Notes under the pieces: model-generated | What the model was told of the DNA's origin: nothing | Database searches by the model: none | What the model saw: only the letters and a program-made list of their open reading frames with translations | NCBI GenBank assembly: GCA_947381435.1 | Contig: CANCVE010000015.1 | Location: forward strand, 1 to 54,164 | DNA from: Chitinophagaceae bacterium | Lineage (GTDB): Bacteria > Bacteroidota > Bacteroidia > Chitinophagales > Chitinophagaceae | Length of the DNA stretch: 54,164 nt | Direction: 5' to 3' | Translations under genes and position numbers: made by a program | Shown here: in pieces, positions 1 to 54,164 of the stretch | How positions within the stretch are numbered: the stretch's first letter is position 1 | Layout of the letters: each line of letters begins with the position of its first letter

Positions 1-2
1 AA

Positions 3-3000
3 TTTACTAGTTTAAATGTAGTAGTAGTAGTAGATGTAACACCTGCAACACTTGCTAGTATAACTTTTAATGGGTCTACTGTTCAGTTTGTAGGCAGTGT
101 TGTTAGTACGTTAACTACCGCAACTGGTGGGATTGTAGGGGGCAGTTCAACCGTAACGTTAGGTGCAGCTGCATCTTTGGCGGCCAATTTGCCGGTGGCT
201 ATTACATCTGGCGCTGGCACAATACCACAGTATGCTACCGTAAATGGGGCTACTACAAGTAGTACAACCTTTTCCCTTTCAAATGCAGCTACAGTTGGTA
301 ATTCAGGTACTACCAGTTCAATAACTTTTTACAACCTCGCCCCAACAATTACTACAACAAATTGCTATTTTGTAAATAACAATACAGTAATGCTGGGAGG
401 TCCAGTAACTGTCAGCACCTCACTAGACTTTTCTAGCAGTACTGGAACTAAATTGTTTTTGCCCAATTCAACAAATGTGAACGTTGGTAGTTTGGTTGGA
501 ATGAGTTCAACAAATGTGTTTACTGGCTCTGCAAATCCAAGAATAACTTTTACGAGTTCTACAGGAACAAGTTATTTTGATGCAGCTGCACCAACTTTTT
601 ATGCGCTGACTTATAATTCTGGTATTACAGGAACAGTTGGTAACAGTGTTTCTACTGTAAGATTATCTTTTGCTTCAAATTCTAAGTGTACACTCGTTAA
701 TTCAGGCACCATACTTTCACATACTTTTAATGGTACAAGTACTTATAATGGTCTTGGCGTAGATGCTAGTGCCACTGGAACTGGCGTTCAGTTTACTGGA
801 ACAGCAGTGTTGCCCAATAACTATTTTGCCAACACTACTGTGAATACTCTTACAATGAACAAGGCTGCTAACTATGTTACGCTGGCTCAAAATCTATCAG
901 TTACAAATCTAAACCTAACTGCTGGATTGTTAGATAACTCTACCAATAATATAACAGTTGCAAATACTGGTACTATTCAAAAAGGAGCAGGAAACTTAAA
1001 GGTAGCACCAATTTATGGTACAACTGGAACCGAAAAAGTAAATGTAACATACACTGCAAGTGTGTCTACTGGATTGGAATTGCAGGGTTCAACAGGAACT
1101 GTAGGAACGTTAACAGTGAATGATGGGATTACTACTACATTATCTAAAAGTGGTATCAATAGCGTTACCCCTACACTTGCTTTTCCTACAACTTCAAGTA
1201 ATTATACCAGCCCTACAGTTGTTTTTGGTGCTCCTTCAGCAGGCGGTGTTACAGCAACTGGTACTGTAATTACTAGTGGTAGCGGAGCTGCAAAAAATGT
1301 TGTAGGTATTGTTATTACAAATCCTGGTTCGGGTTATACATCTGCCCCAACTTGCACCATTTCAGATGCTACAGGCCCTGCCATATCTTCATTTACAATT
1401 GTATTAAATTCTACCAATCCTTCTGTAAATGCAGTAACCATAGGAAGTGGAACATCAGGAGTACTGACTTATCCAAATTCCACTAATGCTGTAACATTAA
1501 GTGTTACGGGTGGAGTTACTGTCAATGCAGGAGGAGCATTTAATTGTGGTACTCAATCGGGTACTGTAACCCATCTATTAAGTGTAGGAGGAAGCATTAC
1601 CAATAGTGGAACATTTAATTTATATAATACTGCAACTAGATATGTAGATGCTACATTGAATGGAAGCAGTACTCAAACATTGACTGGAACTTTTACTTTT
1701 AATAATCTAACAATATCCAATACCAATGTAACGCTTGCTGCTGCTGCTGCTATTACTGCTAAGGCCACAGTTACTGTTGGGGCTAGCTTTACACAGCCTG
1801 TTAATACTACTATTACTACAGCTAATCTTACTGTAAATGGAACTACTACTTATACCATTTCAGGTACTTCTTCTAATGCATTAAGCACTGCAAGCGCAAC
1901 GAACGCAGTTTTTATTTTAAGTGCAAGTGCAGGCACAGTTACTAATAATGGGACAATAACCGTAAATGGATGGATGACAAGTAACATCACTAGTGTTGCA
2001 AGCGTTTACAGTGGCAGTGGCACAATCAGTTTTAACAATTATTCAGTATTTCATCAAGCGGTTACGGGCGGTACAGTACCCGTTGCTACGTGGGCTACAC
2101 TTTCAAATTTATACTTCACAGGTACAGCTGGTACACCCCCTGTAATTGGCACTCCTGCTAGTAATACTTTTGGTAACATAATATGGAATTGTACTGGTCA
2201 AGCCACAACCAATGCCTATATATTGCCTTTGGCAACACTTAATGGTGCTGCATCATTCAATATTAATAATCTGGTAGTATTAAACACCGGGACTAGTAGT
2301 TATTTTGTTAAGTTATGTAACTCAAATTATTCTACCCCTGCGCCTACAATTACTATAGCGAATATACAAGTAGGTAGTGGTACTGCTGGCTATTCTTTTG
2401 ACGGTTCTACCATTTTTACGCCGGTCTCTGGTGTTGCTAATATGTATTTGTATTACAACTCTGCGCCTGCAGGAACTCCAATAATAAATGTTACTGGTAA
2501 TGTTTCGATACAAGGTAATGCAACAAATAGTGCCCCAGCAACCTTAACAACTGGTAATGGTTGTAGTTTGAAAATACAAGGTAACTTTTCTATTTCGGAT
2601 GCCACCTACAGTATTTTTACTTACACAGGAAATACTAGTGGGAGTGTAGCTGTAACTTTTAATGGTACTGGTACACAAACTATATCTAGTGGCCTCACAT
2701 TTGGCACTGTCAATATCTACAACGGAAGTGTTACAATGCCAGCAGCACTTACTTCAACAATATTTCAAATTGGCGATGGAACAAATGCAATAAGTTTATC
2801 TCAACCTGCGGCAACAGTATTAAATGTTACTAGCACCTTTACTGTTGCAGCAAACGCTACTTACAACATAGTTGCAGGAACAGGTGGCTCTACCTCTTCT
2901 GGTTCAAATAATGCCGTGATTAATTTTACATCTGCTAGTGGTGCGATAACAAATAGTGGTACGATTAACATTAACGGTTGGTTCAATAATGGTAGTACTT

Positions 3001-6000
3001 ATTCAACAGCTTTTGGAGGAACTTGGAACATTGGAGCAAATGGTGTATATCAACATAGTGCAGACGGTGGAACAATACCCTCAATAGCCACTTGGACCAC
3101 TGGTTCAACCTATTATATTACAGGGCTTACATCTATGACAAATATGCCCTCTAATACAAGTCAATCTTTTTATAACGTAATCTACAGCTGTACCGGTCAA
3201 TCTGCAAATGGTACAACAGGAGCACTAAACCCTATTGCAATAAATGGTTCTTTGGTAATTTTAAACAGTGGAACTACAAAAACGTTCTACCTTTCAAATA
3301 CAAATACTTCAAGCACAACCATCCCAGTTGGAAATATTATTGTTGGTAGTACAAGTGCAAATAGCTATAATTTTAATGGTGGTATTGGTACAGCTAATGG
3401 TGGTGTTGCTAATTTTACACTTTATTACACTAATTCTCAAGCCCCTACTATTTCTGCTGGAAATGTAACCATACAAGGTTGGGCATCTGGTCTTGCTTCT
3501 TTAGTTACCTCAACTAGTTGTACTTTAAATGTTACAGGTAGTTTTACATTAGGCGCTAGTAATAGTACATTCACATCTACAAATACTACTGTCAATTTTA
3601 ATGGTACTGCTGGTACAACGCAAACAATTTCTGGCACAATCACTTTTGCTAATCTCTCTATTAGTAATACTACTGCTTCGGTAGTAGTAGGAAGTGGTGG
3701 TCTTACCATTGCATCAGGAAGCACTCTGACCATCAATAACAATGCTATATTAGATATGGCAACTTATTCATTAACAACTGGTGCCACTTTTACCACTTCT
3801 GGATCTGGTACATTAAAAACGCAAAATACCGGTACAACTCCTATTACTGCCAGTAAAATATGGTCGTTTGTAGTTGAATATAATAATGCTACAGGCGGGC
3901 AATCCGTTGTTACGGGTACTTACACTGGCGGATTGACAATGACAACAAGTAGTACTGGAACGAATACAGCAACAGGAAATCTTACTATTGGCAATGTACT
4001 TAAATTAAATACAGGAAGCACTCTGGATTTGGGCACTTATTCAGGTGTTACTGTTCTTACATCCTTTGGTATTATTAGTGGAACGTCTTTTACTGGCTCT
4101 ACTGGTAGTGGAATTTTGATTCTACGTAGTAACAGTGCATCATCTTATATCATTCCTTCAGGATTAACTTGGGGTGGCACTGTGCGGTATGGTAGTTTTG
4201 GTAACAATAGGATTGTTCCTGGCGTTTATACTAACTTGGATATTGATAATGGAACGGCTGGTACGATAAATTTGGGTAATTCTTCCTCTGAAACAGGTAC
4301 TATTTCTGTTTCAGGGACGCTAAGTTCAGTAAGTACCGTTACAACTATTCCCAATCAAACAACTTTTACTCTTAATGGTACAGGTTCTCAGTCGATACCA
4401 AAGATGACTTTTTATAATTTATCTATTACAAACACAGGAGTAAACGTTACAGCATCTGGTGCTATTGGGGTAAGCAATCAATTAAACATTGCAAACGGAG
4501 CCACGCTTGATCTGAGCTCCAATGTTTTAACAAATGCGTCTGCATTAACCACTATGGGTACGGGTACCTTATTAGCCGGTGCTACTTCCATTTCGCCTGT
4601 GCCTACAGGAATATCATGGTCGTTTGGGGTTAATTATAATGGAACAGGCGCACAAACCGTGGTTGCTGGTTCATATTCTAACCTAACAATCTCTGGAACA
4701 AGAACTACAAATAACGTTACTTTGATAAGTGGGGGAACAATTAGTGTAGCGGGAACATTCAGTCCAATAGCTACTTTTTCTAGTGGCGTTTATACAGTAA
4801 CTAGCAATACTTTTCAATTTAATGGGGCAGCTATTCAATCAATACCAGCATTCACATACAATAACCTAACATTAGCTAATACTTCAAATGTTACCAACAC
4901 AGCCGCAGGAACAATAACAATTAATGGTGCATTGCAGATTAATTCAGGTATTGGGTTAGATATGGGAACAAATATGCTTTCTGGTTCCTCAATAACTACA
5001 AGTGGGACTGGATCGTTATTTACTCAATCTACCTCTTCAACACCTATACCTACAGGAAGAACATGGTCTTTCGGTGTTACATATAATAACACTGGAGGCT
5101 CACAAACGGTAATGGCTGGCACCTATAATAATGGCTTAACAATTAGCAACACTAGTGGTACAAATACTGCATCTGGAAATATAGTCCTTGCAAATGTTCC
5201 GCTTACGTTGAATGCTGGGAGTATACTAGACTTAGGCGCCTCTAACTCATTAACAGTTTCTGGAACAACAAGTAATATAGGTTCTACTGGTAGTGGTACA
5301 CTTAAAACGGGGAATATTAATACTACTTATAAATTAACCAATGGATTAACTTGGGCAGGTACGGTTGTTTATTATATAAATAATAACCCTCGTATAGTTC
5401 CTGGCAGTTACACAAACCTAACAGTTGATAATGGTACCAGTGGGGTTACTTCACATGCTATAAACTGGGGCAATGGAGTTGCTTCAAATGAAACAATTAG
5501 CATCTCAGGTGCTTTTAGTGTAGATAATGTTAGTTCTTTTACTGTAAACACCAACACCGTTCAATTTACTGGAAGTAACCAATCTGTTGTGTCGCTTTAT
5601 GGTTCTAATCCAACTAATAATATCTCCTTTTATAATTTAGATATCAGTGGAGCAACTGGGTTTGCTTTTCCTTCTGGGACAACTAATATATCAAGCACAT
5701 TTACACCTGGAACAAACATTTCCAATTATGCTACACAAGGATTAATTAGCTTCAATAATACTACTGGGGGACAAACAATACCAGCGTTTACCTATTATAA
5801 TCTAACATTAGGTAATACAAGTGGAACTCAAACTGCCGGTGGTGTAATTGTTGTAACTGGAAACTTAACTCTTCCTACAAGCACGGGCGTGTTTGACGTT
5901 ACTTCCGCAAACAATTATTCTTTAACAGTTGGAGGTAATTGGATTGGGAATTTAAGTACTAGTTTTTTATCTCAAGCAGGTACAGTTAATTTTAATGGAA

Positions 6001-9000
6001 CAAGTTCAATTACTGGCACTACAATTTTTAATGCAATAACAATTAATTCTTCTGGTAATACGATTACACTCGCTGCAAGTAGTAATACAACAGCATCATC
6101 ACTAACCATCACAGCGGGTACTTTAAGTGGTAACTCCTTAGCTTCGTTGACAGTGAATGGTGCTTTATCAAACTCGGGGTCTTTTACTGCACCGGGTACT
6201 TTATCTATAACTGGGCTTTTTACAGTTGGTACATTTTCAGCAAATTCAACATCTTTGTCACTTGGTGGTGGTACTTCTGGAACATTACCTAGTGGTACTT
6301 ATAACAGCATTGCCATTTCTGCGGGTACTACTACATTCACAAACTCTACGTTTACCATAACTAACGATTTGATTCTTTCTGGTAGTGGTAGTCTTGTTCT
6401 TACCAATGTAAACTCAAGTGGTTCAGTTACTATTGGTAGAAATCTATCCGTATCAGGTACTGGAGGAATTACAAATTCTGGAGGTGGCAACTCATTTAGT
6501 TTCACGCTCAATGGAACCACAGGAAACTTACAAATAAACAATTCAGGTACCAATGAATTTGGAAAAACTAACATCACAATTGGCACAAACAAGGCATATA
6601 CCCTTACAGGAAATGTTACACTTGCAAATTCGGGAACAACTACCAGAACCTTCCAAATTAATACAGGAGGCTCATTAAATACTAATGGCTTTACCTTAGA
6701 CTTGAATTTACACCAACTTACACAATCCACAACTGGTGCAATTACGAATAGTACCGGTACTATCAAAACTTCTTGTATAGTGAATCCGCCAATTGCAGCT
6801 GCATTTACAAGTTTAGGAAATGTTACTTATTCAGTTGCAGAACCTTATGTAGCGGCTGCCACTTACAACAACTTAACGCTTTCTGCTGGAACAAATACGG
6901 CACTAGGTACAATTACTGTAAATGGAACATTGACCACTAGCACCATCAGTACAACATTTGATATGAGTACTTTTCAATTAACAGGAGGCGGTTCTTTTTC
7001 TGTAAGCAACACAGGAACTATAAAAACATCTTCTACAAGTGCAACACCAATTCCGGCAGTTACCTATAATGGTACAGTAAACTATGCAACGGGAGGGCAA
7101 ACCATAGTAGGAACTACTTATACAAACCTAATGTTGAGCAATGCTAGTGGCACACAAACTGCTGGAGGCAACATTATTGTAAACGGTAATTTGACTACAA
7201 CTGCTGGGGGGACTTTGGATATGAGTGCTTCAAACTATTCCTTAACTATTGGGGGAACATTTACAAACGGGGCGGCATTTATACCAAGAAGCGGAACAGT
7301 ATTCTTTAATGGGGCCAGTCAAACTATACCAGCACTTAACTATTACAGTTTGAATCTGACGAGTGCATCTGGCACATTATTTCCAAGTGGAACAGTTGGT
7401 ATTGCAGGAGCATTTACTCCATCCAGTATCACCGCTGCTAGTCAAGGTACTATTAATTTCAATGGCTCTAGCCAGTCAATACCGGTTTTCAATTATTTTA
7501 ATTTGAACCTCACAAGTGCTACCGGGCTAACATTCCCAAGTGGTATTGTTGGTATTGCAGGAAGCTTTACACCTGCTAGCATTACAACCGCTAGTCAAGG
7601 AACAATAAACTTTAATGGTTCTGCTAGCCAAACTGTACCAGCCTTCAATTACAATAACCTATCATTAAGCGGTGCTTATTCCTCTTCAAACAACTTGACA
7701 TTTGCAAGTAGTGGAACATTAGGTATAGCAGGAAATCTTTCAGCAACAGCTACATTCGGTACAGGTGGATATGTAGTAACCAGTAGTACAGTTAACATAA
7801 ATGGTAGTGGATCACAAACTATCTCATCTGGTTTAACTTTTGGAACATTAAATTTATATAATGGGGGAGTGGTCATTCCTGCCTCACTTACTGCTTCTAT
7901 ATTAACTGTAGGGGATGGTACAAACACGATTAGCCTTACCCAGCCTGCTGCAACCCTTGTTACAGTATCAAGTGCATTTACGGCATCTGCAAATGCAACC
8001 TATACAATTGCTGCTGGTACCGGTTCTTCTATTTCATCGGGTACAAACAATGCTGTCTTCAATTTTAATTCAGCAAATGGAACAATAACCAATAATGGCA
8101 TAATCGCAATTAATGGTTGGTTTACCAACGGTAATCAAAACAGTAGTACAGCCACGTCGCTTAGTGGTAGTGGTACTTGGACAATTGGAGGTCAAGGTGT
8201 TTATAACCATAACACCATCAATGGAACTATCCCTACAATGACTTGGGTTGCTGCTTCAACTTTATATTATACTGGTACTAAGGGAGCTAATACCATAGCT
8301 TCTGGAACAAATCAATCATTTAGAAAGGTTATTTACAATTGCCCTTCAAACTCTTCTTCTACAAACTTTTTTAATCCTACAGCTATACTGGATACTTTTT
8401 TTATTGTCAATTCTGGCAACTCCACACCAAGAACTTTGCAGATAGAAAATAGTGTATCTTCCAATATAAACATAGGTGCATTAGTTATCGGTACAGGTAC
8501 TTCTCCATATTATTTTAATGGGGGAATTTCAACCAGTAATCCAATAGTAGTTTCTTTAGGTACAACAACTGCGCCTACTATAACTGTTCTTGGTGATGTA
8601 CTGGTACAGGGAAACAATAGTACCAATACGGCAACATTATCTTCCTCTTCAGGTAATTCTGTACTCAATGTAGGAGGTAATTGGACAGTAGCTGCCAACA
8701 GTATATTTACTTCAACGAATATTTCTACAAACTTTAATGGAGGTGGTGCTAGCACTATTACGGCTGGTGGACAATCTTTTAATGCTTTAACAGTCAGCAA
8801 TTCAACCAATGCCACTTTGGCTAGTGCACTAGCAGTAACCGGTAACCTTACGTTAACTTCAGGCACTTTAGATGTTAGTTCATCCAATTATTCATTATCA
8901 ATAGGAGGTAACTTGGCCAATACAGGCGGTACTTTAAATACCCAAAGTGGAACAGTAACCTTTAACGGAACTGGTACACAAACAGTATCTGGAAATAATA

Positions 9001-12000
9001 CCTTCTATAATTTGACTGATGTAACTGGAGGAGCTACACTTCAATTTACTGCTGGCACCACTCAAAATGTAACAGGAACGCTTACATTAACTGGCACTAC
9101 TGGAAGTGTATTAACTGTAAAATCTACAATTCTAGGAGCTCAGGCAACGATTAACCCTACTGCTTCCTCAGTTTCTTATTGTAGCATTACTGATATATTA
9201 AATAGTAATGTTACTCCTATTGTAACCACAAGTTCTATAAATGGAGGTAATAATACAAACATCACTTTCCAAAGTGTGTATTGGGTAGGTGGTAGTAATG
9301 GTGACTGGAATAACGCAGCCAATTGGAGTACAGGATCTGTTCCAAGTGTTGGTGATGTAGTAACATTTGATGGTAATAATATTGATGGAGCAAATACACC
9401 GGGAACGTCAGTAGATATTAGTCCTTCATTCGCATCTCAAACAATTGGAGGTATTGCTGTGCAGAATAATGGGCTTACGGTTAGTCTAGGTACTTCTGCA
9501 AACACGCTTACCCTCAGTACAAACGGATCTGTAACGGTAAACAGTGGCAATACCCTCGATTTGGGTAGCAACAGATTGGTTTGTGCTACTTTAACAACAA
9601 GTGGTAGTGGAACTATCAATACCCAATCAAAAAATGCTTTACCAATACCAACAGGTAGAACATGGTCAATGAATGTTAATTTCAATAAAACAACTGGTGC
9701 TCAAACTGTATTATCAGGTATTTATAATGGCGGATTAACTATTAGCAATACTAGTGGAGTGGATACTGTTTCTGGTACTATCACCGTTAATAGTACTATA
9801 ACTTTAAATACAGGAAGTACTTTAAGTCTAGGTTCAGTTTCTACTAATTTAATAACCGGAAGTTCAACTGGTTCTACAGGTAGTGGAACATTCATATTAG
9901 CTAATACTAGTACCAATGCCACATACAAAATTCCATCTGGTCTAACTTGGGGTGGAACCTTTATTTATGGCAATAGTGGCAATCCACGTATTACTCCAGG
10001 TAACTATAATAACCTAACTGTTGACAATGGAACAAGTGGGGCATCAGCTCACACCATCAACTGGGGAAATACAGGTGAAACTGGTACTATTTCAATAGCA
10101 GGCACCCTCACAGTTGATAACATAAGCAGTTTCGTTACCAATTCAACTACTGTTAAGTTTACTGGTACAAGCCAATCAATGATAAATTCTTATACATCGG
10201 CATCTCTTTCATCTGTGTCTTTCTATAATCTCGACTTGAGTAGCGCAACCACATTTATTTATCCAACAGGTACCATCAACATTGGAAATACTTTTGCAGC
10301 AGGAAGTAACACATCTGTAAGTCAAGGTACTATTGTGTTCAATGGCACAACTGCTCAGTCAATACCTGCGTTTACCTTCAATAACCTAACTATCAACAAT
10401 ACTGGCTCTAGTGTTTCTGTTACGGCGCTTGGCAATCTAACTATAAATGGAAATTTGGTTTTAACCGCAGGAACATTAAACGACGGTGGCAATACAATAA
10501 CTGTTTATGATAATGTCACAGGTACTGGCACACATACAGGTTCTGGTCAATTGATTATTACTGGTGGATCAGATACCCACTATATTGGTGCCAGTACCGG
10601 AACTATCAATTTGGGTAATGTGCAGATAAATAGCAGCTCTTATATTTCTGCCTTGGCTGGAAATGCAGTCATTAATGGAACTATGACACTTACTAATGGT
10701 CTATTCAATGTTTATAGTTATAACTTAGTATTGGCAAGTGCGCCTGTAGGCTTTAGTTCAAGCAGTTACATTTATCATTTTTCTTCAGGAACAGGTACGC
10801 TTACTATTAACAATGTAGGTACAAGTGCAACCGTATTTCCAGTCGGAATTTCAGCCAATTATGTCCCTATTACCTTTACTGGAACAACAAATTCCCCTAA
10901 TGTTACTGTTGGTTTTGGACTAACAATTACCAATACCCCAATCAACCCTAATTCAGTGGTAGGTATGCAATGGTCTATTTTGTCAAGTACAGCCAGTACA
11001 TCAAATATCACATTTCAATATAACAGTAATAATGCAGAAAGTAGTTATTTAGCAAGTAATACAGTGGTTGCAGGTATTTATACAAGCGGCGCCTATTCTG
11101 AAACTACATTAGGTAGTGTGTCTGGTGGTGACCCTTATTCGGTTTCTACAATTTCAGCCTTAACACTACCTACTAGCAGTTCAAGTTTGTATATTATAGG
11201 AAATCAATATTCCTTTGCTGCTGGTGCGCCTACACCATCTATTACCTCCCTTAATGGCGGAAATTCACAAGCAACAATTGGTTTCGCTTCTGTTTCAAAT
11301 GGTGCTATGGTTACTAGTTATACTATTACACCATACATTGGTGCTACTGCACAAACTGCAATAACAGGTATTAGTACTAGTCCTTATACAGTTACAGGAT
11401 TGACCAATGGTACAACTTATAGGTTTAAAGTTAGTGCAACAAATAGTATAGGTACAGGTACAAGTAGTTTCTCTAACTATTTAACACCTGCTACACCAAA
11501 TGTTTTTGATACTCTTTTGGCTAATATGACAGCAATACAAAACCTATATGTACCTCTAAGCTCCTACAACTCTAGCACTTATGGATACCTTAATGGTGGG
11601 ATGACGGATAGCGTATTTAATACCTTGAACTATGTCGACAACACTAGCAATACTGTAAATTTGGATATAGTATATTATAACCATATTCAGTATGTATTGA
11701 AGATGGCAACTGCTTACACCAACAATTATACTTACATCAATGGTGGAATTGATAAAAGCTCTTATAATAATCCCGCAGTATATTCAGCTATAAAGAAGTC
11801 GCTTGTTTGGTGGGTTGATCATGTAAAAACATACACAGTAAATAACTGGCATTATCCTACAGTTGATTACACGAATGCTCTTGGACAGGTGCTAGTGTTG
11901 ATGAGAGGAATAGGGACAAATGTGGACACAACAGGTTGGTCTAGTGTAGAACAATATGCCATAAGTAATTTGTTTGCTAAGCGATCAACAGCTATTGGAA

Positions 12001-15000
12001 CCTATGCAGGTACGCACAAATTTGATGGAAATACTTTGCCTACCGCAATGACTGGTGCAAACGCAATAAATATTTCTTCTTATTGGTTAAACTGGGGTGC
12101 ATTGGTAAAAAGCCCTACAGTATTAGATACTGCCATTCAAGCTGTGGTAACAACCCTTGATTACAAACAAAGTACCCCTGAAGGATTGAAACAGGATAAC
12201 TCCTTCATGCAGCATTATGCACAATTATATACTGAACAATATGGCGCTGTGTGGGCCGAAGCAGTTATAACTATTGCTAATTATTTAAAGTCAAGTAGTT
12301 ATGCAATGAGACAATCTCAATTGGATACTGCTTATAACTACATACACAATACGTATTATGCTGCGGCAAGGGGTAAGTACAAAGACTTTAATGGTAGTGG
12401 TAGAGAGATAGGTGTTTATAGAAACAATGGCATTGATAGCATAGCAGCTACAATGGGTATATTGGTAGATCCGAATCCAATACACCAAGCTAATTATGCT
12501 AAGGATGCTGCAAATAGTGCAACCTATTCACCGGTGTACACTGATACTATTCATACACACTATTATACAACTGATTACACCATTCACAAACGACCAAACT
12601 TCAATTTCTCCGTGCGTGGTGTATCTACAAGAACCAACAGAAGTGAATCTATCAATGACCAAAACTTGTTGGGAATATTTGCAACAGAAGGTGCAACTTG
12701 TATCTTGGTTCAGGGTAACGAATATGAAAGCACTTTTCCTAACTGGAACTGGAATTTTGTACCAGGAATTACTATGAGCGATTCTTTGGATGGAACCGGT
12801 CAATCAGTTACACAGTTTAATCCAAATTCTGGCGCTTCTAGTACAGGTATTACTAAGTTTGTAGGAGGTGTAAGCGATGGAAAGTATGGTGCATCCACCT
12901 TCTCGCTCAACTATAATAATGTGTCAGGAAATAAGTCTTGGTTCTTTTTTGATAGTGCTGTTGTTTGTTTAGGTGCTAATATTAAAAGTAGTAAGAGTTT
13001 AAATGTAAATACAAGTGTAAATCAGACAAACATTAATGGGCCTATCTATTACAACAATACAGCAGGCGGCTCATTCACCACCTTTACACCTCCTACAGAT
13101 GCAAACCCTACTACCGTAACAGGTACCAACATCTATAGTGTGTTCCATGATAGTATTGGGTACTTCTTCCCTGCTGGCGGTAATGTTTCTATTAAACAAG
13201 ATAGCGTGTATGGCAACTGGTCTAGAACAGACACATTAAGTGCTGCAAGACCAGATACAAGCGACATCTTCTTATTGTCTCTCGGTCATGGTTCTGCGCC
13301 ATCATCTGCTTCTTATCAATACATTGTGGCTCCTGGCATCTCTTACAGTACCATGCAGAGTTACAATCCATTGAGTACAATCAATATTTTATCTAATACA
13401 AAGTATGTACAAGCAGTTAAGCACAATGGATTAAATATGATGCAGGTTATCTTTGATTCAGCTTCTAGCATTATCGACCCAACCTCTGGTATTACGGTTA
13501 AGGTAAATCAACCATGTGCGTTGATGCTAAGTAATATGAACCAAAATCCGCTAACAGTTACAGTTTCAGATCCAACGCAACTGTTAACAAGCCTTACGGT
13601 TACTTTATCATATAGCAGCAATGCCACTCAGTTTAATGTAGTCAATCAAGCCTTGCCTTCTGTTTATTTTGTCGGTTCATCTACCAGTTTCACTGTCGAT
13701 TCTACTACCGCTTCTGCCACCTGGGTAGGTACTACAAGTACCAATTACAATAATGCAAGCAACTGGCAAAACACTATTGTACCTAATGCAACGGCAAACA
13801 TTACCATTGCTGCCGCTGCGCCAAACTATCCGGTATTGGCTAGTAGTGCTAAAACCTCTATGAAGAATATGACTATTACTGGCGGTTCATTCACCGTAAA
13901 TAGTACGGATAGCTTACTACTCACAGGGGCAATCACTAACAATGGTGGAACTGTTACTATCAATGGAATAGTTTGCTATGCAGGTTCTGCTGAACAAACA
14001 ATTGCTGCAAATACTTTTGCTAGCAATACCATAAACAAACTACAAATAAACAATAGTGCAGGTGTAACACTTGGTGGCGCATTGAACATTTCTGGAACGC
14101 TTTACCCTACGGCAGGTGCATTAACTACAGGTGGTTACTTAACAATACTATCTACAAGTGCTGGTACTGCTAGGATAGATAATGTGCTTGGTTCAATAAC
14201 TGGCGATGTTACCGTTCAGCGGTATATCACAGCAAAATCAGCTCGTAGGTTCAGCTTTATCGCTAGCCCTGTAACGCAAAGCATACGCAATGCTTGGCAA
14301 CAGCAGATGTATGTAACCGGCTCAGGAACAGGTGGTGCCGCTTGCGGAACTACTACAGGTAGTGGTGGTACAACTGATAAATACAATAGCAATGGTTTTG
14401 ATGTTACTTCAACCAATGCCGCAACCATCACTTACTATTCAGCTGCTACTGTAGGTGGTAGTCATTATGTAGGTGTGGCTAATACAGAAAGTACTAATCT
14501 TACACCAGGTATTGGGTATTCTGTTAATGTTCGTGGAGATAGGAATAGTGCAACCACTAGTTGTGCCAATCAATTAGGTAATTCAACTCCGTCTACACCA
14601 GAGGCAGTAACGCTTAGTGCTTCAGGTTCTGTAACTACTGGCAACAAATCTGTTACACTGAATGACCCTGCTGTAAGTGCATTTACATTGGTGGGTAATC
14701 CTTACCCATCGCAAATAAGCCTCTCAGCTGTAGCAACCGATGCTAGTAACAGTAGCTTATTGTACAATAAAATGTGGACGTATTCTCCTTTTATCACGTC
14801 AGGCAACTTTACTACTTACTCACAAGGAGTTATTGTAAATGCCATAAGCGGTTTTGACAATACCAACGGTGATTACGTAGCAAGTGGACAAGCATTCTTT
14901 GTTCAGGCAAAAACTACGGGTTCTATCACCTTCAAGGAGTCTCATAAAACTACGGGCACTGTACCAAATACCCAATACTTTGGTACGGGAAGTAGCAAAA

Positions 15001-15962
15001 TGATTCGTTTGGGTATCTATTCCGCTACCAATAATAGGCAAGATGAAACAGCTATCAGGTTCAATGCTAATGGAACTAAGGTTTACAATCCAGAGTGGGA
15101 TGCACAGTCTTTAAGTTCGGGTAGTCAAACCCTTGCAACCCTTAAAAACGGATTGGCGTTTGCCATTGCTACAAGGCCAGAGGCTAATAGTGATACCATT
15201 AACTTACAAGTAAAGAGTAGAGCTATTGGTACATTTACCCTAAAAGCATCCGATATTACAAGCTTCGATGCACAATCTACCAATGTGTTATTGAAAGATA
15301 ATTTCCTAAACACAACGCAAGATTTATTGGCTAATCCTACTTATCAGTTCAACATTACCAGTGATACCTTGAGTAAGGGAATGAGTAGATTCCAACTTTT
15401 AGTAAATGGAAATACCACCTTGCCTATCAGCTTTATAAATGTTGATGGAGAAATAAACAATGGTATGGCAACCATCAAATGGAGCATTGCCAATGCCAAT
15501 GATAATAAGTATTACACAGTAGAAAAGAGTACAGACGGCAATACATTCAACAGCATTGCAACGGTAGAAGCCACTAACGCCGCCAACTACAGTGCAATAG
15601 ATGCCAACCTAGCAGCAGGTGCCAACTACTACCGCATCAAGGTAGTAAGTGCTTTTGGCAAAACTGTTTACAGTAAAACTATCCAGCTAAATACTACCGA
15701 AAGTAAATATGTAAAAGTTTATCCTTCGTTGATAATAGATAAGAAGTTTACGGTAGAACTTAAAGATATGCCTTCGGGAAATTACGAAGTGGTACTATAT
15801 AATACGCTAGGAAAGACTGTACTTAGAAAGACGGTTGCAAATAATGCGGCCTTTAGTAAGCTAGCTATTGTATTTGCAGGGGATATTGCTGCCGGCAGCT
15901 ACGAAGTAACGGTTGTAAAAGAAGGCATCTTGGTGAAGAAGAGTAGGGTAGTGGTAAGGTAA
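3..15962 (+). CDS. Giant T9SS-secreted beta-repeat protein with PL8 (chondroitin AC/hyaluronate lyase-type) domain, 5' end missing
   Basis: The frame is open from the window edge with no stop, so the gene starts upstream; the first in-window start-like codon (TTG at 177) lies inside repeats and is not a real start. At least 5,319 residues are visible. Bases 3 to ~11200 encode Thr/Ser/Asn/Gly-rich beta-strand repeats (recurring NGTxxQTI and FNNLTI phrases), as in secreted beta-helical stalks. An Fn3 domain follows (~11225-11490), then a PL8 lyase (~11500-13640), more beta repeats, and a region shared with the giant gene at 28987. The last ~85 residues form a T9SS type A sorting domain ending in a basic, Val-rich tail. 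Family knowledge: PL8 enzymes cleave uronic-acid polysaccharides by beta-elimination, and T9SS type A signals lead to export and surface attachment. Inference: a surface-anchored polysaccharide lyase. The exact substrate is not readable. Confidence 0.93.
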   Translation, partial: FTSLNVVVVVDVTPATLASITFNGSTVQFVGSVVSTLTTATGGIVGGSSTVTLGAAASLAANLPVAITSGAGTIPQYATVNGATTSSTTFSLSNAATVGNSGTTSSITFYNLAPTITTTNCYFVNNNTVMLGGPVTVSTSLDFSSSTGTKLFLPNSTNVNVGSLVGMSSTNVFTGSANPRITFTSSTGTSYFDAAAPTFYALTYNSGITGTVGNSVSTVRLSFASNSKCTLVNSGTILSHTFNGTSTYNGLGVDASATGTGVQFTGTAVLPNNYFANTTVNTLTMNKAANYVTLAQNLSVTNLNLTAGLLDNSTNNITVANTGTIQKGAGNLKVAPIYGTTGTEKVNVTYTASVSTGLELQGSTGTVGTLTVNDGITTTLSKSGINSVTPTLAFPTTSSNYTSPTVVFGAPSAGGVTATGTVITSGSGAAKNVVGIVITNPGSGYTSAPTCTISDATGPAISSFTIVLNSTNPSVNAVTIGSGTSGVLTYPNSTNAVTLSVTGGVTVNAGGAFNCGTQSGTVTHLLSVGGSITNSGTFNLYNTATRYVDATLNGSSTQTLTGTFTFNNLTISNTNVTLAAAAAITAKATVTVGASFTQPVNTTITTANLTVNGTTTYTISGTSSNALSTASATNAVFILSASAGTVTNNGTITVNGWMTSNITSVASVYSGSGTISFNNYSVFHQAVTGGTVPVATWATLSNLYFTGTAGTPPVIGTPASNTFGNIIWNCTGQATTNAYILPLATLNGAASFNINNLVVLNTGTSSYFVKLCNSNYSTPAPTITIANIQVGSGTAGYSFDGSTIFTPVSGVANMYLYYNSAPAGTPIINVTGNVSIQGNATNSAPATLTTGNGCSLKIQGNFSISDATYSIFTYTGNTSGSVAVTFNGTGTQTISSGLTFGTVNIYNGSVTMPAALTSTIFQIGDGTNAISLSQPAATVLNVTSTFTVAANATYNIVAGTGGSTSSGSNNAVINFTSASGAITNSGTININGWFNNGSTYSTAFGGTWNIGANGVYQHSADGGTIPSIATWTTGSTYYITGLTSMTNMPSNTSQSFYNVIYSCTGQSANGTTGALNPIAINGSLVILNSGTTKTFYLSNTNTSSTTIPVGNIIVGSTSANSYNFNGGIGTANGGVANFTLYYTNSQAPTISAGNVTIQGWASGLASLVTSTSCTLNVTGSFTLGASNSTFTSTNTTVNFNGTAGTTQTISGTITFANLSISNTTASVVVGSGGLTIASGSTLTINNNAILDMATYSLTTGATFTTSGSGTLKTQNTGTTPITASKIWSFVVEYNNATGGQSVVTGTYTGGLTMTTSSTGTNTATGNLTIGNVLKLNTGSTLDLGTYSGVTVLTSFGIISGTSFTGSTGSGILILRSNSASSYIIPSGLTWGGTVRYGSFGNNRIVPGVYTNLDIDNGTAGTINLGNSSSETGTISVSGTLSSVSTVTTIPNQTTFTLNGTGSQSIPKMTFYNLSITNTGVNVTASGAIGVSNQLNIANGATLDLSSNVLTNASALTTMGTGTLLAGATSISPVPTGISWSFGVNYNGTGAQTVVAGSYSNLTISGTRTTNNVTLISGGTISVAGTFSPIATFSSGVYTVTSNTFQFNGAAIQSIPAFTYNNLTLANTSNVTNTAAGTITINGALQINSGIGLDMGTNMLSGSSITTSGTGSLFTQSTSSTPIPTGRTWSFGVTYNNTGGSQTVMAGTYNNGLTISNTSGTNTASGNIVLANVPLTLNAGSILDLGASNSLTVSGTTSNIGSTGSGTLKTGNINTTYKLTNGLTWAGTVVYYINNNPRIVPGSYTNLTVDNGTSGVTSHAINWGNGVASNETISISGAFSVDNVSSFTVNTNTVQFTGSNQSVVSLYGSNPTNNISFYNLDISGATGFAFPSGTTNISSTFTPGTNISNYATQGLISFNNTTGGQTIPAFTYYNLTLGNTSGTQTAGGVIVVTGNLTLPTSTGVFDVTSANNYSLTVGGNWIGNLSTSFLSQAGTVNFNGTSSITGTTIFNAITINSSGNTITLAASSNTTASSLTITAGTLSGNSLASLTVNGALSNSGSFTAPGTLSITGLFTVGTFSANSTSLSLGGGTSGTLPSGTYNSIAISAGTTTFTNSTFTITNDLILSGSGSLVLTNVNSSGSVTIGRNLSVSGTGGITNSGGGNSFSFTLNGTTGNLQINNSGTNEFGKTNITIGTNKAYTLTGNVTLANSGTTTRTFQINTGGSLNTNGFTLDLNLHQLTQSTTGAITNSTGTIKTSCIVNPPIAAAFTSLGNVTYSVAEPYVAAATYNNLTLSAGTNTALGTITVNGTLTTSTISTTFDMSTFQLTGGGSFSVSNTGTIKTSSTSATPIPAVTYNGTVNYATGGQTIVGTTYTNLMLSNASGTQTAGGNIIVNGNLTTTAGGTLDMSASNYSLTIGGTFTNGAAFIPRSGTVFFNGASQTIPALNYYSLNLTSASGTLFPSGTVGIAGAFTPSSITAASQGTINFNGSSQSIPVFNYFNLNLTSATGLTFPSGIVGIAGSFTPASITTASQGTINFNGSASQTVPAFNYNNLSLSGAYSSSNNLTFASSGTLGIAGNLSATATFGTGGYVVTSSTVNINGSGSQTISSGLTFGTLNLYNGGVVIPASLTASILTVGDGTNTISLTQPAATLVTVSSAFTASANATYTIAAGTGSSISSGTNNAVFNFNSANGTITNNGIIAINGWFTNGNQNSSTATSLSGSGTWTIGGQGVYNHNTINGTIPTMTWVAASTLYYTGTKGANTIASGTNQSFRKVIYNCPSNSSSTNFFNPTAILDTFFIVNSGNSTPRTLQIENSVSSNINIGALVIGTGTSPYYFNGGISTSNPIVVSLGTTTAPTITVLGDVLVQGNNSTNTATLSSSSGNSVLNVGGNWTVAANSIFTSTNISTNFNGGGASTITAGGQSFNALTVSNSTNATLASALAVTGNLTLTSGTLDVSSSNYSLSIGGNLANTGGTLNTQSGTVTFNGTGTQTVSGNNTFYNLTDVTGGATLQFTAGTTQNVTGTLTLTGTTGSVLTVKSTILGAQATINPTASSVSYCSITDILNSNVTPIVTTSSINGGNNTNITFQSVYWVGGSNGDWNNAANWSTGSVPSVGDVVTFDGNNIDGANTPGTSVDISPSFASQTIGGIAVQNNGLTVSLGTSANTLTLSTNGSVTVNSGNTLDLGSNRLVCATLTTSGSGTINTQSKNALPIPTGRTWSMNVNFNKTTGAQTVLSGIYNGGLTISNTSGVDTVSGTITVNSTITLNTGSTLSLGSVSTNLITGSSTGSTGSGTFILANTSTNATYKIPSGLTWGGTFIYGNSGNPRITPGNYNNLTVDNGTSGASAHTINWGNTGETGTISIAGTLTVDNISSFVTNSTTVKFTGTSQSMINSYTSASLSSVSFYNLDLSSATTFIYPTGTINIGNTFAAGSNTSVSQGTIVFNGTTAQSIPAFTFNNLTINNTGSSVSVTALGNLTINGNLVLTAGTLNDGGNTITVYDNVTGTGTHTGSGQLIITGGSDTHYIGASTGTINLGNVQINSSSYISALAGNAVINGTMTLTNGLFNVYSYNLVLASAPVGFSSSSYIYHFSSGTGTLTINNVGTSATVFPVGISANYVPITFTGTTNSPNVTVGFGLTITNTPINPNSVVGMQWSILSSTASTSNITFQYNSNNAESSYLASNTVVAGIYTSGAYSETTLGSVSGGDPYSVSTISALTLPTSSSSLYIIGNQYSFAAGAPTPSITSLNGGNSQATIGFASVSNGAMVTSYTITPYIGATAQTAITGISTSPYTVTGLTNGTTYRFKVSATNSIGTGTSSFSNYLTPATPNVFDTLLANMTAIQNLYVPLSSYNSSTYGYLNGGMTDSVFNTLNYVDNTSNTVNLDIVYYNHIQYVLKMATAYTNNYTYINGGIDKSSYNNPAVYSAIKKSLVWWVDHVKTYTVNNWHYPTVDYTNALGQVLVLMRGIGTNVDTTGWSSVEQYAISNLFAKRSTAIGTYAGTHKFDGNTLPTAMTGANAINISSYWLNWGALVKSPTVLDTAIQAVVTTLDYKQSTPEGLKQDNSFMQHYAQLYTEQYGAVWAEAVITIANYLKSSSYAMRQSQLDTAYNYIHNTYYAAARGKYKDFNGSGREIGVYRNNGIDSIAATMGILVDPNPIHQANYAKDAANSATYSPVYTDTIHTHYYTTDYTIHKRPNFNFSVRGVSTRTNRSESINDQNLLGIFATEGATCILVQGNEYESTFPNWNWNFVPGITMSDSLDGTGQSVTQFNPNSGASSTGITKFVGGVSDGKYGASTFSLNYNNVSGNKSWFFFDSAVVCLGANIKSSKSLNVNTSVNQTNINGPIYYNNTAGGSFTTFTPPTDANPTTVTGTNIYSVFHDSIGYFFPAGGNVSIKQDSVYGNWSRTDTLSAARPDTSDIFLLSLGHGSAPSSASYQYIVAPGISYSTMQSYNPLSTINILSNTKYVQAVKHNGLNMMQVIFDSASSIIDPTSGITVKVNQPCALMLSNMNQNPLTVTVSDPTQLLTSLTVTLSYSSNATQFNVVNQALPSVYFVGSSTSFTVDSTTASATWVGTTSTNYNNASNWQNTIVPNATANITIAAAAPNYPVLASSAKTSMKNMTITGGSFTVNSTDSLLLTGAITNNGGTVTINGIVCYAGSAEQTIAANTFASNTINKLQINNSAGVTLGGALNISGTLYPTAGALTTGGYLTILSTSAGTARIDNVLGSITGDVTVQRYITAKSARRFSFIASPVTQSIRNAWQQQMYVTGSGTGGAACGTTTGSGGTTDKYNSNGFDVTSTNAATITYYSAATVGGSHYVGVANTESTNLTPGIGYSVNVRGDRNSATTSCANQLGNSTPSTPEAVTLSASGSVTTGNKSVTLNDPAVSAFTLVGNPYPSQISLSAVATDASNSSLLYNKMWTYSPFITSGNFTTYSQGVIVNAISGFDNTNGDYVASGQAFFVQAKTTGSITFKESHKTTGTVPNTQYFGTGSSKMIRLGIYSATNNRQDETAIRFNANGTKVYNPEWDAQSLSSGSQTLATLKNGLAFAIATRPEANSDTINLQVKSRAIGTFTLKASDITSFDAQSTNVLLKDNFLNTTQDLLANPTYQFNITSDTLSKGMSRFQLLVNGNTTLPISFINVDGEINNGMATIKWSIANANDNKYYTVEKSTDGNTFNSIATVEATNAANYSAIDANLAAGANYYRIKVVSAFGKTVYSKTIQLNTTESKYVKVYPSLIIDKKFTVELKDMPSGNYEVVLYNTLGKTVLRKTVANNAAFSKLAIVFAGDIAAGSYEVTVVKEGILVKKSRVVVR
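1690..3570 (+). repeat. Two consecutive copies of a ~300-residue beta module
   Basis: Protein-level repeats lie at ~1690-2620 and ~2660-3570. Each has the order ITNxGTIxxNGW, a tryptophan-containing strand, a YxCTGQ motif, a NxxVVLN/LVILN strand, an LYYxNSxAPT strand and a VxIQG strand. A third copy lies at ~7800-8710. They are diverged at the DNA level, so they are old duplications inside one coding sequence. Confidence 0.7.
7800..8710 (+). repeat. Third copy of the ~300-residue beta module
   Basis: This segment matches the copy at ~2660-3570 from the phrase QTISSGLTFGT, through GDGTN..SL.QPAAT and INGWFxNG, to a QSFxxVIYxC segment and a VxVQG strand. It sits about 5.1 kb downstream with unrelated repeats between. 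This suggests module duplication followed by insertion of other repeats, or recombination with a second stalk gene. Confidence 0.65.
11500..13640 (+). other. PL8 lyase domain inside the giant protein
   Basis: This stretch aligns by eye with Pedobacter chondroitinase AC along its whole length: a helical toroid part (to ~12500), then a beta-sandwich part with phrases such as NFSVRGVSTRT, RSES, NLLG, GGVSDGKYGAS and SWFFFD. Candidate catalytic residues are present: Asn in TGAN (codon 12060), His in the QHYAQLY segment (codon 12213), Tyr nine residues later (codon 12240), and two Arg (codons 12402 and 12420). The Arg pair is separated by five residues here, against three in the enzyme I recall, so there is a two-residue insertion. 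All expected catalytic side chains can therefore be placed, and I infer an active enzyme. The comparison is from memory, not a computed alignment. Confidence 0.85.
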
Positions 15963-15999
15963 ATTAGATTAACTTCTTTTATTTATTTATTTATAAAGC

Positions 16000-16330
16000 C
16001 ACCATAAATATTGATGGCAGCGTTCATTTTTTGGGTAGTAGCAAGCATGAAGTTTGATGGCAGTCACCATGAAGTTTGGGGGGCGCAACCATGAAGTTTT
16101 GTGGTAGCTGCTGTGGTAGTTGATGGCAGTCACCATGAAGTTTGGTGACAACCACCATAAGAGTTGATGGCAGCCATCAACAAAATCGATGGCATACCAT
16201 GAAAGTTGGTGGCAACTACCGTAAGAGTTGATGGCAGTCATCAACAAAATTGATGGCATGCCATGAAAGTTGATGGCATCTACCATAGTAGTTCATGGTT
16301 CGCAGCATGATAGCAGGTGGTACGCATCAA
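16000..16330. repeat. Degenerate ~21-bp tandem array with palindromic units
   Basis: About 15 diverged units of 20-23 bp are built around GATGGCAGTCACCATGAAG. Two adjacent 64-bp super-units (16166-16229 and 16230-16293) differ at only a few positions. Several units are self-complementary, for example 16163-16181, where GTTGATGGC and GCCATCAAC flank a single A. The array starts about 40 bp after the stop of the giant lyase gene. The long minus-strand open frame across it has no coding character. Confidence 0.85.
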
Positions 16331-16373
16331 CAAAAAAGAGGTAATTATTACACTACAATAAGGTAAAGAACAT

Positions 16374-16406
16374 AAAAAAGGGTTGATTCAACTAAGAACC
16401 AACCCT
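16374..16406 (-). terminator. Intrinsic terminator of the minus-strand decayed gene
   Basis: On the minus strand an 11-bp stem (16396-16406 with 16379-16389, one mismatch) has a 6-nt loop and is followed by a T run (complement of 16374-16378). It lies 27-60 bp after the stop codon at 16433. Confidence 0.7.
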
Positions 16407-16434
16407 ATCAATTATCAATTTTAAATTATCTATT
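16407..16434. repeat. Heptanucleotide track
   Basis: Four 7-bp units sit in perfect register: ATCAATT, ATCAATT, TTAAATT, ATCTATT. They abut and overlap the stop codon of the minus-strand gene remnant. Other 7-bp tracks occur at 17667, 49970 and 51951. Confidence 0.6.
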
Positions 16435-17142
16435 AACTCACGAACAAACTAAAGGCACCTTCAGCCAAGGCACTCACATTAGTTACTACAATCTTAGTCC
16501 ACGATAAAGGTATCAATGCTCCAGAGCCTGGGTAAACAGTAATTAATTCAGTTGCAGAAGCACCTACTTTTAAGAAGCTAAGAATGGTAGTGCCATGGTT
16601 TGTGAAATACTTGTTTGTAGCAACCCATGTAATGGTAATACTAGCCGAAGGGGCAATGGTGTAAACCGAAGCCACTATCTTAGCAGCAGCGGTTTTGGTA
16701 AAGAACTCAGTGGTAATCTCTGCCACTATTTCTGCAATTTCAGCATTTGTTTTGCCTATCATTCTGGCATTATCAAAACACTGTAAAGCCCAAAACATTC
16801 TGTTGTTCTGCACTATATTTCCATGCGCACCTACAATAGCCGCCAATGCTAAAAACATAGCTTCAAGCGAATCGCAATCGGTTCCTTCTTGCGTAAAGCA
16901 TTAAATTTTGCCATGGTAAAAGAGGCAGGGATAGTTATTTAGTGAGCCATCATCAGTTTAGCCACTATCACACTAATTTCAGAAGTTCTCACCGCACCAA
17001 CTCTATACTACCCTTTGGCTTGCGAGGCTGTGAGGATAATTTTAATAGGATCAATCCCAGCGTGTGCGTCGGCAATAACCGTTTTAATTAGAGCAACGGT
17101 TGCAGGGCTTAGCGCTGTTTTAATCTTAATAAACTGTGTCAT
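16433..17142 (-). pseudogene. Decayed gene of unknown function (two in-frame stops and a frameshift)
   Basis: Reading the minus strand from an ATG at 17142 gives MTQFIKIKTALSPATVALIK and so on to a TAG at 17008-17010. The same frame continues with coding-like sequence (YRVGAVRTSEISVIVAKLMM) to a TAA at 16939-16941, then ITIPASFTMAKFNALRK. A frameshift near 16884-16892 moves to the frame EGTDCDSLEAMFLALAAIVG, which runs to the stop at 16433. Read as one protein it would be about 235 residues, with no signal peptide and a C-terminal half rich in Ala, Ile, Thr and Val. A terminator follows. I do not recognise the family. The alternative is several short genes, for example an intact 141-residue one starting at 16858, but the continuity of frames favours one broken gene. 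Confidence 0.6.
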
Positions 17143-17284
17143 AATATACTTTTTAGTAAGCAGCAAAACTCACTGATGGGCACACTTTAATCGTTACACA
17201 ATTCCTTGAAAAGTTTACAGAGTCTGGTTATTGAAAACAAATAAAAAAGTTATTATACCTTCTACAAAAGTTTAAATGTTCATT

Positions 17285-17394
17285 CAAATACTATGGGCGC
17301 ATAAAAGTTTTTCGCTTTATAAATTATGTTGCGAATGTAGAGACGCATATCAATGCGTCTTAAAAGCGAAAATCTTTTATGCACCAAATACTAT
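17285..17394. mobile_element. MITE-like element, 90 bp, flanked by 10-bp direct repeats
   Basis: The 10-mer CAAATACTAT occurs at 17285-17294 and again at 17385-17394, exactly 100 bp apart. Between them, terminal inverted repeats of 22 bp (17297-17318 and 17363-17384) match at 20 of 22 positions and carry GCATAAAAG and TTTTCGCTTT. The centre holds a second palindrome, AGACGCAT/ATGCGTCT, at 17341-17360 with a 4-nt loop. There is no coding capacity. Inverted ends plus a target-site-like duplication are the hallmark of a non-autonomous transposable element. A structured regulatory RNA is the alternative. Confidence 0.72.
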
Positions 17395-17666
17395 CAACTA
17401 AATCTACTTGCCGCTTTTATCCCTATGTTTGCCGACTAATAAGTGAATCAAATGTTATCATAGTAAGAACATACCAAAACGTATGAACTGCTAAAAATAA
17501 TAGAGACAAGAACAGAGAGGAGAGACCATTTATTTAATCCATCGGAGAGACATTTTATCATTGAAAGAATGACTTGGGGATTGTAGGTGTTAAATTGTAG
17601 GTAATAAGTAAAACAGAAACTGAAACGACCTTTCTCTTTCTGCTAGCTTAAATTTAATACACTCTA
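17395..17666. other. Intergenic stretch with nothing recognisable
   Basis: About 270 bp of AT-rich sequence between the MITE-like element and a heptanucleotide track. I see no open frame with coding character, no tRNA and no clear terminator. Confidence 0.5.
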
Positions 17667-17708
17667 TCAACTATTGTTTATCGACTTTTGAGTTTCAACT
17701 TTCGACTA
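17667..17708. repeat. Degenerate heptanucleotide track upstream of the SH3 gene
   Basis: Six 7-bp units are in register: TCAACTA, TTGTTTA, TCGACTT, TTGAGTT, TCAACTT, TCGACTA. The pattern fades into the last 22 bp before the ATG at 17731, so it occupies the likely leader of that gene. Confidence 0.55.
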
Positions 17709-17730
17709 ATAACATAAACTAAGAACTAAT

Positions 17731-18198
17731 ATGAGGCCACTATTCTTATTAATTTTCCTGCTGTTTACCGGTAAGGCAGTCTTTGCACAGGATGCAACAG
17801 CCGTAACTACTGCCTATATGCGGACGGAAGCTAGCATCGCTTCTGAGAGAAAGGCTATTATTCCAAAAGGTGCGACCGTAACCCTACAAGACAGTGCCGA
17901 TGGATGGTATGTGGTGAACTACAATGGAAAAGTGGGCTTTGTAAATGCTGCTTACTTACGCCAAACTAATGAGGAAACAAATGTTTACCAGCCAACCACC
18001 AAACAAGTACAATCACCTAGGAATAATGGGCAAAAAAGATATTACACCAATGTAGATGGCAATAGGGTACAGAGTCCCACCAAGTACGATGCTGCACCCG
18101 AAGGAGCTACGGCTGTTTGCAGGGATGGTAGTTACAGCTTTAGCCGCAACCATCGTGGTACTTGTTCGCATCATGGGGGTGTAGCTAGGTGGTTATAA
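17731..18198 (+). CDS. Secreted SH3 / DUF3761 protein
   Basis: A 155-residue protein. Residues 1-20 are a signal peptide ending at VFAQ. Residues ~24-77 look like a bacterial SH3 domain (DGWYVVNYNGKVGFVNAAYL), a fold often used to bind peptidoglycan or peptides. Residues ~103-155 match DUF3761: YYTNVDGNRVQSP, a Cys at 130, and a C-terminal GTCSHHGGVARWL with a second Cys at 145, so a disulfide is possible. It ends 40 bp before the next large gene on the same strand and may be cotranscribed with it. Inference: a small periplasmic or secreted cell-wall-associated protein. DUF3761 has no established role that I know of. Confidence 0.85.
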   Translation: MRPLFLLIFLLFTGKAVFAQDATAVTTAYMRTEASIASERKAIIPKGATVTLQDSADGWYVVNYNGKVGFVNAAYLRQTNEETNVYQPTTKQVQSPRNNGQKRYYTNVDGNRVQSPTKYDAAPEGATAVCRDGSYSFSRNHRGTCSHHGGVARWL

Positions 18199-18238
18199 TA
18201 ATTTTAGTTTGATGAATCCCTTTTCCTTTTCTTTTTAA

Positions 18239-21200
18239 ATGACCAAGATGAATAAATTTTTACTGAGAGTTAGTTTGGTGGTGATGGTGATTATGGTTGG
18301 TGTTGCTAGTGCAATAGCACAAAAGCTTGCAATAGAGTCTACCAATGGTAAATTGTCGTTCTGTAGTGGTGGTACTATTGTTTTACAAGCAAAAAGTGGG
18401 TATGTCCCTACAATAGACAATTATAGTTGGCAACAAAGTGCTAGTGGAACATGGAATACATTAGGGAGTGGTACCACTTATTCGGCACAGTCAAATGGTG
18501 ATTATAGGTTGGTGGTTAAAGCTGGCAATACTTTTGACACGTCAAATACACTATCAATAACAATAAACAATAACCCATCCGTAACGCCATTTACCTTCAT
18601 TAGTAATAACAGTTGCGCAAATATTGGTGTGTTATTTACCGACAAGAATTCAGGAATGAAATATAGTTGGGATTTTGGTGATGGGAGTAGTGTTACTAAT
18701 AGTCAAAACCCTTCACACTCTTTTCCGCAGAAAACAGGAACCGGTTCAGATAACTATAATGTAAAAGAAACTATTACAGATGGAAATGGGTGTCAGGCGA
18801 GTACTAATCAACAGGTTACAATTAAGCAATTACCCGATGCTACAATAATAGATATTGGACATGATGCAAATACTGATCCTTTCGTCAATTGTGGAAACAC
18901 CGCTTTTGCAATAACAATCAAAAATAAATCAACAACTTCTAATACTCAATATTCAATAGATTGGGGGGATGGCACCACAGTATTAAATACTGATAATTTG
19001 GGTTTTCCATTAGATGGAACTCTCCAACACAACTATAATAGATTAGGGTATTCAAACTTAGTTTTCAAAGTTTCAAATGGTAATAGTTGCACAACATCCC
19101 ATACTTATCGCGTTTATGATGGTAGTAATCCAGCTGGAGCCATTAACCAACCTGGAGGTACAATTGGTTTAAATATACCAGCGACAATTGATTTTCCAAT
19201 TACCAATACAGCTTTAAATCCACCCGGCACTGTCTACACATTTACAAGTAATGATGGTACTCCAGCATTTGTAGACTCATCTTACCCAGGTCTCACCAAT
19301 TATTCGCATGTTTTTGCATTCTCGTCTTGTGGTGCAAGTATTCCCAAAACAATACCCAACTCATTTTGGATTACGATGACTTACAGCAATCCATGTGGTA
19401 CTTCTGGAAGTACTGTTGACCCCATTACTACATGTCAAAAATCTAAAGCTAATTTTTCTGTTGCCCCAGATACTATTACTTGTACAAATACTCAAACAAC
19501 TTTCACAAATACTACTATTAATGGTATTTCTGTTAGTAATAAAGGAGTTTGTAATTCAACAACTGCAATTAACTGGAATATAATACCAACGAGTGGGTTT
19601 ACAATTACATCGGGAGTAATGGGGGACAAGTCTCCATTACTAAATGATCCCGCAACATGGGGGTCTAATGTATTAAATATAAAATTTAACAAAGCTGGTG
19701 TTTATCAAGTTGCACTAATAACAATTAACGGGTGTAGCCGTGATACTCTTACAAAAATGATTTGTGTTCAAGAACCCCCTGTTATTTCTTTTAATATCCC
19801 AAATCTTGTTGGATGTATACCCTTCACTTCTAATTTTTCAAATACTTCAACTTTATCGACTTGTGGTTTAAATATTGTAAAGTGGAATGTTACTAAGATA
19901 AATAGCTCCTGTTCTAAAGATTCTTTAAATGACTTTTCCTACCTCACCAACACAAACCCTTCTCTGAATAATCCTATTTTACAATTTAATAATGAAGGTA
20001 CATACCAAGTTAGTCTGACGTTATCAGGGGGCTGTCCATCTACTACATCCAATAGTCAAACCATTACGGCTCGTAGAAAACCAGATGTGTCATTGTCCGT
20101 TTCAGGGGGATGTGCTGGTCAAAGTGTAAATCCAATGGCAAATGTATTAGGCTGCGGTGGCACCAACCTCGCATACAATTGGTCATTTCAAGGTGGCACA
20201 CCCTCAACCTCTACATCTGCTAACCCAGGAGCGATTAGTTTTAGTTCAGGTATTAATAATGTAAAATTAGATGTTTCAAATACCGAATGTGGCACAACTA
20301 CAGCATTTCAGAAGATTACAGTTGCAGAAGCACCTTCAATTTCTGCAACTACAGGGACGCCCAGCAGTTGTGGCAGTAGCGATGGATACATTATTTTAAG
20401 TGGATTGGATAAGAATGCAACTTATTCTTTGAGTTATAATAATACCGTTAAGTATTCAAAAGCAGTCTCTGATGGAAATGGGCAGTTTAAAATATCTGGG
20501 CTTTCGGCAGGTAGTTATAACAATATCACAGTAACCAATATTACAGGTTGTACTTCAAATGCATTATCTGTAAGTTTGTCTGCACCTACATCGCCTGCTG
20601 CACCGACTGTAGCACAGGCCACACCTCAGATATTATGCAGTGGTAATACACTACAACTTTCAATAAGTAGCCCTATAAATAATGCTTCTTACACTTGGAA
20701 TGGCGCTGGTATAACCAATTCAAACAACACTGGCACAAGTATTATAATTAATTCGATAACTATTGCTGACTCTGGTACTTACTCGGTTGTGGCATCAGTT
20801 AATAATTGCCCATCCCAAGCAACAAATATCAGAGTCGTAGTAAATCAAACTCCCTCCTTGCCTCAAATATCTGGAACTAATAATGTTTGTACTGGGTCGC
20901 CAATTAACCTTACGGCTCTAACCACAACATCAGGAAACATAACTTATTCCTGGGAATTACCGGATAACTCTACCAACAGCACCAATGCTATTTCTGTTGT
21001 TTCTGCTAGCACTGCCAATGCAGGTAACTATAAAGCAAAAGCTACATTAGGAACTTGTGTGTCTCCAGAAGCTAGCTTTGCTGTGTCTGTTAATGTAACA
21101 CCCAATATCAGTTCTAGTAGCAGTAATCCACCTGCTAATTGTGCTTCATCCACTGGTTCAATTATATTAAATGGTCTTGCTGTCAATAAACCATATACAG

Positions 21201-24200
21201 TAAACTATAACGGAACTTCTTCTGCCACAACTTTTACAACTGATGGCACTGGAACACTTACTTTTTCTGGTTTAGTCGCAGGTACATACTCAAACATAAC
21301 CGTTACTGATGCTACAGGATGTATCTCCAACCAAGTCGGTCCCTTCACTTTAAAAGACCCTACTCCACCTGCAGCACCTACGGCTAGTGGTGCAATCGAA
21401 ATATGTAGTGGCAATACCTACACGCTTACGGGCATTAGCTCTGTAGGCGGTGTAACATATAGCTGGACTGGACCAAATGGCTTTAATAGTGTTAGTCAAA
21501 ATCCAGTCATCCCTAATATAACTACAGCGGGTACTGGGGCATATCAGTTTAAAGTTATTCTTTCTGGGTGTAATTCAGATCCTGCAATCGTTAATTTGGT
21601 AGTAGATTCTACCCCCGTTACCCCAATTATTGCGGCAATTCCTCCTTTGTGCGAAGGTGGTAAATTGGTACTTTCTGCGGCTTCGGCCACTTCGGGTATT
21701 GGCTCTATTTCATATCAATGGTCTGGGCCAAATAGTTTTTCCAGTTCACTAAAAGAATACATCAAAAGCCCTGCAACTGCTAGCGATAGTGGTACTTATA
21801 AAGTGATAACTACCAATACAAACGGTGCATATAGTTGTGTTTCAGATATGGCTTCTGTTTATGTAACTGTACGACCATCCATTACACAAGCAAAAATAAT
21901 TGGGTCAAAGGATACACTGATTTGTGGGTTCACAGCTACTCACAATAATACGGGGAATCTATCGGGATATTTGGATGCTTCCCGTACTTACGAAACAGGT
22001 AGTTGGTTGGTAGTGCAGCCACCTACGGGTGCAAATGCTTCAATAGCAAATAGTACAAGCAAAAACACCACCATCACCTTCGATAAAAGTGGGGTCTATC
22101 TTGTTCAATGGGCAATTAATAATACTGTTTGTTCGCCTACCACCGATACCATTAAGTTCGAAGTATTTGATAAGCCAGCTATTATTGCTCAATCTCTTTC
22201 TACAAGATCCGTTGATGTATGTGCATCCAATCCTGTAACTGTAGCTATAAGCGATGCTGACTATTATGGGCAGATAAAACAATGGCAAATAAAGAGACCT
22301 TTTACATCAACCTCTTGGAAAGATACGGCTGTACAATCTAATTCTATTACCTTCAATAATGTACAAGATACCTTTATTGTAAGACTGGTGGTTGTATCAA
22401 AAGATACGCTGCATTGCGGTACTGATTCTGTTACTAAAGACTTACAAATAAATGTTGCTCCTCCTTCAAATGCAGGAACTGCCACAGGGCTAGACACGGT
22501 TTGTCAAGGGACTAACTCAGGCAACATTACATTAACGGGTAATACTGGTAGCCCTACATGGCAATCTTCCACAGATAGTGTTGTGTTTACTAATATTCCC
22601 AACAGTGCCGGAACTCAATTTAGTTATAGCAATCTTACTCAAACCACTTGGTATAGAAGTGCAGTAAAGAGTGGTACTTGCGATACTGTTTTTAGTAATG
22701 CCATCAAGATAACGGTTGTTCCTCCTGTTACTGTTGCCAATGCAGGTGCGGATAAATCACTTTGTGCAGACTCTGTGTATCATTTAGAAGGCAATACACC
22801 TTCTACTGTAGAAACAGGCACTTGGACATTTTCTTCTGTAGATACTGGCAGGCTCGATGATGTTCATAATCCCACTACCTTTATCAGGGGATTAAAAGCC
22901 AACACTAATTACACCTTGGTTTGGAGTATTGATAACCATGTATGTTCTAAATCAACTGATGCCGTAACAATTACAAACCTAAACCCACTAACCAATGCAA
23001 TAGATACGGCAACAGTAACCTATTGTAATAGTGCGGCAGTTACCATAAATGGCATTGCTGCAAGTGGAGGTAATGGAACCTACAGCTATCAGTGGGAACT
23101 AAAACAAGGCAATGGCTGGTATGCCATACCAAATGCAATAAGTGCGAGTTATAGTTTTACAGCAGATACTAGTGTGGTGCTACATAGATTGGTAGTTGCA
23201 GGGCCTTGTACAAGTACTAGTTTGGAAAAGACTGTTTATGTACAACCTCCTTTGGGCAATAATTTCATAACTGGTAGTGGAGCGGCTTGTATTAATACTC
23301 CAATTGGTTTACTTACAGGTAGTACTCCTTCTGGTGCAGATGGTAGTTTTATTTATCAATGGCAACAAACAACTGACACCATAAATACACCTTGGACAGA
23401 TATTAGCGGAGCAACCTCAAAGGACTACACTGCACCTATTGTTACGCAGGATATTTTCTACAAACGACTGGTTACAAGCCAACTTTGTGCGGGTAGTCAA
23501 TCAAACACAAGTCCAGTATTTACGGTGTTGGTTCGTCCAGATGCACAAGCCCAATGGCAAATTAATACCGACACATCATGCGCACCGTTTGCCATTGATA
23601 ATATTGCAGTAAGTCCAATTGTAGACATAATTAGAAATGGAAGTTACAGTTGGTATGCACACGATTCTTTGTATGGTAATAGTACTAGCATTAATCCTGG
23701 ATATACATTGGTGGCTGCAGGTGATAGTGTTAATATAAAGATGGTAGCAGTAAGCAAATATGGTTGTAAGAATGATTCTCTGGCTCATTGGTTTGTAACG
23801 CCACCAAAACCTGTTACCAACTTTAAGGTGTCGGATAGTGCCAATTGTGGACCATTGGCAGATACTTTAACCAACCTGACACCATTAATAAATCGTTTCC
23901 ATTACTTCTGGGATTATGGATATTCACCTACATCCACTTCCACATTAATACAGCCTGGCATAGTGGTATTCCCTTCCAATCCTTTGAATAAGGATACAAT
24001 ATATACCATTAGGCTAACTGCTTTTAATCAGTGTGATACTGTTAGTGCAAGTAAGAATATCAAAGTCCGCTCCAAGGCAAAAGCAATCTTTACACCAGTT
24101 AAGACCTTTGGATGTTCCCCATTGGTAGATACATTCTTCAATACCTCAAGGGGAGACAGTACCAAGTATTTATGGCAGTTTGGGGATGGTGCAACTACTT

Positions 24201-26866
24201 CAACAACTGATTCTTTGCCTGTTACCCATACTTATCACACAGGGGCGCAGGATACATTTACCGTAAAGCTAATTGCCAACAACTACTGTGGTAATGATAC
24301 TGGGCAGTATGCCATAGTGGTTGCTAAGAGTACCATCGATTTAAGGATTACCGTGAACGGTAACGAACTCACCAATTGCAGAAATAGTAATGTTCATTTT
24401 ATCAATACCACCAAGGGGGCCTCTACTTTCAATTGGGACTTTGGCGATGGCAACCATGCCACCACCTTTGGTAATGCAGGAGGGTTGGATACCGTGATTC
24501 ACCAATATGATACGGTGGGTATCTTTAAAATTACCTACCAAGCATCAAATAATTGCACTGACACAACAGGGAGTTTATTGATAAAAGTATTAAGTACACC
24601 CAAAGCGGCATTTGTTGCCACACCCGATACGGTATGTATTGGTCATCCCATTAGTTTCACCAACAAAAGCGATGCAACCACCGGCTTGGTATGGAGCTTT
24701 GGCGATGGCAAAGGTTCTTTGTTAACCAATCCGTCCCATTCATACGCCAATGCTGGTAACGATACAGTGCAACTGATAGCGGTACGCCAACATACATCTG
24801 CTAATATTTGTAGGGATACCGCCATCAGGCAAGTTACCATTGTGCCGTCTTTGCCAGGATTTATAAAAGTAAGTGATAGTGTGAGTGTCTGCGTTCCTTT
24901 CACGGTTACATTTACAAACACTTTCGCAACTTCTACAAAGCTTTGTACTTGGAACTTTGATGATGGCACAACTACAACCGGCAATGTGGTTACCCATACA
25001 TTTACAAAGGTTAGGGCATACAATGTATCTATGAGTGCAGTAGATACAGGTGGCTGTAACTACATAGCTAACAAACTGATTACTGTAAACGGTCCAGCGG
25101 GTTCTTTTGTATACGACCATGGTATTATATGTGGCAAAGTGCCTGTTAAGTTGGTAGCAACTGTTACGGGTACAGACTCCTTGCGTTGGAACTTGGGCAA
25201 TGGCGTGTTTATTACTACACTTCCTAATACAGCTTTAGATTACCTATATCCACAATCGGGCAAGTTTGTACCGAGTGTTACATTGATTGCTGCAAATGGT
25301 AATTGTAAAGTTCAACTAAAGGGAGCGGATACCATAACAATAGACTATGTAGAGGCAGGATTTAGTGTAAACCAACTAAGGGCTTGTGATAAAACCACTG
25401 CTAACTTTGTTGATACTTCTAGGGCTTACTTAGGCTTAAATAGTTGGTCATGGAACTTCGGCGATAGCAAATCATCATTGGTGCAAAATCCTACACACAC
25501 TTACCTATCTACCAATACTTGGGCAACACAATTGATAGTGAAGTCTAAAAGCGGTTGTAGCGACACGGCGAATCTGCCCACCTTTATTAAGATAAATAAT
25601 ACACCGCAGGCTAGCATATTGGCTGATACGTCAGGTTGTGTTATGCAATCGGTATTGTATAATGCAGTTGTTACTTCCATTGATTCTGCTACCTATTTCA
25701 GTTGGAAGTTTTCTAATGGATCATCGGCTAATACGCCTACTGCAAATGCTTATTATACCTTGGCAGGAAGTTATACGGCCAAATTGATTGTAGGCACAGC
25801 ATTCGGTTGTTATGATACGGCAGCCAATGCAATAATAAAGGTTTATCCTACACCGCAAGTAGTTACCAATCCCGATTTTCAGTTGTGTAAAGGGCAGACA
25901 GCATTTGTAAATACTACGGGGGCAGCTACTTATCAATGGACACCATCTACTGGTTTGAGTTGCAATACTTGCCCTAACCCAATTGCCAACCCAATAACCA
26001 CTACAAGGTATGTGGTAGCCGGTTACAATAAATTCGGGTGTGCAGGTAGAGACACAATGATAGTTGCCGTTATTCAGCCATTCAAGCTTATCACTTCGGG
26101 TAACGACACCATGTGTATTGGGGATGCAGCACATCAACTAACCGTAAGTGGGGCTTCGAACTATAAATGGTTTCCCCCAACAGGATTAAGTGCAACCAAT
26201 ATTGCAACACCATTGGCCAATCCACCTATCACTACAAACTATCAGATTATTGGGACCGATAACTACCACTGCTTTGCCGATACGGCGCATTTGGTGGTTG
26301 CGGTAGGCACTTATCCTTCCGTAACCTTGGGGCCAGACTTAGTACTATCCACAGGAACAAAAGTTACGATGATGCCAGTATTTACCTTCCCAACACAAAC
26401 TGCAGGGCCAATAGGGAAATATGTTTGGAGACCAAACACTTATTTAAGTTGCGATGACTGTGAAAACCCTGTTGCAACCGTAGAAAAAGATGTTTGCTAT
26501 ACCCTTGCTGCTACCAATATTTATGGTTGTAGTGCCAATACGGATACACTCTGTATTAAGGCGTTCTGTAAGGAAACACAGGTGTTTATAGCCAATGCCT
26601 TTACGCCTGATGGTGATGGGGTGAATGATATATTGGTTGTTCAAGGAAAGGGCATCAGGGTGATAAATTCATTCAGGGTGTTTAACCGTTGGGGGCAGGT
26701 GGTATTTGAGCAAACTAATTTTCAACCTAACGACAAGACCTTTGGTTGGGATGGCAAAATAAAGGGTGTTCCTGCAGCGGCAGACGTATATGTGTACACC
26801 TGTCAGGTTGTTTGCGAAAATGATGTGGCATTCGTTTACAAAGGGAATACCTCAATCATTAGATAA
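18239..26866 (+). CDS. Giant PKD/SprB-like repeat protein with T9SS type B (gliding-motility-associated) C-terminal domain
   Basis: 2,875 residues. The signal peptide is residues 1-27 (ASAIAQ); an internal Met at residue 4 (18248) is an equally good start. The body is a chain of Ig/PKD-type beta sandwiches. PKD signatures include WDFGDG (~18670), DWGDG (~18962), FGDG (~24180, 24440, 24700) and variants near 24955, 25450 and 25700. At ~20340-20590 and ~21120-21355 are two SprB-like repeats (Gly-Tyr or Gly-Ser-Ile strands closing with ITVTxxTGC). Near the end are two Cys-pair repeats (SCNTCPNP, SCDDCENP). The last ~95 residues (ANAFTPDGDGVND, FNRWGQVVFE, WDGK, YVYTCQVV) are the CHU_C/TIGR04131 type B T9SS domain. 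Family role: exported through T9SS with a PorP/SprF partner, usually as an adhesin. The next gene is such a partner. Confidence 0.9.
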   Translation: MTKMNKFLLRVSLVVMVIMVGVASAIAQKLAIESTNGKLSFCSGGTIVLQAKSGYVPTIDNYSWQQSASGTWNTLGSGTTYSAQSNGDYRLVVKAGNTFDTSNTLSITINNNPSVTPFTFISNNSCANIGVLFTDKNSGMKYSWDFGDGSSVTNSQNPSHSFPQKTGTGSDNYNVKETITDGNGCQASTNQQVTIKQLPDATIIDIGHDANTDPFVNCGNTAFAITIKNKSTTSNTQYSIDWGDGTTVLNTDNLGFPLDGTLQHNYNRLGYSNLVFKVSNGNSCTTSHTYRVYDGSNPAGAINQPGGTIGLNIPATIDFPITNTALNPPGTVYTFTSNDGTPAFVDSSYPGLTNYSHVFAFSSCGASIPKTIPNSFWITMTYSNPCGTSGSTVDPITTCQKSKANFSVAPDTITCTNTQTTFTNTTINGISVSNKGVCNSTTAINWNIIPTSGFTITSGVMGDKSPLLNDPATWGSNVLNIKFNKAGVYQVALITINGCSRDTLTKMICVQEPPVISFNIPNLVGCIPFTSNFSNTSTLSTCGLNIVKWNVTKINSSCSKDSLNDFSYLTNTNPSLNNPILQFNNEGTYQVSLTLSGGCPSTTSNSQTITARRKPDVSLSVSGGCAGQSVNPMANVLGCGGTNLAYNWSFQGGTPSTSTSANPGAISFSSGINNVKLDVSNTECGTTTAFQKITVAEAPSISATTGTPSSCGSSDGYIILSGLDKNATYSLSYNNTVKYSKAVSDGNGQFKISGLSAGSYNNITVTNITGCTSNALSVSLSAPTSPAAPTVAQATPQILCSGNTLQLSISSPINNASYTWNGAGITNSNNTGTSIIINSITIADSGTYSVVASVNNCPSQATNIRVVVNQTPSLPQISGTNNVCTGSPINLTALTTTSGNITYSWELPDNSTNSTNAISVVSASTANAGNYKAKATLGTCVSPEASFAVSVNVTPNISSSSSNPPANCASSTGSIILNGLAVNKPYTVNYNGTSSATTFTTDGTGTLTFSGLVAGTYSNITVTDATGCISNQVGPFTLKDPTPPAAPTASGAIEICSGNTYTLTGISSVGGVTYSWTGPNGFNSVSQNPVIPNITTAGTGAYQFKVILSGCNSDPAIVNLVVDSTPVTPIIAAIPPLCEGGKLVLSAASATSGIGSISYQWSGPNSFSSSLKEYIKSPATASDSGTYKVITTNTNGAYSCVSDMASVYVTVRPSITQAKIIGSKDTLICGFTATHNNTGNLSGYLDASRTYETGSWLVVQPPTGANASIANSTSKNTTITFDKSGVYLVQWAINNTVCSPTTDTIKFEVFDKPAIIAQSLSTRSVDVCASNPVTVAISDADYYGQIKQWQIKRPFTSTSWKDTAVQSNSITFNNVQDTFIVRLVVVSKDTLHCGTDSVTKDLQINVAPPSNAGTATGLDTVCQGTNSGNITLTGNTGSPTWQSSTDSVVFTNIPNSAGTQFSYSNLTQTTWYRSAVKSGTCDTVFSNAIKITVVPPVTVANAGADKSLCADSVYHLEGNTPSTVETGTWTFSSVDTGRLDDVHNPTTFIRGLKANTNYTLVWSIDNHVCSKSTDAVTITNLNPLTNAIDTATVTYCNSAAVTINGIAASGGNGTYSYQWELKQGNGWYAIPNAISASYSFTADTSVVLHRLVVAGPCTSTSLEKTVYVQPPLGNNFITGSGAACINTPIGLLTGSTPSGADGSFIYQWQQTTDTINTPWTDISGATSKDYTAPIVTQDIFYKRLVTSQLCAGSQSNTSPVFTVLVRPDAQAQWQINTDTSCAPFAIDNIAVSPIVDIIRNGSYSWYAHDSLYGNSTSINPGYTLVAAGDSVNIKMVAVSKYGCKNDSLAHWFVTPPKPVTNFKVSDSANCGPLADTLTNLTPLINRFHYFWDYGYSPTSTSTLIQPGIVVFPSNPLNKDTIYTIRLTAFNQCDTVSASKNIKVRSKAKAIFTPVKTFGCSPLVDTFFNTSRGDSTKYLWQFGDGATTSTTDSLPVTHTYHTGAQDTFTVKLIANNYCGNDTGQYAIVVAKSTIDLRITVNGNELTNCRNSNVHFINTTKGASTFNWDFGDGNHATTFGNAGGLDTVIHQYDTVGIFKITYQASNNCTDTTGSLLIKVLSTPKAAFVATPDTVCIGHPISFTNKSDATTGLVWSFGDGKGSLLTNPSHSYANAGNDTVQLIAVRQHTSANICRDTAIRQVTIVPSLPGFIKVSDSVSVCVPFTVTFTNTFATSTKLCTWNFDDGTTTTGNVVTHTFTKVRAYNVSMSAVDTGGCNYIANKLITVNGPAGSFVYDHGIICGKVPVKLVATVTGTDSLRWNLGNGVFITTLPNTALDYLYPQSGKFVPSVTLIAANGNCKVQLKGADTITIDYVEAGFSVNQLRACDKTTANFVDTSRAYLGLNSWSWNFGDSKSSLVQNPTHTYLSTNTWATQLIVKSKSGCSDTANLPTFIKINNTPQASILADTSGCVMQSVLYNAVVTSIDSATYFSWKFSNGSSANTPTANAYYTLAGSYTAKLIVGTAFGCYDTAANAIIKVYPTPQVVTNPDFQLCKGQTAFVNTTGAATYQWTPSTGLSCNTCPNPIANPITTTRYVVAGYNKFGCAGRDTMIVAVIQPFKLITSGNDTMCIGDAAHQLTVSGASNYKWFPPTGLSATNIATPLANPPITTNYQIIGTDNYHCFADTAHLVVAVGTYPSVTLGPDLVLSTGTKVTMMPVFTFPTQTAGPIGKYVWRPNTYLSCDDCENPVATVEKDVCYTLAATNIYGCSANTDTLCIKAFCKETQVFIANAFTPDGDGVNDILVVQGKGIRVINSFRVFNRWGQVVFEQTNFQPNDKTFGWDGKIKGVPAAADVYVYTCQVVCENDVAFVYKGNTSIIR

Positions 26867-27022
26867 CCAAGACCACTGATTAAATGATTTGAATGATAAA
26901 AATGATTGATTCCATTGATTTCAAAGGATTTCAGACATCCATTTTTCGCAAACCAATTTCTGTTGAGTATAAATATACTAAGGCAGGGATATTTAAAAGT
27001 CAAATCCTTAACCTAGTGATAT

Positions 27023-27127
27023 TGCCCTTTATTGGGCGCGGTGTATGATAAACTTGCTCCATACCCCGCCTTTATGGGACGGGGTGTCGGCAAAAAACAC
27101 CCCATTATGGGACGGGGGCATGGCAAA
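27023..27127. repeat. Three GC-rich degenerate repeat units leading into the 22-bp array
   Basis: Related segments start near 27024, 27064 and 27098. They share a C run, TTTATGGG or ATTATGGG, a G run with GTG or GC, and a trailing GGCAAA or GATAAA. Units 2 and 3 form C-run/G-run hairpins. The rest of 26867-27022 is AT-rich with loose TGATT repeats and no gene. Confidence 0.6.
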
Positions 27128-27380
27128 CCGAGTAGACGTTTGTGGCAAAGAGAGTAGACGTTCGTGCCAAACCGAGTAGACGTTTGTGCCAAAGAGAGTA
27201 GACGTTTGTGTCAAAGAGAGTAGACGTTTGTGCCAAAGAGAGTAGACGTTTGTGCCAAAGAGAGTAGACGTTTGTGCCAAAGGGAGTAGACGTTTGTGCC
27301 AAAGAGAGTAGACGTTTGTGCCAAAGAGAGTAGACGTTCGTGCCAAAGGGAGTAGACGTTTGTGCCAAAGAGAGTAGACG
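27117..27380. repeat. 22-bp tandem array, 12 units
   Basis: Units run head to tail with an exact 22-bp period and no spacers. The common unit is TTTGTGCCAAAGAGAG followed by TAGACG. Variants affect only a few positions (TTCG, TGTCAAA, ACCGAG, AGGGAG). Each unit contains a small dyad, TTTG-TGC-CAAA. The minus strand has no stops in the unit and 22 is not a multiple of 3, so open frames arise in all three phases and carry no coding meaning. Confidence 0.95.
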
Positions 27381-27469
27381 CGGATGGCAAATAGATGGAA
27401 AGTTTTAATCTGTTCAGCCTTTTATATTTCACTAACTAATTTCTGTTAGGTACAAACAAATAATGATAC

Positions 27470-28573
27470 ATGAAAAAGATAATTTTAATTACAACCTATT
27501 TAAGTATACTACTGCTTTCGAAGCTTTCTGCACAGGATTTATCCTTCTCACAGTTTTATGAGAATCCATTACTGCGCAACCCTGCCTTGGCAGGTGTGTT
27601 TGCAGGAGATGTTAGGGTTACTGGTACATTTAGGAACCAGTGGCAATCCATTACAGTGCCTTACAGAACAGAGGCACTAAGTACAGAGGTTCGCTTTCCT
27701 ATTGGCGATCATGATGATTGGATAACAGGTGGATTACAAATAACCCATGATGCCGCAGGGGATATACAACTGTCTAGAACACAGTTTTTGCCTGTGGTAA
27801 ATTACCATAAGTCATTGGGAGGAGATAACTATTTATCCGCAGCCATCATGGGTGGACCTGTACAGAGTCAGTTCGATCCTACTTTACTAAAGATGGGAGA
27901 CCAATTTGATGCACAAACAGGCGGTTATAATTCTAACATCACCTCCTCGCAGCAGTTCTCTAAAACGGGTTATACTTACTGGGATTTCTCTACAGGTTTA
28001 TCTTGGAGTGGCAGTTTTGATGTAGGAGATAATGTGGGTCGTTACTACGTGGGGGCAGGACTTTTTCATGTAAATAAACCAAAGACGGGCTATTATACCA
28101 ATGCTGGTAGTGCTACCACCATCAATCAGAAGAGTACTTATAGTGGAGGATTGACCATCCCCGTTTCTGATGTAAACAAGATGATATTCTACTTAGATTA
28201 TCTGCGTCAAGGAGGTAACAGGCAATTTATGGGAGGGGTAATGTATGAAATGGATGTTTTTCATGATTATACACCAGCTAATGAAAATGGATTTACAGAT
28301 ATATCAGTTTGCGCAGGATCATTTTACAGGTGGAACGATGCTTTAATACCAATGATAAAGTGTGATGTATATGCACTAAGCTTTGGAGCTAGTTATGATA
28401 TTACCCTTAGTAAACTAAAATCTGCCGCACAAACACAGGGAGGCTTTGAGTTTACTTTGTCCTATAAAGCAATACTAAACAACCGCCGTGTAAATGGAGA
28501 TTATAGTGGGGGACAATCGTCTAATGGTAGAAGGAGAAAAGATGAGTTTAAATGTGCGAAGCCGGTGTTTTAG
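27470..28573 (+). CDS. PorP/SprF family T9SS membrane protein
   Basis: 367 residues with a signal peptide (residues 1-21, ending LSA-Q). The family signature follows at once: DLSFSQFYENPLLRNPALAG. The remainder alternates short hydrophobic and aromatic strands, as expected for a 14-strand outer-membrane barrel. Family knowledge: PorP/SprF proteins are encoded next to T9SS type B cargo and are needed for its secretion or surface anchoring. Here the cargo gene is immediately upstream, but the 603-bp gap contains the 22-bp array, so cotranscription is uncertain. The C terminus has an unusual basic stretch (RRRKDEFKC) before the end. Confidence 0.9.
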   Translation: MKKIILITTYLSILLLSKLSAQDLSFSQFYENPLLRNPALAGVFAGDVRVTGTFRNQWQSITVPYRTEALSTEVRFPIGDHDDWITGGLQITHDAAGDIQLSRTQFLPVVNYHKSLGGDNYLSAAIMGGPVQSQFDPTLLKMGDQFDAQTGGYNSNITSSQQFSKTGYTYWDFSTGLSWSGSFDVGDNVGRYYVGAGLFHVNKPKTGYYTNAGSATTINQKSTYSGGLTIPVSDVNKMIFYLDYLRQGGNRQFMGGVMYEMDVFHDYTPANENGFTDISVCAGSFYRWNDALIPMIKCDVYALSFGASYDITLSKLKSAAQTQGGFEFTLSYKAILNNRRVNGDYSGGQSSNGRRRKDEFKCAKPVF

Positions 28574-28688
28574 TAGCCGATTTAATGATGTAAGATAATA
28601 AAGGGTGAAGGACTATTTATTTAAACAAGAATCAACATAAGTTGACACTAACTTTACACTAATTTCCGAATAACAATAAATGCTCACA

Positions 28689-28729
28689 AAAAAGTGCAAT
28701 TACTACCAGGGGGTGTGGCTGCACTTTTT
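28689..28729. terminator. Hairpin after the PorP/SprF gene
   Basis: A perfect 10-bp inverted repeat (28689-28698 AAAAAGTGCA with 28720-28729 TGCACTTTTT) encloses a 21-nt loop, 116 bp after the stop. The T run is part of the stem and symmetric, so it could act on either strand. The large loop makes it a weak call. Confidence 0.4.
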
Positions 28730-28892
28730 CAATAGATAGCTTCTGTAATTCAATTCTTATCAAATTATACTATCAGGTGTAAAAGTAAGATAAAATATCT
28801 CTTTCAAAAAAGGAGCAACGTCAAAAATTTAATATTGTAAATCAGAACTACTATTTGCAACATAGGGCATACTATAACGTTTTTTTGAAACT

Positions 28893-28900
28893 TAGTTTTG
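28893..28900 (+). promoter_or_regulatory. Candidate -7 box for the second giant gene
   Basis: TAGTTTTG fits the Bacteroidota -7 consensus TAnnTTTG and lies 86 bp before the ATG at 28987. No convincing TTG -33 element is at the right spacing. Confidence 0.35.
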
Positions 28901-28986
28901 TTTTTCAACTGGTATCATCTAATAATCTATCATCAAATTTAGGTGCTAGAGAAGAATGATGCAGTTGATAACACAGATAGCTACAT

Positions 28987-31900
28987 ATGAAAAAACTATA
29001 CACGCATTGCTTCTTATTGGTTTTTGTATTTCTTGTTGTTTCTGCTAATGCTCAATACTATCCGGGCGGTTTTGCTAAGAGCAAAATTAATATCTGGCTA
29101 GATGCTAACGATTCATCTACCCTTGTAAGGGATAGTGCCGGCATTGCAGGTAATGTAACTACTTGGAAGGACAAGGCAAATAACTTATCTGCCACACAAG
29201 CTACAGCTGCCAACAGGCCACGCTATACTACCCAATCTGGCAAAAACATTGTTGAATTTAATGGTACTAAAAACCTCGACATTGCTGCTAATGCATTGGG
29301 GGCGCCACAAAACGGGTACAATCTGGCGCAGGTGGTGTATGTGTATCCAGATATTTCTACTTCTCTCACCGATTTTAGGGTAGGTACATATAGTACTAAT
29401 AATGTTGCCACTCAGGGTATGCCTCAAATAGGGATAAGGTATTTAACCACCTCAGGATATAATAAATATGTTGTTACCACAGTAAGAAATAATACAGGAT
29501 ATTATTACACAGGTTACAATGACCTCAGGGGGCAATGGTGTATCCCCGGCAATTACACACCCGGCAATTTACCTTCACCTAGTAGCAATGCTTACTCGTA
29601 TTATTATCACAATGGGGGAGGAACATTATCCTCAAACGGTGCAGAAACGCCTCCCTCTACGTTAACAACAACCATTGGTAACCGATATCAGTTTACCAAT
29701 TCTGTGCACTGGGGTATTGCCGAAACAGTCTTGGCAGGCTACGATATCAAAGTTTCTGGTAAGCGTATCATCGATCTATATCTTGCCGCTAAGTGGGGAA
29801 TGTTAGATACCCTTATCAACTCTTATGGAGCATTATATGCTCCTCTAAATCAAGCTTTTAATAACAATTTGGTGGGTATTGGCATAGAAGCAGCTGGTGA
29901 TACAACCAACAGTACAGGGTCTAATAACGGACTTGGTTTGCAGAATATTGGTGGAGTAATTGGCTTTTTGCGTAAACAAGGCAGTTATATAATGGCAGCA
30001 GACAATGCCCTAATTGGTAATGTAACAATGGCAACTAATATTACCCGTTGGAACCGTGCGTGGTACTTAACCAAAACCGATCAGTCTGGTTATGGAGGCC
30101 TTTTAAATGTATTTTTCGATTTCACCAGTTATGGTCAGGTTGGTGCTTTGGATACTGCCAATAATAACTACTACTTGCTTTACAACCCTACCAATGGGTA
30201 TTTTAACAGTGATAGTAATTATTTGGTTAAGATTAATTCATATCAGCAAATTGCTGGCACCAAACAGTTGGCTTTCTTGTTGGATGGTCTAAACCTGAAC
30301 AACGGTTTCTACACCATAGTGTATGCACCTAAAGGTACAAGCACTGCTGCCATACCCAATTTGGCAACTTTTGTACCTGCTAGCATTACACTCAGCCCAG
30401 CACCTTTAATTACTTCTGTTTATTCTGGAAATACCTATAACTATATCATCATAGATTCTTCGGCAATAACCTATCCTGTTGCCTATTATAAAATATATGC
30501 GGGCATTAATGGAGGCAACATAACAGCTATAGACAGCACGGTGAGTACACCAAAATATTACGCACATTATAACTTAACTGATGGAAATACCTACGCTTAC
30601 AGAATATCTGCCGTATATGCGCCAGGTAAGGAAAGTATTTTGTCCGATTCTGTTCTAGGTATTCCAAACAACAATACGCCTGCATGGCTGGTGCAACCAC
30701 AATACAGCGCATCAGGACAGATATTTATGTCTGCCAGTTCACCTTTATCTGGCTTGCCCCTTAAATTTAACTTTAATAATGTTGCTGGCGGTGGTCACAG
30801 TAGCGGTTACCAAACAAATGCTTCCTTTACAGATAGTCTGTTAACCAATGGTAACACTTACAGTTATCGGTTTCAGTTTATGGATACAGCTCAGGGTATC
30901 AGTACTCAATCTGGCTGGAGTACAACTATTTCCGTTTTGTTGACGGATTCCTTGCAAGGAGGTTTTACTACTGCACTTAGTTTCTTCGACCCAAATAGTA
31001 TCTGGGCACCAAATGGTATTGGCCCCTCTACCATCACCCCAGCCACTCAGGATATGTCTTCGCTTTGTATGGTGAAGCATGCACCTGCAATTGGAATCCA
31101 TCCTAGAGTGTTTTGCAACCCAGAAGACTCTACCAGCATAAGGTGGCGTATTGCTAACACCTACAGCGGAAAGTCTGCTGCCCGTTGGATACATGCTTAC
31201 ACTACAATGCTCAATTTAGGATTTGGTACTGGCTATACATTTAGCTATACTGGCTATTATAATAAAGACACAATGGGTAACCAGGTTATTAACAATGGCG
31301 GGGCATGGAACGTGCAACCTTATTATAATAACCTAGCTGCTGGCGATACAGGAACTACCTATAACTATAGTAACCTTTGGAATGGTCAATCTGGTAAAAT
31401 GACTTACCTATTTGCGCAAGAAGCAATGGAATGTTGGTTGTATAGAAATCAAAATGATCCCGCTACGGGACTAAACTATGCCACACGTGCTACCAAACTG
31501 GCAAAAGCAATTACTACTTGGGCAAAGAAGGCTTTGGCTAATACTACTACACCCTTAAACCCTGACAATGCTTCACAGTTTGGAGGGGCTAATATGTATT
31601 ATGTATATGATTTTTTATACGACCAGATGACAAAGAACCAACAGGATACTGTGCGGATGGCTTTGATGGCGATGTTGCCTGATAGTACCCTTTTTCATGG
31701 ACTAGGCACAGCTTCCTATACTGCTACTTCCAATTGGTTAACATTTCCTCAAGGAGTTACTTATTTCTTTGCAGTTGAAGGTGAACCAGGTTACTCAGCA
31801 CAGGATACTAGTACAGTTAACTTGTACTACAGAACAGTATGGAACTTTTTAACGTATGGAGTTTATAGCAAAACAGGGAATATATATGAAGGACTAGGAA

Positions 31901-34900
31901 AAGACCAACTAGATATACCAGACTTATATGCAGCAGCAAAAAGAGGTTATAGTATGCTTGGCCATCCATCTGTAAAAAGTTACGCTACCAAATATTTGCC
32001 AGCCTTGGTACAGCCTTTTGGATATTCTTTTGTAGGTACTGACTTGCTTGGTGGTACGCAAAGTGGTTTGTATGCGTACCCACAATATGCTTCCCCTTCC
32101 ACAGGCGGTTGGCGTCAGGGCTTTTCGGATGTATTGGGTTTAAAATGGATTTTTCCAAAAGATACTGCTGCTGATTTTGTATGGAAAAACTATATGCAAC
32201 GGCCTTTGGCAAACTCACCATATAATGCCTCCCTCAGTCCCAATTATTATTTTTATTCAGCCATGGGCGATAATTATGGCAATGGTGTTGGTGGAAACAG
32301 CTACTTTAATACCAAGCTAACAGGTTTGCTCTTTGCCTTGGATTATTTCCCTACTGCGATGCCTTTAGAAGCAAAAGCTGCTTTCAATAACAATAAAATG
32401 TACTTCGATTCTTTAGGTGGTTTCGCTACGCTCAGAAGTGGCTTCGACTCAATTTCTACTACTGTTTTCTTTGCAAACAGGCAAGACATGGGTGGGCATA
32501 CTTTCGCTAATAAGAATGAAGTTGTTTTAAGTGCCCAAGGTAGAATTTGGTTTCCAAGACCTACCAGTATTGCGAATAGTCAGTTTGGCGACCTTGCCGC
32601 TACAGGCGTTGGATCGGCAAGTGGTATTTTAGTAAATAACTATGGAGCTTCTGTAGATACTGCAGCTTCTAGCGCGGATGGAGGTAATCTATCTACTCCG
32701 GGCAAGATTGTCTATTATCAAAATAGTAATAACTTCCTTTCTATTGCGGGCGATGCAGCTACATCCTACAGTTACAAATGGCTGGGTACGCCGTTTGGTT
32801 ATGCTACCCCAGACAATCCTTACATATCCTACCCAACAGTAACACCAGTAATGGTAAGCCCAAATAGCTTTAGGTATTCTCCGTTTTATAGTTTCGATAA
32901 TACTTCTTATTATAACATATTATCTTATACCGATGTGCCTTATACCCAACCAACGTATCATCGTTTTGCACAGAAACTATTTTCTCCTAATGGTGTCTAC
33001 AAAAAAATGTACAGGACTACTTCATTGGTTGCTGCAACCAATCCTTATGTGGTTATAGCCGATGATAATCAACTGAATAGTGGTACAAATAATTACAAAT
33101 GGTTCTGCCAATTGCCATCTGATGTCATAATCGCAAGTACAGCAGTAAACCTCAATAATGTAAACTATCAAAATGATATTATCTTAAAAGAGACTACTGG
33201 CAACAGAAGACTATTGGTAAGGGTTTTAAACAATAATGGGGCAATCAGCAACACCATTCCCGGTTATCTAGATTCAACTACTTACACTTTATCAAAACTG
33301 AATAGGTTGATTGTAGAGAGTAATAGTGTTGACCCACAGTTTAAGGTATTATTGTTTGCTTACAATCAGGGCGACTCCCTACCATTAACTACTTGGAGTG
33401 GAGATAAATCAAGATTATATGTTTATAATGCTGGCACAACCAATACCATTTCATTTGCGCTAGACAGCGCAGGAAGAACAAACATTAGCTTAAATTCTCC
33501 TGACACTGGCATTAGCTGGACAGGTGCAATAGATACAATTTGGAGTAAATCCCTCAACTGGGCTACAGGCAAAGTTCCTACTGCAACTGACAATGTTATT
33601 ATTCCTGCTGCAGGTATTACTAACATGCCGGCAATTACGAATGCAACTGCTTATGCAAACAAGATTTCTATTTACAGTGGAGCTACTTTAAGAATTGATT
33701 CAGTTTTACAGTTATCTGGCGACATGACCTTGCTAGGTAATGTTATTGGTAATGGAACGCTAAAAACCGCAAGTAACTCTACTTCAGCATTTACTACTGG
33801 AGTTACGTGGAATGTAAACGTTGAATATAATCGTTCCACAGGTGGTCAAACTGTTGTTAACGGAACTTACAAAGGCTTATCAATCAACGACAGTATGCCA
33901 GGAAGCATTGTAGTTGCAGCTGGTAATTTGGTGGTGAATGGAACATTGAACATAGCTTCAGGTAACACACTAAATCTAGGAACCAATACACTTTCAGGAA
34001 CGATGGCTACTGCCACTGGAACAGGAATATTGCTAACCCAAAGTACCTCAAACCCTTGTTTGCCAAGCGGAGTTACTTGGGGGGGACAAGTGCAGTTTAA
34101 CTCAACATCGGGACCTCAATATCTACCTGCTGGCACGTATCAAAACCTTAATGTTAATACCACTTCATTTGGTACAATCTCCGCCACAGGCAATATTTCA
34201 GTAACAGATACATTGAGATTGGCTACCAAATCAACCCTTGAATTAGGTACTTATCTCCTCGGAGGGACACTTAGGATAGTAAGTGGCAACGGAACATTAC
34301 GTACCGCCAATACTACTGCAACAGGTGCCTTTCCGCCAAATGCAATCTGGGCAGGTAATGTAATATACTATAGTAGCAACAGCCAAACAGTATCTCCCGG
34401 CACTTATGTAAGCCTCGATTTATCAGGTGGAAACAATGGTGCAAGAATATTGGGAGGAAGTAGTAATCCAACGGGTACTATCAATTTAACTGGGTCGTTG
34501 GTTGCTACAACAGGTACCGTCAATCCTAATCAAACTACCGTTGTTTTCAAAGGGAATCAACAAACGGTTCCTTCTATGCAGTTTTACAATTTGGATTTGA
34601 CTGGTGGTTTTCAGACACAATTTGTTAATGCACCAGTATATATAAGTAATGTATTTACACCGGCCTCTACAACTGGAGCAGGTGCATTGGGAACTTTAGT
34701 TTTTAATGGAACCGGTGCGCAAACTATCCCATCATTTGGATACAACGGATTAACAATTACGGGTACAAAAACAGGTAGCGTAACTATTCCTAATACGCTA
34801 AACCTAACTGGCAATTTATCGTTGGCAGGTTTGTCGTTCTCTAGCGGAAGCCTTTCTTTTGCTGCAAATACAATAAGCCTAAATGGAACTATAGCACAAT

Positions 34901-37900
34901 CAATTGATGGTAATGCGGCCTATCCATATAACAATATCAATATAAATAACACGACTGCTAATGTTATTTCAAGTACTGATCTTTCAATCAATGGTACATT
35001 AACCATCAATAGTGGCGCAACATTGGATATGGGTACAGGGCAATTGTCCGGCACAGGTATTTCTATCACCAATAATGGAACTATCCGTACCCAAAATACA
35101 GGAACTACACCTATTCCCAATAGTGTAAGCTATGGTGGTACTATAAAATACAATAGCACTACTGGTACACAAAACATTGTAGCTACAACCTACAACAACC
35201 TCGATTTAACGGGTGGAACAACCGGTGGTAGAATTCTGCCCAATGGTAGCACGGTTACAATCACTGGAAATTATTTGCCAAATACTGCTGGAACGTTAAC
35301 CAATACGGGGTCTACAGTCGTATTTACGGGAGGTAACAGTCAAATAATTAATTCAGCAACAAGCTTTTCGAATCTTCAAATTAATAAAACCAATACCGCT
35401 TCTGCACTTACCTTAAATGGTGCTGTTTCTGTTTCTGGTGTATTAACCTTAACAAAGGGAAGGATAACCACTACTTCAACTAATACGTTAACCTTAGCAA
35501 ATACAGCTTCTATTATTGGTGGAAATAGTACCGCTTATATTGATGGGCCATTGGTTCGCACTGTAGCTTCAGGAACTAATAGCTATCTTTTTCCTGTTGG
35601 CATTTATGCATCTTCTACAGATTATTACTTGCCAGATACCATTACCTCAACAAGTGCCGCTGGCAATATTACAATCAGTGCATTTAGTGGAAATTCTGGC
35701 GGCACTGCAGACGGAACAACTATCAGCTCAATAAGCACTAGTGAATATTGGAAAATCAGTTCTAGCGTTGCAAATACAATTGGTATCGCAATTACCCCAA
35801 TTAGTTTAGGAAGTAATAAAGTAATAGCACAAGGTAGCAGCAGCAGTACACCCGCTGCAACTTATAGCTTTAAAGGTGGGGCCTATACAAATACAAGTAT
35901 TGCTACTACAGGTTTAGTTTTATCTGCTAATACCAACGCTTTTCTGGTAGCTGCGGTTGCAACAGTAACTGCACCAACTATTACTGCCATTACTTCTTGT
36001 GTGCCATTAACTGCTGCTAATAGTTTTTACGCTCGTGATACTGTTACCATCACGGGTACTGGATTTGAAGCGGGTAGTGCTGTTACAGTTGGTGGGCAGT
36101 CTGCTACTGTTTTAAGCACCTCGGGAGTACCAACTTCTTTAAAAGTATTAGTCAATTCAACTGCAAGCAATAATGTTATAACCGTAAGTAATGCTGGAGG
36201 CACCACTACAAACAGTAGTTTGGCTACTTTCATAGCTGGATATGCCACTAGGAATGATGGTTCCTGGAATACTGGAGCTACTTGGTTGGGTGGTGTGCAG
36301 CCAACATCCAACTTTACGGCAGCCATCAATAATACAATTACGCTAGGTGGTACCATAAGCAGTATCAGCAGTTTAACCATTAGTAACGGTGCTTCTGTTA
36401 CTACAGGCAATGTGAGTGTTAACCTAAATGCGGGTGTCACCATTACCAACAATGGTACGTTTAACTGCACATCCAATACCTGTACTTTCTTGGGTGCTGC
36501 TACTATTGGTGGCACTAATGCTGTAACCTTCAATAACATTGTTGCCTCAAATACTATCACCTTCAACACAGCCCCAACTATCAATGGCACACTCACCTTA
36601 AACAATGGTGCATCTATTGTTGGCAATAGTCCAACTTATGGTAGTAGTGCTACCCTTGCTTACAACACAGGAACAACTACTAATCCAGGATTAGAATGGA
36701 TTAGTAATGCAGCTAGTGGAGCGGGAGTTCCTCAAAATGTAACGATTGGCGCCTCTGTTGCAAATACGGTTGTTAACTTTGGATCGTCAAGTTCATATCG
36801 CCAATTGAATGGCAATCTTACTATCAGCGCGGCTACTACTGGCAATGGATTAGTATTGAGTACCGCAAGTGGAGGAGATTTGAAAGTAGCGGGTAGTGGT
36901 GGCATAAATGCCACACAAGTAGCTGCAAATGCTTATAGTAATGTACCGGGTGGATTGGTCTGCAATGGCAGAATGATTTACTTTAATGCTGCTTCTGGGG
37001 CTCAATCGCTCACTGGGCCTGCTACTGGCAATCCTTTATCGCTTGATTATGTAACCATTGGTGTAAACAATACTTCTACTACTACCGTCAATTTAGGCAG
37101 CGATATTGCTATTACTGCCATTAATGGAGGCGATCCTGTTACATTAACCAATTTGGGTACTACTAATTATATCAATTCAAACAACTCAGCTGTTTCTACA
37201 AGAAATATCACTTTAGGTACTGCCGGGCAAACCTGTACCGGTTCGGTATATATTCGGGCTGGAGGTACAAATACATCTTCTGTTACTATTAATGGAAATG
37301 GATCAGGTACTCTAAATCTAAATGTAGACAACGGAGGCGGTAATGCTTATCTAAATGCTTTTGCTATCAATAATGCAAATGTTTCGCTGCTGAAATCTAT
37401 CACTTATGTAAAATCATTCAACATAAATGCGGGTAGTTTCAATGTAAACGGCCAAAACTTTACCGACTCTGGTACTGCAACAATTGGTTCTAGTTCATCT
37501 ACCACCACAGCAACCCTTTCCATTCCTTCTACTTCAGGCAGTTACAAGTTTGTGGGTGCTGTAAATATTAGTAGCGATGGTATTTGGAGCAATACTGGTA
37601 ACAATGCAAATGTTACTTTCCAAGGAGGAATTAGTAATAGTGGAACATTTACAGCTGGCACAGGTAATTATACTTTCAATACAAACAATCAATCAGTTAC
37701 AGGCACCTTATCTATTCCTACCATTACTGTCACTTCACCTACTGTTCTAATCAATTCTGGTAAACTAACCTGTTCTACCTCACTTACTGGTACAGGTTCT
37801 CTTACTATGGATAACAACAGTTTATTGAATATAGGAGGCACACTTAGCATAACTACATTAACAGCCAACAGTAATAAAGATACTGTCAACTTTAATGGCA

Positions 37901-40900
37901 CAGGCGCACAAACCATTCCTGCTTTTAATTACAACACACTCTATATCTCAGGTTCTAGGTCTGGAAGTATCACTTTGGCTAGCACTGGCAATATTGGGGT
38001 TAATGGAGATTTGAATTGTTCACCAACCTTTACGAGCGGTTCTTTTGTAAATACAAGTAGTACAGTCATACTCAACGGAACGGTAAATCAAAACCTAACG
38101 TCTTCAAGTACTGTTAGCTTCAACAACCTTACAATCAATAACACAACTAGTGGGGGAGGAGTTGTTACTTTATCCAGCCCAACCACTATTGCCACCACCC
38201 TCACCTTAACGGCAGGCAACTTGTCTTTGGGAAGCAATAACCTCACTGTCAACAGTGGTGCAACCATATCAACGCCTTCTTCAAGCAGTTATATTGTTAC
38301 AGGAGGAACAGGGCGATTGATAAGAAAGGCGGTTTCTACAGCAACAGCTTTCCCAATTGGAACTAGTACGACCTATACTCCGCTAACCATTACCAACAAC
38401 ACAGCATCGGATATGACGGTGGGCGTTAGTCCTACCTTGACAAATGGCGTAAACGATAACACCAAGATAGTCAACCTTCAATGGTCAGTAGCAGCGGTAA
38501 CTGCCACTACTAATTCAACTATTGTTTATCAGTTTAATACGGCAGATAAGGCAAGTGCTTTCTCAACTGCATCTGCTTGTGAGTTAGGCATTTATACCTC
38601 ATCCTACAGCGTCAGCAGTTTGGGTACTCCGGCAGCCAATGGCAGTGCCTTTACATTAACTAAATCAGGATTAGTATTTACAGCTAATGCAACTTATTTA
38701 AACGTGATAGGCAATACGGGTTCCATTAATTGTACCACTGGTAGCTATGTAGGTGCCAATGATGGTGATGCCAACCTATCCGGCAACTGGTGCGGTGGAT
38801 TACCTTCTTCTGCAACAAACGTAATTATTAGTAGTACTACACCCAAACTTACCTCCAACCTATCCATCAACAACCTTTCTTTAACTTCGGGATTAAACCT
38901 AAATGGATATACCCTTACCGTAAACGGAACAGTGACTGGTGCTGGCACCATCACAGGGTCTGCCACTTCAGGGCTGAATATATTGGGTACAGGTACGCTC
39001 TATTTCGACCAAACTACCCCCGGCACTACCAATGTATTGGACACATTGACTATAAACAGTGGCGGAACAGTTACTTTGGGCAGTCCATTAAGCGTGCTGA
39101 ACTTGGTTAAACCTACGGCGGGCATATTGGCATCAGGAGGTAACCTTAGCCTTGTTTCCAGTGCTACAACAGGTACGGCAAGGGTATCTCAGGGAGGTAC
39201 CAATGGTGGCTATATTACAGGCAAGGTCACCCAGCAATTATATATACCCAACAAAACGGCCAGACGATTCAGCTTCATAGGCAGTGCGGTTGCACAGCGA
39301 ATTGATAGTGCTTGGCAACAACAGATTTACATTACAGGTTCAGGTATTGGTGGAGTTGTCTGCGGCACAGGCGGCACGCAATTTAACAGCAATGGTTTTG
39401 ATGCCACCGCCACCAACAAACCAAGCATGTTTACCTACAGTGCAACTGCCTTAAATGGTAACCGTTATGTATCAATTCCCAATACAAATGCTACCAGTCT
39501 GTCACCGGGTACCGGTTATGAAATCAATATCAAGGGCGACAGGAATGTCGGTACTTGTACAGACCAACTGAATAGCAATACCCCAACGGCACCCGTAAGT
39601 GTGGTGTTGAGTGCCACTGGTCTGTTGACACAAGGGCCACTTACTGTTTCATTAAACGATACTACCAAGCACCTGTTTACATTGCTTGCCAACCCATACC
39701 CCAATCAGATGCGGTTCAGCACATTCCAAGCGGGTAATACAGCCATCAACAACAAAATGTGGACATTCACTCCCTATGGCAATGGTAACTTTACCACTTA
39801 CTCTAATGGATTGGTGACCAATGCCGCAACAGGGTACAATAATACCAAGGGCGATTTTATAGCCATTGGTCAGGCATTCTTTGTAGAAGCCAATAAGACA
39901 GGCACCTCTGTTACCTTCCGAGAAACACACAAGGTAGATTCCACCATACCCAACTTCAATTATTTTGGATTGAATAATGAGCGGATAATCAGAATGGGCT
40001 TGTACACCACCGCCAATAGATTGCTGGATGAAGTAGCAGTACGCTACAACAATCAAGGTACAAAAGAATACAATGCCCAATGGGATGCCGCATCGTTTAG
40101 TGGTGGTGGACAGAAATTAGCCATTCAGAAAACAGGAAGTAACCTGTTGGCAATAGCCACCCGCCCAATAGCATTACTAAAGGATACCGTTCCCTTATTT
40201 GTAACTAGCTCTACAGCAGCAAATCTCCGCCTGAACTTTACAGGACTGTCAGGCTTTGATAACTCAAGTGCTATCATTTTAAGAGATAATTTACTAGGTA
40301 CAAGTCAGGATGTATCCACTCATCCAATCTACGATTTTGCCATCACTGCCGATACCAACAGTAAGGGTGCAGATCGTTTTGTATTGGAGATAGGTGGACA
40401 AGGCACTCTACCGCTAACCTTTACCAGCTTATCAGGTAAACTAACAAATGGTACAGCTCATCTGAATTGGGCAGTTACCAATGAAGCCAATGTAGCAAAC
40501 TATCAATTGGAAAGAAGTTTGGATGGCAATATCTTCAGTGGGGTTGCTACATTGAAGGCTTTAAATAAAATTAGTTTTTCAGCAGTAGATGCAAATCCGG
40601 AGGAAGGAATTAACTACTACAGGATTAAGGCAGTAAGTAAAAACGGTGTCACCATTTACAGCAATACTATACAAGTTACAGTAAAAGGAAGCAAACCTCA
40701 ATTGACTATTTACCCAACGTTAATAGCGAATCATACTTTCAACCTGCATTATAAAAACATGCCTACAGGCAACTATAAGGTAGTGTTATACAACCTGCTT
40801 GGTCAGACGGTATTCAGCAGAACAATAAAAATTGCAGTAGGAGAGGAGACCAAGGCAATAAACTTTGGTAATACCTGTGTTGCGGCAGGTGCTTACGAGG

Positions 40901-40959
40901 TACAGGTAAGTAACAGTGCAGGCATCAGTATGAAAAGAGAAAAAGTTGTGGTGGAGTAG
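28987..40959 (+). CDS. Giant T9SS-secreted protein with heparinase II/III-like lyase domain and beta-repeat stalk
   Basis: 3,990 residues. Signal peptide 1-23 (SANAQ). Residues ~32-280 look like a LamG/concanavalin-type sandwich (IWLDANDSSTL, TTWKDKANN). Two Fn3-like domains occupy ~473-655. Residues ~690-1500 resemble heparinase II/III-family uronate lyases: an HPRVF start, a long helical region, then a beta region with GGFATLRSGFDS and GGHTFANKNEVVLSAQG. The usual second His of the HAH-type motif is not evident. About 2,000 residues of beta repeats follow, with an IPT/TIG domain near 2324-2418 and two SGxWxxxxxW-type segments. The C terminus (IYPTLIANHTF, GNYKVVLYNLLGQTV, basic-Val tail) is a T9SS type A domain. 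Inference: surface-anchored polysaccharide lyase. The export call is firm; the enzyme family is probable. Confidence 0.88.
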   Translation: MKKLYTHCFLLVFVFLVVSANAQYYPGGFAKSKINIWLDANDSSTLVRDSAGIAGNVTTWKDKANNLSATQATAANRPRYTTQSGKNIVEFNGTKNLDIAANALGAPQNGYNLAQVVYVYPDISTSLTDFRVGTYSTNNVATQGMPQIGIRYLTTSGYNKYVVTTVRNNTGYYYTGYNDLRGQWCIPGNYTPGNLPSPSSNAYSYYYHNGGGTLSSNGAETPPSTLTTTIGNRYQFTNSVHWGIAETVLAGYDIKVSGKRIIDLYLAAKWGMLDTLINSYGALYAPLNQAFNNNLVGIGIEAAGDTTNSTGSNNGLGLQNIGGVIGFLRKQGSYIMAADNALIGNVTMATNITRWNRAWYLTKTDQSGYGGLLNVFFDFTSYGQVGALDTANNNYYLLYNPTNGYFNSDSNYLVKINSYQQIAGTKQLAFLLDGLNLNNGFYTIVYAPKGTSTAAIPNLATFVPASITLSPAPLITSVYSGNTYNYIIIDSSAITYPVAYYKIYAGINGGNITAIDSTVSTPKYYAHYNLTDGNTYAYRISAVYAPGKESILSDSVLGIPNNNTPAWLVQPQYSASGQIFMSASSPLSGLPLKFNFNNVAGGGHSSGYQTNASFTDSLLTNGNTYSYRFQFMDTAQGISTQSGWSTTISVLLTDSLQGGFTTALSFFDPNSIWAPNGIGPSTITPATQDMSSLCMVKHAPAIGIHPRVFCNPEDSTSIRWRIANTYSGKSAARWIHAYTTMLNLGFGTGYTFSYTGYYNKDTMGNQVINNGGAWNVQPYYNNLAAGDTGTTYNYSNLWNGQSGKMTYLFAQEAMECWLYRNQNDPATGLNYATRATKLAKAITTWAKKALANTTTPLNPDNASQFGGANMYYVYDFLYDQMTKNQQDTVRMALMAMLPDSTLFHGLGTASYTATSNWLTFPQGVTYFFAVEGEPGYSAQDTSTVNLYYRTVWNFLTYGVYSKTGNIYEGLGKDQLDIPDLYAAAKRGYSMLGHPSVKSYATKYLPALVQPFGYSFVGTDLLGGTQSGLYAYPQYASPSTGGWRQGFSDVLGLKWIFPKDTAADFVWKNYMQRPLANSPYNASLSPNYYFYSAMGDNYGNGVGGNSYFNTKLTGLLFALDYFPTAMPLEAKAAFNNNKMYFDSLGGFATLRSGFDSISTTVFFANRQDMGGHTFANKNEVVLSAQGRIWFPRPTSIANSQFGDLAATGVGSASGILVNNYGASVDTAASSADGGNLSTPGKIVYYQNSNNFLSIAGDAATSYSYKWLGTPFGYATPDNPYISYPTVTPVMVSPNSFRYSPFYSFDNTSYYNILSYTDVPYTQPTYHRFAQKLFSPNGVYKKMYRTTSLVAATNPYVVIADDNQLNSGTNNYKWFCQLPSDVIIASTAVNLNNVNYQNDIILKETTGNRRLLVRVLNNNGAISNTIPGYLDSTTYTLSKLNRLIVESNSVDPQFKVLLFAYNQGDSLPLTTWSGDKSRLYVYNAGTTNTISFALDSAGRTNISLNSPDTGISWTGAIDTIWSKSLNWATGKVPTATDNVIIPAAGITNMPAITNATAYANKISIYSGATLRIDSVLQLSGDMTLLGNVIGNGTLKTASNSTSAFTTGVTWNVNVEYNRSTGGQTVVNGTYKGLSINDSMPGSIVVAAGNLVVNGTLNIASGNTLNLGTNTLSGTMATATGTGILLTQSTSNPCLPSGVTWGGQVQFNSTSGPQYLPAGTYQNLNVNTTSFGTISATGNISVTDTLRLATKSTLELGTYLLGGTLRIVSGNGTLRTANTTATGAFPPNAIWAGNVIYYSSNSQTVSPGTYVSLDLSGGNNGARILGGSSNPTGTINLTGSLVATTGTVNPNQTTVVFKGNQQTVPSMQFYNLDLTGGFQTQFVNAPVYISNVFTPASTTGAGALGTLVFNGTGAQTIPSFGYNGLTITGTKTGSVTIPNTLNLTGNLSLAGLSFSSGSLSFAANTISLNGTIAQSIDGNAAYPYNNININNTTANVISSTDLSINGTLTINSGATLDMGTGQLSGTGISITNNGTIRTQNTGTTPIPNSVSYGGTIKYNSTTGTQNIVATTYNNLDLTGGTTGGRILPNGSTVTITGNYLPNTAGTLTNTGSTVVFTGGNSQIINSATSFSNLQINKTNTASALTLNGAVSVSGVLTLTKGRITTTSTNTLTLANTASIIGGNSTAYIDGPLVRTVASGTNSYLFPVGIYASSTDYYLPDTITSTSAAGNITISAFSGNSGGTADGTTISSISTSEYWKISSSVANTIGIAITPISLGSNKVIAQGSSSSTPAATYSFKGGAYTNTSIATTGLVLSANTNAFLVAAVATVTAPTITAITSCVPLTAANSFYARDTVTITGTGFEAGSAVTVGGQSATVLSTSGVPTSLKVLVNSTASNNVITVSNAGGTTTNSSLATFIAGYATRNDGSWNTGATWLGGVQPTSNFTAAINNTITLGGTISSISSLTISNGASVTTGNVSVNLNAGVTITNNGTFNCTSNTCTFLGAATIGGTNAVTFNNIVASNTITFNTAPTINGTLTLNNGASIVGNSPTYGSSATLAYNTGTTTNPGLEWISNAASGAGVPQNVTIGASVANTVVNFGSSSSYRQLNGNLTISAATTGNGLVLSTASGGDLKVAGSGGINATQVAANAYSNVPGGLVCNGRMIYFNAASGAQSLTGPATGNPLSLDYVTIGVNNTSTTTVNLGSDIAITAINGGDPVTLTNLGTTNYINSNNSAVSTRNITLGTAGQTCTGSVYIRAGGTNTSSVTINGNGSGTLNLNVDNGGGNAYLNAFAINNANVSLLKSITYVKSFNINAGSFNVNGQNFTDSGTATIGSSSSTTTATLSIPSTSGSYKFVGAVNISSDGIWSNTGNNANVTFQGGISNSGTFTAGTGNYTFNTNNQSVTGTLSIPTITVTSPTVLINSGKLTCSTSLTGTGSLTMDNNSLLNIGGTLSITTLTANSNKDTVNFNGTGAQTIPAFNYNTLYISGSRSGSITLASTGNIGVNGDLNCSPTFTSGSFVNTSSTVILNGTVNQNLTSSSTVSFNNLTINNTTSGGGVVTLSSPTTIATTLTLTAGNLSLGSNNLTVNSGATISTPSSSSYIVTGGTGRLIRKAVSTATAFPIGTSTTYTPLTITNNTASDMTVGVSPTLTNGVNDNTKIVNLQWSVAAVTATTNSTIVYQFNTADKASAFSTASACELGIYTSSYSVSSLGTPAANGSAFTLTKSGLVFTANATYLNVIGNTGSINCTTGSYVGANDGDANLSGNWCGGLPSSATNVIISSTTPKLTSNLSINNLSLTSGLNLNGYTLTVNGTVTGAGTITGSATSGLNILGTGTLYFDQTTPGTTNVLDTLTINSGGTVTLGSPLSVLNLVKPTAGILASGGNLSLVSSATTGTARVSQGGTNGGYITGKVTQQLYIPNKTARRFSFIGSAVAQRIDSAWQQQIYITGSGIGGVVCGTGGTQFNSNGFDATATNKPSMFTYSATALNGNRYVSIPNTNATSLSPGTGYEINIKGDRNVGTCTDQLNSNTPTAPVSVVLSATGLLTQGPLTVSLNDTTKHLFTLLANPYPNQMRFSTFQAGNTAINNKMWTFTPYGNGNFTTYSNGLVTNAATGYNNTKGDFIAIGQAFFVEANKTGTSVTFRETHKVDSTIPNFNYFGLNNERIIRMGLYTTANRLLDEVAVRYNNQGTKEYNAQWDAASFSGGGQKLAIQKTGSNLLAIATRPIALLKDTVPLFVTSSTAANLRLNFTGLSGFDNSSAIILRDNLLGTSQDVSTHPIYDFAITADTNSKGADRFVLEIGGQGTLPLTFTSLSGKLTNGTAHLNWAVTNEANVANYQLERSLDGNIFSGVATLKALNKISFSAVDANPEEGINYYRIKAVSKNGVTIYSNTIQVTVKGSKPQLTIYPTLIANHTFNLHYKNMPTGNYKVVLYNLLGQTVFSRTIKIAVGEETKAINFGNTCVAAGAYEVQVSNSAGISMKREKVVVE
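31060..33480 (+). other. Heparinase II/III-like lyase domain
   Basis: It begins with a HPRV segment typical of the N-terminal helical domain (IHPRVFCNPEDSTSIRWRI) and contains a Trp/Tyr-rich helical part. The supersandwich-like part has the RSGFD strand and a GGH motif followed by VVLSAQGRIW. The order and spacing fit heparinase II/III relatives, but one expected His is replaced near GGHTFAN. Either another residue serves or the domain is a divergent, possibly new, lyase subfamily. Confidence 0.6.
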
Positions 40960-41055
40960 GTTTGTATTTAAAGCGGTTCAATGTGGGTTTAAATAGTTTT
41001 GGCTCAACTTTAATTACTGTTTGAAGTTGGTTAAACTGCTGTTGACTCCTTAAAA

Positions 41056-41427
41056 TGTGACGGTTCGAACCTACAATAGTTACGGTTCGATGTTACGAGA
41101 GTTACGGTTCGATGTTACGAGAGTTACGGTTCGATGTTGCGAGAGTTACGGTTCGATGTTGCGAGAGTTACGGTTCGATGTTACGAGAGTCATGGTTCGA
41201 TGTTACATCAGTTACGGTTCAATGTTACATGAGTGACGGTTCGACCTTACAAATTGTAGGATTGATGTTACGAGAGTTATGGTTCGATGTTACCTTAATG
41301 ACGGTTCGATGTTACACGAGTTACGGTTCGACCTTACAAATTGTAGGATTGATGTTACAAGAGTTATGGTTCGATGTTACGGTAGTCATGGTTCGATGTT
41401 ACAAGAGTTACGGTTCGATGTTACGAG
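41056..41427. repeat. 22-bp tandem array, 17 units
   Basis: Units of 22 bp (two of them 21 bp) are based on AGTTACGGTTCGATGTTAC followed by GAG, with no spacers. A higher-order repeat of 87 bp is visible: 41232-41318 and 41319-41405 share the same series of variant units, including the odd TTGTAGGATTGATGTTAC unit. That points to recent block duplication. The array starts 97 bp after the stop of the second giant lyase gene. The plus-strand open frame across it is not a gene. Confidence 0.95.
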
Positions 41428-41838
41428 GAACTAGGGTGTTTAGTTTTAAATAGGTTTTTTAATTCCAAAACACACAAGAATACTTCATACGCCAATTGGG
41501 ATGTTGAATTGGGAGGCAGCACTTTTAATGAATCTAGTAAAACCTGTAAAAGGACAGACTAGCAATGTGTCGTAGTTTTTTGCCACTAAGCAGTGAGATA
41601 ATGCTACAGCGTAGTAAAAAGGTTTGTTAAAATGAACCTCGCAACTTAATTTATTTAAATTTATTTTAAATTGAAATCAGTTTCATAAATCACAGAAATA
41701 ACGATGTAGTTTTTCAATTTATACGATTTAATGAATTAAAAAACGTTTTCTTAATCACTTTTCATTCAATAGATAAAAACTAAAAGATTTTTGTTAGTCA
41801 CTGTAATTGAAAAAGACAGGATAGTACGGGATAGTTAT
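41428..41838. other. Long leader/intergenic region without genes
   Basis: AT-rich sequence between the second array and the G9 promoter. I see no tRNA, no open frame with coding character and no clear terminator. AT-rich self-complementary segments occur near 41650-41690. Confidence 0.5.
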
Positions 41839-41860
41839 GGGGGGGGGACTTCTACTTTTG
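41839..41860 (+). promoter_or_regulatory. Candidate promoter with a nine-G tract next to the -7 box
   Basis: TACTTTTG (41853-41860) matches TAnnTTTG exactly. An uninterrupted run of nine Gs (41839-41847) lies 5 bp upstream, inside the expected -33/-7 spacer. An inverted repeat GAATAAA/TTTATTC (41871-41888) lies just downstream. The start codon is 178 bp away, and no good TTG -33 is visible. Weaker -7-like sequences (for example TAATCTTG near 41980) exist closer to the gene, so promoter choice is unsettled. Confidence 0.4.
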
Positions 41861-42037
41861 CACTATAAACGAATAAATTGTTTTATTCAATGATAAAAAA
41901 ATTGAAGTAGAATAAAAAAAGTTTAGCTAATGATTGGTGTTATATCTATCCTTCTACAATGCTTGTGATAGGTCTACTTTTAATCTTGAGTGCTAAAAAA
42001 ATATTGTATTAATTCTCTTAAATAGCATAATTACTAT

Positions 42038-45000
42038 ATGAAAAAAAGTACCTTTTTATCTTGTCTTGATATTACAAGGATAACATTGTTATCATTTGTA
42101 GTATTGTTGTTTTCAGTTTCAGTAAAAGCACAATCATTGGCTACATGGACAATGAATAATACTGACAAAATTAAGCCAACACTTATAGCTACAAACGTTA
42201 CTGCCGGTAACTTTACTTCTGACCAAACTTTTGGTGTGAACTTCTCTACTAATGGTTTCAGGCTAAAGCCAAACAATAATTGGCCATCAGATGTGCCTAC
42301 AAATGATACTTTTAATGTAGATTACCCAATTTCTCCAAAAGGAGGGAATGATATAACATTGACAGATATAAAGTTTGATGTACCGAGTACTTCAATCTCA
42401 ACTGGTGTGTCGTTTTTGATGTCTCCTTATTTTCAAATAGACGGAAAAGGTGGTTGGTTGCCATTGGCGGCTGCACAAACGGTTGTAAAAGGAACAACTT
42501 CTGTAACCTTTAGTGGTTTAAATCAGCCATTATATAGTACGCACAATTATGTAATTAGATTTTACATTACTAGTGCTGCTAGTGGTACAAAAAATAGCAG
42601 TTATTTTTACATCATGAATGGTGTGTTTTCAGGTTCAACTACCACCACTTCTGTAAAGCCTACCGTAATAACTCTTTCAGCTGCAAAATCTGCAACTTCT
42701 CCAAAAACACTTGGGATTGCTACAGGCAAGTATGACTATAATGCAAGTTTGGTAAATAGCGGATTTCAATTGGTATCCCAAAGTGGTGTTTGCTGGACAA
42801 CAAACGCTGCTGTTTTGCCTGATGTAACTTTGCCAACAAAAACTACTGATGGTAATAATGGGGCTATTAATAGTAGTATTACAGGTTTAAGTGTAAATAC
42901 CACTTATTATGTAAGAGCTTATGCAATAACGCAGTTAGATACTATTTACGGTTCAGTGGTATCTTTTACTACCGATGCAGCCTCTCAACCAACCTTAAGT
43001 ACGATACCTGCATCAGGGATTCTTTCTACCAAAGCAATTTCCGGCGGTAGTATTTCCGATAATGGAGGTGCTGATATCATTCAAGAAGGTGTTTGTTGGA
43101 GCACTGTTCAAGGTGCCGAAACGATTGCTACAGGAAGTAATTTTACTAGTGATGGGGTAGATAATGTTTCTTTTAGCAGCATTATTAAATCTCTTTTACC
43201 TTCTACTACTTATTTTGTAAAAGCATACGCCATAAATAGTCTAGGTGTTGCTTATGGCAATGAAATTAGTTTTACTACAGCACCAGCCGTAGCTACAATT
43301 GCCGCAATACCTTCTACTTTAAAATTCCCTACTGCAATAAAAAATAGCGCTTCTACTATACTTTCTTACACATTATCTGGCACTACTCTTTCTCCATCTA
43401 CTGGTACTATAACAGTTACTGCTCCAGAGGGATTTGCTATCTCAACTTCTTTTAATGGTGGTTATGTTTCTACTCCTTCCACTTTATCTGTTCCATATAA
43501 CAATAGTACATTGAGCGCTATGATATATGTAAAACAAATTACATCTAATTACGGCTTGTTTGCTGGACCAAGTGTTCATAGTGGTGGTGGTGTAGTTGAA
43601 CCAAATAGTGATTCACTGTTCGTTACTAGTAACATTATTCAAGATAGTAATGTATTGACAAATCTTGGTACAGACTTTTGGGTTGGTCATGGATTACAAG
43701 AGCACATGAATTCCAAGAGTGGCTATGGTTTACAGCTTTATGTTGCTACAGGTGCACAATCATCTTCTGTAAAAGTTTCAATGCCAGGGATTCCTTCATT
43801 TGCCCCTCAATTTTATACAATACCGGCAAATAGTGTTCAGATTGTTTCAGGATTCCCAACAGGTGATGGTAATGATCCAAAAAATGCAAAGGGATTACCA
43901 GATGCTCGTTTGTATTATACTGGCGTTAGCGACAGAGGTATTCATCTGGAAGTGACTAATAATGTGCCTGTTGCTTTATTCTTGTACGATTATGCAACCA
44001 ATAACTCGGCAGGCGGTAGCATGGTATTTCCAACAAATACTTGGAACTCTTCTTATATAGTTCAAACTTATGGAGGCGCTACTTCCAATACAGGTATTCC
44101 TTGTCCTTACTTCTTTGTAATAGCAAAAGAAGATAATACCGTAGTTACTTTTAAACCTACTAACCCAATAATAGATTCAAGTTCTTCTCCAGTAATCACA
44201 TCTAAGGAAGGTGGAAATGTAGCTTATGCAGCAAATACTACTACTGGTTATCAAATCACTTTAAATAAAGGACAAGTTTTTAATGCAGTAGGTTTGGTTG
44301 ATGCATCTTCCAAAATTAGTTATGATTTAACTGGTACAACTGTTATAAGTGATTGTAATCATCCAATTTCAGTATTTGCCGGAAATAGCCGGACACTAAT
44401 TCAGGCAAGTAATCCTGATTGTGAAACAAAATCAGGTTCGGACAATTTGATACAACAAATGTTTCCAAAAGTAGCATGGGGTACTAAGTATTTAACTGTG
44501 CCTACAAAAACTATGGAATATAATTTATTCAGAATTGGTGTTCAGGATACTGACACCAAAGTAACTGTTGATGGGGTGATTTTAGATAAGTCAACTCTAA
44601 ATACAACGGGTTCATTTTATCAGGTTGAAGGAAATACATGCAGAAAAATAGAAAGTGATAAGCCAATTAATGTAACACAATTTATTCTTCCTGGTGGTAC
44701 TTGTGGAGGAGCCTCTGTAGGGAATAATGGTACTGGAGATCCTGAAATGATTCTCTTAAGTCCAGTTCAACAGGCTATCAAAAGTACAACTGTTTACATG
44801 TCTGATTTTAAAGATGGTGCTGCAGGTGGTACTTACATTAACGTTGTTATTCCTACAAGCGGTGTTGCAAGTTTTAGATTAGATACTGCACTCAATCCTA
44901 GTCAAATGGTTGACACTGGTACAAGTAGTTATACAATTGATACAATTTGTGGTTGTGCTTACGGAGTTTCTACTCTTATTCCAATAGCAAATGCCTTTAG

Positions 45001-46591
45001 GCCGCATCCTCAAGATTCTTCTTATTCATGGGCTAAATTTCATGTAGATTATCAGTCAAATCCCGTACACACGCTTTCATCGGATGTTGGTTTTAATGCA
45101 ATTGCTTATGGTGTTGCAAAGGGTGAAAGTTGGGGGTACAATGCAGGTACAGCTATTAAAGATTTAACGGCTATAATTTCAACGAACACTCCATTTGGTA
45201 CATCCCCGGATGCCACTACATGTATGGGGAATAATACTGGGGTTAATATATCATTGCCTTATGATCCTTCAATGATTAGTAGTATTCAGTGGGTGTCTTC
45301 TAGTGATCCAAGTGTTTTACCAACGAAAGACACTTCTTATGGTAGTGTTGTTTCTACAGGTACGTTTGTAAAAGATGGTGTAACCTTTTACACTTTTAAA
45401 TCACCTAAGAGCTACACTTTTTCAAAACTAGGAACTTTCAAATTTGCAGTAACCATTTTTGGTACGTTTACCAGCGAATGTGGCGGTGCAAAAACCTTTG
45501 ATGCAGTCATGACAGTGGTAAGAGATGCAACCGACTTTAGCTTTGCTGCTAAGAGTTGTGGTAGTGCTATTTACAACTTTACTGACCATTCCACAGCTGC
45601 TCCAGGAGATACATTATCAAAATGGCAATGGGCTTTCAATACGCCTAAAAACGATAGTAGTTATATCAAGAATCCTACATTCACTTTCCCAGCAACAGCT
45701 AAATATGATGTTAAGCTTCGTACTATCAATAGTATTGGCTGTTTTACCGATACTGTAAAAACAGTTAATGTAATTATTGGGCCAATTCCAGTTGCTGAAT
45801 TCGATTATCCGGAAAGTGCCTGTTATGCTTCAGGTCTTGCTGCATTTATTAATAAAAGTGATACGGCTGTCTCTGGTAAGCTTACTTATAGTTGGTCATT
45901 TGGTGACGGCGGTACAAGCACTTTAAAAGACCCTACTTATACCTACAAATCATTACCAGCCACATCTGCAGGTTATCCTGTTGATTTAATAGTAACATCT
46001 GCTGCAGGATGTAAGGACACCGCCACTCATCTATTAAAAATTGATACTATCCCAGTTGTATCTAAAATTGTGTTCAGCAAATCAACCGATACCTTAGTTA
46101 CGGGTGAGGTGGTTTCTGTAATGGATAGTGTTGATAATGGAATTTGGGAAAGTGCAATCAGCCCAGCACTAGTTTCTATAACAAGTTTAGGAAATACTGC
46201 CTCTGTAAAGGCATTGCAATCTGGCGTTGATACAATTAGGTATATACTAACTAACTCTTGTAAGTCTGACACAGCTAATTACCCAATTGTAATTAACCCT
46301 AGTAGTATTTATGTACCAAATTTGTTTACGCCAACGGCATCAACAAACAATATATTCTACATACGTGGTAGTGCATCTTTATATCCTTCGGTTCAATTGT
46401 GGGTGTTCAGTTCTTGGGGTAACTTGGTGTACGAATCAAAATCTGGAGCCATTAATGAAGCACAAAATGGTTGGGATGGTTCTTACAATGGAAAACCACA
46501 GCCATCAGGCACCTACATTTATGTGGCAAAACTGAAAACCCAAAACGGTAATACGATCACTAAAAAAGGTTCAATCACATTAATAAGATAA
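42038..46591 (+). CDS. T9SS type B secreted protein with IgGFc-binding-type and PKD domains
   Basis: 1,517 residues. Signal peptide 1-32 (SVKAQ). Residues ~33-205 form an N-terminal beta sandwich. Two Fn3-like repeats with the GVCW(S/T) signature span ~207-415, and another sandwich runs to ~520. Residues ~541-1040 match the IgGFc-binding N-terminal domain (DFWVGHGLQEHM, TIPANSVQIV, ITLNKGQVFNAVG, HPISVFAGN, VTQFILPGG). Two PKD domains follow (WQWAFNT; WSFGDGG). The last ~95 residues (VPNLFTPTASTNN, WGNLVYESK, NGWDGSYNG, GTYIYVAKL) are the CHU_C type B T9SS domain. It heads an operon with its PorP/SprF partner 6 bp downstream. Inference: a surface adhesin; antibody binding should not be assumed in a bacterium of this type. 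Confidence 0.9.
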   Translation: MKKSTFLSCLDITRITLLSFVVLLFSVSVKAQSLATWTMNNTDKIKPTLIATNVTAGNFTSDQTFGVNFSTNGFRLKPNNNWPSDVPTNDTFNVDYPISPKGGNDITLTDIKFDVPSTSISTGVSFLMSPYFQIDGKGGWLPLAAAQTVVKGTTSVTFSGLNQPLYSTHNYVIRFYITSAASGTKNSSYFYIMNGVFSGSTTTTSVKPTVITLSAAKSATSPKTLGIATGKYDYNASLVNSGFQLVSQSGVCWTTNAAVLPDVTLPTKTTDGNNGAINSSITGLSVNTTYYVRAYAITQLDTIYGSVVSFTTDAASQPTLSTIPASGILSTKAISGGSISDNGGADIIQEGVCWSTVQGAETIATGSNFTSDGVDNVSFSSIIKSLLPSTTYFVKAYAINSLGVAYGNEISFTTAPAVATIAAIPSTLKFPTAIKNSASTILSYTLSGTTLSPSTGTITVTAPEGFAISTSFNGGYVSTPSTLSVPYNNSTLSAMIYVKQITSNYGLFAGPSVHSGGGVVEPNSDSLFVTSNIIQDSNVLTNLGTDFWVGHGLQEHMNSKSGYGLQLYVATGAQSSSVKVSMPGIPSFAPQFYTIPANSVQIVSGFPTGDGNDPKNAKGLPDARLYYTGVSDRGIHLEVTNNVPVALFLYDYATNNSAGGSMVFPTNTWNSSYIVQTYGGATSNTGIPCPYFFVIAKEDNTVVTFKPTNPIIDSSSSPVITSKEGGNVAYAANTTTGYQITLNKGQVFNAVGLVDASSKISYDLTGTTVISDCNHPISVFAGNSRTLIQASNPDCETKSGSDNLIQQMFPKVAWGTKYLTVPTKTMEYNLFRIGVQDTDTKVTVDGVILDKSTLNTTGSFYQVEGNTCRKIESDKPINVTQFILPGGTCGGASVGNNGTGDPEMILLSPVQQAIKSTTVYMSDFKDGAAGGTYINVVIPTSGVASFRLDTALNPSQMVDTGTSSYTIDTICGCAYGVSTLIPIANAFRPHPQDSSYSWAKFHVDYQSNPVHTLSSDVGFNAIAYGVAKGESWGYNAGTAIKDLTAIISTNTPFGTSPDATTCMGNNTGVNISLPYDPSMISSIQWVSSSDPSVLPTKDTSYGSVVSTGTFVKDGVTFYTFKSPKSYTFSKLGTFKFAVTIFGTFTSECGGAKTFDAVMTVVRDATDFSFAAKSCGSAIYNFTDHSTAAPGDTLSKWQWAFNTPKNDSSYIKNPTFTFPATAKYDVKLRTINSIGCFTDTVKTVNVIIGPIPVAEFDYPESACYASGLAAFINKSDTAVSGKLTYSWSFGDGGTSTLKDPTYTYKSLPATSAGYPVDLIVTSAAGCKDTATHLLKIDTIPVVSKIVFSKSTDTLVTGEVVSVMDSVDNGIWESAISPALVSITSLGNTASVKALQSGVDTIRYILTNSCKSDTANYPIVINPSSIYVPNLFTPTASTNNIFYIRGSASLYPSVQLWVFSSWGNLVYESKSGAINEAQNGWDGSYNGKPQPSGTYIYVAKLKTQNGNTITKKGSITLIR

Positions 46592-46597
46592 GAATTT

Positions 46598-47581
46598 ATG
46601 ATTAGCAAGGCAAAAAAGTATCTTTTTGTGGCAGTATTCTCTTTGCTTACATCAGCAGTTGTAGCACAAGTAGATCCCCACTTTTCTCAATACTACATGT
46701 ATCCTTTGTGGCTTAACCCTGCACTAACTGGGGCAGTAGATGGTAACTATCGGGTATCGGTTATCCAAAGACAACAATGGGGGAGTATTGTGACTCCATT
46801 TAACACGACTGCGATATCGGCTGATGTTACTACCAACAAAAATATAAACTTTGGTTTGAATCTTTTACAACAGACTTCTGGCGATGTAGGATATAAGTAT
46901 TCTACAGGTAATTTATCAGTTTCATATTCTGGTATTCACTTAGGCAGAGAAGGGTATAAGGTGATAAGTTTTGGTATGCAAGGTGGTATTTTAGGAAGAA
47001 GTATCAACCTAGCAGATGCCCAAGTAAATGATCAATACCAAAACTCTGGTTCAGTAGATTTATCTACTATTAAGCCTTCAGCTTCTGCATTTGATTTAGG
47101 TGCGGGTGTATTCTTTTATGATGCTGACCCCAACAAAAAAGTAAACTTATTTGCAGGCTTTTCTGCCGGGCATTTAACGCAACCTAGCGATCCATTTCTT
47201 TCTTCAAACATAGGTGCAAAGCTTCCTGTTCGCTATACCACCCATGCAGGTGCTAATATTTATATCAATGAAAGAACCCAATTAGTTCCAAATGCATTGG
47301 TTATGAATCAAGGCAACGCAAGTGAAGTAATGCTTGGTGGATATGTTCAGATGGCACTAAATCCAACAACAGACATCTCTTGTGGTGTTAACTATAGGTT
47401 TAAGGATGCCGTAAGTCCTTATATTGGATTGAAACTTGGCGACTTTACCTTTGGAGCTAGTTATGATGTTAACTCTTCACAATTGGGTAAGCTTGCTGGT
47501 AGCACTAGCAGTTTTGATTTGTCTTTGATGTACACGGACTCTAAGAAACAAAAAGGACATTTTAAATGCCCTAGGTACTAA
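46598..47581 (+). CDS. PorP/SprF family T9SS membrane protein
   Basis: 327 residues. The signal peptide ends at VVAQ (residue ~24), followed by the diagnostic segment VDPHFSQYYMYPLWLNPALTG. Amphipathic strands run to the end (outer-membrane barrel). It begins 6 bp after the stop of the type B cargo gene and is followed 42 bp later by the OmpA-family gene, the classical order of type B loci. It is shorter than the paralogue at 27470 and closer to the family consensus at the N terminus. Expected role: secretion or anchoring of the upstream cargo in the outer membrane. Confidence 0.93.
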   Translation: MISKAKKYLFVAVFSLLTSAVVAQVDPHFSQYYMYPLWLNPALTGAVDGNYRVSVIQRQQWGSIVTPFNTTAISADVTTNKNINFGLNLLQQTSGDVGYKYSTGNLSVSYSGIHLGREGYKVISFGMQGGILGRSINLADAQVNDQYQNSGSVDLSTIKPSASAFDLGAGVFFYDADPNKKVNLFAGFSAGHLTQPSDPFLSSNIGAKLPVRYTTHAGANIYINERTQLVPNALVMNQGNASEVMLGGYVQMALNPTTDISCGVNYRFKDAVSPYIGLKLGDFTFGASYDVNSSQLGKLAGSTSSFDLSLMYTDSKKQKGHFKCPRY

Positions 47582-47623
47582 TATTTTAATAGGACAGATA
47601 ACATTACTACAAAAACATTTCTC

Positions 47624-49678
47624 ATGAACAAAATTGTCATACTCGGTTTAGCTATTCTAACACAGTTTAGTGGAATGGCACAGAAGAAATCTGATTTAAG
47701 GAATGCGGACGGATTCTTTAAAGAAGGAGATTTTTACAATGCAACACTCAATTATGAAGCTTACTTAGGTGTTAGAAAAACGGCTACTTCATTTTCGCCA
47801 TACACGCTAAAACGCAAAAACAGTGCTACTGCTGATGAAAGTGCTACTGCGATCATTAACGCTATTTCTACTAGCGTCTTAGTTACCAAGCCAATTGCGT
47901 GGCAGTTAGGTGAAAGCTACCGTCAGCTATATCATTATCAACGTGCAGAACCATGTTATGCAAGATTAGTAGCTGCTGGAGCAGATGTTAATTATCCCTT
48001 GGCTAGATATTGGTACGCCGTATGTCTTCGTAGTAATAACAAATTTGATGAGGCTGAAAAGGAACTGAAACTATTTATCAATGAAAATGCTAAAGACAAA
48101 ACAAATGTTGCTTTGGGCAATAAGGAGTTGGCAAATTTGGCATTCATCAAACAACAAATTGGTAAAACAGATGCTTCTCTTACATTTAATAAACTGAAGG
48201 GCAATGTTGGTCAAACAGAAGGAGCTTATGCACCAATAGTTTTCAATGATACGTTGTTGTTTACTTCAGCTCGTATAGTTGATTCTGTAGATAAGCTTAG
48301 TAGTGCAAATACCCATGTTAATCATTTGTTTTATAATACTATTGCCAATAGTAATTCTGTAAATGGTAATTCAACTATTCTTAAGTTTCCTGCTAGTAAA
48401 TCTGAAAATGAAGGAACGGCCGCTTTAACGCCTGATAAAAGTAAAATATATTTTGCTAGAAGTTCTGGCGAAAACGCCAAGGCTTTATCAACTATTTATG
48501 TAAGCAAAAGATTGGCAAACGGAAATTGGTCAGAGCCTGTTAAACTTGATGCAACAATCAATAAACCAGGTTTCAATTCTATTCAACCCTCTGTAACTCC
48601 TGATAATAAATACTTCTTATTTGCTTCTGATAGGGAAGGAGGAGTTGGTAAATTTGATATCTGGTGTTCTGCAATTGATGCCGATGGTAAATTGGGCGAA
48701 CCAGTTAATTTAAAGAGCATCAATACTAAAGAAGACGAGCAAGCTCCTTTTTATCATGCTTCCAGTGGTACCTTAGTTTTTGCAAGTAAGGGCTATCAGG
48801 GGATGGGAGGTTATGATTTATTTGCAGCGAAGGGTGATGTTCTTCATCTACAGACTCCAGTAAATTTGGGATATCCTACCAACTCACCTAAAGATGATAT
48901 CTATTTCTTTAGTGCATCTACAGATAGTTTGTTAAAGAAATCATTTGTAAGTTCTGATAGGGCTTCTGATTGCTGCTTAGAATTATTTGCTGTAAATAAG
49001 ACTTACCCTGTTAAGCACAAGCAAAGTATTGCTGCTACCGTAATTAATTGTGAAGACAAATCGCCAATTGATGCTGCTAGTGTTTTAGTAAATAGTATTC
49101 CTTCAAACTATAAGGCAGTAACCAACAAAAACGGAACATTCACCATTACAAATGCAGATTCAGTTACAGGGTTTAATGTCTCAAAAGATGGTTACTTATT
49201 TAAGAGTACTTCTTTTGCACCCATCGGCGGACTTCCTCGGGATACCGTTTACAAAATTTCTATTTGTTTAGAACAGGTAAAGCCCGATACAGTTAAAGTA
49301 GTGGATTCAGTTAATGCTAGTGAGAAAACATTAATTGTTTATTTTGACTTTGATAAGGCAGATGTTAAAGAACAATACTTCCCAATACTTGATCAAGTTG
49401 TTTCTCTATTAAATAAGTATCCTACTATTTCCATGATATTAGAAATTAATGGACATACCGACTCTAAAGGATCCGATGCTTATAATATGAAACTTGGTCA
49501 AAAGAGGGCAGAAGCTTGTAAACAATATATTGTTAGTAAAGGAATTGATACACAACGTCTGACATTGAAATCTTTTGGTAAATCAATACCTGTAAATGCT
49601 CCTCAGGCAAATGGTAAATCTGAAGTAGATGCATTAAACAGACGTGTAGAATTGACTATTAAAGCAGTTAAGAAGTAA
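47624..49678 (+). CDS. OmpA-family protein with beta-propeller (PD40) and carboxypeptidase-regulatory-like domains
   Basis: 684 residues. Signal peptide 1-19 (GMAQ), with no lipobox Cys. Residues ~25-190 are helical, TPR-like. Residues ~190-470 carry propeller blades with PD40 phrases (EGTAALTPDKSKIYFA, QPSVTPDNKYFLFASDREGG, FDIWCSAI, GYDLFAAKG). Residues ~475-560 are a carboxypeptidase-regulatory-like sandwich. Residues ~565-684 are an OmpA C-terminal domain with VYFDFDKAD, NGHTDSKGSDAYN, GQKRAEACKQY and NRRVE, the residues that bind diaminopimelate of peptidoglycan. The architecture equals that of PorE-like proteins encoded after PorP/SprF genes. Expected role: link the PorP/T9SS complex to peptidoglycan. 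It is the last gene of the operon and is followed by a strong terminator. Confidence 0.9.
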   Translation: MNKIVILGLAILTQFSGMAQKKSDLRNADGFFKEGDFYNATLNYEAYLGVRKTATSFSPYTLKRKNSATADESATAIINAISTSVLVTKPIAWQLGESYRQLYHYQRAEPCYARLVAAGADVNYPLARYWYAVCLRSNNKFDEAEKELKLFINENAKDKTNVALGNKELANLAFIKQQIGKTDASLTFNKLKGNVGQTEGAYAPIVFNDTLLFTSARIVDSVDKLSSANTHVNHLFYNTIANSNSVNGNSTILKFPASKSENEGTAALTPDKSKIYFARSSGENAKALSTIYVSKRLANGNWSEPVKLDATINKPGFNSIQPSVTPDNKYFLFASDREGGVGKFDIWCSAIDADGKLGEPVNLKSINTKEDEQAPFYHASSGTLVFASKGYQGMGGYDLFAAKGDVLHLQTPVNLGYPTNSPKDDIYFFSASTDSLLKKSFVSSDRASDCCLELFAVNKTYPVKHKQSIAATVINCEDKSPIDAASVLVNSIPSNYKAVTNKNGTFTITNADSVTGFNVSKDGYLFKSTSFAPIGGLPRDTVYKISICLEQVKPDTVKVVDSVNASEKTLIVYFDFDKADVKEQYFPILDQVVSLLNKYPTISMILEINGHTDSKGSDAYNMKLGQKRAEACKQYIVSKGIDTQRLTLKSFGKSIPVNAPQANGKSEVDALNRRVELTIKAVKK

Positions 49679-49699
49679 TAATAAAGCTAAATGAAGTAT

Positions 49700-49740
49700 A
49701 AACAAAATGCCATCGGTTAAAAGCCGATGGCATTTTGTTT
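49700..49740 (+). terminator. Strong hairpin terminator of the type B operon
   Basis: A perfect 17-bp stem (49700-49716 with 49724-49740) has a 7-nt loop. A GC-rich core (GCCATCGG/CCGATGGC) is flanked by A- and T-rich ends. It lies 21 bp after the OmpA stop. The symmetric A/T arms make it potentially bidirectional. Confidence 0.85.
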
Positions 49741-49969
49741 GAAGTAGTTGAGACTTATGGTAGAGTTCTATTGCGTAATTTTAGTTTAAATGCAAAGCTT
49801 GTTAGATATTTATTTTGAACAACTTTTAGGGGTATGATATTGATTGGTAGACCATCTTTAATAAATACAACTTGAATTAAGGGTTGCAAAGATGACTCCA
49901 TAAATTTGTAAGATACCCCCACAGAGTGGGGTTCTTATAGTAATTGAATATGATTCAGTATCAGTAAAT
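49741..49969. other. Convergent intergenic space, nothing recognised
   Basis: About 230 bp between the operon terminator and the 7-bp track, with no coding or RNA signal that I can see. Confidence 0.5.
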
Positions 49970-50011
49970 CTCATAACTCATATCTCATATCTCATAACTC
50001 ATATCTCATAT
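49970..50011. repeat. Perfect heptanucleotide track (six units)
   Basis: CTCATAA, CTCATAT, CTCATAT is repeated twice, giving six 7-bp units and also a perfect 21-bp dimer. It lies 17 bp beyond the stop of the acetyltransferase gene. Confidence 0.85.
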
Positions 50012-50028
50012 CTAATTTCTAAAACTTT

Positions 50029-50538
50029 CTATTGAAGCTTTAACGACATAATATAATCGTTCATATAATAGCCATCACCAAAGTGAAAGTCCTCTTGACG
50101 GAGAATCTCGAAGCCCATCTTTTCGTAAAAGGTTACGGCTTTGTTTTTTCTATTTACTTGAAGTTGTAGTTCCTTGCCGCCCACAGCTACTATCCTTGCA
50201 ATTACTTCTTGCAATAGTTTTTTGCCAGCATTTAGTTTCTGTGCTTCTGGCAAAACATACAATTTATCTAGCTTGTAAACCTTGCTATCTATTACTCTGT
50301 ATGATGCATAGCCTATAGGTTTCTCAGCTACTTCTGCCATCAGAAATGAGTGCCCATGAAACCATTGTTTCTCCAAAGTTTCATTGCTATACATCAGTTC
50401 GAGCATGTATTCAATCTGAGCCTTGGTAATAATACGACCATAAGTAGAAGGCCAAGTTTGTTGAGCAATCTCTTGAATAGTGGTTATATCTTCAAATATT
50501 GCGGTGCGTATTTCAACGTTGGATTTAGGGGAGTTCAT
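50029..50538 (-). CDS. GNAT-family N-acetyltransferase
   Basis: 169 residues with a single GNAT fold. Residues 1-60 are the N-terminal helical part. Motif A is at 89-111 (KLDKLYVLPEAQKLNAGKKLL), where the acetyl-CoA pyrophosphate loop reads Q-K-L-N-A-G, with Asn replacing the usual first Gly. Motif B is at ~129-143 (NRKNKAVTFYEKMGF). The overall pattern resembles PaiA-like polyamine or small-molecule acetyltransferases, but the acceptor cannot be told from sequence. It starts 11 bp after the PAP2 stop and is probably cotranscribed with valS and PAP2. It is a cytoplasmic enzyme. Confidence 0.88.
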   Translation of the reverse strand: MNSPKSNVEIRTAIFEDITTIQEIAQQTWPSTYGRIITKAQIEYMLELMYSNETLEKQWFHGHSFLMAEVAEKPIGYASYRVIDSKVYKLDKLYVLPEAQKLNAGKKLLQEVIARIVAVGGKELQLQVNRKNKAVTFYEKMGFEILRQEDFHFGDGYYMNDYIMSLKLQ

Positions 50539-50549
50539 GTGGAAGATTA

Positions 50550-51122
50550 TTATTTTATTTTAAGAACTTTTTTCGATAACCAGTTGCTAAGATAAGCACT
50601 TCCTACACCCAATGCTGCACCCGCCAAAACATCTGATGGATAATGTTCTCCAAGATATAATCGAGAATAGCCAACCGATGCAGCATAAGCATAAGCTGGC
50701 ACCACTACATACCATTTAGGGTATTCGATGGCAATTGATGCTGCTAATGAAAATGCTGTGGATGTATGCCCCGATGGGAACGATTTGCCCTGTTCTTTAG
50801 TATCGTAAGGATTTATTAATTGGGGATATTTTTCATAAGGGCGTTCTCTGTTAATGCTATATTTTAATCCTTGAGAAAGGAGCGTATTTGCCGCCAATGC
50901 ACCTACTATTTTCCACCCTTTTTGCTGTTGCCCCTTGTTGTGATTGATGTAACCTGCAATCAATATCCCCGCAGGTATCCCAACAGAAATAGGGTATACC
51001 GATGCGGTAGTTTGCTGCCAATATTTGGAAGAAAGATTGCTTGGATTAATATTATCTAAGGTATTAATATCCCAATTCTGCGCTTGCAAACTGCTCGCGA
51101 ATAATAATATAATCACTAACAT
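50550..51122 (-). CDS. PAP2-family acid phosphatase / lipid phosphatase, secreted or membrane-associated
   Basis: I chose the ATG at 51122 (190 residues) because it gives a clean signal sequence (MLVIILLFASSLQAQ). The longer start at 51206 would read 50 bp of the valS end in another frame. All three PAP2 motifs are intact: KYSINRERP (87-95), PSGH (116-119) and SRLYLGEHYPSD (153-164), with the two catalytic His at 119 and 160. Hydrophobic segments near 41-60, 72-85, 125-150 and 164-180 could be membrane helices. Family reactions are dephosphorylation of undecaprenyl pyrophosphate, lipid phosphates or soluble phosphoesters in the periplasm; the substrate is open. It begins 34 bp after the valS stop. 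Confidence 0.88.
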   Translation of the reverse strand: MLVIILLFASSLQAQNWDINTLDNINPSNLSSKYWQQTTASVYPISVGIPAGILIAGYINHNKGQQQKGWKIVGALAANTLLSQGLKYSINRERPYEKYPQLINPYDTKEQGKSFPSGHTSTAFSLAASIAIEYPKWYVVVPAYAYAASVGYSRLYLGEHYPSDVLAGAALGVGSAYLSNWLSKKVLKIK

Positions 51123-51156
51123 TAACCCAACTAGTCCCCCTTTAGGAGAGGAGGGG

Positions 51157-53853
51157 TTATATGTTTGCCAAACTCTCTTCAATTGTTTTGATACGTGCTT
51201 CTGCATCTGCTTGTTTTTTGCGTTCTAATTCAATAACATCTGGTCTTGCATTCTGTACAAAACGTTCGTTACTTAGTTTCTTTAATACCGATTGTAAAAA
51301 CCCTTGCTGATGTGCCAAGTCCTTCAATAGCTCTTGCTTTAATGCGGTAGTATCTAGTTGCTTTTCGCTTTCTATATAAAACTTATCACGTTCCACAGCC
51401 ACAACTATTGTATTTGCAACAGTATTATCGGCATAGTTTATTTCGGCTGCATTTATTTGCTTCGCCAATATGGATTCTATTGCCTTGTAATTTGCAGAAT
51501 CTGCTGTTTGAATATGAAGTCTGATAGTTTCTTTAGGCTTTATCTGATTCTTGTTTCTTGCATCTCTCAAGGCAGTAATTACTTGCTTTAATAATTCTCC
51601 TTGTTGCAATATGGCAGCATCAGGTGTTCCAATAGCACTATATTCTTTTACACACAAATCATCTGTTTGCTCCCTCAATAAATGATAAATCTCTTCGGAA
51701 ACAAAAGGCATGAACGGATGAATAATTTGCATCAATTCCTCAAAGAAACCTACTGTCTTATCATAAACCTCCTTGCTGATGGGTTGCTCAAAGCCGGGCT
51801 TTACCCACTCTAAGTACCAGCTACAGAAATCGTCCCATACCAATGAGTAGATTGTTTTTAACGCTTCACTCAATTTAAACTGAGACATCAAAACATCAAC
51901 TTCCAATTTAACTTGACTAAGGCGTGCCGCAAACCATAGAACAGGGAAAGGTTGACCGTTGACCGTTGACCGTTGACCGCTATCGGCAATATCTGTTTGG
52001 CGGTTAACGGTTAACGATTGACGGTTCTCCCACATCTTCACCAACTTCAGTGCATTCCAAAGTTTGTTATTGAAATTGCGACCTTGTTCTAAGCTGCTTT
52101 CATCGAATAATAAGTCATTACCCGCCGGGGAAGAAATCATAATCCCAAAACGAACTGCATCAGCACCATATTGTTCAATCAATCCCAATAAGTCAGGTGA
52201 ATTGCCCAATTGCTTACTCATCTTTCTGCCTTGCTTATCCCTCACCATCCCAGTGAAATAAACATCTTTAAATGGCAAATGCTGCTTAAACTCATAGCCA
52301 GCCATAATCATCCTGGCCACCCAGAAAAAGATAATATCTTGTCCTGTAACAATCGTAGAAGTTGGATAATAATAGTTAATCTCCTCATTATCTGGATTGC
52401 TGATACCCTTAAATACTTCAATCGGCCACAACCAAGACGAAAACCAAGTGTCCAACACATCTTCATCCTGAGATAAATCATTGATGGTAATACTAGGGTT
52501 TTGTGCCTGTGCTTTAGCTAAAGCCTCTTCTGCAGTTTTACCAACATATACATTTCCAGTTGCATCATACCATGCAGGAATTCTTTGTCCCCACCAAAGT
52601 TGGCGACTAATGCACCAGTCTTTGATGTTCTCCATCCAATGGCTGTAGGTATTCTTCGCTTTAGCAGGATGAAACTTAATCTCATCGCTCATAACGGCAG
52701 ATAATGCTTCAGGATTCTTTTTCATAAATCCTTTCATATCCATAAACCATTGCAAGCTCAATCTAGATTCTATTACCGCACCCGTTCTCTCGCTTGTGCC
52801 TACTTGCCCTTTGTAATCTTCTATCTTTTCAATCTGTCCTAGAGCAGCAATATCTTCTACAATCTTCTTTCTTAAAGCAAACCTATCTACACCATTGTAA
52901 GAAAGGATCAATTCTGATGGATTCTCATCCATTAATGCTTCAGCAGTAAACTTCCCTTCTGCATCAAGCGTATCAATAGTTTTAAGGTTATGTTTACGTC
53001 CTATTTCATTATCGTTTTTGTCGTGTGCAGGCGTAATCTTCAGTGCGCCCGTACCAAATTCAGCATCTACATATTCATCTGCAATAATGGGTATTTTTCT
53101 ATTAATCATTGGCACTATCACTTCTTTGCCAATCCAAGCAGCATAACGCTCGTCAGTAGGATTAACGCATATAGCCACATCACCCAGAATTGTTTCTGGT
53201 CTTGTAGTAGCCACCATCATATACTTGCTACTATCTTCTACTAAAGGATATTTTACATAGAATAGTTTGCTGTCAATATCTTTAAATATCACTTCTTCAT
53301 CACTCAATGCAGTCTTCCCTACAGGATCCCAGTTTACCATTCTTAAGCCACGGTAAATGATGCCATCCTCGTATAGTTTATTGAAAGTATCAATGACTGA
53401 TTTGTAATAATCGGCATCCATGGTAAAGGATGTTCTATCCCAATCCAGACTACAGCCCAGCTTCTTTAATTGTTGTAGAATGATACCCCCATATTTCTCT
53501 TTCCATTCCCAAGCATAACCCAAAAACTCATCTCTAGTTAAGGAAGATTTAGCGATGCCTCTTTCTCTAAGCATCCCTACCACTTTTGCTTCTGTTGCAA
53601 TAGAAGCGTGGTCGGTACCCGGCACCCAACAAGCATTCTTGCCCTGCATCCTAGCACGACGAACCAATATGTCTTGAATCGTATTGTTTAGGCAATGCCC
53701 CATGTGTAGCACACCCGTAACGTTTGGTGGAGGTATTACAACAGTATACGCTTCTCTGCCATCGGGTTTACTACTAAAATACCTCTTGTCCATCCAGAGG
53801 GCATACCATTTACTATCTACTTGTGAAGGTTCAAAATTCTTACTTAATTCCAT
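51157..53853 (-). CDS. valS: Valyl-tRNA synthetase
   Basis: 898 residues, full length. This is a class I aminoacyl-tRNA synthetase that charges tRNA-Val in the cytoplasm. The HIGH signature appears as HMGH (residues 50-53, after PPPNVTGVL). The KMSKS signature appears as KMSKQLGN near residue 545. The editing (CP1) domain sits between (TTRPETILGD, GTGALKITPAHD). The anticodon-binding domain carries LWNALKLVK and WDDFCSWYLEWVKP, and the C-terminal coiled coil spans the last ~60 residues. An unusual linker at residues ~608-635 is encoded by a heptanucleotide inverted repeat. It is the first gene of a likely valS-PAP2-GNAT transcript. Confidence 0.97.
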   Translation of the reverse strand: MELSKNFEPSQVDSKWYALWMDKRYFSSKPDGREAYTVVIPPPNVTGVLHMGHCLNNTIQDILVRRARMQGKNACWVPGTDHASIATEAKVVGMLRERGIAKSSLTRDEFLGYAWEWKEKYGGIILQQLKKLGCSLDWDRTSFTMDADYYKSVIDTFNKLYEDGIIYRGLRMVNWDPVGKTALSDEEVIFKDIDSKLFYVKYPLVEDSSKYMMVATTRPETILGDVAICVNPTDERYAAWIGKEVIVPMINRKIPIIADEYVDAEFGTGALKITPAHDKNDNEIGRKHNLKTIDTLDAEGKFTAEALMDENPSELILSYNGVDRFALRKKIVEDIAALGQIEKIEDYKGQVGTSERTGAVIESRLSLQWFMDMKGFMKKNPEALSAVMSDEIKFHPAKAKNTYSHWMENIKDWCISRQLWWGQRIPAWYDATGNVYVGKTAEEALAKAQAQNPSITINDLSQDEDVLDTWFSSWLWPIEVFKGISNPDNEEINYYYPTSTIVTGQDIIFFWVARMIMAGYEFKQHLPFKDVYFTGMVRDKQGRKMSKQLGNSPDLLGLIEQYGADAVRFGIMISSPAGNDLLFDESSLEQGRNFNNKLWNALKLVKMWENRQSLTVNRQTDIADSGQRSTVNGQPFPVLWFAARLSQVKLEVDVLMSQFKLSEALKTIYSLVWDDFCSWYLEWVKPGFEQPISKEVYDKTVGFFEELMQIIHPFMPFVSEEIYHLLREQTDDLCVKEYSAIGTPDAAILQQGELLKQVITALRDARNKNQIKPKETIRLHIQTADSANYKAIESILAKQINAAEINYADNTVANTIVVAVERDKFYIESEKQLDTTALKQELLKDLAHQQGFLQSVLKKLSNERFVQNARPDVIELERKKQADAEARIKTIEESLANI
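51951..52029. repeat. Heptanucleotide inverted repeat inside valS
   Basis: The left arm is four perfect copies of GTTGACC (51951-51978). A ~23-nt centre follows, then a right arm of two GGTTAAC, one GATTGAC and one partial unit (52002-52029). The right arm is an imperfect reverse complement of the left. On the valS strand it is read in frame without stops as a polar linker rich in Asn, Arg, Gln, Thr and Val between the catalytic and anticodon-binding domains. Confidence 0.85.
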
Positions 53854-53899
53854 CGTTCAAAATGTGAAAGAAGCATTGGCAACTGCCTTTGCTTACCTA

Positions 53900-53929
53900 T
53901 AGAAAATATTTTCTAGGACGCCAAATGTA
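53900..53929 (-). promoter_or_regulatory. valS promoter -7 box with a 16-bp palindrome at the expected start site
   Basis: On the minus strand TACATTTG (53922-53929) fits TAnnTTTG. A perfect 16-bp palindrome, TAGAAAATATTTTCTA (53900-53915), begins 6 bp downstream, where transcription should start. The start codon is at 53853. A -33 TTG is not evident at normal spacing. Confidence 0.45.
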
Positions 53930-54090
53930 AGGTAAAGGCGGGATTGGCACAGCAGTTATTAGTGATTTATTGTCCAAGTGGTAATACAGATAACTCAATA
54001 TTTAATGCCTCTTTGTATTAGAGTTTATATCAATTAGAAATATTATACTCACATGCGAAATAATTTGGCTAATGAATCGTTTAAATTAGC

Positions 54091-54164
54091 ATGGAATTAG
54101 GTAAGTACGAAAATTGGTCAAGAAACCCAATTCGTTTTGTTGCAATGACAGGTTATGTTCTTGA
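54091..54164 (+). CDS. Start of a plus-strand gene, possibly a transposase, cut by the window end
   Basis: An ATG at 54091 opens a frame to the window edge: MELGKYENWSRNPIRFVAMT then GYVL. The phrase RNPxRFxxMTGY resembles the N-terminal helix of some IS-type DDE transposases, but 24 residues do not settle it. The region 53930-54090 upstream is AT-rich and divergent from valS, and I could not define a terminal inverted repeat. Confidence 0.45.
   Translation, partial: MELGKYENWSRNPIRFVAMTGYVL

What the first reader, a model, noticed from the sequence alone, without database searches (positions are those of the whole stretch)
16000..41427. Three sequence-unrelated 21-22-bp tandem arrays, one after each giant T9SS gene
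Arrays at 16000-16330, 27117-27380 and 41056-41427 have different unit sequences but the same period of about two helical turns, no spacers, and the same setting: the gap following a 5.2k+, 2.9k and 4.0k-residue secreted-protein gene. The tight operon at 42038-49678 has none. Same period with different sequence suggests selection for helical phasing (a phased protein-binding platform, curvature, termination or insulation after very long transcripts) or a shared expansion mechanism. I know of no described element that fits.
Basis: partly seen in the sequence, partly recalled or inferred. Interest (0 to 1): 0.8.

Follow-up and report, generated by a model that had tools for sequence, protein, structure and literature searches.

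The report
Genome-wide two-turn (21-bp) tandem arrays
A group of uncultured Chitinophagaceae bacteria carries what are probably hundreds of short repeat arrays between genes, with many different sequences but nearly always the same spacing of about two or four turns of the DNA helix; they are not specially linked to giant secreted-protein genes, and the cause of the constant spacing is not known.

Summary
The three arrays are real: 16046-16298 (22/64 bp), 27130-27380 (22 bp, 11.4 copies), 41060-41427 (22/87 bp, 16.8 copies). The giant-gene link fails: the downstream gap holds an array at 3 of 20 large T9SS-type genes (1443-5085 aa) and 3 of 20 small ones elsewhere in this genome. The constant period is genuine and genome-wide: 40 blind 20-kb stretches hold 54 arrays of 21 or 41-43 bp against 9 of all other periods from 12 to 100. 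A parallel list of 56 arrays falls into 50 unit families. Same-genus stretches have them (11 in 360 kb), same-family ones do not (0 in 281 kb). In the closest same-genus genome, arrays in the same gap can differ by one 21-bp unit, be 21 instead of 42 bp, or keep the period while the unit changes; 5 of 10 followed were missing. Arrays favour divergent gaps. Closest known: the 22/23/41-nt minisatellites of Porphyromonas (BrickBuilt, PgRS). Leading explanation: arrays that expand unit by unit, with unit length selected for phased DNA structure or protein binding. A founding process with a 21-bp ruler is nearly as likely.

The parts
16046..16298 (.). Array 1: 22-bp units in a 64-bp higher-order repeat (2.7 copies of 64); degenerate edges reach about 16000-16330
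   Evidence: relatives at C1 and C207 plus a 79-bp match at C77
27130..27380 (.). Array 2: 11.4 copies of a 22-bp unit, 93% match, 0% indels; between a 2875-aa T9SS type B gene and a PorP/SprF gene
   Evidence: related arrays at 7 other loci in the genome
41060..41427 (.). Array 3: 16.8 copies of a 22-bp unit, also an 87-bp higher-order repeat
   Evidence: related arrays at 4 other loci
3..15962 (+). 5319-codon ORF, open at the contig start; its last 1320 residues hold PL8 polysaccharide-lyase domains; C-terminal domain shared with many places in the genome; before array 1
18239..26866 (+). 2875-aa protein with T9SS type B sorting domain (TIGR04131); before array 2
28987..40959 (+). 3990-aa protein, no NCBIfam match at E 0.001; C-terminal domain like that of the 5319-codon ORF (44% identity); before array 3
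27470..28573 (+). PorP/SprF-family T9SS membrane protein, starts 90 bp after array 2
49968..50013 (.). Heptamer array (ATCTCAT, 6.6 copies; also scored at 21 bp): a separate, heptamer-type class

Best explanation
The arrays belong to a genus-wide, satellite-like class of (mostly) intergenic DNA in which unit length (21-22 bp, or doubled to 41-44 bp), not sequence, is conserved. SHOWN: constant period with some 50 unit families in the sample; one orthologous array that differs by one whole unit; a 42-bp repeat where the closest same-genus genome has a 21-bp one; an array kept in the same gap while its unit changes; some units present at sites with unrelated flanks; preference for divergent gaps. 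INFERRED: arrays grow and shrink by slippage or unequal recombination and are homogenised as they mutate, so sequence drifts quickly. Unit length is held because neighbouring units must present the same face of the helix to an abundant DNA-binding or bending protein, or must add up small bends, in promoter-rich intergenic DNA. At 2 x 10.5 bp, any repeated sequence is nearly in phase, which would let sequence vary freely.
For: Intergenic lags cluster at 21, 22, 41-44 and multiples. Blind sample: 54 class arrays v 9 of other periods, in 37 of 40 stretches. 50 unit families among 56 listed arrays. Against G005: L050:1489-1650 v L204:2931-3102, one 21-column gap in the alignment; L040:5913-6161 (42 bp) v L193:6875-7063 (21 bp) in a 93%-identical block; L050:8211-8424 v L205:4377-4580, same block, both 21 bp, 14 of 21 unit positions alike by my hand count. 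Two flank families sit beside arrays of three and four unit types. Divergent gaps 23 of 76 v others 32 of 392, p=1e-6; gaps of at least 200 bp 23 of 55 v 30 of 135, p=0.008; at least 400 bp besides the array 18 of 33 v 14 of 63, p=0.003. Dyads at p<=0.05 in 13 of 60 units, 11 of 50 families. A 10.5-bp A/T rhythm in 41-44-bp units (z 2.8, 21 families). Indels per substitution 0.071 in arrays v 0.115 in other intergenic DNA, p=0.009.
Against: No motif is common to all: the best 6-mers are in 10 of 58 units. The 21-22-bp units show no 10.5-bp A/T rhythm (z 0.0). 22-bp arrays of about 5-19 copies drift off phase with a 10.5-bp helix. The indel deficit is modest, TRF favours indel-poor arrays, and the two sides were aligned by different methods. 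Five of ten arrays followed into G005 have no array beside the matching flank, so no one array is essential. 20 of 24 arrays of 41-44 bp show no clear 21-bp sub-period. 12 of the 54 blind arrays overlap a called ORF, 3 of them of 200 aa or more. A first gap count, in which short ORFs inside arrays counted as genes, gave a weaker divergent preference (17 of 76, 26 of 328 tandem, 7 of 74 convergent).
Confidence: 0.4

Rival explanations
1. Mutational ruler without function: some slippage, repair or nuclease process peculiar to this genus founds tandem duplications of about 21 (or 42) bp; the period is then inherited by whole-unit expansion and tolerated wherever gaps are long. Supercoiling between divergent genes could favour it.
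For: In the window's genome, lags 31-32 (10.3-10.7 bp per turn) are absent while 22, 41 and 43 (11.0, 10.25, 10.75) occur, so the rule is '21 and its doublings', not 'any whole number of turns'. Family-specific periods (22 in all 8 array-2 loci) look inherited. Arrays sit in long gaps and 5 of 10 have no counterpart beside the matching flank in G005. Dyad-rich units and divergent gaps suit cruciform or slippage models.
Against: Units of different families are unrelated while length stays 21-22; at the intergenic indel rate length should drift too unless each family was founded separately. A gap that keeps a period while its unit changes needs a local explanation.
Confidence: 0.35
2. BrickBuilt-like mobile elements: each array is the core of a MITE and spreads by transposition with leader and tail.
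For: Array 1 family shares a right tail of 60 to 228 bp, with inverted-looking ends at the C1 copy noted by eye. Conserved flanks f1 and f2 recur beside arrays. Same phylum and similar period classes (22, 23, 41 nt) as P. gingivalis elements (PMC4596501).
Against: Array 2 (8 loci) and array 3 (5 loci) share no adjacent leader or tail. Flanks f1 and f2 carry different units and often go with paralogous neighbouring genes, so they may be gene-duplication blocks.
Confidence: 0.1
3. Operator arrays: each unit family is a regulon of multimerised sites for its own regulator.
For: Same unit at up to 8 loci with unrelated flanks; dyad units; divergent-gap preference. Several neighbours of array-2 loci look secreted or outer-membrane by eye (not tested).
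Against: No single functional theme among the neighbours by inspection; about 50 families would need as many regulators; the unit changes at one locus between own and G005.
Confidence: 0.1
4. Terminator or insulator after very long T9SS transcripts.
For: Three of three in the window; outside it 2 of 7 gaps after genes of at least 1000 aa v 27 of 377 after shorter genes, p=0.09. Genes ending into array gaps are somewhat longer (median 393 v 292 aa, p=0.011), but so are genes starting from them (371 v 302 aa, p=0.016).
Against: 3 of 20 large v 3 of 20 small T9SS-type genes; 4 of 22 large if two in the blind sample are added; arrays prefer divergent gaps.
Confidence: 0.02

Closest known systems
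BrickBuilt minisatellite MITE of Porphyromonas gingivalis (23-nt repeat; PMC4596501: abstract, outline, section 5 and part 1 of section 7 read)
   Same: Bacteroidota; intergenic; spacerless tandem repeats of about two helical turns; up to 22.8 copies; imperfect units; limited to a narrow lineage
   Different: One 23-nt repeat family at 19 sites, 16 of them with leader and/or tail; here some 50 unit families in the sample, an extrapolated 290-320 sites, and no leader or tail for array families 2 and 3
PgRS/MITE464 (41-nt repeats) and the 22-nt repeats of P. gingivalis W83 (as described in PMC4596501, section 7 part 1)
   Same: The 41- and 22-nt periods seen here occur there as well
   Different: Few element types; no genome-wide rule of constant period with free sequence in the parts read
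TAACTGA heptamer repeats of Beggiatoaceae, Cyanobacteria and Bacteroidetes (PMC4679880: abstract, outline and Bacteroidetes section read)
   Same: Mostly intergenic direct repeats, also in Bacteroidetes, with a suggested role in gene rearrangement
   Different: Period 7; this genome has heptamer arrays as a separate class
Plasmid iterons (recalled, no call)
   Same: About 21-22-bp direct repeats, phased, protein-bound
   Different: One short array per replicon with one unit sequence; here many arrays of differing sequence
Eukaryotic satellite DNA with higher-order repeats (recalled; only search listings seen)
   Same: Constant unit length, quick sequence turnover, higher-order repeats
   Different: Here short arrays (about 0.1-0.4 kb) in a compact bacterial genome

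Membership tests
BrickBuilt-type minisatellite MITE | Spacerless, mainly intergenic tandem repeat of 22-23 or 41 nt | tested here: met
   (42 of 54 blind arrays outside called ORFs)
BrickBuilt-type minisatellite MITE | Conserved leader and/or tail around the repeat in members sharing a unit (16 of 19 in the paper) | tested here: not met
   Array 2 (8 loci) and array 3 (5 loci): no adjacent shared flank; array 1 family: right tail only
BrickBuilt-type minisatellite MITE | One repeat unit family across the genome | tested here: not met
   56 listed arrays fall into 50 unit families
BrickBuilt-type minisatellite MITE | Terminal inverted repeats and target duplications | tested here: inconclusive
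   Inverted ends noted by eye at one array-1 relative (C1); no occupied/empty site pair was examined for an array
Heptamer (STRR/TAACTGA) repeats | 7-bp period | tested here: not met
   21-22-bp and 41-44-bp arrays have no excess at lag 7; heptamers form a separate series
CRISPR array | Unique spacers between repeats | tested here: not met
   Head-to-tail units without spacers
Described RNA element | Match to an Rfam family | tested here: not met
   0 matches at gathering score in the window
Terminator/insulator of giant T9SS genes | Enrichment after large T9SS genes | tested here: not met
   3 of 20 v 3 of 20
Iterons or architectural-protein sites | Bound by a protein in phase | not testable with these tools
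   No binding data

The most novel reading that the evidence does not exclude
The period itself is the signal: a chromosome-wide set of an estimated 300 platforms recognised by an architectural protein that reads a two-turn DNA rhythm (shape or spacing) and not sequence, found most often between divergent promoters. Sequence is free to turn over while the rhythm is kept.
Probability: 0.22. Interest if true: 0.85.

Novelty: new variant of a known kind. Interest (0 to 1): 0.6.

Why it matters
As far as I know (recalled), tandem arrays of a bacterial genome usually show a spread of periods, or one repeat family. Here one genus holds many unrelated repeat families confined to one period and its doublings, with presence, absence and unit change visible between two same-genus genomes. 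That makes two questions testable: can selection act on DNA spacing without sequence, and does some genus-specific process duplicate DNA with a 21-bp ruler? It may also bear on the 22/23/41-nt repeats of Porphyromonas. Arrays may mark rearrangement points too: several lie where gene order with G005 breaks, though I ran no control for that.

Tried and rejected
Giant-gene or terminator link: rejected; before that test, gaps after genes of at least 1000 aa had looked enriched (5 of 10, but 2 of 7 without the window). 'Any whole number of helical turns': disfavoured because lags 31-32 are absent in the window's genome while 22, 41 and 43 occur; same-genus stretches do hold one 31-bp (L145) and one 37-bp (L171) array. 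Universal core motif: best 6-mers GACAAA/TTTGTC and ACAAAA/TTTTGT in 10 of 58 units (shuffle maximum 8), so not universal. Universal dyad: 13 of 60 at p<=0.05; none of the three window units tested passes, and array 1 (64-bp unit) was not tested. Phased A/T rhythm in the 21-bp class: none. Array-adjacent small protein families (f1, f2, g1; about 210-243 aa): no Pfam match at gathering score, and only 1 to 3 relatives each in the sample, so no general partner gene. Rfam: nothing. Gene order around ValS across the genus was too broken to compare gaps. Literature: the listings of nine searches showed no report of a genus-wide constant-period set; the library is open-access PMC only, and I read parts of PMC4596501 and PMC4679880 alone.

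Limits: gene calls are my simple codon model. The blind sample comes from the larger contigs (C1-C41) and may under-count arrays, since assemblies break at repeats. No 22-bp array of 75 bp or more lies in the blind part; the 22-bp class rests on the window and its relatives. Of the 10 'other period' arrays, those of 64 and 87 bp are multiples of 21-22. Array loci are not filtered for being intergenic. Genus sampling covers 9 of 12 same-genus genomes (G001, G004, G008 not sampled); 8 of the 9 show class arrays, G006 does not. Two short G006 stretches were left out: L165 (all N) and L164 (3.9 kb, left out for no good reason). L062, the named copy of the G010 contig, was left out of the named set. 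Same-family sampling covers 11 of 23 genomes listed. In one search the large genes are 20 of the 23 of at least 1443 aa outside the window; of the other three, L052 has an array, L046 has none and one lies at a contig end; the small genes were picked by hand down the list. Ten arrays of the sample were followed into G005. Of the flank counts (5 f1 and 6 f2 places), one each is the query itself, and three others (in L029, L048, L039) had led me to the flanks.
Full report
OBSERVATION. Tandem Repeats Finder confirms the three arrays: 16046-16298 (period 22, better as 64), 27130-27380 (22 bp, 11.4 copies, 93% match, no indels) and 41060-41427 (22 bp, 16.8 copies; also 87). They lie after ORFs of 5319, 2875 and 3990 codons. 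The second carries a T9SS type B sorting domain, the first PL8 lyase domains, and the C-terminal domain of the first matches 110 other places in the genome, the third ORF among them. Each array has relatives elsewhere in the same genome: array 2 at 8 loci in all, array 3 at 5, array 1 at 3 plus a partial match.

GIANT GENES. The window is the whole contig C15 of a 4.88-Mb, 231-contig genome. From the places I examined the downstream gap of 20 large genes (1443-5085 aa; 20 of the 23 that large outside the window) and 20 small ones (531-987 aa, picked by hand down the list). Arrays of the class were found in 3 of 20 and 3 of 20; with two further large genes of the blind sample, 4 of 22. In the general sample, gaps after genes of at least 1000 aa held arrays in 5 of 10 cases, but in 2 of 7 without the window, against 27 of 377 for shorter genes (p=0.09). 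Genes ending into array gaps are somewhat longer than others (median 393 v 292 aa, p=0.011), and so are genes starting from them (371 v 302 aa, p=0.016). A mild length effect on both sides may exist; a special tie to giant T9SS genes does not show.

PERIOD. I took 40 stretches of 20 kb at fixed coordinates (5001-25000 of contigs C1-C41 except C15). In 131 kb of intergenic DNA (window included), positions whose 21-bp neighbourhood repeats at a given lag concentrate at lags 21 (145 per 10 kb), 22 (31), 41 (72), 42 (198), 43 (34), 44 (28), 63 (91) and 84 (113). A separate heptamer series stands at 7, 14, 28 and 35. Lags 10-11, 31-32 and 52-53 stand at 0.2 or less; letter-shuffled gaps give about 0. 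By array (at least 75 bp long), the 40 blind stretches hold 54 of period 21 (30), 41 (7), 42 (14) or 43 (3), in 37 of 40 stretches, against 9 of all other periods from 12 to 100; 12 of the 54 overlap a called ORF, mostly short ones. With the window the numbers are 56 and 10. A parallel list of 56 arrays falls into 50 unit families at 72% (short) or 66% (long units) circular identity, equal lengths only; BLAST of arrays with flanks linked 35 pairs. Of 24 arrays of 41-44 bp, four are clearly two diverged 21-mers (L040, L044, L048, L026); 20 show no clear 21-bp sub-period.

TAXONOMIC SPREAD. Same-genus stretches hold 11 class arrays in 360 kb, in 8 of the 9 genomes sampled, and 7 arrays of other periods from 12 to 100 bp (31, 37, 72, 81, 82, 84, 87, four of them near multiples). 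Same-family stretches (11 genomes) hold 0 in 281 kb; 79 named loci around ValS, mostly Bacteroidota by title, hold 2 in 1,282 kb (loci). The nearest named record is an uncultured Chitinophagaceae MAG (CAISCV010000137.1; L062, same coordinates as same-genus G010:C137), with a 41/82-bp array. The family name rests on such titles; the genus carries no name in my results.

ANATOMY AND DYNAMICS. (a) Same unit, different flanks: 8 array-2 loci and 5 array-3 loci share no adjacent sequence, while the array-1 family shares a right tail. (b) Same flank, different unit: flank f1 has 5 places and f2 has 6, the queries included, all within 62 bp of a class array, with three and four unit types by inspection. 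At 6 of the 11 the array lies 35-111 bp upstream of a gene of a small paralogous family without Pfam match. (c) Closest same-genus genome G005, ten own arrays followed. Both flanks syntenic: L050:1489 has the same unit and one 21-bp copy less; L040:5913 is 42 bp in own and 21 bp in G005 inside a 93%-identical block; L050:8211 is 21 bp in both, with 14 of 21 unit positions alike by my hand count. One flank syntenic, array present with unrelated unit: L058:1128 and L033:16908. No array beside the syntenic flank: L033:8055 (nearest on that contig 3 kb away), L040:13292, L040:17353, L058:6674, L058:13833. Upstream of the G005 counterpart of window 42020-46968, the contig ends in a heptamer array. 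Several arrays stand where gene order breaks; I ran no control for this. (d) Arrays occur in 23 of 76 divergent, 26 of 319 tandem and 6 of 73 convergent gaps; with at least 400 bp besides the array, 18 of 33, 12 of 49 and 2 of 14 (divergent v rest p=0.003), so gap length alone does not explain the preference. A first count with short ORFs inside arrays taken as genes gave 17 of 76, 26 of 328 and 7 of 74. (e) Indel events per substitution: 77/1083 in 56 arrays against 61/531 in own-G005 alignments of non-array intergenic DNA (p=0.009); array detection favours indel-poor arrays, so this is weak. (f) Dyads exceed letter shuffles in 13 of 60 units (11 of 50 families) at p<=0.05; none of the three window units tested passes. 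(g) 41-44-bp units have A/T rhythms of 10.5 bp (z 2.8) and 7 bp (z 3.5) on 21 families; 21-bp units have none.

MECHANISM. Two accounts remain close. Selection on spacing (0.4): whole-unit expansion and contraction plus concerted drift change the sequence, while unit length is kept because units must face the same side of the helix; 21 bp is two turns of 10.5, so any unit sequence will do. Mutational ruler (0.35): a genus-specific process founds 21- or 42-bp duplications and the period is inherited. The absence of lags 31-32 in this genome, while 22, 41 and 43 occur, speaks for a 21-bp ruler over mere phase; the stability of length among unrelated unit sequences and the promoter-side preference speak for selection. 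The two can also act together. MITE spread, family-specific operators and termination come behind (0.1, 0.1, 0.02).

KNOWN. The nearest described things are BrickBuilt (23 nt) and PgRS (41 nt) of Porphyromonas gingivalis; the paper also mentions 22-nt repeats in strain W83 (PMC4596501, abstract, section 5 and part 1 of section 7). Recurrence of about 22 and 41 nt in a distant member of the phylum is suggestive. The arrays here fail the shared leader/tail and single-unit criteria, so I do not file them as BrickBuilt. Heptamer repeats (PMC4679880, abstract and one section) are a separate class. I saw no report of a constant-period, variable-sequence set in the listings of the nine literature searches named under Tried and rejected.

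Noticed in passing
L193:3260-3520 (G005:C24) v L040:2490-2560: A dispersed repeat of about 150-167 bp (35 of the 58 matches, by my count; only 40 of 298 candidates were scored) is inserted in G005 at a site empty in the window's genome, with a 7-bp target duplication GATTATT: a probable MITE of the genus, separate from the arrays.
   Followed up: partly
window 26863-26981: A dispersed repeat of about 100 bp that begins at the end of the 2875-aa gene; 27 of the 48 matches listed in same-genus genome G005 (my count).
   Followed up: no
window 51951-51979: Four perfect copies of the heptamer GTTGACC inside the reading frame of valyl-tRNA synthetase (28 nt, not a multiple of 3).
   Followed up: no
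window 16433-16858 and 17008-17166 (-): Two ORF pieces that match one family of proteins of about 240 aa without Pfam match (L002:165-896, L048:1940-2644); they look like a broken copy next to array 1.
   Followed up: no
L182-L192: Paralogous proteins of about 210-235 aa without Pfam match at gathering score, six of them with an array 35-111 bp upstream of the start.
   Followed up: partly
L040, L058, L033, L050 v G005: Gene order is very broken between two same-genus genomes with 71-95% DNA identity in matching blocks, and breaks often fall at array-bearing gaps; not tested against a control.
   Followed up: partly
L052:3669-10845: A 4263-aa ORF made largely of 153-bp (51-residue) repeats.
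   Followed up: no
L145:17748-17836 and L171:1532-1699: The only 31-bp and 37-bp arrays met in same-genus stretches: exceptions to the two-turn rule.
   Followed up: no
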